DNA from: Apostichopus japonicus
Taxonomy: Eukaryota; Echinodermata; Holothuroidea; Aspidochirotida; Stichopodidae
NCBI RefSeq assembly: GCF_037975245.1
Contig: NC_092569.1
Span: 17,589,501 to 17,653,500 of the forward strand
Reading direction: 5' to 3'
DNA length: 64,000 nucleotides
Positions 1 to 64,000 of this stretch are shown in pieces. The stretch's first letter is position 1; each line of letters starts with the position of its first letter. The position numbers and the translations under genes were made by a program. The notes under the pieces were generated by a model, which made no database searches, was not told the origin of the DNA, and was given only the letters and a program-made list of their open reading frames with translations.

Positions 1-1579
1 TTCTTGAGGTATGATTGAATGAGAGCACTCATGTTATTTTACCTGAAGCTGCTGGTTACCGAATATTCATTATATTATTAACGAAAGTTCTGATTGGACA
101 ATAATGAAAGCCGGTACTTTTGAATTCATTTCGCTTGAGTTTTATAGACACCTGTGATTGCAGGATATTTATCTATTGATTTAATTGTTATTACTTAAAA
201 TATTAATATAGTGTGCGAAATACTAAGATGAAGTTAAAAGTAACTCCTCTTTATAAAAGACCTCACTTTTATATTACATACAATGTATATCAATGAATTA
301 TTAGTTTTTGTATGTTCTTTGTCAAAAACTAAACATACATGCTTACAGCTTGTTTTGACAGTAATGGCTGTAAAAGACCATCACTGTCGTGTAGTTACTG
401 TGACGTTTGACTATCTTATTCATGCCATAGCCAGCCGCACACTACATGTCCACATAATTATGTAGGTAAACCTATATTATTCATAAACAAAAATATATAA
501 TTGGTTGATATCATTCAATTGTACAGGTCACGCAAGCAGATAATGAACAAAATGAGGTGTTACTCAAGCAGACCAGAAGTTCAGACGAAGGTATGAATTA
601 CAACACAATATAACGAGCTTCATCATGGTCTCTAAAATTTCGAATGTTTAATTATTCAGATTTCAAACTTTATTATGTAGCCTATACAGTACATTTCCAC
701 TTTTCTTTTGAAAATACGAAGCAACCTTAGCTATCTCCTATAACGCATACATGCCTAACTATCTGCACCAGAAATACACATTGGTACGAGAGAGTTTTAT
801 TTTCTGGCCAGTATCCAATGTGGTTTTCACTTGTTGTATAACAAATTGGCGCAGTTTGTAGATAATTACATCTGACAGTTCAGACGACAAAAAATATGAC
901 ACCTGCGGTGCGTCACCTAACCACAAGGGGAGTAGGGGAGGGGAAGGTTTTTGTGGCCAGTGGCGTAGAATCCGTTTTAATGTGGCTGGGTGGGTGCAAT
1001 TGGGGATTTCCCAAACGAAATCTAAGTTTTGAAGATTCAACCTTTGGTTCCATTGAAATTTTTTATAACATATTGTTATTTCGAAACTTTGCACATTTTA
1101 GCAATTTTGTCTCAGTCAAAATTTTGACAATTTTCTGGAAATGTAATATTTTTCTATCAAAGTTCCATATCTATAATCGAAATTTGTTTTATTTTACTTC
1201 AGCAATTTCTTCTTTATTTGTTTTTGTTCTCGAAAGTCCGTACACATTTTCGAAAGTTAAGTGTCGACCGTTATATAAAATTCAACTTTTTATCTCATAC
1301 TTTTAAATTTTCAACACATCAAATTTTGTTGATTATTAAAAAATATATATGAAAAGAAATGCCTAGAACAAGGCTGAGGGTGCTATGAATTTTATTTTAT
1401 GGAGATGCAGGTTATTTAAAACACTTTAAACGAATCGAAAGAAAATGAAATAACGTCTAACTGATCCTCCATTAAAGTTGCCGGATGGCAATGGTGACAA
1501 TGAAAGGCATATTGTTCAACCCCTCCCAGCCCCAGCCCCCCTCCCTTGTTAAAAAAATACTTGGGAAATATATTTACAT

Positions 1580-1582
1580 TTA

Positions 1583-1643
<61 letters not shown>
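1580..1643. repeat. (TA)n microsatellite
   Basis: About 60 bp of nearly pure TA, in intron 2 of gene 1. Confidence 0.95.
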
Positions 1644-2130
1644 CTACTGATGGCTATTGATAAACAGTAGATAATTGTGACTAGCAGGCAGGCAAATCTG
1701 AATGATATTAAGAGCCCGTTTAGACGCAAAACACATAAAGAAAAGGAATGTTGCTTTTGTTTAATTCCGTATAATTAACAACGCATTTAACCTATCCTTT
1801 TTCCTCTTAACACAGATTCACCCTATTTCTTCTACCAAAAGCCAGAATACCCCAAGGACTGTCACGAAGTCTTCCAAAAATGTGTGGGCGATTCTTCCAA
1901 TGGTGTTCACTTTATACAACCATATGGATATCCGGAACCATTTGAAGTTTATTGTAACAATACTGTAGACTCGGGAAATTGGATAGTAAGTAAAATGTCG
2001 TTCTGGTCCGTTAACTCGAAAAGTTGTTGGGAATACCTTCCTACATAACGAACATCGAAGATGATTGTTAGATATGCAGCATTTTGTTAATGTATTCGGA
2101 AAGGAACTCTACCCCACTGAGACGATAGAG

Positions 2131-2168
2131 ATTTAGAGAGAGAGATATAGAGAGAGAGAGAGAGAGTG
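2131..2168. repeat. (AG)n-rich simple repeat
   Basis: Purine-rich GA repeat in intron 3 of gene 1, followed by further G/A-rich sequence to about 2215. Confidence 0.8.
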
Positions 2169-2745
2169 GTGGAGTGAGAGGTTGACAGAAAGAGGAGGAG
2201 TAAGAGGTGGAGAATTTGCCCCTTTGGTTCCTTTCTATAATTTTGCCGGATATGTTTTATAATACCATCATAAGTCGCATTAGCACTAACGTTTATTGAA
2301 CTTTATTGAATCTTTATTGCTTCGGTTTTTAATATTCGGTCCTTGGATATCAAAGACCGTCAAATATTATTTCTTCGTTTTGTATCAAGGGTATTTTACA
2401 TTGTTTAGCAAGTATGTTGTATGTTCAAGCGTTCTTAGGCAATTACAATTCTAGAAATTACATCAAAAATCTAATTATGCAAACGAATATTATTGGTGCA
2501 ACCGTGCATGCGCTTGCAACCGTACATGCGCTTTTACATATATGATTACTGTCACATTATTTTTTTTCATATTCAAGGTTTTGCAACGTCGTTTAGATGG
2601 CGGTGTCGACTTCAATCGAGACTGGAACGACTACAAACAAGGCTTTGGTTTTTTACATCGCGAATTTTGGCTGGGTAACGAGAAGCTTAGTTACATCACC
2701 AATCAAAGAGACCATGAGCTCCGAATAGATTTTGTGTCCAAGACA

Positions 2746-3112
2746 CAGTGGCGTAGGAAGGTACTTTTGGTTGGGGGGGCTGAAGACTGAAGGCCGGCCT
2801 GGGGGAGGGGTCTAAGGGGAGGGGGTGTCCCCCTCCCCTTTTGATTTTTTTGCATTTCCAGGTGGCCTCAGATGCAATTTGGTGCAATATAGCACACTTC
2901 AACACCCACTCCATTTTGTAAACTTAATTTTGTATTTTCACCTGGCCTTAGATGCAATTTGGTGCTCCAAATGAGATTTTTTTTTCTCATTTAGAAATGA
3001 AAAAGGGGTTTTCTGACTTGCGAACCGGGGGGGCGGAATGATACTTCCGCCCCTCCACATTTTTCACTGGGGGGCTGGCGCCCCCCCAGCCCCCCCGGTT
3101 CCTACGCCCTTG
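2746..3112. mobile_element. hAT-like MITE inserted in exon 4 of gene 1
   Basis: A 367-bp non-coding element. The left end reads CAGTGGCGTAGGAA and the inverted right end CAAGGGCGTAGGAA, 12 of 14 matching. The flanking 8 bp CCAAGACA occurs at 2738-2745 and again at 3113-3120, a perfect target-site duplication. An 8-bp duplication with CAGTGGCGTAG-type ends is the pattern of hAT-family non-autonomous elements. The interior has runs of G on the left and C on the right and contains no transposase. The coding sequence reads straight across the empty site (FVSKT to GDPYF), so this is a clean insertion into an exon. Confidence 0.9.
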
Positions 3113-3230
3113 CCAAGACAGGAGATCCATACTTTGCAAAGTACAACTTATTTCGACTGAGTGACGAACAGTCAATGTACCGACTTATTGGGCTTGGTGA
3201 CTATGATGCGTTCAGTACAGTAGGTGGGTT

Positions 3231-3234
<4 letters not shown>

Positions 3235-3279
<45 letters not shown>
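3235..3279. repeat. (AT)n microsatellite
   Basis: Pure AT repeat starting a few bases after the exon-4 donor of gene 1. Confidence 0.93.
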
Positions 3280-3280
<1 letters not shown>

Positions 3281-4493
3281 GCAATAGCGACATATCTGTG
3301 ACTAAATAGCTTTGACTTCCGAATAAATAAACAAACTAAGGATGTGGATCAATTCCTGTCTTAACGAGGAAGCTTCTTAATATGTACACATTTTGTATTT
3401 TGAAACATTGCATGGTGACTTACATTAATACTCACAATATAACCACTGTAAATTTATGATGTAGACTGCATGATAGATTGAATACAGAAGGTTTAGCTTA
3501 AACATTAGTAAATTAGAATAACACAACCACCCCTCTTATTCCGTTCCTTGCCAAGATAATCGAGCTTATTGCACAATACATTCAACCTAATTAACGTAAT
3601 GACAACAATATGTTATAACCCGAATTAAGGAAACGATCCATGTAATACCTGGGAACTGGGAAATGTGGTTCGTGCTGCGGGCGGTTCTCGATCTCCCTAT
3701 CCCATACTGCTCCGTTGTTTTCACATTCTCTCCCTGGTATATATTTCTTTACCTCTCAAGAGTTCAAACATCTTGTAATCACTATCATCCGTCATTTTGT
3801 TTTCCTGATATGTTACGTTATATATGATTATCTTTAGCCGAGTCACAAGAAAAGGGTATATTTTGCTTCTGTTTTAATTGATGTAATGAAAAGTTTTACA
3901 TGAGTTATATTATTTGATTCCCATTTTTTCTCGCACATCACTAAGAAAACTACGACTAGAGAATTTTTTTTTACATTTGAGTTGATCCTTCTTCACAGGT
4001 CACGATGCCTTCAGATACAACAGAGGAATGCCATTCTCTACTAGAGATCGTGACAATGACCGTCATTCTTCATCTCACTGTGCTGATCTTCATAGAAATG
4101 GTTGGTGGTTTGATTCTTGCTCTTGGGCCTACCCCAATTTACCTTGGGGTGATTCACCACACTGGCTGCATTTTCCAGGTGGAAACAATAACATTTGTTA
4201 CATAGATATGAAGATACGACCATTGCTGTAAAAGGTAAAAGGATCGAAAACAGCGGCTGGTGAAGTGAACTGACAGTGCGATGAACACGTTCTTGACTTT
4301 TAAAAGATTGAACACAGGTTTACACAGAATTTACGCAGAAAAAAAAAATAATCAGTTAGTTGTGCTCAGATTTGTTTACTGAGCATGGAATTTGTTTTGT
4401 TAAATACCTTAAGCCACCGTTCCCCTCAGTACTTCTTCTCTCAGTTAAGTTTGTTTAATGTAATATTATGTGCTATATCAACCCCATTCTAAT

Positions 4494-4499
4494 AATAAA
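4494..4499 (+). other. Candidate polyadenylation signal, gene 1
   Basis: AATAAA about 265 bp after the stop codon, in AT-rich sequence. Confidence 0.5.
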
Positions 4500-7400
4500 T
4501 AATACCGAAAATACGTGCTAGTTACAATTCCTTTCTCGCTTACGTTTAGGTGACATTTGAAACCTGATGACCATAAAGCACGAATTCAAAAGTGTAGAAG
4601 TTGCACAAATCTGTCTTCTTTCAACTAGTTACATGGGTTTGGGTAGAGAAAGGAAAGCTAAGACCTCAGTTTTAAAAGGAAAACAAATCATGTCTTGTAT
4701 GTGAGTATCAGTAAATTCAACATTTGGTCTACATAAAAATAATTTGTAAGATAATTCTTTGAATTTCTAAAATCTGAAAACAGAATTTTTTTCTTCAAAA
4801 ACTCAATATTTGTCATATATTTCTCAAATATTGCATTGATACAGCTAACAATATAATTGCACCAGATTATTGCTTGTTTCTCATTTAAAAACAAATACAG
4901 ATTGAGATTATCATGTGGACTAGAGCGCTTAGGTCATTAGAAATTCCTTACGTTCCGTTAGGCTATGTTCCGTTTGTGGTTTGGTTGAAATTATGGAAAT
5001 CAAAGAGGGAATCCATAAATCGATAATGTCATATGATATCCCCAATAATATTAAATATAATTTCGAAGGATCATTTCATATTATCATGTAACTTTCTAAT
5101 CTAATAAACGACTAAAGTTGAATGTTACTTCGTTTTTTGTTTTGTTTTCTGGTCACATTTAATTTTTATGAGGTCTATAACGCATAATCAAAATGCCATT
5201 CAAGAGAGTAAAATATATTAGATAAGCATTTATTTTATATCCTGGTCAACCATAATCAAGAAAACAAGCAGAGACACCACTTCACCTGTAACATTCATCA
5301 CGGTGACCGAACATCCAGCAGATCAACCTCACACATGTTAGACTTAGACAATTATTATCGGTTACAACTTTTGAAGACCATGTTTTATTCGTTGTTTGTC
5401 AGGCACCGCCCAGTGGCGGTTACAGACACCCCCCCCCCCTCTCACACTGGCACCCTTATTGGCACCTACAGAAAGACGAGGACCGGCAAATTTTCTTAAT
5501 ATTATACATATTTTACTCTTAAATCGATGAATTTTCGCTGCGTGAGAGTTGTATCATGGTCGAAGCTCCTCACCTTTTGCGTTGCTCTATCCAAATAACG
5601 CTACATCACAATCAGTATTGCAAAATGGCATTTTATTCGGTCTGATCTGTTTTACTTAGTTTTGTCCTATTGGAATTGATTCAAAAACATTACAAATTTT
5701 GTCTGTAATAAAGGATACATGTTTTACTACAATAACAGCATGACTTGTAAACCGAAGAGTTCGGCTGAGCGAATGAGTAGGTTATGTGTTTATGGAATGA
5801 ACGGGAGCTGACCGGTCTGTGAGGCGAGCAGCTACGAATATACGTACATCTATCTGGTAACCCTTTCTGTATAGGAAACACGTGTTGACCAATTCTCTAA
5901 GAACGTGACAATTCTGATATTTTCATTTTAATTTAACAAAGGGTTTCCCTGCTGAATAATTTAATAATAAGATCATATGTTGTTCATGTTTTATTTATTC
6001 CAAAATATGTTTAACCTTGTTGCACAAATCATGTTGGTTTTTTTTTTTGGATTCTTCGTTAAAAACAATGGCAATTTCTAGTACATGAACATACTTAAGA
6101 AAAAGGATCCATCTAAGCCCTCTTCTGAGAGCAAAAATGTATCAAAGGGAAGGAGGCAAACCCTTCCCATTAAAACCCTCCCCAAGGACGGCCATTCAGT
6201 TAAATAATGAAATTGATAGCAAACGTTCCATATATGCCCACTTCTCAGAGCAAACATGTCTCAGAGAGGTAGAGGCACATCCTCTCCATTAGACCCCCCC
6301 CTCCTTCCCCAGGACGGCCATTCAGTTGCGCCCGTATTGAAATTCCTGGATACGCCACTCGCCGCTTGTGTGTTCACAAAGCCATTCCACGTAAGATAGC
6401 TTGAAACCACGCAACTAGTTACTGTTATGAATTCAGTTGTTGAACTCCCGAAACTTCACGAACTTGCTTAGCCCTATTATCAGTTCATCTTCAAATAGCA
6501 TTGTCTTCATATAAAGGAATTGCTTAGATGAATTTACCTGACCATTTTCATATGCCGGACAAGGTGAGTTTAGGTTGCAAAGATTTAAAAGTAGTTTACA
6601 GAGAGGGTTCAGAGGTTTGTGATTAGGTTGATTTTATTAAGGAACAGTAGGCATATATCACTGATGCTGGCATAAGCTGTACCCGAGAGGTTGATATATA
6701 GCAGTAAATTGTACAATGCATGGATGGAGGACTATATGGACACTTTGATGCAAGGAGATTCATTACTTACATTATTTATTCAATATTCACAAACTTAGAT
6801 GAAATAAGGAAAATGGGCAAAGTGATTCAGATAATTTTCAAATTGGCGAGATCACACTAACAAGACAAAGTGCCAAAAATGGACAATGGAGGAAATATTT
6901 TAATTTGCGCGTTATTAACAATAATTTCATAATTGGCGCTCGATCTCTCGAAACAGAACCAATTTGGGAAATCTCAAGAACATTTGACTGTGATTTTTTT
7001 TTTTTATAAAGTTTGAATGAACATTGATTAGTGAGGTTGATAAATCACAAGTTATCCGAGTTAAGTGTCTGAAAGCGTTGTTAAATTACTGAGCTTACAC
7101 ATTTAGAAAGCTGTTTTATAGTGAGAAGACATTATTCACAAGAAGCATAACTATGTCCAATCATATGAGGATTGTTTTTTCTTCTGTCTTTTAATGCACT
7201 GATGCCTTGTCAACTTGGAATTAGAGTAGTTTAAAAAAATAGTTGTATATAATACCGGTGAATTGAATTATATTAGATCCATATGTTGCAAGCACTTTTT
7301 GAATTAATCTTATCACAATGTTTTTTTTTTATGATATCTATTTAAAAGATTCTTGTCTCTTCACTAACATGATAAGGCACTTTTACACGATATAGCACAA

Positions 7401-7735
7401 TAAGGCACAATATTTTTCAAATAAGGACATGGTGTTTCAAAGCTCAACATCGGAAACCACATAACTGGTGACACTGGTCAATTCAAGCCAATGGAAATTA
7501 ATTTAAATCATGATTGGGTTAATTCTATTCAAACTGTTCACATATCCCTCTGCAATAGAAGCCTTTCATCATAAAGAGTCCTGTTGATTGGGCTAGAAAG
7601 GGATATATCCTTAGATAGACACTGAACGCTCACAAATATAATACATAACATATTATTCGTGTACGGTTGTCTATAAAACATGACAACGTTGAAGGCGTTA
7701 AAGTTTCCTGCTATAATCTACAATCTTTAGAAAAT
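4500..7735. other. Intergenic region between genes 1 and 2
   Basis: AT-rich and without a convincing gene. It holds a C-run next to CAGTGGCGG at about 5411, which may be an old element end, and a degenerate tandem duplication near 6112-6328 followed by GGATACGCCACT, also resembling an element end. No FReD exon was found. Confidence 0.6.
6112..6328. repeat. Degenerate tandem duplication, about 120-bp period
   Basis: Two related blocks (about 6112-6207 and 6233-6328). Each has a CTTCTNAGAGCAAA-like start, a purine-rich middle, a C-rich stretch and the shared end GGACGGCCATTCAGTT. Probably part of an old repeat element. Confidence 0.6.
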
Positions 7736-7911
7736 GAGGTCAATGGTACAAAATGGATCTTCTCCACTACGGTTGTTAGGAAGCCATGTATATATTAATA
7801 AACATGTCACTCAAGCGTTAACTTCTATCGACAAGATTTACGATAATAGTTTCATTTCATCTTGAGCTGTTACCCTGAAAGCATCTATAGTAACCAGGAC
7901 ACCTTGGGAAG
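7736..7911 (+). promoter_or_regulatory. Putative proximal promoter and 5'UTR of gene 2
   Basis: Contains ACGGTTGTTAGG at 7769-7780, 143 bp before the ATG. The same 12-mer lies 131-134 bp before the ATG of genes 4, 5 and 6, although the rest of this upstream sequence differs from theirs. A TATATATTAATAAA stretch follows at about 7788. The stretch ends in CTTGGGAAG before ATG, similar to CTCGGCAAG in the sister genes. Transcription start is not determinable. Confidence 0.4.
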
Positions 7912-17764
<9,853 letters not shown>

Positions 17765-18326
17765 TAGAGCAGGTGACATTTCGATGCAGTTTGGTTTTGA
17801 AGTTTATCATATCTTTAACAACGCAGAGCACCAATCAACTTACACCGACGTATGAAGTATAAATTATGATACATTTTAAAATAATCCAATGAATTTTTTC
17901 TTGTTTGATTTTAAGTTTAAACTAACGAATATAGTGTCAGTAATTCGCAAATACTCTTGTCCACCAATTTTTAACCTCTTATCATTTATCAAAGATACAT
18001 GGTTAAACAAGTTACCAAGTCGTTATTTGAGACAGCATTTTTAAAGATTTAGTTAAAGAACAAGGAGATATAGAACTCTTATTAACACAATTATTGTGAT
18101 GACCAATTCTCTCAAAACTAGTCATAAGAAAACCTACTAACTGAAAACAAATTGCCTCTTGACGTTTAACATCAAGACTTCTGTGTTTGTTTCGCTCTTG
18201 ATGTGTTTTGGATATAACCATTTCAAATTAACAACGATATTCAGTCAGAATCATCAAAAGGCTTTGTTTTACAAATTGGTGGTACTAAGAAACACTTTAG
18301 TGCTTTATTCTGTTACTACATGCAGA

Positions 18327-18932
18327 ATACGGTATAATATGAAATTGGAAATGACCCAATTGCAAACTTAATTATCAGAAATGTACATTCTTAAAGTCAA
18401 CAAAAAGTATGCAGTTGCGGTTATATATGGTATACAACATTATAATAGGATTAATCACTGATATTGTAAATACTAAGTCAAAGATGTGTTACTGCAAGAT
18501 ACGAACGTCACGTTACATATAGTACATTGGCTTTCTTCGGTATTTTGAAATTTGACAATCATCGTCCAAAACTAGCCAGTATTACTTATATCGTTACATA
18601 CAACCACATTATGTTGGCAAAATATTGGGGACGTAAGTATTCAACCAAATTTGGGTAAACCTTTGCCCCAAACAAGTCAAATACACACGATAAATACGCA
18701 CTTATCCAACCAAAAAAATTAGAGTAAACGTTTGCCACAAAACAAGTAAAATAAAGTCAATAGGTTTCCAGTGCTATGCAAAATATTTGCCAAACTTTAT
18801 TACAGTGCAACATACGGTATAATATGAAATTGGAAAGGACCCAATTGCAAACTTAGTTATCAGAAATGTACATTCTTAAAGTCAGCAAAGCATATCCAGT
18901 TCCGATTATATATGGTATACAACATTATAATA
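18327..18932. repeat. Direct repeat pair in intron 4, 485-bp spacing
   Basis: A block of about 120 bp (18327-18449) recurs at 18812-18932. Both contain ACGGTATAATATGAAATTGG, then CCCAATTGCAAACTTA and end TATATATGGTATACAACATT. The equivalent pair is present in intron 4 of gene 5 (from 43448 and 44056). In gene 4 only the second copy remains intact (from 32083). Confidence 0.8.
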
Positions 18933-19142
18933 GTAGACTATCTCTTCGAAGAATAGCATATCTTGATAAACGAGAAAATAATGCAATTTCAGCCGTTTAT
19001 TTGTCCTTAATAAGAAAATAAACATTTAAAAAAACATATACATTAGCCCTATGTTTTAATATTCATTTGATTCCTTACATGTTAACACAGCGTATAATTA
19101 ATTAACATTTCTAATCAATTTCGTTCTTTTATTTTATTGTAG

Positions 19143-19381
19143 GTTACGATGCTTTGCCTTACAACAAAGGAATGGCTTTCACAACAATAGATCGCGACAA
19201 TGACCTTTATTGTGCCAACTGTGCTAGTGGTTATAATGGTTGGTGGTATAAAGGCAGTCCAAGTTACTGCTCTTACACTTATCCCAATTATCCATGGAGT
19301 ACTGGTCCATATTGGAATAACTTTCCCGGAGGTAATTACAACATTCAATATATAGAGATGAAGATACGTCCAGTTGAATAA
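19143..19381 (+). CDS. Orphan FReD exon 5 (gene 3), 239 bp
   Basis: A full last exon with a TAG acceptor in front (TTTATTGTAG then GTTACGATGC), an open frame in the expected phase and TAA at 19379-19381. It encodes the C-terminal part of the domain: YDALPYNKGMAFTT, DRDND calcium site, NCASGYNGWWYKGSPSYC loop (15 residues between cysteines), NFPGG and IEMKIRPVE. Exons 1-4 are absent upstream as far as gene 2. No disabling change is seen. Compared with sisters it has Ile for Arg before DRDND and an extra Cys (LYCANC). It may be a dead remnant or an alternative last exon for gene 2, whose exon 4 ends in the matching phase. AATAAA follows at 19505-19510 and 19656-19661. Confidence 0.75.
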
Positions 19382-19776
19382 AGAAGAAAAGAAAAAAAGG
19401 TCAACACAGCTGTATGAAGATCGACTTTACATGGAAGCAACTGAAAAGCAATTTAAATTGGTGAACATGATTTTACTAAACTGACGTCAAAGCTCATTTT
19501 GGAAAATAAACGTAGATGCAGAAGCCTTCATCGATGGTTCTTAATTCAGTTCTACTATGCATAAAGACGTCAAAGAATATGTGTGTTTTATAACAGCAGT
19601 TCGCTTTAGTTTGCTTAATGTCTAAACAGACTCATGCTTATTATTTAATGAAGATAATAAAATTGTATCGTAAATTTAAAGAACATATTCTTCTTGTTAT
19701 TAAAACATGTTTTTAAAGTAGACTACTCTATTAAAAATAAATCATACCTTTGCAATTGGCATCAGATTATGGCTTT

Positions 19777-20145
19777 AATAATAATAATTATAATATATAA
19801 GTTCTTATTATAGCGCCAAATTCCAAAAGGCCTCTAGGCGCTTTACAAAACCTAAAACAAATAAAAACAAAAAGACAGAGAAATCAAAGGAATAAAAGTC
19901 TAGAAAACACATAAACGAAAATTAAACAGTATGTAAAATACGAACACAAAAATGTTAAAACACGAGACAAACCTAAACAAAACAAAACAAAGGATAAGCA
20001 CATAACATAGAGTTATACAAAAGTAACAGTCTAGATATAACCACGAGTATATAAAAGTGACAAAATCACGTAGAGAAACTAAAAAGATGTGTTTTAAACA
20101 TTTTATTAAATATTGCGAGAGATTTGGCAGTCTTTATGTCTTTTT
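19777..20145 (-). mobile_element. 369-bp interspersed insertion, non-LTR 3'-end-like, minus strand
   Basis: Begins on the + strand with AATAATAATAATTATAAT and then AGCGCCAAATTCC and GGCGCTTTACAA, which reads in reverse as an ATT-tailed non-LTR 3' end. It is present here and at 33037-33405, but the equivalent places after genes 5 and 6 go directly from the left flank to the right flank. No reading frame. Confidence 0.6.
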
Positions 20146-22170
20146 GAGGGAGAGGGTTTGTGTTATTTTAGGCTTGTACGTTTGCAATGCGATTGAAACT
20201 CACCTTGAAGGAAAACATGATCACAAGATGATGAAACCTTTCGTTCTTGCATCATCAATGGACACAATGGACGCAGACTTCTTACTAGCTTTCAATCAGA
20301 ATCTATTGATACTTTACCTTTAAATTAAACTCGCTATTCATTCACATGGTATTGTATAACTGTTGAGGAGGGTGGTAGGGGTGGGGGTAGCATGATTCCA
20401 TTTGAGAGTGATTTAATATCCAGCTCATCCTCACCGCAGGTTGCGCAACAGCGATTAATAAATCATGTAGTTGGTATTAAGTTAAATTTCAATTTTCTAA
20501 GATTTTAAGAGTAAACGGAGCGACTTCAATGACTATATTACCACCTACGAAGTAAATCTCTACCCTTCCCTCACTTATTCTGCATTCCAACTGCTCATAT
20601 TTGAGAATGACAACTATTAACAGAAACCTCGTTTATATTGGTATACTCCAATGGCTTCCTATTTAATCGCTTGACTGCCTAGCAATGTTTCTTCCATTCA
20701 AATTTTGTGTTGTTAAATTGTAGTTGTTAGCAAAGTAATTGAAGATTACAACGCACTTTACCTTTGCAATGTCGCCCTTCTCGTCCTCGGATGGACCAAT
20801 GACAAGAGCCCAAATCGACGTCAGCACGTTACATCAGGGAGTAGTTATGAACAACTCCCTGGTTACATTGAACCGATACATAAGGCCGATCAGGCAGACA
20901 ACGATACATCATTTTAATAGGTGGATACCCAATTCATTTTCTAGCCTCTGGCTACACTATACTGCATATTGGTAACACGCGACACCCTTATTTTATTCCT
21001 GGAAAGCCCTCCTTTTATTGCCAAGACCAACGACTACAACTTTACAAATATCAATCGATTCATGTCTCTGATAAATCTAAGGTTGGTATTAAAAGGCATA
21101 AAAGTAAAAGGACGGTATTTCGTATTGTTGCTTAGCTATTTGTAAACAATATTTTAATGTATAAATGGATCTCAATCCCTACTGTTGAAAAGGATGACGA
21201 TACGTTAGACTTTTGCCCATCTTTATATCTCAACAGCGCTAATAACAAAAATCCCGAAAAGAGGAATCGCTAGTATAATACAAACTATTTCTTTTACAGT
21301 AGTGTTTAGTGTTCCGTTACGTCTCGAATCTCCGAAAGGAATATTATGGAATACTGGCATACAGCGCGAGGCACACTCAGAAATTAACGGCGGGAGAAAA
21401 AAGTAGATTCGCACATGATAACAACGATTCATTGTACACTATCATACCATTCATACTTCCAAAGTATCTTCTTTAACATCTTGCCGACTTCGTAATCAGT
21501 ATCGACAATACCTTCCTTATTCTATCAAATTACATTAATCATCTCACTTGAGATCAGATTCTCATCTGCCTCAATATTACATGCGTAACACTACAAATAC
21601 TCAGTAAGAAACTTATTATATACTGGTACTAGAACAAACGATCTTCGACAGACTTCTGAGTGTCAAACCTACCAAAGTAATTTTCTATGTGTTTTTTTTC
21701 TTAACAGAACACATGCAAGTATTCCTAATTTCGTAGTAGTAATAATTGTAAGGCAATAATTATTTACAATAAATAAACATGATACATTCTGTCTTTTGCA
21801 CCATATACTGGCCGTAACTTGTCTCCCGAGAAAACACCATGAATTTGTTCCGAGAAGTGATTTACAGTATAGTGCATAGATAAATTTGTTTGATGGGTGC
21901 TAGTTGGTAATATAACCTGATTCTTGCGACCCGTGCACACTTTCAGCGTAATGGCAATCTCGTTTACAAACTAAATTTTAACATACCGTATCTTCAGGAG
22001 GACGTAAAAATTTTACATAAAATGTTACATAAATATTTTACATAAATTATACATACGCTAAACATGGTTAACTAGTAGGAAGATAATATGTTAGTTGTTT
22101 TCAAGATTCGTGAAGAAATAGAACGTTGAAGTATTTAAAGTTTGATTTCTTACTGATGACGTATAGACCT

Positions 22171-22738
22171 AATTCTAAAGTATTGCGATAAACAAATGGA
22201 ACCTGTAAACCACCGTATCAAAGAGTCCGCAAAGACATTCCCCTACTACTTGTACAATTACCATAAGGATTTCTACAAACAAGGAGTACGGCTTTCGATC
22301 AACGTTGAAAGAATTCTAAAGTATTGCGATAAACAAATGGCACCTGTAAAACCACCGTATCGAAGAGTCCACAAAGACATTCCCCTACTACTTGTACAAT
22401 TACCATAAGGATTTCTACAAACAAGGAGTACGGCTGTCGATCAACGTTGAAAGAATTCTAAAGTATTGCGATAAACAAATGGAACCTGTAAAACCACCGT
22501 ATCGAAGAGACAACAAAGACATTCCCCTATTACTTGTACAATTACCATAGGGATTTCAACAAAAAAAGGAGTACGGCTATCGATCAACGTTGAAAGAATT
22601 CTAAAGTATTGCGATAAACAAATGGAACCTGTAAAACCACCGTATCGAAGAGACCACAAAGACATTCCCCTACTACTTGTACAATTACCATAGGGATTTC
22701 TACAAATAAGGAGTACCCCTATCGATCAACGTTGAAAG
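22171..22738. repeat. 142-bp minisatellite, 4 copies (unit A)
   Basis: Copies begin with AATTCTAAAGTATTGCG at 22171, 22312, 22454 and 22597 (periods 141-143) and end at the AATTGTCGTGAC junction. The same repeat has 2 copies at 35193-35475 and 3 copies at 46961-47373. The period is not a multiple of 3, so the open frames across it are not a gene. Confidence 0.95.
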
Positions 22739-24357
22739 AATTGTCGTGACTTTCAAAGAGCAATGGTCTTCAAATGACATGAATTTGCTCCTCCAACTTA
22801 GAACTAAACCTACAAATATAAACTATACCGATTGATGACTTTGTCGTGACGATGGTCACAGGTGTGAAATCACTGAGTTCGAAAGTCCATATTTATGTTA
22901 GTTATAAAATACGTCCTTGAACACTACACAGATCTCAAACTAACATTTTAATCTTGACGTGAAATTTAGCCATGTTTGATATCTCCGTCATTACAGCTTA
23001 ACAACTACATTTGTCCTAAATAAATGCATGATTTTTATTCTTGATAAATTAACATGCATCCCGCAAATTAATTAACGGTCTAACCGCCATGTTGCTAAAA
23101 AAAATAATGGTTTATGTTGGTAAAAAAAGGTTGATGATGCCATAAACAGTAGAGGATGAACTTCAACAATGATCCATCCAGAATCGATCTTTATAAACAA
23201 AACTGAACAATGTCACGTCACCAACGATATTGGATAATTCTGCACGCCGAGGATAAAACTAACGAGCAAATGGAGACCAGTTCCTCGATCCAGCAAGAAT
23301 CACGACATTTTGCCGCCTTAAACAAAGTAGATTTTAGCACCAAACTAAAGTTTTGTATTCTGGAAGAACCAATTAGGCACCTCTACCTCAAATATTCCAT
23401 TTCGTCTCGAATCTCCAAAAGGAATATATGTGGAATACGGGGATTCAGCGAAAGGCACACTCAGACAATAACGGAGTGATAATGTATTCACCAATAGATG
23501 CACACAGCTTTACTACTTCTAGGAGGCTTAAAGCCAAAGCCAAGTCCCTCTAACTACAAGACCCGTAACAATAGTATTTTACAGCATTGAATAATTAAAT
23601 ACATTCATTCATTCATAGGAACAAAAAGTATGAAAGCAGCATTGTAAACTCGCAGTTTATGGTCTATTGACGAACATGCCATCCTTATCATTTTAAGTGA
23701 CAATTAAAATCATGACGTTTGCAAAGGTTTTTGTTAAGACTTTTCCTACGGTATTTTCACCTTTAAAGATTCGCTATATGTGTTATATTGATCAGGAAAA
23801 TCCAATACATATGTTATTGCAAGAATAAAAGAAAGCTGAAAGAATATATACCTTCATTTTCACTGCATTGCAGTCAAAAGTATCTTTATCACCTGTATCC
23901 TTCAATTTGTTGTCGTAATTTTCATATTAAACTCAACTACTAGTATGCGCATTGCTTGGATATTTTTGCTATTCTTTAACATGAGATTTACACAAAGGAC
24001 GCAACCATCTTACGATCTTTCAACAAAAATGTATTTACACTTTACTTTCTAGCACAATAAATGTGTTCTTCACTCCCATGATATTGCTTACAGGGGAAAG
24101 CAGTATATAAGGGTCGGGGAGGGGGATGCACATAGGGAGTTTGGGGCTTGGTGGCGGTGTAATATCCAGCTCATCCTTTCCGCAAGTTGCAAAACTGCGT
24201 AGAATATGTAAATCTGTAGGTGGCCTTGAGCTTTTGAAATATCCACCACATCAGAAACTAAGAGAAGAAGTTCACACTGGCTACCCATGTTACCATTATT
24301 AAGCTCCTTCTTTTATCGTCAAGACTACAGACTAGGAAGAAATAATATTTCAGTGCG

Positions 24358-25817
24358 TTTGTCCTCTTCTTAAGAAGCCTACTCTCCCACCGGAATTGAA
24401 AAATCTCAGACCGGTGAGTAACCTCCAATTTATCTCCAAGCTTGTGGAGAAAGTTGTAGCGAATCAAGTTTTGCAACATTGTAATCGTCATTGCCCTTTA
24501 CCTGTATTTCAGTCCGCATATAGACAGCACGATTCCACTGAGACTGCCTTGCTCAAGATTCATTCAGAAATCATGCAGTCTATTGATAAACAAAATGTTG
24601 TGCTTATGGTACTTCTAGACCTCAGTTCCGCCTTTGATACGGTAGATCATTCTGTTTTGGTGAACATTTTGGAACATGACTTTGGTATTAAGAACACTGC
24701 TCTCAACTGATTCATCAATTACCTTGGGACCAGGTCACAGTTTGTCTCGCTAGATGGTGTATATTCCGAGGAAATCCCTGTCGAGCATGGAGTTCCACAA
24801 GGCTCGTGTCTAGGTCCGCTGTGTTTCACACTGTACACATCATCTCTATTTAATGTCATTTCTACACATCTGGACACAGGTTTTGCTTATGCTGATGATA
24901 CTCAGTTGATTCACAGCTTTAAACCGCAGCATAACACCACAGAAATCGATGCTTTCAATCTTATGCAAAATTGTATCTCTGATATTTGGGATTGGATGGC
25001 TGCTCATAAATTGAAGCTGAACGATAGTAAAACTGAGTTCATTATTCTCGGCACTCCAGTCCAGCTCACAAAGGTCGTCAATAAATCTATCAGGGTTGGT
25101 GGTGCTTCCATTGCTTCTTGTGATCAAGTCCGCAACCTCGGGGTTATTTTCGACAAACACATGAAAATGGATAAACATATCAGTAAAGTTTGCAAGACTG
25201 GTTTCTATTATATTTTTAATTTAAAGAAGATTAGGACACATATGTCTTCTAGAACTATGAGTACATTGGTTCATTCATTCATTCACAGCCATTTGGATTA
25301 TTGTAATAGTTTGCTCCATGGTATTCCAAGGTATCTGATTCAGAGACTGCAACGTCTGCAGAACAGCGCAGCCAGGCTTGTTGTAGACATCTATGACTTC
25401 AACACACCATCGTTGAGTATCCTCCATTCTTTGCACTGGTTGCCTGTTGAATTCAGAATTAAGTTCAAAGTACTGCTCCTGGTGTATAAGTGCATTCATG
25501 GAATGGCACCCGCCTATTTGTCGGATCTGTCCTTCCAGGTCAATACTCGTTATACCTTGCGTTCTAGCAATACACTCACTCTCACTGTTCCCAGAACTAA
25601 ACTGAAAACCTATGGCGACCGTGCCTTTCCATCAGCCGGGCCCAAGCTCTGGAATGGTCTGCCCATATCTGTGCGGAGTTCTCCCACTCTCATTCAGTTC
25701 AAGTCTTGCTTGAAGACTCATTTTTTTTAAGTTGGCTTTCTATTAGGGTTGTACAGCGCTATTGAATCATTCGTAGATTTTAGCGCTTTATAAGTTCATT
25801 TATTATTATTATTATTG
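24358..25817 (+). mobile_element. 5'-truncated L2/CR1-like non-LTR retrotransposon
   Basis: The element interrupts sequence that is continuous in sister units: left flank CAGTGCG (24351-24357) and right flank ATCATGCTG are adjacent at about 37096 and 49056. The insert is 1460 bp and ends in an ATT repeat after a 3' tail containing GTACAGCGCTATTGAA and TTAGCGCTTTATAAG. It starts inside the reverse-transcriptase region, so the endonuclease and earlier parts are missing. No clear target-site duplication is present. Confidence 0.88.
24360..25731 (+). pseudogene. Reverse transcriptase of L2/CR1-like element, C-terminal part with in-frame stop
   Basis: One frame runs from the start of the insert to TAA at 25729-25731. 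It begins CPLLKKPTLPPELKN, the entry of the RT domain in this group, followed by LRPVSNLQFISKLVEK, LLDLSSAFDTVDHSVL (first catalytic Asp region), GVPQGSCLGP, and AYADDTQL (the YADD catalytic box). The RLQRLQNSAARLV, LHWLPV and LWNGLP segments are the usual C-terminal tail of L2/CR1/Daphne-type proteins. A TGA at 24708-24710 sits where this family normally has Trp and is the only internal stop. With the 5' truncation and no endonuclease, the copy cannot move by itself. Clade assignment is from motif memory. Confidence 0.88.
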
Positions 25818-26159
25818 ATCATGCTGTCGAATAAACGAAGCATCTGTATAGCGTTATAAAATTAGTATCGACGAAGGAAATAGGAAAGTGAATATAATAT
25901 CTTATTTCATGTGGAAAAAAATCATGCATAACATGTATTAATTTTTCAACTGAAATTTCATATGAACATTTTCTTTATAATTTGATATTGAACAAGAACC
26001 AAGTGAGAAAGGTCTAGGCCTATTCCGTTTTGAAAGGTTCAATGAAATTTATCCAATAGGATATGATAGATATGAAACCCTTATAATTATAAATTTTTAC
26101 TTCGTTAAAGAGTTAACCTTTCCTTCACAATGATAGAATTAACATGTTCTATTTGATGT
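25818..26159. other. Flank between the retrotransposon and the gene 4 promoter
   Basis: AT-rich sequence continuing the unit flank. It matches 37098-37430 and 49058-49390. No gene or element seen. Confidence 0.7.
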
Positions 26160-26384
26160 ACGGTTGTCATTGGAACTCATCTACATAACTAGAACATACA
26201 GCTATCATATTAAAAGTATATTGTATTGCACATGATGGAACTTCACCTTTACGGTTGTTAGGGAATGATCATCTATCCCAGTATGTCATTCACAAGACAC
26301 CTCTATGGGGGAAAATTTGAGATTTAATATCACTTCTTCTTGAGCTCTCAACCTGAAAACATCAGCCCAGAACAACTCGGCAAG
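26160..26384 (+). promoter_or_regulatory. Putative proximal promoter and 5'UTR of gene 4
   Basis: Conserved almost base for base before genes 5 and 6. Shared landmarks are ACGGTTGTTAGG at 26251-26262 (134 bp before ATG, with a Myb-like CNGTTR core), GGGAATGATCATCTATCCCA, and CATTCACAAGACACC. Only the 12-mer is clearly shared with gene 2. Conservation between young copies is weak evidence for function; the 12-mer shared with gene 2 is stronger. Confidence 0.42.
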
Positions 26385-29300
26385 ATGCATCTTTTTATTT
26401 CATTCTGTATTTTCGGAGCTTTTGTCTCAAGTCTCCAAGTGTCAGGAAACACAATGGTAAGTTTCTTATCTGTTCATTTCATAGAATGCTTCATTTTGTA
26501 TTGAAACTTTAACTATATTACCAAACATTAAATTGTTGTTGTCATGATGTGATAGAAACTGAGTGATTTAGATTTTTAAGTTGTATAAATTGCCGTCCGT
26601 CCTTAATGTTTTTTTTTTCTGCAATGCATTCGTTTTAATTTTATTTCCAAACTGTTAACATTTTCTGGTAGTTGAGTTAATTAACGAACAACTGAACAAA
26701 CTTAAAGAAAGTTAAACGTTTTTTTTTTTTAACTGTCTGATGAATCTCGATCGATTGATAGTTACAACTCATTGAGGATTAATTTATCTGAAAACTCAAT
26801 TCGGATTTAATTTTCTGGTAGTACATTATCTTTTTAGTTCAGGAAGGTCGCATCATGAACGATGGTGTTAAAGGGATAAAACCTCAAAGGACCTAAAGTG
26901 AGCGAAAAACATGAGAGTCAACTAGTAGAGCGTTACAGTTGATAGTTGATGTTACAGTTCTGTGTGTAATCGAATTATGGCTCAGATTGAGCATCCGAAA
27001 ATTACAAACAATCATGTTTGGTAGACTTTAAACCAGATTGTGTAATGTAGAGGTTTAAACCGGTCCATCACGTTCGTATTTTCATTAATTCATACTAACC
27101 CTACGACTACTAGAGCAAACTGATCGAAGGGAAAAATTTTGAAGAACAGATCAATTCATGGTTGTTACAACATGTACTAATAACCGAAACAAGCATAACC
27201 GTTCTTGCAATCGTAAAAGCTTTACCTATACAGAAGAACATCGTTGACACTTAATATAGTGTTCTTCTAAAAACATTTTATAATTTATTTATCAGTTTAA
27301 AAGAAATACTTCTCTCTTTTCTTCTCTCTTTATTTAAATTATAAAATAAAATATTTTACTCGGTGGCACATATGATTATTAAAAAAAAATTATGTATATA
27401 ATGTCTAATATCTAAAACATTTTCGAACAGTATCGGCTGTTTCCTTTAAATTACCTTTGTAAATTTCACAACAATATTACTAAACTTCATTCAGTACCTT
27501 CGCAAAATAATCAAAATATACTTAATTTTCTCATGTTGCGATGTATTACTTGCAAGAGGATTTTTAAAATATAATATTTTATTCGATGACACATATTATT
27601 AGGAAAAATATATCTATACAATGTCTCATATCTAAAACAATTTTCGAAAAGTAGCAGATAATTCCTCCAAAATAGCTTTGTAAATTTCACTGCAATGTTA
27701 TAAAACTTTATTCAGTACCTTATCAAAATCATTGAAATTACATTTAAACTTAAACAGATTTGTTTTAATTTATGTCTCATGTTGCGATGTTTTACCTGTA
27801 AGAAGATTTTTAAGTAATATTAAAAACATTGGCAATCAAACACGTGGTTGATATAAAATTTTCTAAGTTATGAAAACGTATGATGCGATAGTAACTTTAA
27901 ATTCAACAAATCGAGGTCGTTTGTGTAACCATCCATTAACGTTGACATGGAACTTGATTGTTTCTCTATACTTTTTAGAATAAAGTTACGCGTTAACTCT
28001 GTCTCTATGATAACGCCATACCCTTGATATTACCTTTGGTCAGTAGGTATATCTTTATACCCTTTGATATTACCTTTGGTCAGTAGGTATTTCTTCTAAA
28101 CATTATCTTTCATTTTTCATTAACTCTCTATGACCTTTGCATTATGTGCCACTACTATCCTGTAAACTTTCAATCTTTAACAGTACTATATGAAGCAAAA
28201 TATGTTGTCTACTAAACAGAATTACATCTAATTTAACGTCTCTTTAAAGAGTTTAAGAGTATTACAAATCTCCCAAAATATATCTTAATATAGTATTTAG
28301 ATTTATTTTTCTTCGAAACATGACTCACAACGTGCCAAAAGCTTTACGCATCATAACTAACTTTAATTCAAAATGAATAATTGATAAGCAATGGTAACAA
28401 TGTCAATAATATAGATTACCAATATTATCAATACTATGAAGAATTACAAGTTTTAGTTTTATTATTGTTTTTTTTTTGTTAGAAATTCCATAAAATTTAT
28501 TTGATTTTTTTCCGCTTTATGTGCAAAATATTAAGGGCAACTGATATTAGGTCCCATAATAGTTGTATGCTACTTAAGTTTTACTCACCCCCCCCCCTTA
28601 ACTCATAGTATAAACACACTGGACCTATGTTAATGAGCCGATTACGTGGTATTATAGATTGCTATTACAGTCGTGATTTCGCTTAGTTGTAAGAAAAATA
28701 AAAATGACTGAACTTTAAAACTTTAACGTACTGGCATTATTGTTTATAATTGTCGTTATCTTCAACTGTAGCTTTAGCTTTGAAGAATAACGTAGGAATT
28801 TGCTATTTTCGTTAAATTGTATTAGCTAACTATACACAAAGGTCGAATATTTCCCATACCATTATTTTGCTTTTCTGAAAGATATCCGTTGTTTAGATTA
28901 AACTTTACTGAATGTGTATCAGATTTCAATCATCCGTTGAAAGAAATAACGTTGGTAAAGATCGCTTTTATTTTTTATATTTTTAATATTATTCTTTTGA
29001 AGTGACAAGTAAATTCTTGTTATACTGAGAAACATAATAATAGGTCATGTTGTAAAAAAAAACACAACTTCGAATTTTATTAAGATTCAAGTGAAATAAT
29101 AATGAGCACAATTCAATTTGTCCCGTGAAGTTATGTTTCCTCTTTAATTTATGATGGTTCTCCTATAAAAGAAATCATTGCTTTTTATATTCTCTCACAC
29201 ATTTTGTTCCATATTGTATGAAAGCCAAGAACTTTGCAACAAAGAACTAAAGAAGCTTTAAAAGGGAGCTTCTCATAGTCTCATATTGAAGCTGCATCTA

Positions 29301-32300
29301 TAGATCTCTGTAACAATTCAAGATATATATATAGTTCGCAAGTATCGTAGGAGTTTGCGAAGGTGTTGGACACTCAGCCTACATTGGTGGAGCTGCAAAA
29401 TTTAGTAGAGATCGGTATATATTTGATTTATCTTGGAGTCAAAATAACCTTGTTTTCATTTAGTACGGCAATACTTGCCTCTTCTCACATGCATATGCGA
29501 TTTGGTAAAAGTTAATTGTTTAGTCTAAATATAATATTGAAGTTAAGTATTCCCCTTCCGTGTGCTTATTTGATACCTTCCATTTAACAGACTTTCTGCA
29601 ATTGATTTTGACAATTTTAAAGTGAAAGTCACATATCTATGTAGGCAATTTTGCTCAATTATTCAAAATTTCATCATTCAATTGGTGAAGGTAAAAGTAG
29701 AAGGTTTTGATTTTTTTTCGAATGATTTGATATTTGTTAAATCAAGCGTATTGAGTTTATTAATTACTCTTAAATTACATTTAATTTGGTACCAAAAAAA
29801 GATGATGATGTCCTTGTTTATTATTTAAAATCTTAATTGCTTATTACGTTTAAAAGTGTTGTAATTTTTGATATGATTGTTTGCGACCGGTGTAATTCGC
29901 TTGACTGTTAAACATATTCTCTACAATACAGGACATGGAGAGAAATGAAGGTTTCACAAGGAATAAGAGAAGTACTAATTCAGGTAAGAAGGTGAATTTA
30001 TTTTACTGTGTTAATGACCAATTAAATACAAAACTAATGAATTGTTGATTCTACTGGAGTGCATGTAGTAGCCTTGTTTGCAACGGTGGTAGTGGTGTGA
30101 AAAACGGACAAGGCAGAGTTACCGGTGAATTTCCGTCAACAGAGCATGAAAACAAGGACTCATGTTGGAGAAGAAAATATGTATATTTTTTTCAGATAGT
30201 AACAACTTTGAACAATTTGTTGTACTTTCACAGATTCTTCTTACTTTTTCTATCAACAACCTGACTACCCTCGAGATTGTAAGGAAGTCTTTGAACAATG
30301 TGACGGGGAATCTTCAGACGGGGTCTACCTCATACAACCAGATGGATACCTTGAACCATTTCCTGTGTATTGTAACAACACTGTAGATGGTGGCAATTGG
30401 ATGGTATGATTTTAACTCTGTCTACATTAGCTTCCCAGCTTTCACAGACGACTGTAAAATAAAATAAAATGAATTGGTTTATTTCCATTGAATTGACTCG
30501 TAAACTTTCGTTTAGTATGAGTGCATGTTTACAAATGTTCTATACCTGCAAAAAAGAACAACGTAACATGATGCCTATGATTTATGAAGATCGATGTGAA
30601 CGTACTTTAAACATTAAGAAATACTCATGATGCTTAATATTAAAACATGTTCTTGATACATATACAGGTTATACAGCGACGCATGGACGGTGGTGTAGAA
30701 TTCAATCGTGACTGGGAGGATTATAAAAACGGTTTTGGCTTTCCACATCGCGATTTATGGCTGGGTAACGAGAAACTAGCTTACATTACAAATCAGAAAG
30801 ACTACGAAATAAGATTTGACTTTGTTTCAAAGAGCGGTGATCCACATTTCGCTAAGTACAACCTTTTCCGTGTGAGCGATGAAGGAACTTTGTACAAGCT
30901 GGTGGATGTTGGAGACTACGACTCGACAAGTACACTAAGTAAGTATTTTATTTCATAGTACTGATGTATGCTATGTTGTTTGATAGAGTGTTTATACAGG
31001 CTACATGTGCTACACTGAGCGAGAGACGTTTGTGATGCGCCTAGATTGCCGTAACTCCTGAAATTGACATATAATGCACTATAAATTGGAATTTTCCAGC
31101 TTCTCGCAGTAGGTACTGTTTATAGAAATGACACCGTTCAAAAATATTGTTTTATACACATAAAAAGAAGAAAAAAGCAAATGTGACTTGTACTTGGCTA
31201 AAATGGACTGCAGTATTTAAATATACAGTTTTAATATCGGTTCCCTGGCAAGAGTATCTCCTTCAGTATATCCTTCAATATGTAACTGGCATTGAAAATA
31301 TATGTGCAAATACCACAAACAGAACAGGTGACATTTCGATGCAGTTTGGTTTGAAGTTTATCATATCTTTAACAACGCAGAGCACCAATCATCTTACACC
31401 GACGTATGAAGTATAAATTATGATACATTTTAAAATAATCCAATGAATTTTTTCTTGTTTGATTTTAAGTTTAAACTAACGAATATAGTGTCAGTAATTC
31501 GCAAATACTCTTGTCTACCAATTTTTAACCTCTTATCATTTATCAAAGATACATGGTTAAACAAGTTACCAAGTCGTTATTTGAGACAGCATTTTTAAAG
31601 ATTTAGTTAAAGAACAAGGAGATATAGAACTCTTATTAACACAATTATTGTGATGACCAATTCTCTCAAAACTAGTCATAAAGAAAACCTACTAACTGAA
31701 AACAAATTGCCTATTGCCTATATGGTATACAACATTATAATAGGATTAATCACTGATATTGCTGCAAGACACGACCGTTACGTTACATATAGTACATTGG
31801 CTTTTTCGGTATTTTGAAATTTGACAATCATCGTCCAAAACTAGCCAGTATTACTAATATCGTTGCATACAACCAAATTTTGTTGGAAAAATATTGGGGA
31901 CGTAAGTATCCAACCAAATTTGGGTAAACCTTTGACCTTAAACAATTAAAATACACACGATAAATACGCACTTATCCAACCAAAAAATAAGAGTAAACCT
32001 TTGCCACAAAACAAGCAAAATTAAGTCAATAGGTTACAAGTGCAATGAAAAATATTTGCCCAACTTTATTACAGTGCAACATACGGTATAATATGAAATT
32101 GGAAAGGACCCAATTGCAAACTTATTTATCAGAAATGTACATTCTTAAAGTCAGCAAAGCATATCCAGTTCCGATTATATATGGTATACAACATTTTAAT
32201 AGTAGACTATCTCTTCGAGGAATAGCATATCTTGATAAACGTGAAAATAATGCAATTTCAGCCGTTTATTTGTCCTTAATAAGAAAATAAACATTTAAAA

Positions 32301-32640
32301 AACATATACATTAGCCCTATGGTTTAATATTCAATTGATTCCATACATTGTAACACAACGTATAATTAATTAACAGTTCTAACCAATTTCGTTCTTTTAT
32401 TTTATTGCAGGTTACGATGCTTTGCCTTACAACAAAGGAATGGCTTTTACAACAAGAGATCGCGACAATGACCTTAATTCTGCCAACTGTGCTAGTGGTT
32501 ATAACGGTTGGTGGTACAATTATCATTGTTCTTACACTTATCCCAATTATCCATGGAGTACTGGTCCTCATTGGCATAACTTTCCCGGCGGTAATCACAA
32601 CATCCAATACATAGAAATAAAGATACGTCCAGTTGAATAA
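26385..32640 (+). CDS. FReD gene 4, complete fibrinogen-like secreted protein, 264 aa
   Basis: Join 26385-26456, 29932-29983, 30234-30403, 30668-30938, 32411-32640; 795 bp, all GT-AG, phases 0,1,0,1. Residues 1-21 are a signal peptide (hydrophobic FISFCIFGAFV, likely cut after VSG). The linker, residues 25-41, has RNKR at 34-37, a furin-type motif. Domain landmarks: C57, C64, C88; sequon NNT 89-91; RRMDGG 102-107; GFGF 120-123; LWLGNEKLAYIT 128-139; DRDND 205-209 (calcium site); C215 and C228 with 12 residues between; NFPGG 245-249; end MKIRPVE-like with Ile for Met. Exons 3 and 4 are nearly identical to genes 5 and 6. Role inferred from the family: secreted recognition protein of coelomic fluid or tissue; ligand unknown. 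The number of domain cysteines is odd (five), so one may link two chains. Confidence 0.95.
27334..27800. repeat. Tandem duplication in intron 1, about 223-bp period
   Basis: The block with CGGTGGCACATA (27361) recurs as CGATGACACATA (27584), each followed by AATGTCTNATATCTAAAAC, a cytosine-poor stretch, TTCAGTACCTT and CATGTTGCGATGT. The duplication is also present in intron 1 of genes 5 and 6, so it predates the gene copies. Confidence 0.8.
28021..28098. repeat. Short tandem duplication, about 37 bp, unit B only
   Basis: TTGATATTACCTTTGGTCAG then TAGGTAT occurs twice in a row here. Genes 5 and 6 have one copy at the matching place (about 39112 and 51258). Confidence 0.75.
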
Positions 32641-33036
32641 AGAAGAAAACAAAATAGGTCACCACAGCTGTATGAAGATCGACATTAAATGGAAGCAACT
32701 GAAGAGCAATTTTCATTGGTGAACATGATTTTACTTAACTGACGTCAAAGCTCATTTTGGAAAATAAACGTGGATGCAGAAACCTTCATCGATGGTTCTT
32801 AATTCAGTTCTACTATGCATAAAGACGTCAAAGAATATGTGTGTTTTATAACAGCAGTTCGCTTTAGTTTGCTTAATGTCTAAACAGACTCATGCTTATT
32901 ATTTAATGAAGATAATAAAATTGTATCGTAAATTTAAAGAACATATTCTTCTTGTTATTAAAACATGTTTTTAAAGTAGACTACTCTATATTAAAAATAA
33001 ATCATACCTTTGCAATTGGCATCAGATTAAGGCTTT

Positions 33037-33405
33037 TATGATAATTATAATAATATATAAGTTCTTATTATAGCGCCAAATTCCAAAAAGCCTCTAGGCG
33101 CTTTATAAAACCTAAAACAAATAAAAACAAAAAGACAGAGAAATCAAAGGAATAAAAGTCTAGAAAACACATAAACGAAAATTAAACAGTATGTAAAATA
33201 CGAACACAAAAATGTTAAAACACGAGACAAACCTAAACAAAACAAAACAAAGGATAAGCACATAACATAGAGTTATACAAAAGTAACAGTCTAGATAAAA
33301 CCACGAGTATATAAAAGTGACAAAATCACGTAGAAAAACTAAAAAGATGTGTTTTAAACATTTTATTAAATATTGCGAGAGTTTTGGCAGTCTTTATGTC
33401 TTTTT
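33037..33405 (-). mobile_element. 369-bp interspersed insertion, second copy
   Basis: Same element and same borders as at 19777-20145: after GGCTTT and before GAGAGAGGGG. Absent from the matching sites after genes 5 and 6. Confidence 0.6.
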
Positions 33406-35192
33406 GAGAGAGAGGGGTTTGTGTTATTTTAGGCTTGTACGTTTGCAATGCGATTGAAACTCACCTTAAAGGAAAAAATAATCACAAGATGATGAAACCT
33501 TTCGTTCTTGCATCATCAATGGACACAATGGACGCAGACTTCTTACTAGCTTTCAATCAGAATCTATTGATACTTTACCTTTAAATTAAACTCGCTATTC
33601 ATTCACATGGTATTGTATAACTGTTGAGGAGGATGGTAGGGTGGGGGTAGCATGATTCCATTTGAAACTGTTTTAATATCCAGCTCATCCTCACCGCAGG
33701 TTGCGCAACTGCGATTAATAAATCATGTAGTTGGTATTAAGTTGAATTCTAATTTTCTAAGATTTTAAGAGTGAACGGAGCAACTTCAATGACTATATTA
33801 CCACCTACGAAGTAAATCTCTACCCTTCCCTAGCCTATTCTGCATTTCAACTGCTCATATTTGGAAATGATAACCATTGACAGTAACCTAGTTTATATTT
33901 TTATGTTCCAATGGCTTCTTGTTTAATCCTTTGACTGCCTAGCAATGTTTCTTCCATTCAAATTTTGTGTTGTTAAATTGTAGTTGTTAACAAAGTAATT
34001 GAAGATTACAACGCACTTTACCTTTGCAATGTCGCCCTTCTCGTCCTCGGATGGACCAATGACAAGAGCCCAAATCGACGTCAGTCTGTTACATCAGGGA
34101 GTAGTTATGAACAACTCCCTGGTTACATTGAACCGATACATAAGGCCGATCAGGCAGATAACGATGCATCATTTTAATAGGTGGATACCCAATTCATTTT
34201 CTAGCCTCTGGCTACACTATACTGCATATTGATAACACGCGACACCCTTATTTTACTCATGGAAAGCCCTCCTTTTATTGCCAAGACTAACGACTACAAC
34301 TTTACAAATATCAATCGATTCATGTCTCTGATAAATCTAAGGTTGGTATTAAAAGGCATGAAAGTAAAAGACCGGTATTTCGTATTGTTGCTTAGCTATT
34401 ACTAAACAATATTTTAATGTATAAATGGATCTCCATCCCTACTGTTGAATGGAATGACGATACGTAAGACTTTTGCTTATCTTCAGATCTCAACAGGGCT
34501 AACAAGAAAAATCCCGAAAGAGGAATCGCTAATATAAAACAAACTATTTTGTTTACAGTAATGTTTAGTGTTCCGTTACGTCTCGAATCTCCGAAAGGAA
34601 TATTTATGGAATACTGGCATACAGCGCGAGGCACACTCAGAAATTGCACATGATAACCACGATTCATTGTACACTATCATACCATTCATACTTCCAAAGT
34701 ATCTTCTTTAGCATCTTGCCGACTTCGTAATCAGTATCGACAACACCTTCCTTATTCTATCAAATTACATTCATCATCTCACTTGAGATCAAATTCTCAT
34801 CTGCCTCAATATTATATGTTATTAGTATTATTAGTATTCCTAATTTCGTAGCAGTAATAATTGTAAGGCAATAATTATTTACAATAAATAAACATGATAC
34901 ATTATGTCTTTTGCACCATATACTGGCCGTAACTTGTCTCCCGAGAAAATACCATGAACTTGTTCGGATGAAGTGGTTTACATTATAGCACATAGATAAA
35001 ATTGTTTGATGGGTGCTATTTGGTAATGTAGCCTGATTCTTGCGACCCGTGCACACTTTCAGCGTAATGGCAATCTCGTTTACAAACTAAATTTTAACAT
35101 ACCGTATCTTCAGGAGGACGTAAACATTTTCGTGAAGAAATAGAACGTTGAAGTATTTAAATTTTGATTTCATGCTGATGGCGTACAGACCG

Positions 35193-35475
35193 AATTCTAA
35201 AGTATTGCGATAAGCACATGGAACCTGTAAACCAACGTATCGAAGAGACCACAAAGACATTCCCCTATTACTTGTACAATTACCATAGGGATTTCTACAA
35301 ACAAGGAGTACGGCTGTCGATCAATGTTGAAAGAATTCTAAAGTATTGCGATAAACAGATGGAACCTGTAAAACCACCGAATCGAAGAGACCACAAAGAC
35401 ATTCCCCTACTACTTGTACAATTACCATAGGGATTTCTACAAATAAGGAGTACGGCTATCAATCAACGTTGAAAG
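35193..35475. repeat. 142-bp minisatellite, 2 copies (unit B)
   Basis: Copies start at 35193 and 35334. Same repeat as at 22171-22738. Confidence 0.93.
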
Positions 35476-37429
35476 AATTGTCGTGACTTTCAAAGAGCAA
35501 TGGTCATCAAATGACGTGAATTTGCTCCTCCAACTTAGAACTAAACCTACAAATATAAACTACACCTATTGATGACTTTGTCGTGACGATGGTCACAGGT
35601 GTGAAATCACTGAGTTCGAAAGTCCATATTTATGTTAGTTATAAAATACGTCCTTGAACACTACACAGTTCTCAAACTAACATTTTAAACTTGACGTGAA
35701 ATTTAGACATGTGTGGTATCTCCGTCAGTACAGCTTAACAACTACATTTGTCCTAAATAAATGCATGATTTTTATTCTTGATAAATTAACATGCATCTCG
35801 CAAATTAATTAACGGTCTAACCGCCATGTTGCTTAAAAAAATAATGGTTTATGTTGGTAAAAAAAGGTTGATGATGCCATAAAGAGTAGAGGATGAACTT
35901 CAACAATGATCCATCCAGAATCGATCTTTATAAACGAAACTGAACAATGTCACGTCACCAAAGATATTGGATATTTCTGCACGCCGAGGATAAAACTAAC
36001 GAGCAAATGGAGACCAGTTCCTCGATCCAGCAAGAATCACGACGATTTGCCGCCTTAAACAAAGTAGATTTTAACACCAAACTAAAGTTCTGTATTCTGG
36101 AAGTACCAATTAGGCACCTCCACCTCAAATATTCCGTTTCGTCTCGAATCTCCAAAAGGAATATATGTGGAATACGGGGATTCGGCGAAAGGCACACTCA
36201 GACAATAACGGAGCGATAATGTATTCACCTATAGATGTATACAGCTTTACTACTTCTCCGAGGCTTAAGGCCAAAGCCAAGTCCCTCTAACTACAAGACC
36301 CTTAACAATAGTATTTTACAGCATTGAATAATTAAATACTTTCATTCATTCATAAGAACCAAAAGTATGAAAGTAACACTGTAAACTCTCAGTTTATGGT
36401 CTATCGAAGAACATGCCATCCTTATCATTTTAAGTGACAATTAAAATCATGACGTTTGCAAAGGTTTTTGTTAAGACTTTTCCTACGGTATTTTCACCTT
36501 TAAAGATTCGCTATATGTGTTACATTGATCAGGAAAATCCAATACATATGTTATTGCAAGAATAAAGAAAGCTGAAAGAATATATACCTTTATTTTCACT
36601 GCATTGCAGTCAAAAGTATCTTTATCATCTGTATCCTTCAATTTGTTGTCGTAATTTTCATATTAAACTCAACTACTAGTATGCGCATTGCTTGGATATT
36701 TTTGCTATTCTTTAACATGAGATTTACACAAAGGACGCAACCATCTTACGATCTTTCAACAAAAATGTATTTACACTTTACTTTCTAGCACAATAAATGT
36801 GTTCTTCACTCCCATGATATTGCTTACAGGGGAAAGCAGTATATAAGGGTCGGGGAGGGGGATGCACATAGGGAGTTTGGGGCTTGATGGCGGTGTAATA
36901 TCCAGCTCATCCTTTCCGCAAGTTGCAAAACTGCGTAGAATATGTAAATCTGTAGGTGGCCTTGAGCTTTTGAAATATCCACCACATCAGAAACTAAGAG
37001 AAGAAGTTCACACTGGCTACCCATGTTACCATTATTAAGCTTCTCCTTTTATCGTCAAGACTACAGACTAGGAAGAAATAATATTTCAGTGCGATCATGC
37101 TGTCGAATAAACGAAGCATCTGTATAGCGTTATAAACTTAGTATCGACGAAGGAATAGGAAAGTGAAAATAATATCTTATTTGTTGTGGCAAAAAAATCT
37201 TGAATAACATGTATCAATTTTTCAATTGAAATGTCACATTTTTTTTTGTATATTTGGTGATTGAACAAGAACCAAGTGAGAGAGATTTTGGCCTATTCCG
37301 TTTTGTAAGGTACAATGAAATTTATCTAACAGATTATGATAGATATCAAACGCTTATTATTATAAATTTTACTTCGTTAAGGAGTTTACCTTTTCTTTCA
37401 CAATGATAGAGTTAACATGTTCTATTTGA

Positions 37430-37657
37430 TGTACGGTTGTCATTGGAACTCATCTACATAATTAGAACATATAGCTATCATATTGAAAGTATATAGTATT
37501 GCACATGATGGAACTTTACCTTTACGGTTGTTAGGGAATGATCATCTATCCCAGTATGTCATTCACAAGACACCTCTATGGGGGAAAATTTGAGATTGAA
37601 TATCACTTTCTCTTGAGCTCTCGACCTGAAAACATCAGCCCAGAACAAGTCGGCAAG
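37430..37657 (+). promoter_or_regulatory. Putative proximal promoter and 5'UTR of gene 5
   Basis: Near-identical to the upstream block of gene 4; ACGGTTGTTAGG at 37524-37535, 134 bp before the ATG. Confidence 0.42.
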
Positions 37658-44609
<6,952 letters not shown>

Positions 44610-46960
44610 AGAAGAAAAGAAAAAGGTCAACACAGCTGTATGAAGATCGAAATAACATGGAAGCAACTAAAAAGCCAGATACTTTGGTGAACATGATTTC
44701 TGAATTTGACGTCATAGCTCATTTTCGAGAATAAACGTGGATGCAAAAGCCTTCATCGATGGTTCTTAAATTTAGGTCTACTCTCCATAACGAAGTCCAA
44801 ATATATGTGTGTTTCATAACAACAATTCTTTTAGTTTGCTTAATTTCTAAACAAAATCATGCTGACTATTTAATAAAGATAATAAACTTGTATCGTAAAT
44901 TCATAGAAGATATTCTTCTTGTTATGTTTTGAAAGTAGACTACCCTATTAAAAACAAATCATCCCTTTGTAATTGACATCAGATGATGGCTTTGAGGGAG
45001 GGTTATTTTAGGCTTGTACGTTTTCAATGCGATTGAAACTCACCTTGAAGAAAAAGATTTATAACTAGATGATGAAACCTTGCCGTTCTTGCATCATCAA
45101 TGGACGCAATAGACGCAAACATCATACGAGCTTTCAATCACAATATATTGATAACTTAACTATCAATTAAACTTTTATTCATTCCCACGGTATCGTATAA
45201 CCGCTGATTGAAGGTGGTAGGAGTGGAGTAGCATTGTTTTCTCTTGAGAGTGATTTAATATCCAGCTCATCCTTACCGCAGATTTGCGCAACAGCGATTA
45301 ATTAATCATGTAGTTGGTATTGAGTTGGATTTTAATTTTCTAAGATATTAAGAGTGAACGGAGCGACTTCAATAACTATATTACCGCATACGAAGTAAAT
45401 ATCTACCCTTCCCTAACCTATTCTGCATTTCAACTGCTCATATTTGGAAATGATAACCATTGACAGTAACCTAGTTTATATTTTTATGTTCCAAATCGTT
45501 TGACTGCCTAACAATGTTTCTTCCATTCAAATTTTATGTTGTCAAATTGTAGTTGTTAACAAAGTAATTGAAGATTACAACGCACTTTACCTTTGCAATG
45601 TCGCCCTTTTCGTCCTCGGATAGACCAATGACAATCGACGTCAGTCTGTTACATCAGGGAGTAGTTATGAACAACTCCCTGGTTATATTGAACCGATACA
45701 TAAGGCCGATCAGGCAGATAACGATGCATCATTTTAATAGGTGGATACCCAATTCATTTTCTAGCCTCTGGCTACACTATACAGGATATTGATAACACGC
45801 GACACCCTTATTTTACTCCTAGAAAGCCCTCCTTTGATTGCCAAGACTAATGACTACAACTTCACAAATATCAATCGATTCATGTCTCTGATAAATCTTA
45901 GGTTGGTATTAAAAGGCATAAAAGTAAAAGGACGGTATTTCATATTGTTGCTTAGCTATTAGTAAACAATATTTTAATGTATAAATGGATCTCCATCTCT
46001 ACTGTTGAAAGGAATGACGACACGTCAGACTTTTGCCCATCTTTAGATCTCAACAGGGCTAACAACAAAACTCCCGAAAAGAGGAATCGCTATAGTATAA
46101 TACAAACTATTTTGTTTACAGTAATGTTTAGTGTTCCGTTACGTCTCGAATCTCCGAAAGGAATATTTATGGAATACTGGCATACGGCGCGAGGCACACT
46201 CAGAAATTGCACATGATAACCACGATTCATTGTACACTATCAGTACCATTCATATTTCCAAAGTATCTCCTTTAGCATCTTGCCGACTTCGTAATCAGTA
46301 TCGACAATACCTTCCTTATTCTATTAAATTACATTTATCTTCTCACTTGAGATCAGATTCTCATTTGCCTCAATAATATTCGCGTAACATTTCAAATACT
46401 CACTAAGAAAACATATTATATACTGGTACTAGAACAAACGATCTTCGACAGACTTCTGAGATTCAAACCTACCTACGTATGTCTTTTTTCTTAACAGGAC
46501 ACGTGCAAGTATTCCTAATTTCGTAGTAGTAATAATTGTAAGGCAATAATTATTTACAATAAATAAACATGATACATTCTGTCTTTTGCACCATATACTG
46601 GCCGTAACTTGTCTCCCGAGAAAATACCATGAATTTGTTCCGAGAAGTGATTTACAGTATAGTGCATAGATAAATTTGTTTGATGGGTTCTAGTTGGTAA
46701 TGTAACCTGATTCTAGCGACAAATGCACACTTTCAGCGTAATGGCAATCTCGTTTACAAACTAAATTTTAACATACCGGATCTTCAGGATGACGTAAAAA
46801 TTTTACATAAAATGTTACATAAACATTTTACATGAATTATACATACGCTAAACATGGTTAACTAGTAGGAAGATAATATGTTAGTTGTTTTCCAGATTCG
46901 TGAAGAAATAGAACGTTGAAGTATTTAAAGTTTGATTTCTTACTGATGACGTATAGACCG

Positions 46961-47373
46961 AATTCTAAAGTATTGCGATAAACAAATGGACCTGTAAACC
47001 ACCGTATCGAAGAGTCCACAAAGACATTCCTCTACTACTTGTACAATTACCATTGAGATTTCTACAAACAAGGAGTACGGCTGTCGATCAACGTTGAAAG
47101 AATTCTAAAGTATTGCGATAAACAAATGGAACCAGTAAAACCACCGTATCGAAGAGACCACTAAGACATTTTCCTACTACTTGTACAATTACCATAGGGA
47201 TTTCTACAAGAAAAGGAGTACGGCTATCGATCAACGTTGGAAGAATTCTAAAGTATTGCGATAAACAAATGGGACCTGTAAACCAGCGTATCAAAGAGAC
47301 CACAAGGACATTACCCTACTACTTGTACAATTACCATAAGGATTTCTACAAATAATGAGTACAACGTTGAAAG
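46961..47373. repeat. 142-bp minisatellite, 3 copies (unit C)
   Basis: Copies start at 46961, 47101 and 47244; the last is shortened before AATTGTCGTGAC. Confidence 0.93.
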
Positions 47374-47785
47374 AATTGTCGTGACTTTCAAAAAGCAATG
47401 GTCTTTAAATGACGTGAATTTGCTCCTCCAACTTACAACTAAACCTACAAATATAAACTTTACCGATTGATGACTTTGTCGTGACGATGGTCACAGGTGT
47501 GAAATCACTGAGTTCGAAAGTCCATATTTATGTTAGTTATAAAATACGTCCTTGAACACTAAACATTTTTAAACTTGACGTAAAATTTAGCCATGTGTGA
47601 TATCTCCGTCAGTACAGCTTAACAACTACATTTGTCCTAAGTAAATGCATGATATTTATTCTTGATAAATTAACATTCATATCGCAAATTAATTAACGGT
47701 CTAACCGCCATGTTAGTAAACAAATAATGGTATCTGTTGGTAAAAAAAAGGTTGATGATGCTATAAAAAGTAGAGGATGAACTTC

Positions 47786-47906
47786 GGTTCCAGATCTGAT
47801 ATAGTTGGCAAGGAGTCACAAGGATGAGGGACGTCCGGTTTGTTGTCATTGAACTATAGGCCATCATCTCGGCTAGTGCTTGTCGTTCACTAAAGTCACT
47901 CCGATA
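47786..47906. other. 121-bp block specific to unit C
   Basis: Units A and B read GAACTTC directly into AACAATGATCC. Unit C has 121 bp between these points. No terminal repeats or coding pattern seen. Origin unknown: insertion in C, or loss in the ancestor of A and B. Confidence 0.6.
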
Positions 47907-49389
47907 AACAATGATCCATCCAGAATCGATCTTTATGAACAAAACTGAACAATGTCACGTCACCAAAGATAATGGATAATTCTGCACGCCGAGGATAGAA
48001 CTAACGAGCAAATGGAGACCAGTTCCTTGATCCAGCAAGAATCACGATGATTTGCCGCTTTAAACAAAGTAGATTTTAACATCAAACTAAATTTCTGTAT
48101 TCTGGAAATACCAACTAGGCATATCCACCTCAAATATTCCGTTTCGTCTCGAATCTCCAAAAGAAGTTTATGTGGAATACGGGGATACAGCGAAAGGCAC
48201 ACACAGACAATAACGGAGTGATAATGTATTCATCTAAAAGCCAAAGCCAAGTCCCTCTAACTACAAAACCCGTAACAATAGTATTTTACAGCATTGAATA
48301 ATTAAATACATTCATTCATTCATAAGAACCAAAAGTATGAAAGTAACATTGTAAACTCTCAGTTTATGGCCTATCGAAAACCACGCCATCCTTACCAATT
48401 TCAGTGACAATTAAAATCATGACGTTTGCAAAGGTATTTTTACTTTTAAAGATTCGCTACATGTGTTACATTGATCAGGAAACTCCAATACATATGTTAT
48501 TGCAAGAATTAAGAAAGCTAAAAGAATATATACCTTCATTTTCACTGCATGGCCTTCAAAAGTATCTTAATCACCTGCATTCTACATTCTACATGTTTTT
48601 GTCGTAATTTTCATAAAAAAAAAAACCATAAAAAAGTAAACTACTAGTATGTGCATTGCAGGGAAATTTCTACTATTCTTTAACATGAGATTGACACAAA
48701 AGACGCAATCATCTTACGATCTTTCAGCAAAAATGTAGTTAGACTTTCCTTTCTAGCACAATAAATGTGTTCTTCACTCCCATGGTATTACAGGGGAAAG
48801 CAGTAGCAAAGGGTGGGGATGTCAATAGAGTGTTAGGGGTTATGAGGGTGGTGTAATATCCAGCTCATCTTTTCCGCAAGTTGCGAAACTGCGTAGAAAT
48901 GTATATTTGTAGGTGGCTTGAGTCTTCGAAATATCCACCACATCAGGAATAAAGAGAAGAACTTCACGCTGGCTATCCATGTTACCATTATAAAGCTTCT
49001 CCTTTTATCGTCAAGACTAAAGACTAGAAGGGATGAAATAATATTTCAGTGCGATCATGCTGCCGAATATACGAGGCATCTTCATAGCGTTATAAAATTA
49101 GTATCGACGGAGGAATAGGAAAGTTAAAATAATATCTTATTTGTTGTGGGAAACAAATTATTAATAACATGTATTAATTTTTCAAATGAAATGTCACATG
49201 AATTTTTTTTCATATTTGACGATTGAACAAGAACCTAGTGAAAGAGGTTAAGGCCTATTCTGTTTTGTAAGGTACAATAAAATGTATGCAATAGATTATG
49301 ATATATATTAAACGCTTATTATTTTAAATTTTACTTCGTTAATGAGTTTACCTTTTCTTTCACAATGATATGGTTAACATGTTCTATTT

Positions 49390-49616
49390 GATGTACGGTT
49401 GTTATTGGAACTCATCTACATAACTAGAACATACAGCTATCATATTAAAAGTATATGGTATTGCACATGATGGAACTTAACCTTTACGGTTGTTAGGGAA
49501 TGATCATCTATCCCAGTGTGTCATTCACAAGACACCTCTATGGGGGAAAATTTGAGATTGAATATCACTTCTTCTAGAGCTCTCAACCTGAAAACAGCCC
49601 AGAACAACTCGGCAAG
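49390..49616 (+). promoter_or_regulatory. Putative proximal promoter and 5'UTR of gene 6
   Basis: Same block as before genes 4 and 5; ACGGTTGTTAGG at 49486-49497, 131 bp before the ATG (small deletion near AACAGCCC). Confidence 0.42.
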
Positions 49617-52600
49617 ATGCATCTTTTTATTTCATTCTGTATTTTCGGAGCTTTTGTCTCAAGTCTCCAAGTGTCAGGAAACACAATGGTAAGTTTCTTA
49701 TCTGTTCATTTCATAGAATGCTTCATTTTGTATTGAAACTTTAACTATTTTACCAAACGTTAAATTGTTGTTGTCATGATGTGATAGAAACTGAGTGATT
49801 TAGATTTTTAAGTTGTATAAATTGCCGTCCGTCCTTACTGTTTTTTTTTTTCTGCAATGCATTCGTTTTAATTTTATTTCCAAACTGTTAACATTTTCTG
49901 GTAGTTGAGTTAATTAACGAACAACTGAACAAACTTAAAGAAAGTTAAACGTTTTTTTTTTAACTGTCTGATGAATCTCGATCGATTGATAGTTACAACT
50001 CATTGGGGAATAATTTATCTGAAGACTCAATTCGGATTTAATTTTCTGGTGGTACATTATGTTTTTAGTTCAGGAAGGTCGCATCATGAACGATGGTGTT
50101 AAAGGGATAAAACCTCAAAGGACCTAAAGTGAATGTAAAACATGAGTCAACTAGTGGAGCGTTACAGTTGATAGTTGATGTTACAGTTATGTGTGTAATC
50201 GAATTATGGCTCAGATTGAGCATCCGAAAATTACAAACAATCATGTTGGGTAGACTTTAAACCAGATTGTGTAATGTAGCGGTTTAAACCGTTCCATCAC
50301 GTTCGTTTTTTCAACAATTCATACTAACCTTAAGACTAGTAGCACAAACTGATCGGAGGGAAAAATTTTGAAGACCAGATCAATTCATGGTTGTTACAAC
50401 ATGTACTAATAACCGAAACAAACATTACCGTTCTTGCAAACGTAAAAGCTTTACCTATAGAGAAGAACATCGTTGACACTTAATATAGTGTTCTTCTAAA
50501 TACATTTTATAATTTATTTATCAGTTTAAAAGAAATACTTCTCTCTTTGAAATATATGTATCGCCTTTCTTTAAATTATAAAATAAAATATTTTACTCGG
50601 TGGCACATATTATTAGTAAAAAATTTATGTATATAATGTCTAATATCTAAAACATTTTCGAATAATATCGGCTGTTTCCTTTCAATTAGCTTTGTAAATT
50701 TCACAACAATATTACAAAACTTCATTCAGTACCTTCGCAAAATAATCAAAATATACTTAATCGTCTCATGTTGCGATGTATTACTTGCAAGAGGATTTTT
50801 AAAATATAATATTTTACTCGATGACACATATTATTAGTAAAAAATATATCTATACAATGTCTCATATCTAAAACAATTTTCGAAAAGTAGCAGATACTTC
50901 CTCCAAATTAGCTTTGTAAATTTCACAACAATGTAATAAAACTTTATTCAGTACCTTATCAAAATAATTTAAATTACATTTAAACTTAAACAGATTTGTT
51001 TAATTTATGTCTCATGTTGCGATGTATTACTTGTAAGAAGAATTTTAAGTAAAATTAAAATCATTGGCAATCAAACACGTGGTTGATATAATATTTTCTA
51101 AGTTATGAAAACGTATGATGCGATAGTAACATTAAATTCAACTAATCGAGGTCGTTTGTGTAACCACGCATTAACGTTGACATGGAACTTGATTGTATCT
51201 CTTATATTTTTTAGATTAAAGTTGCACGTTAACTCTGTCTGTATGATAACGTTATATCCTTTGAATTTACATTTGGCCAGTAGGTTTTCCTTCTAAACAT
51301 TATCTTTCATTTGTCATTAACTCTCTATGATCTTTGCATCGTGTGCCAATACGATCCTGTAAACTTTCAATCTTTAACGAAACTATATGAAGCAAAATAT
51401 GTTGTCTACTAAACAGAATTACATCTGATTTAACGTCTCCTTAAAGATTTTAAGAGTATTACAAATCTCCCAAAATAGAGCTTAATATAGTATTTAGATT
51501 TATTTTTCTTCGAAACATGACTCACAACGTCCCAAAAGCTTTACGAATCTTAACTAACTTTAATTCAAAATGAACAATTGATAAGCAATGGTAACAATGG
51601 CAATGGTATCGATTACCAATATTATCAATACTATGAAGAATTACAAGTTTTAGTTTTATTTTTAGTTTGGTTTTGTTCGATATTCCATCAAATTTATTTG
51701 AATTTTTGTGCCGCTTTATGTGCAAAATATTAAGGGCAACTGACATTAGGTCCCATTATAGTTGTCTGCTAATTGAGTTTTACTCACCCCCCCCCCTTAA
51801 TTTATAGTAAACACATGTACTGGACCTATATATCTTAATAAGCCAAATACGTGGTATTATAGATTGCTATTACAGTCGTGATTTTGCTTAGTTGTAAGAA
51901 AAATAAAAAAGACTGAACTTTAAAACTTTAACGTACTTGGCTTTATTGTTTATAATTGTCGTTATCTTCAACTGAAGCTTTAGCTTTGAAGAATAACGTA
52001 CGAATTTGCTATTTTCGTTGAATTGTATTTAGTTGTACTATCTTTCCTGTTAGCTAACTATACACAAAGGTCGAATATTTCCCATACCATTATTTTGTTT
52101 TTCTGAAAGATATCCGTTGTTTAGATTAAACTTTACTGAATGTGTATCAGTTTTCAATCATCCGTTGAAAGAAATAACGTTTGTAAAGATCGCTGACGTT
52201 CACATATTTTTAATATTATTCTTTCTGAAGTGACAAGTGAATTCTTGTTATACTGAGAAACATAATAATAGGTCATGTTGTAAAAAAAAAAAACACAACT
52301 TCGAATTTATTAAGATTCAAGTGAAATAATAATGAGCACGATGCAATTTGTCCCGTGAAGTTATGTTTCCTCCTTAATTTATGATGGTTCTTCTGTAAAA
52401 GATATCATTTTTATTTTTATTCTCTCACACATTTTGTTCCATATTGCATGAAAGCCAAGAAAGTTGCAAAAAGGGAGCTTCTCATAGTCTCATATTGAAG
52501 CTGCATCTATAGATCTCTGTAACAATTCAAGATATATAGTTCACAAGTATAATCGGCGTTTGCGAAGCTGTTAGGACACTCAGTCTACATGGGAGCAGCT

Positions 52601-55600
52601 CAAAATTTAGTAGAGATCAGTATATATTTGATTTGTCTTGGCTTCATAACAACCTTGTTTTCATTTAATACGACAATACTTGCGTCTTGTTTGGTCAAAA
52701 TATGATATTGAAGTTAAGTTTTCCCTTGTATGTGCTAATTTGATACCTTGTATTTAACAAACTTTCTGCAATTAATTTTGACAATTTTGAAGTGAAAGTC
52801 ACATATCTATGTAGGCAATTTTGATCCATTAATCAAAATTTCATCATTCAAATGGTGAGGGTAAGAGTCGAAGATTTTAAAATTCTTTTCGAATGATTTG
52901 ATATTTGTTAAATCAAGCTTATCGAGTTTATTAATTACTCTCTAATTAAATTAAATTTGGTATCAAAAATGATGATGATGTCCTTGTTTATTATTTTAAG
53001 ACTTACTTGCTGATTACGTTTAAAAGTGTTGTAAAAGAAAATGCATTTTTTTTATTTGATTGCCTTGCGACCGTTGTTATTTTAATCATCGCTTGACTGT
53101 GTAATATTTTCTCTACATTACAGGACATGGAGAGAAATGAAGGTTTCTCAAGGAATAAGAGAAGTACTAATTCAGGTAAGAAGGAGAATTTATTTCACTG
53201 TGTTAATTACCAATTAACTACAAAACTAATAAATTGTAGATTTTACTGGGGTGCAAGTAGTAGCCTTTTTTTTGCATCAATGGGAGTGAAGTACGGACAC
53301 AGGCAGAGTTACCGGTGAATTTTTATCAACAGAGTATGAAAACAATTACTCATGTTGGAGAAGAAAAAAATGTATAAACCTGTCAAGAAATAACAACGTT
53401 TAACTATTTGTTGCACTTTCACAGATGCTTCTTACTTTTTCTATCAACAACCTGACTACCCTCGAGATTGTAAGGAAGTCTTTGAACAATGTGACGGGGA
53501 ATCTTCAGACGGGGTCTACCTCATACAACCTGATGGATACCTTGAACCATTTCCTGTGTACTGTAACAACACTGTAGATGGTGGCAATTGGATGGTATGG
53601 CTTAAAATATGTCTTTATTAGCCTCCCAGCTTACGCAGGCGACTCTAAAACTACACATTAATCAGTGTCTATCCATTGAATTCGCCGTGGAAAACTTTCG
53701 TTTATTATCAGTGTATGTTGACAAATTATATATACCTGCAAAAGAGAGCAACTTAGTAGTTACGATGACTATGATTTATACAGTTCAATGTGAACGTACT
53801 TTAAACAACAATAAAAACTCGTGATGCTTAATATTAAAACATGTTCTTGATACATACAGGTTATACAGCGACGCATGGACGGTAGTGTCGAATTCGACCG
53901 TGACTGGGAGGATTACAAAAACGGTTTTGGCTTTCCACATCGTGATTTATGGCTGGGTAATGAGAAACTAGCTTACATTACAAATCAGAAAGACTACGAA
54001 ATAAGATTTGACTTTGTGTCAAAGAGCGGTGATCCACATTTCGCTAAGTACAACCTTTTCCGTGTAAGCGATGAAGGAACTTTGTACAGGCTGGTGGATG
54101 TTGGAGACTACGACTCGACAAGTACACTAAGTAAGTCTACACAAGTGTCAATGGAAATTAGATATGTCTGTTTAACACACACAAAAATATTGTTAAATGA
54201 ACAAAACAAAAAAAGAGAAAATAGATACGACTAACAATTGGTTAAAACAGACTACAGTATTTAAATATATAGTTTAAGTATCGATACCAAGGTTCTTCTT
54301 CAATACCTGGCATTGGCATAGTAAATATCAACAAAAAGAACGGGATGGTTAAGTTTGGTTTGGAGATTTCAACATTATATTTCATTAAAACAGTGATTTA
54401 CTGACCACATAATACAAAACCGGAAAGTTAGGATCACATGCACGGGTCAAAAAATGCAACAAAATATAACATCATCATGCCTTCCTTGATGGATTATGAC
54501 AGGTCGGAAAATGTTTTTGGGGATATCGCATTTCTTTTATGAATTTTATAAGAATGAACCGTCAAACATTACATGACAGGTATTTGTGTATGTGGTTAAC
54601 TTTATCCATTCAAAACGTTTACTGCCATCAGTATTAAATAATATCAGATTCAGAGCACACAATACTACACAGAATATGGTATATTTAGAAATAATCCAAT
54701 AGTTGAACGTGGCTGGGACCTTATTCAGTCTAACTGAATCTTTAACATTTGTTTGCTTGCTTTGTTTTCTTTGTTTGCTTGTTTGCTTGTCTTATACGTT
54801 TCTCGTTATGAATAGAGAATGTCAGTATCACCAGTATTTCTGTCACAACATTTTATTAATTATGTATCATTGCTCGAAGGTACATGGTTAGTCAAGGTTC
54901 AAGGTCGTTAACTTTGGTAGCATTTCTAAAGATGTGGTTAAAGAACACGGAGACGTTTAGTTCATACAAGTACAAGTATTGTGATGATCAATGTACAACG
55001 CTATTAAACTAGTCATAAAACAGAACATACTAACTGAAAAAAATGTTGCCATTTGACATTGAACGTCCTTACTTTTTGTCTTCATAAAACTTGAATATGA
55101 ACATATTAAATGAAAAAAAATATATAAAATTCTTGTTGGAAAATTTGCGGTACTGAGAGACACTTTGCTGCCGTATTACTGTTACAGGAGGAGAGGAAAG
55201 GTTGCATTTTATAACCTGTATTGGCTTTGCTCGAATTTTAATATCGGACAATAACTACCAAACAGTTACACTTGTATTACTTAGATCATTATTTACACTC
55301 TAACTTTATTGGGAAACATTTAATCACACACTGGGTATGTAGAAATCCAAACAAAATTGGATAAAACCATTTACCCAAAGTAAGTAAAATGCCAAAAAAT
55401 AAGTACACATTATATCCAACCAAACATATGTGTAAACGTTTTCCCCAAAACATAGGCTTTTGGTTTTACCTTTTCTTGGTAGAATGTAAAACAATGAAGA
55501 GTTGTCGTACCTGAATTGGTCTAATAATCTTTTCTCTTCTTTGTACTTCATGACAGGTTACGATGCTTTAACTTACAACAAAGGAATGGCTTTCACAACA

Positions 55601-55804
55601 AGAGATCGCGACAATGACCTTAATTCTTCCAACTGTGCTAGTACTAGTTATAATTACTATGGTTGGTGGCATAAAGGCAGTCCAGGTTACTGCTCTTACA
55701 CTTACCCCAATTATAAATGGAGTAATGGTCCTCATTGGCATAACTTTCCCGGCGGTAATCATAACATCCAATATATAGAGATGAAGATACGTCCAGTTGA
55801 ATAA
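49617..55804 (+). CDS. FReD gene 6, complete fibrinogen-like secreted protein, 270 aa
   Basis: Join 49617-49688, 53124-53175, 53425-53594, 53860-54130, 55557-55804; 813 bp, GT-AG junctions, phases 0,1,0,1. Signal peptide 1-21, linker with RNKR at 34-37, then the fibrinogen-related domain to the C terminus. Exon 4 differs from genes 4 and 5 at only three residues (GS, ND, KR changes). Exon 5 is 18-21 bp longer: the loop between the last two cysteines is ASTSYNYYGWWHKGSPGY, 18 residues, close to the KGSPSY type of the orphan exon at 19143. The DRDND calcium site, WHNFPGG and IEMKIRPVE are kept. Intron 1 (3.4 kb) matches genes 4 and 5 closely, but intron 4 (1.4 kb) is shorter and diverged. AATAAA at 56002-56007. 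Ligand unknown. Confidence 0.95.
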
Positions 55805-58800
55805 ATAGGGGAAATGCAACTGCTTGAAGGCAACATTACATGAAACAACTGAAAAGCAAATTACTGTTAGTTAATTTATTTAAAAGCAAAAGCGGAATTA
55901 CAAAAAATTACTACAGCGATGTTATCAAATTTTGTTCAATCTTTAATAGCGACGTCCAAGAATATCTGTGTTTTATATGGTATTTATTACTTAACGAAGG
56001 TAATAAACTTGTATCGTGAATTCCTAGAACATATACTTTCTTATTATTAAATTTTAAATATTGTCGTTGAAAGTAATCAATTAATAGCATCCCTAGCCTG
56101 AACTGACATTGCAAGAAGGTTCGGGGGAAAGAGCTTTGGATTGTGTTTAGGTTTTGTAAGTATTCAATGAGATTGAAACTCACCTTAAAGAAAAAATGAT
56201 GAAAAGTTGATCATGGCCCTGACACTTTTCGACATATCTATTCTCTTTCATTGACAAATATTCTCCGTATTGACAGATCTAGACTTTAAGGAACATGTAA
56301 TTGGTGACAAATAACGCATGCCCGCTGTTACAAAATGCCATCTTTCTTTTGACTTGAGATTTAATCAAAGGATGCAGCTATCTTCAATTCATTTCATTTA
56401 TTTGTTGTAGTTTTTCACAACACGGAACAATGAATATATCAAATAAATAAGACTAACAGATGTGAAAGGAAGAGATATAAAAGTCCTTGTGAGCTAAGCA
56501 AGTAGAAACATAACTGGAAAAGAAGAAGAGAAAGAAGGGGAAGAAAGAAAACCTCCTAAACGTACCCCTACCCGACCAAAGCACCACCCCCGTCCTACCA
56601 CGACCCTCAACCTACCAACACTCACGAGAAAACAACGGTTGCGATCAATAAAACATTGTTAGGTAAAATTGAAAGTACAATTTCAGGAAGCTTATTCCAC
56701 AATTAGGTAGAGCTGTAAGTGAGACTATGCCTGCTACGGGAAGTTGAGCGAAAGGGGGTACGTAGACGATTAGGCGTTATTTATGAAAGGCGTTATATAC
56801 TACCATGGTATTATATAACTGCTGATGGAATGGGGAAGGAGTGGCATGGGGGGGGTGGGTTGTGCAGCAAGAACTTCCATTTGAGAGCGATATATTATCC
56901 AGCTCGTCCTCGTTGCAAGGTTGCTCAACTGCGGTTAAATTTATCATATAGGAATTTGCCAATGGACCCCACCCCCCCCCCTCCATTTACCAAGTCTGCG
57001 TTTTGATGGCTATCATAAGAATGGTTACCTAGTCCATCGTAGCATACTCCGCTGGCTTCCATTTGGTCCATTGACTGCTTAATATGGTTTGTTCTATACA
57101 TGTTTTTTTATCTTAAATCGTAGTTTTTGGCAACCCCATTAAATATTACAACACACTTTCTCTTTGCAATACCGCCCTCTTCCCTCGGACAGACCAGTGA
57201 CAAGAGCACAAATCGACGTCAGCCCGTTACATTGAGCCGTAACATCAGGTCGATCAGGTCTATACCGATGCATGATTTTATTAGGTGGATACGCAATTGT
57301 TTTCTATCCTCTGGCTACACTTCAAGGATCTCGATCACACGTGACACACTCATCAGGACCTAGGAGTTTATTTTCCAAAAATACAGCCGGTTTAAATTGC
57401 TCCAGCCCCTATTTAAAAGTGAAATTTGCAACACTAAGAAATATAGAGCTATATAAGTTATCATGGCAAAAAAATAATAAAAAAATAAAAATAATAATAA
57501 AAAAATAAAAAGTTCCCTTTTAAGGAAGTCCATTTCTAGATTTTTCAAAACATTTCGCTGAACCGCAAATTTTTTTCTCCTGATAATTCCTTCCTTTTTT
57601 TTAAATGTATGTCAAATGCAGTGATGGAATCCAATTATTTTTTTTTCTTGTGCAAACAGATATTTGCAAATAATAGTTATTTCGAGAACACTAAAAGAAA
57701 TTCTTATATTTTTGTCCTGCATCCTGCATTACCCTGCATTTCTTCCATCCTGCAGAAATATTTGAACAGAACGTTTCTGATGATTCCTATATCAACTCGT
57801 TGCATATCACATAACATGGTTCATTACAGAAAAGGATTAAACGCATTGTTTATCAAATAGCTAATTACGTTGCTAACACTTTCCCAGCCAGTTCGGAAAT
57901 ACCAGCAGCTTATGATTATGTAACAGGTGTTACGAAGTCCAGATATTATGGATTGGGGAAACGAACACAATAAAGTAGATAAGATAGGTATTGTCTTTAA
58001 AATGAATCTAATCCGTGTCTCTTGGTAAAACAAAAACATATAACGTAGTATTAATGCATTACGTACCGGTATACTTACAGTTAGCTTAACGCGCGAACGT
58101 ACCTCGGCTACAGCTGGGCTCTTCGTCGGGGTGTCACGTCCAGGGAAATCGGTGTGCGGTCAAGTAACAGGGCGAGTGTGTCTGGAAGCTTCGGGAAGGC
58201 GCTTTAAGTAAAAAAAAAAAGGCCGGAAGAGCACAGGACCATATAAGGTAAATAACAGTTCCAGAAGAAAACACGAACATGGTGGTATCCAAAAGACAAT
58301 TAAGACAGACTCACACATATATTGGTTGGTCTTGTGAAGAAAGGCCGGAACGGAAAGATGGGTTTTTCTTAGTAATACGCAGACTCCATGGTTATTTCGA
58401 CGTGACGTGACGTACAAGCTGGTACCACTAGGAGAAGAGAGCGAGCCACTCGTTGCAAACTAATTCATATAACATTCTGTAAGGTTACTCGACCATACCT
58501 TGGAACTGCACTGATTGTGCTCTACGTTTACAAATTAGCATAATAATACATGACCATTGAAGACGTGCATAACAGCAATTAACGTAGAAAACCTTTAAAG
58601 CAACATGCTGTATCATAATACAGGTCAAAGGGTCGACTGTGAATAGTAGCGTCACTCGACACATATGCACACACTATAGCGTTGTAACTCTAAATATCGA
58701 TCGTTATATGTACTGAAGTATTTCTTATTTTTTTCGCAACGGGGAATAAAATATCCATCGATGATATTAAGATATGGACGGTTTAGGCTTTGAAGAGCTT

Positions 58801-60250
58801 TCTAAGGGAGCGAGGACTTAAATTATCAGGATGAAAAGAAGAACTTGTCGCACTTGTTTTCGCTGCGAAGAGATTGCCTCAGCTTGCCCCAACGTTGGAA
58901 CAACAACGTACTCTGAAGTAGCGACATAAACGCAAAACAAATAGTATACATACTGATGAATATGATCTGCAACTGGTTGTAAAAGCGAAAGTATTTGAAG
59001 TAAAAAATCGATCCAAATTCGTTGTCTTATGATCATTAACATACAAGAAAAAAATCTTGAAGAGATGATTTTCTATCGTATCAACATGTTTTTGTATAAC
59101 AAGAATAAACATAATAACAATAATAATATCAATAATAACAATAGGAATAATAATAATAATAACAATAATAACAAAAATTGCAATAATAACAATAATAAGA
59201 AATACATGTTCATTAACAAACCTGTTTTAGTAACTATAATATGACAAGCTACGACGATATTCCCCATGAATAATTCATTGTTGCTAACGTTCTATATATT
59301 CGCATAGATACTATGCGACAAATTACATACTAAATAATTTTAGCGTTCATACCGCGAACCCAGTACCATTATCACATCCGGACGTCTTTATTCCTGATGT
59401 CTAACGCAAAATTACATCTTTTCCTATGTAGGGAAGTATTTTTACTTACTTTCTGGACTACCAAAATAAATATAATGTTTATCATCTTAACGATTTTCCC
59501 GGAAATTCTCGGCTTCATCTCGTTCGTTATTACTACAGTATGCCCGCAACGACAACAACACAGATTTTATACACAAATGACCCAAAGCGGAGGTCAAGCA
59601 CATAGAAAAATTTCGCGCATGCTTAAGTTGCATCTCCGAACAGGCTTATTGGGTACATGGAATACACAGTTGACTTTGGATTATGTTTTTGTTTACATTA
59701 AAAGGTCATCGGAGATTTGATAACTAGAACCAATATTCTTCATAAAATAGTAACAAAATATATAGTACATTAAGCAAATGAGCTGGTATAGAATCCAAAA
59801 TGAATGCAAAGTTTTTAATACATGATTTTCTTTGTTTGGCAAACCGAAGTTAATATCCTTTTGATTATCTAGTTATATTTGACCTTTTCTACTTAGGTTT
59901 GCACAGATTTGGCAAAAGACATGAGCAAAGTTCTTATTCAGCCTTCAGGTTAAATCCATGTACATTTTGCAGCGTGTTGTTCATTTTAAGAGGGAGATTT
60001 TTCATGTGAGTTAAGGTTGATGGGAGGGGAAAGCAGTCACTGAATAAAAAGCTGAGAATATAACACTTGATGCTTGGCAAGACTGAACTAGCAGTAGCAA
60101 ATATGATTATAGCGGTTCAGTCTCACATTCCATTTTCCTCAAAATGATCAATATGATGATATGAATAATTCAACGGATGGAAAGATTCCTATTATTTCTT
60201 GATGTGAGAGAAAGGGTGATCTAGTTAATTGTTATCTCATTTCCTCCCAT
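55805..60250. other. Intergenic region between genes 6 and 7
   Basis: After the gene 6 3' end, diverged and reordered pieces of the A-C unit flank are recognisable to about 57365 (for example CCAGCTCGTCCTC near 56900 and ATGCATGATTTTATTAGGTG near 57268). A probable interspersed repeat lies at about 56391-56760 with GAAGCTTATTCCACAATTAG. An A-rich stretch lies at 57468-57512 and an imperfect AAT-type repeat at 59112-59200. The remainder, 57540-60250, shows no gene I can support. Confidence 0.6.
59112..59200. repeat. Imperfect (AAT/AAC)n repeat
   Basis: AATAAC and AATAAT units; the poly-Asn open frame here is a by-product of the repeat. Confidence 0.85.
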
Positions 60251-60299
60251 ATGCCTCGTATTTCTTGTACCAACAACCTGACTACCCGAGAGGTTGTAA
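60251..60299 (+). pseudogene. Truncated FReD exon 3 fragment
   Basis: About 49 bp encoding ASYFLYQQPDYPRGC, matching the start of exon 3 in the array genes. The required AG acceptor is CAT here, the conserved Asp before Cys is Gly, and similarity ends right after the cysteine codon. It is a dead fragment left by recombination. Confidence 0.85.
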
Positions 60300-60342
60300 C
60301 ATAATTTCACAATCCGTCCGCTACATTGTGACGACAGTACAG

Positions 60343-60665
60343 TATGTCAACCCGATACACACAAAGAACACAGTTACTCCTGTAACTCTTAAAGTTTTGT
60401 ACCGCAGTAAGAACTGGATCGTGCTATAAATCGGTAGCATGTGCTATTAGAATTACAGTAAGAACTGAGGATATTTGTAAATTCCAACAAATCCAGTTTT
60501 AGGGATTTATTGGGATTACACATATCCTCAGTTCTAACTGTAAACCTAATAGCACATGCTACCGATTTATCAGATTTGTCAGCACGATCCAGTATTTACT
60601 GTGGTACAAAACTTTCAGATATACGGTAGTTACTGTAATCTCTGTGTGAATCGGCTGGTATGTCG
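60343..60665. repeat. Large imperfect inverted repeat (hairpin), about 320 bp
   Basis: The left arm (about 60343-60478) pairs with the right arm (about 60520-60665). Matching blocks include CTGGATCGTGCT with AGCACGATCCAG, ATCGGTAGCATGTGCTATTA with TAATAGCACATGCTACCGAT, and AGTAAGAACTGAGGATAT with ATATCCTCAGTTCTAACT. The loop is about 40 bp. Sequence right of the hairpin resembles the unit flank, so one arm may be native and the other an inverted copy. Confidence 0.88.
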
Positions 60666-61032
60666 ACCATACCGATACAATGACATCATTTTATCAGGTA
60701 GATACACATTTCATTCCGTAGCCACTGTATTCACTTTACACTACATTGTGGCACGCGACATTACTACATTACTACAATTTCACATTAATTATCTAATGAC
60801 CAGAAACAATAGGTAGAATTATGGTAAACACGTATTGTTTCTACATTATTAGATGACGATATTTCTAATACGTGCATTACAAAATGGTTCTTAATCCCTA
60901 CTGTAAGTTGAAAGGAACGACGACAGGTCATCAATTCTTCTGTCTGTTGATACCAGAAAGGCGGACTGCTTTAGCTTCACTTCATTTCCAGCGGTCAAAC
61001 CTGCAAGAACTAAACGACGACAACTCTGCAAG
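60666..61032 (+). promoter_or_regulatory. Upstream region of gene 7
   Basis: The first part resembles the array flank (CATCATTTTATCAGGTAGAT, then CACGCGACA). The last part precedes the ATG with ACTCTGCAAG, like CTCGGCAAG of the sister genes. The ACGGTTGTTAGG 12-mer was not found. Core promoter unknown. Confidence 0.3.
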
Positions 61033-62122
61033 ATGACTTTCTTTATCATATTTTACATTATTGGAACTTTCGTCTCAAGTATCCAAGCTTCAGAAGCGGT
61101 AAGTTGGCCATTTTCATTACTATAAAATTCCGTTGATGTAGTTTTGTGCAGAATTAACAAAAGGCGATAACTCTTTTCAAATTATACTCCATTCAATCTC
61201 TCCCGAATACCGGTAGTACAAGTTAATTTGCAGTAGTACAAAATGTAAATTGTCAAATAATTTTCTTACAAATTCTTTATTTCCAATGTCGCAGTACATA
61301 AATTCCCATAATTTTCACTTCCAAGAATAATGATTGTTCTTGCTAACAGTTTTATAAATAGGTAATGTGAGTTGTTCGGTAATAGGTCCAGAATAGTTGA
61401 AGTAACTCATTTAAGGAATTCACTGCGTAGAGGGTTAAAATCAAAGTGGGTCGGAGAAGAAGACCTTACTTCAAGTCCTGTACCATTTCTGGTTGATTAT
61501 ACCATGCGATTCGATTACATGAAGGCTGCAACCCTATAAACACAAACAAGCTCTAAATTGTACCTTATAAGGTCTCAATTTCAAACAATAAGAAAGAGAA
61601 ACGTTAATTTATAGTTAGTGTGTCCATTTCACGATCTGATGACCATTTAAAATAATAGCAGAAAACCAGGGTAAGTCTACTTGAACTATTTTTGCATCAG
61701 AAAAATTATGTAAAATAAATTTAAAGATAAATTAGAAGTTATGAATTTCAATCTGTCACGTTATGTAACGATCTCTAACTTTTAGGTTAAAAATTCAAAT
61801 ATTTGCAATGAACACGTTAACCTTAAAGAATATCATGCATACATGCAATTAGGTTGTAAGTAAACCCACTCTCTAACAAACGATTAACAATGGCAACAAG
61901 TTAGTGAAAGATAATAGTAAATGATTTTATATGTCAGTGTTCCTTAGTTGCATATATCACAAGGTCATATCGTGTCCATATTGTGTAACTTACTATTCGT
62001 ATAATAAAGGCCAATTTTAAGAGTTCAGACCCCCCCCCCCCACAATTTCTTTTAATTCTACCAATATATTGTTTTCTTGTTTGGTGTGGCTTGTTTCTGA
62101 TACACACACACACACACACATC

Positions 62123-62153
<31 letters not shown>

Positions 62154-63214
62154 TATATATAACCACTCAATAAATAAAATGGATATTCCGTCGGCCGACT
62201 ATGAGCCATATATATGGAGAAGGAAATCGTCTACACTATTTGAAAACCCGATCTCAATATTGTATTTCCAGCTCAATGTATCGTTGATTAAAGGGAAGCT
62301 ATTTTGACGGGCTAAAGCTCGGTTTTCCCCTTGGAGTTGATCACAGTCGGTAGCCTGCAATTTTATTAACGACAAATGTTCTTTAATCGCTTAAGGTATT
62401 TCCATGCACCGTCTCCCTTTCGAGAAAAATTCAAAGAGTACTTAGCCATTCGTTGATCTGCTTATGAAAATAAAACATTGGTTGGGTGGAAAACTATAAG
62501 TCGTCGAAACAAAACCCGTTAACATTCGTTACTCTTTTGCGACTGAATTTAAAACAAAAAGCATGCATATAATCAATAGCTACGTGATCAATCTATAGTG
62601 CAGTTTTCCTGTACTTGTTTTAATTACAGAGAAATGGAGATGTTGATGGATTTTCTACAAGGAATAGAAGAAATACTGATTCAGGTATAAAGGAATATTT
62701 TTTATCCAAACATGATGATTTAGGAAAGATTTCCTGACTGAGGAAAATTCATGGGAAAGACATGCTGCAGTGGAAATGGACAACAATTGTAGCTCATGCT
62801 TAGTAGTACTTGTCTGTATATAGTTAACATAGACAATAAGGATGAGTTTCAACAGACATTTCTGTAACAAGATAGTTTGACATTTTTGACCGTATACTTA
62901 AAAATGATAATTATTTAGTAACTAAATATGTCATGAAAAATTAGTATTTGCAATTTTCATACAGCATAGGTCCTACAGTACGTCTTATGGGGGAATTAAG
63001 ATGTTCATATTGTATTGTTCAATGCTTCTTTTTCTTATTCTCAGATGCGTCATATTACTTCTATCAGCAACCTGACTACCCGAGAGATTGTAAGGAAGTC
63101 TTTGAACAATGTGACGGGGAATCTTCTGACGGGGTCTACCTCATACAACCAGACTCATATATGGAGCCATTTGCTGTATATTGTAACAACACTGTAGATG
63201 GCGGAGGCTGGCTG
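61033..63214 (+). CDS. FReD gene 7, fibrinogen-like secreted protein, 3'-partial (exons 1-3)
   Basis: Exons 61033-61098, 62630-62684 and 63045-63214; exons 4 and 5 must lie beyond the window, as none is visible to 64000. Exon 1 gives a signal peptide of about 20 residues (FFIIFYIIGTFV) and ends in phase 0 before GTAAG. Exon 2 codes RNGDVDGFSTRNRRNTDS with the furin-type RNRR. Exon 3 has exactly 170 bp: DASYYFYQQPDYPRDC, then EPFAVYCNNTVDGGGWL. Its PDSYMEPFAVYC wording groups it with gene 2 rather than genes 4-6 (PDGYLEPFPVYC). Intron 1 is only 1.5 kb against 3.2-3.5 kb in the others. The exon-3 donor is GTATTT. Confidence 0.9.
62102..62153. repeat. (CA)n, (TA)n and (TG)n compound microsatellite
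   Basis: CA repeat, then TATATATATA, then TG repeat in intron 1 of gene 7; the two outer parts can pair as a hairpin. Confidence 0.9.
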
Positions 63215-64000
63215 GTATTTACTTTTTTATTTCATCTGTTTTCTCGTTTTATATCTAGAAGATAAATCAAGATGTAGATGGAAAAGACTGACTGGTAACT
63301 TAGTTTATGTGTAACATAATATTTCTCTTGCATTATCAGTAGATTAGATGGATACAAAATACAGCCATAGGTATATTTATCCCTTATATTTAGTATAGAC
63401 ATTGCCTAGGACAGTGAAAATGCTTTATCTTTTAGCTTAAGTTTAACAAGAATAGTTTGTTTCTCCTTTTTGTTTGATTAGTAACTCAAGCATAACGACC
63501 ACTGCACTCAGTCAATTTAACCGGCTTATTAGATAATTTTGATAAATGTGTACTTTTTTATGTGTACTACTTTAATTCATTCGATGCTAACAACTTATAA
63601 CAACGTTGTTTATAAGCTACTATATCAATCGATCTCAAATCTTAAACTAATTGTTCAAATCTTGTACAAGGTTTGCTTGCATGCAATGTGACTACTACTG
63701 ACGGATGACAATATTGAAGAAAAAACACAAATGTGGAGCATCGAATATATTAATTAATTATATACTAATATGCTCATGTCGTGTTAAACGCAATTAGGAT
63801 GGTCTGTTAATCTGTGTACTTGCAATATTTATGTATGTAACGTATGGCATTTGCTACATTTGTTAAATGGTAATTGAAGCAAAACAAAAATCAAATCAAC
63901 TGCTCTGAACAAAGTTACTTTATATTTATTTACTTCATGATGATCAAAAATCGTTTTCAGCGTTTTTAGCCTTTATAGCAAAGAACACTTTAATGGGCTG
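63215..64000 (+). other. Intron 3 of gene 7, incomplete
   Basis: AT-rich sequence to the window edge. No exon 4 (expected to start with VIQRR-like coding) is present. Confidence 0.75.

Follow-up and report, generated by a model that had tools for sequence, protein, structure and literature searches.

In-frame length variation of an exon-5 loop in a tandem array of fibrinogen-domain genes of Apostichopus japonicus

A 64,000-nucleotide stretch of the A. japonicus genome (NC_092569.1, positions 17,589,501 to 17,653,500; hereafter the window, whose own numbering is used below) carries a tandem array of fibrinogen-related domain (FReD) genes with a last exon of varying length. A preliminary description had proposed that the array diversifies ligand recognition through one loop of this exon while the scaffold is homogenised. 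We were interested in whether the loop is indeed diversified by selection or is merely free to vary, and in how the copies exchange sequence.

Gene content and predicted products

Four intact five-exon genes (g2, g4, g5 and g6), a broken g1, one orphan exon 5 and a partial g7 were found in the window, all on the + strand. The intact gene models gave four full ORFs with consistent splice sites: g2 (7912..14317; exons 7912-7980, 11192-11246, 11520-11689, 12184-12454 and 14067-14317), g4 (26385..32640; exons 26385-26456, 29932-29983, 30234-30403, 30668-30938 and 32411-32640), g5 (37658..44609; exons 37658-37729, 41173-41224, 41481-41650, 41915-42185 and 44383-44609) and g6 (49617..55804; exons 49617-49688, 53124-53175, 53425-53594, 53860-54130 and 55557-55804). 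For g1, exon 3 (1816..1985, placed by tblastn and splice sites), exon 4 (2578..3222) and exon 5 (3999..4231) were located. Its exon 4 is interrupted by a 367-bp insert at 2746-3112, flanked by the 8-bp target-site duplication CCAAGACA, so that g1 is probably broken. The orphan exon 5 lies at 19143..19381; no exons 3 and 4 belonging to it were found between g2 and g4, and a second, near-identical orphan lies at C9:17680037. The last gene, g7, runs past the window edge: its exon 3 lies at 63045..63214, and a 274-bp exon 4 and an exon 5 follow outside.

The N-terminus was hydrophobic in all four intact gene models (judged by eye), and each model carries one FReD. A Pfam scan of g2 and g4 returned PF00147 (Fibrinogen_C) alone, at 192.6 bits (E 1.1e-56) and 168.5 bits (E 2.5e-49) against a cut-off of 22, with no IgSF domain in either protein. 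No collagen-like Gly-X-Y repeats were seen by eye in the N-terminal leader and linker of g2, g4, g5 and g6, and no transmembrane part was seen in the gene models. The short linker bears an RNKRS or RNRRS motif, which we take to be furin-like. The four genes apparently encode short secreted proteins with a single fibrinogen C domain. The closest solved relatives of g4 are tenascin-R and ficolins, and the calcium-site motif is DRDND in all six window exons 5 (among 22 aligned exons, DRDND in 19 and DRDNE in 3).

Exon lengths, loop lengths and exchange of exon 5

The six window exons 5 (g1, g2, orphan, g4, g5 and g6) measure 233, 251, 239, 230, 227 and 248 bp, every one in frame, as the described range of 227 to 251 bp had it. 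The loop lengths given for them, 12, 19, 15, 12, 11 and 18 residues, were exact on recount for the homologous loop between two conserved cysteines. The loop had been defined by the last two cysteines, which does not hold, because g1 and the orphan each carry an additional cysteine, in NNNICYID in g1 and just upstream of the loop in the orphan. The corresponding FIBCD1 loop, Cys401-Cys414, has 12 residues (PMC3908420).

The scaffold exons were less uniform than the constant 170 and 271 bp first reported. A fit to 170 bp with AG and GT was found for exon 3 in 17 of 20 genes in and outside the window, including all six in the window, while in the three genes of a side array at 16.8 Mb exon 3 is apparently 173 bp, with the AG three bases earlier. 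Exon 4 measures 271 bp in 16 of 19 uninterrupted copies and 274 bp in the other three (g7 and two relatives); the interrupted g1 departs as well. Length change was likewise concentrated in the loop region of exon 5 but not confined to it: at least 6 of 9 internal length events of exons 3-5 fall within about 25 of 232 codons (counted by eye on the alignment), and codons were also gained after the loop, one in the g7 group and two in one 16.8 Mb gene.

The variable part consists of two segments, HV1 and HV2, that flank a conserved Gly/Ala-Trp-Trp. The stretch reads HV1 (11 residues), GWW, HV2 (4 residues), Cys in g4 (32473..32529, +) and HV1 (14 residues), GWW, HV2 (7 residues), Cys in g6 (55619..55693, +), where HV1 contains the three-codon insert AGT TAT AAT and HV2 is part of a cassette common to the orphan. 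Both segments tolerate in-frame length change: in close overlapping pairs, 8/8 HV indels were multiples of 3, versus 26/121 in the flanks.

Purifying selection on exons 3-4 is strong, and the copies are homogenised in this part. Their overall dN/dS was 0.104, compared with 0.263 for exon 5. In line with the claim of a homogenised scaffold, introns 3 of g4, g5, m63, m74 and m92 differ by only 0.4-7%, and introns 4 by up to 47%, a value near the limit of alignment. The exon-4 residues of g4 and g5 are identical, as stated, with 2 synonymous differences. Homogenisation special to that exon was rejected as the cause, since the neighbouring intron 3 differs by only 3.8% and the entire 5′ block is therefore young.

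AU tests on 8 genes rejected one tree for exons 3-4 and exon 5 (p 5.5e-5 and 1.5e-4), showing that the two parts have different genealogies. Exon 5 has therefore been exchanged among copies on the homogenised scaffold. The pair g4-m63 differs by 0.4% in intron 3 and by 8.8% upstream of exon 5; in g5-m51 the values are 27% and 0.3%. Moreover, the orphan and g6 match at 31 of 33 sites of a 33-nt loop cassette, although their flanks differ by 51% (300 bp upstream of exon 5) and 30% (300 bp downstream), while m74, which is more closely related to g6, agrees with it at 26 of the same 33 sites. This cassette suggests that exchange also occurs within exon 5.

Rates of loop evolution in the window array and in a sister array

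In the window array the loop is merely free to vary. Across seven non-overlapping close pairs (exons 3+4 were compared in 5 of the 7), the loop region and flanking non-coding DNA each changed at 0.089 per bp. The idea that the loop gains indels faster than introns was rejected, since it had fewer than the non-coding flanks, both in disjoint pairs (4.5 versus 12.1 per kb) and in overlapping pairs (7.2 versus 10.5 and 13.2). The 3-base exon-3/4 indel in the pair comparisons is an internal TAG in n834 displayed as a gap, not a deletion. Equal rates in exon 5 and introns had been named beforehand as the outcome that would speak against diversification; they were found for the loop segment but not for the remainder of exon 5, which is slower than intron. 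Three comparisons run contrary to the neutral rate: the loop of the 16.8 Mb clade has 6 non-synonymous and 0 synonymous differences, the orphan-g4 pair differs at 11/57 loop versus 24/598 non-coding sites, and overlapping pairs give 0.108 for the loop versus 0.093.

No positive selection was found in the window array by codon-model tests, which recombination weakens: M2a fitted no better than M1a, with the extra class at 1.0003, and 41% of exon-5 codons fitted dN/dS = 1 with no class above 1 required. Near-copies were dropped from these models (m710, m80 and m585 for exon 5; m710 and m585 for exons 3+4). Loop dN/dS was 0.29 in clade A and 0.38 in clade B, and the clade C loop had no non-synonymous change. 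Diversification of the window loop by selection was therefore not borne out.

Acceleration was seen only in a sister array at 17.80-18.53 Mb of C9, 0.15-0.9 Mb from the window, where two tyrosine-rich segments with in-frame TAT repeats flank Trp-Trp. All 20 matches to this pattern were in-frame in length and a reversed-pattern control gave 0; L076 failed to match. HV1 of the sister array changed at 0.238 per bp versus 0.081 in the flank, about three times as fast (Fisher p 6e-12; exon copies, 14 sequences in 7 disjoint pairs, L079, L085 and L089 left out). M2a was preferred over M1a (p 2e-6 and 6e-7 on two trees, with sites of dN/dS above 1) and M8 over M8a (p 3e-6 and 1e-5), in models without L079 and L085. 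In L069/L084 and L082/L087, HV2 differs by TAT number alone. On the other hand, dN (0.243) and dS (0.215) of HV1 were alike in disjoint pairs (p 0.73), and HV2 substitutions showed no significant excess over the flank (p 0.09). Because dS is raised in HV1 and HV2 is not significantly above the flank, part of the excess stems not from selection but from mutation, exchange or misalignment, and the claim of diversification holds only in part even here.

The composition of the loop was also compared. Tyr, Ser, Asn, Gly, Asp and His make up 0.73 of the window loop, versus 0.30 after free base shuffling but 0.67 under a null that preserves codon positions; under the latter null the sister array gave 0.83 versus 0.83 and the canonical arrays 0.71 versus 0.68. 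Tyr/Ser richness as a peculiarity of one array was therefore rejected under this null. The Tyr share alone sets the sister array apart (0.44) and does not separate the window (0.16) from the canonical arrays (0.19). The comparator arrays were picked from search matches, not randomly, and among the first eight FReD loci L005, L007 and L008 yielded no exon 5 and were excluded.

Pocket residues and possible roles of the loop

In FIBCD1 the loop connects the calcium site with the acetyl pocket (PMC3908420). By homology, the loop of the array would border such a pocket, which agrees with its described place beside the calcium site and ligand pocket. The S1 pocket of FIBCD1 is lined by Tyr405, His415, Tyr431, Ala432 and Trp/Tyr443 (PMC3908420), and four of these five positions are replaced in the window exons. 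The Tyr405 place holds Y in 4, H in 1 and S in 1 of the six (Tyr in 13 of 22 exons overall), the His415 place, the residue after the second cysteine, S in 5 and Y in 1 (Tyr, Ser or Ala in 22/22 and His in 0/22), the Tyr431 place W in 6/6, the Ala432 place S in 5 and G in 1, and the 443 place G in 6/6. Positions were read by eye; the pairing of the cysteines follows the alignment with tenascin, and the one with ficolin is shifted by one at this point. The residue set of a ficolin/tachylectin-5-type S1 acetyl pocket was thus not found in the six window exons, while the two cysteines and Gly-Trp-Trp were invariant across the 22.

These results bear on what the array is for. Its products would have a hydrophobic leader followed by a short linker and a single FReD, with the scaffold encoded by exons 3-4 and the calcium and pocket part, including the loop, by exon 5. 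New loop lengths may have come from triplet slippage and cassette exchange, and on balance we lean towards shuffled exons 5 on a homogenised FReD scaffold yielding a set of soluble recognition lectins that are encoded in the germline and differ in their pockets. Relaxed constraint is a serious contender, although we lean away from it: the ancestral acetyl pocket would have been lost and the loop would drift, filtered for reading frame and fold only. The loop substitution rate equal to that of non-coding DNA, the codons at dN/dS = 1, the replaced pocket residues named for FIBCD1 (PMC3908420) and premature stops in exon 5 of m51 and m673 and exon 4 of n834 all point that way. The fixed cysteines, Gly-Trp-Trp and calcium site of the 22 exons, the sister array with its rate above neutral and its class above 1, and the six-residue richness of the loop (against free shuffling, far less so with codon positions kept) argue against drift. 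The genes might instead act in regeneration or the remodelling of tissue and not in pathogen recognition, with loop variation setting which matrix or cell-surface glycans of the animal itself are bound. We consider this unlikely; a cluster of 21 tandem FREP genes reportedly shows raised expression while A. japonicus regenerates its viscera (PMC5638244) and tenascins are among the closest solved relatives, but resemblance to tenascins is common across the domain, and the cluster may be any of the many FReD arrays.

Exons 5 could also serve as alternative last exons, with exon 4 of a gene such as g2 spliced either to its own exon 5 or to the orphan. The orphan, 4.8 kb downstream of g2, keeps acceptor, phase and stop intact, and the window contains no exons 3-4 that belong to it; the second orphan lies 6.6 kb downstream of m673, the gene with a premature stop in exon 5. 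This role appears improbable to us, as the two orphans arose recently as almost identical copies, so that an open frame is no proof of function. That mis-joined or collapsed repeats produced the apparent lengths is barely credible: tandem arrays are difficult to assemble, but every window exon 5 keeps the frame and its splice sites, several loop lengths occur in more than one copy, and the assembly is presumably the one built from HiFi reads (PMC10344927).

Returning to a germline-encoded lectin set, a more far-reaching form of it is put forward tentatively, and we regard it as doubtful. Holothurian FReD arrays would carry a hypervariable pocket made of two segments around an invariant Trp-Trp, TAT-rich in the sister array. 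In-frame slippage, single-step mutation of Tyr to Asn, Asp, His, Ser, Cys or Phe, and exchange between copies on a homogenised scaffold could then give a tyrosine-rich, antibody-like lectin repertoire without somatic rearrangement. Should the sister pattern be borne out in populations and proteins, invertebrates would have a new route to recognition diversity, in which recombinational exon shuffling is combined with a coding microsatellite inside the pocket of an old lectin fold. The genes g2, g4, g5 and g6 and the copies at 17.80-18.53 Mb offer concrete test objects for echinoderm FReD expansions as ligand repertoires.

The expansion of A. japonicus FREPs has been published with respect to number, clustering and expression in regeneration; in the portion of that report at hand, neither variation in loop length nor exchange of exon 5 nor tyrosine repeats are mentioned (PMC5638244), and we found no literature report of a hypervariable pocket stretch in these genes. 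With FIBCD1, ficolins and tachylectin-5A the array shares the domain, the type of calcium-site motif and a disulfide loop by the S1 pocket (PMC3908420); unlike them, its gene models have no collagen or transmembrane part, and the loop length is altered in many copies. Biomphalaria FREPs are also expanded FReD genes, their variants reportedly arising from germline sources via gene conversion and point mutation (PMC7588048), but they carry IgSF domains, which g2 and g4 do not. The array, moreover, is known from one reference genome. The sea urchin SpTransformer (Sp185/333) protein is presumably unrelated to the FReD proteins of the array. By analogy, its genes may nevertheless be likened to the array as echinoderm immune-type clusters with repeats and rapid diversification (PMC5103432, PMC1988830).

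Gene models and remnants of the array

Fibrinogen-related exons are very numerous in the A. japonicus genome, and C9 carries the majority of those listed, a tally that is a lower bound with 150 of 2731 first-look candidates scored. According to the available text of PMC5638244, the FREP expansion of this species was already known. In the window (C9:17589501-17653500), within its array of tandem fibrinogen-related domain (FReD) genes, g2, g4, g5 and g6 gave splice-consistent models with intact ORFs, five exons and 263-271 residues, whose products consist of a hydrophobic leader, a short linker (RNRRS or RNKRS) and a single FReD. Fibrinogen_C was the sole domain detected in g2 and g4, the two scanned, and the nearest solved chains to g4 were tenascin-R and ficolins. 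The RNKRS motif lies in exon 2 of g4 (29932-29983), g5 (41173-41224) and g6 (53124-53175) and RNRRS in that of g2 (11192-11246); we take both to be furin-like sites.

Exon 4 of g1 is disrupted by a 367-bp insert (2746-3112) with an 8-bp target-site duplication, by the size of which the insert is presumably hAT-like. Its ends are inverted-repeat-like, and similar end motifs occur at 958 and 13980. Exon 4 is uninterrupted in the g1 relatives m663 and m710. For the orphan, a lone exon 5 at 19143-19381, no exons 3-4 were found between g2 and g4. It has a near-identical twin at C9:17680037 (3 differences in ~1.5 kb compared), and no exons of this gene type were found in the 3.6 kb preceding the twin. 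The twice-present orphan is a candidate alternative last exon.

Both orphan copies sit downstream of a g2-type gene. Exon-5 copies of the g7 type occur at C9 17585275, 17655600 and 17702996, spaced by ~70 and 47 kb, and g1-type copies recur at matching spacing (C9 17593501, 17663569 and 17710814), which suggests that blocks larger than the individual units of about 12 kb were duplicated. An exon-3-like fragment (60253-60375), ~2.8 kb before g7 exon 3, resembles the exon 3 start and then breaks off.

A homogenised scaffold with a mosaic exon 5

The preliminary description gave exons 3 and 4 as 170 and 271 bp in every copy that has them. This was found for exon 3 in 17 of 20 genes (apparently 173 bp in three) and for exon 4 in 16 of 19 uninterrupted copies (274 bp in three), the exon 4 of g1 being interrupted. 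On recount, its exon 5 span (227-251 bp) and its lengths of the loop between two conserved cysteines (12, 19, 15, 12, 11 and 18 residues in g1, g2, orphan, g4, g5 and g6) were exact. Most length variation is held by HV1 (Ca site to Gly/Ala-Trp-Trp) and HV2 (Trp-Trp to next Cys), with smaller changes elsewhere in exon 5. HV2 was 3 residues long in all 18 distinct exons of a chosen comparison set from the same genome (13 from canonical FReD arrays, five from other FReDs), and this length was retained in a canonical array at 25.45-25.61 Mb (10 loci read). In the window array taken together with its 16.8 Mb side array (21 distinct exons), HV2 had 3 (10 exons), 4 (1), 7 (4) or 10 (6) residues. No prior report of such a hypervariable stretch was found among the papers listed in searches of open-access PMC.

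The homogenised scaffold that had been proposed was borne out. Among the genes g4, g5, m63, m74 and m92, intron 3 differed by 0.4-7%, while intron 4 differed by up to 47%, near the alignment limit. Trees of exon 3-intron 3-exon 4 and of intron-4 end-exon 5-downstream rejected each other (eight genes; AU p 5.5e-5 and 1.5e-4). Between g4 and m63, intron 3 was 0.4% and the region before exon 5 8.8% apart; between g5 and m51, the values were 27% and 0.3%. A 33-nt cassette inside exon 5 was common to the orphan and g6 (31 of 33 sites), whereas the 300 bp before and after exon 5 differed by 51% and 30%. The dN/dS was 0.104 for exons 3+4 (17 sequences) and 0.263 for exon 5 (19 sequences), with 5.6% and 41% of codons, respectively, in the class of dN/dS = 1. 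These results show that the window array has a homogenised scaffold on which exon 5 has evolved as a mosaic.

Position and constraint of the window loop

In the available text on FIBCD1 (PMC3908420), the Cys401-Cys414 disulfide links the Ca site with the acetyl site, the acetyl oxygen is held by the backbone NH of Cys414 and His415, and the pocket comprises Tyr405, His415, Tyr431, Trp443 and Ala432. Alignments to tenascin-R and ficolins map the window loop to the same place, so that by homology it would be the pocket loop, and its expected placement beside the Ca site and pocket is sound in this sense. Of 22 exons compared with cysteines paired, 11 had Tyr, 10 had Ser and one had Ala at the His415 place, while at the Tyr405 place 13 had Tyr, seven His, one Ser and one Asn; the six window exons had Trp at the Tyr431 place, Ser or Gly at the Ala432 place and Gly at the Trp443 place. 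Because most FIBCD1 pocket residues are replaced, an acetyl ligand is not predicted for the window proteins.

Whether the loop is diversified or free was judged from seven non-overlapping close pairs (five for exons 3-4). Substitutions per bp were 0.089 in both flanking non-coding DNA and HV (the stretch spanning HV1 and HV2), 0.059 in the slower rest of exon 5 and 0.027 in exons 3-4; indels per kb were 12.1, 4.5, 0.9 and, with one stop-codon artefact set aside, 0. The pairs varied, for instance orphan-g4 (HV 11/57, flank 24/598) and g1-m663 (0/60, 43/596), and overlapping pairs gave 0.108 for HV versus 0.093 and 0.094 for flanks. The M2a model found no exon-5 codon class above 1 in the window array. 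Within clades, loop dN/dS was 0.29 in A and 0.38 in B; non-synonymous loop changes were absent from clade C, and clade D had six of them with zero synonymous. In overlapping pairs, 8/8 HV indels were divisible by 3, versus 26/121 in flanks. From the HV and flank rates, the M2a result and the clade values, the window loop reads as free to vary within a protein that is otherwise constrained, and not as accelerated. The pattern first described is real. For the window array, the results support a homogenised scaffold with a mosaic exon 5 but do not support diversification.

Possible diversification in the sister array

The diversification idea in a stronger form fits the neighbouring sister FReD array (C9:17.80-18.53 Mb; loci L066, L067, L069 and L073-L090; 21 loci, 18 distinct), not the window array. 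Here length-variable, Tyr-rich stretches encoded by TAT repeats lie on both sides of Trp-Trp; HV1+HV2 is 44% Tyr, and TAT runs reach six codons. TAT:TAC was 134:20 in HV1+HV2 versus 75:42 in the remaining exon 5 (17 distinct exons, p 1e-5), and TAT codon number was the sole HV2 difference in two pairs of copies. A frame-blind genome pattern search gave 20 matches, some near-identical, all of in-frame length, versus 0 in the reversed control.

In seven disjoint pairs, HV1 diverged by 0.238 per bp, compared with 0.081 in flanks (p 6e-12) and 0.074 in constant exon; HV2 gave 0.127 (p 0.09 against flanks). Over all pairs, dN/dS was 1.33 in HV1, 0.85 in HV2 and 0.25-0.34 in constant parts. M2a was better than M1a (2dlnL 26 and 29; two trees, 17 sequences), although recombination weakens this test. 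On both trees the model placed sites with dN/dS above 1 directly behind the CDLN motif and, in HV1, where Cys1 formerly stood; on one tree it also placed them in HV2. Since dS in HV1 was raised too (0.215 against dN 0.243, p 0.73, disjoint pairs), exchange, mutation or misalignment contributes to HV1 divergence. Cys1, the first loop cysteine, is missing in 20 of the 21 loci, some of which gain extra cysteines elsewhere. At C9:18.615-18.629 Mb, L091 and L092 have a 23-residue HV1 rich in Tyr and Cys, for example with a TAT run between new cysteines, and their insertion pattern differs from that of neighbouring copies.
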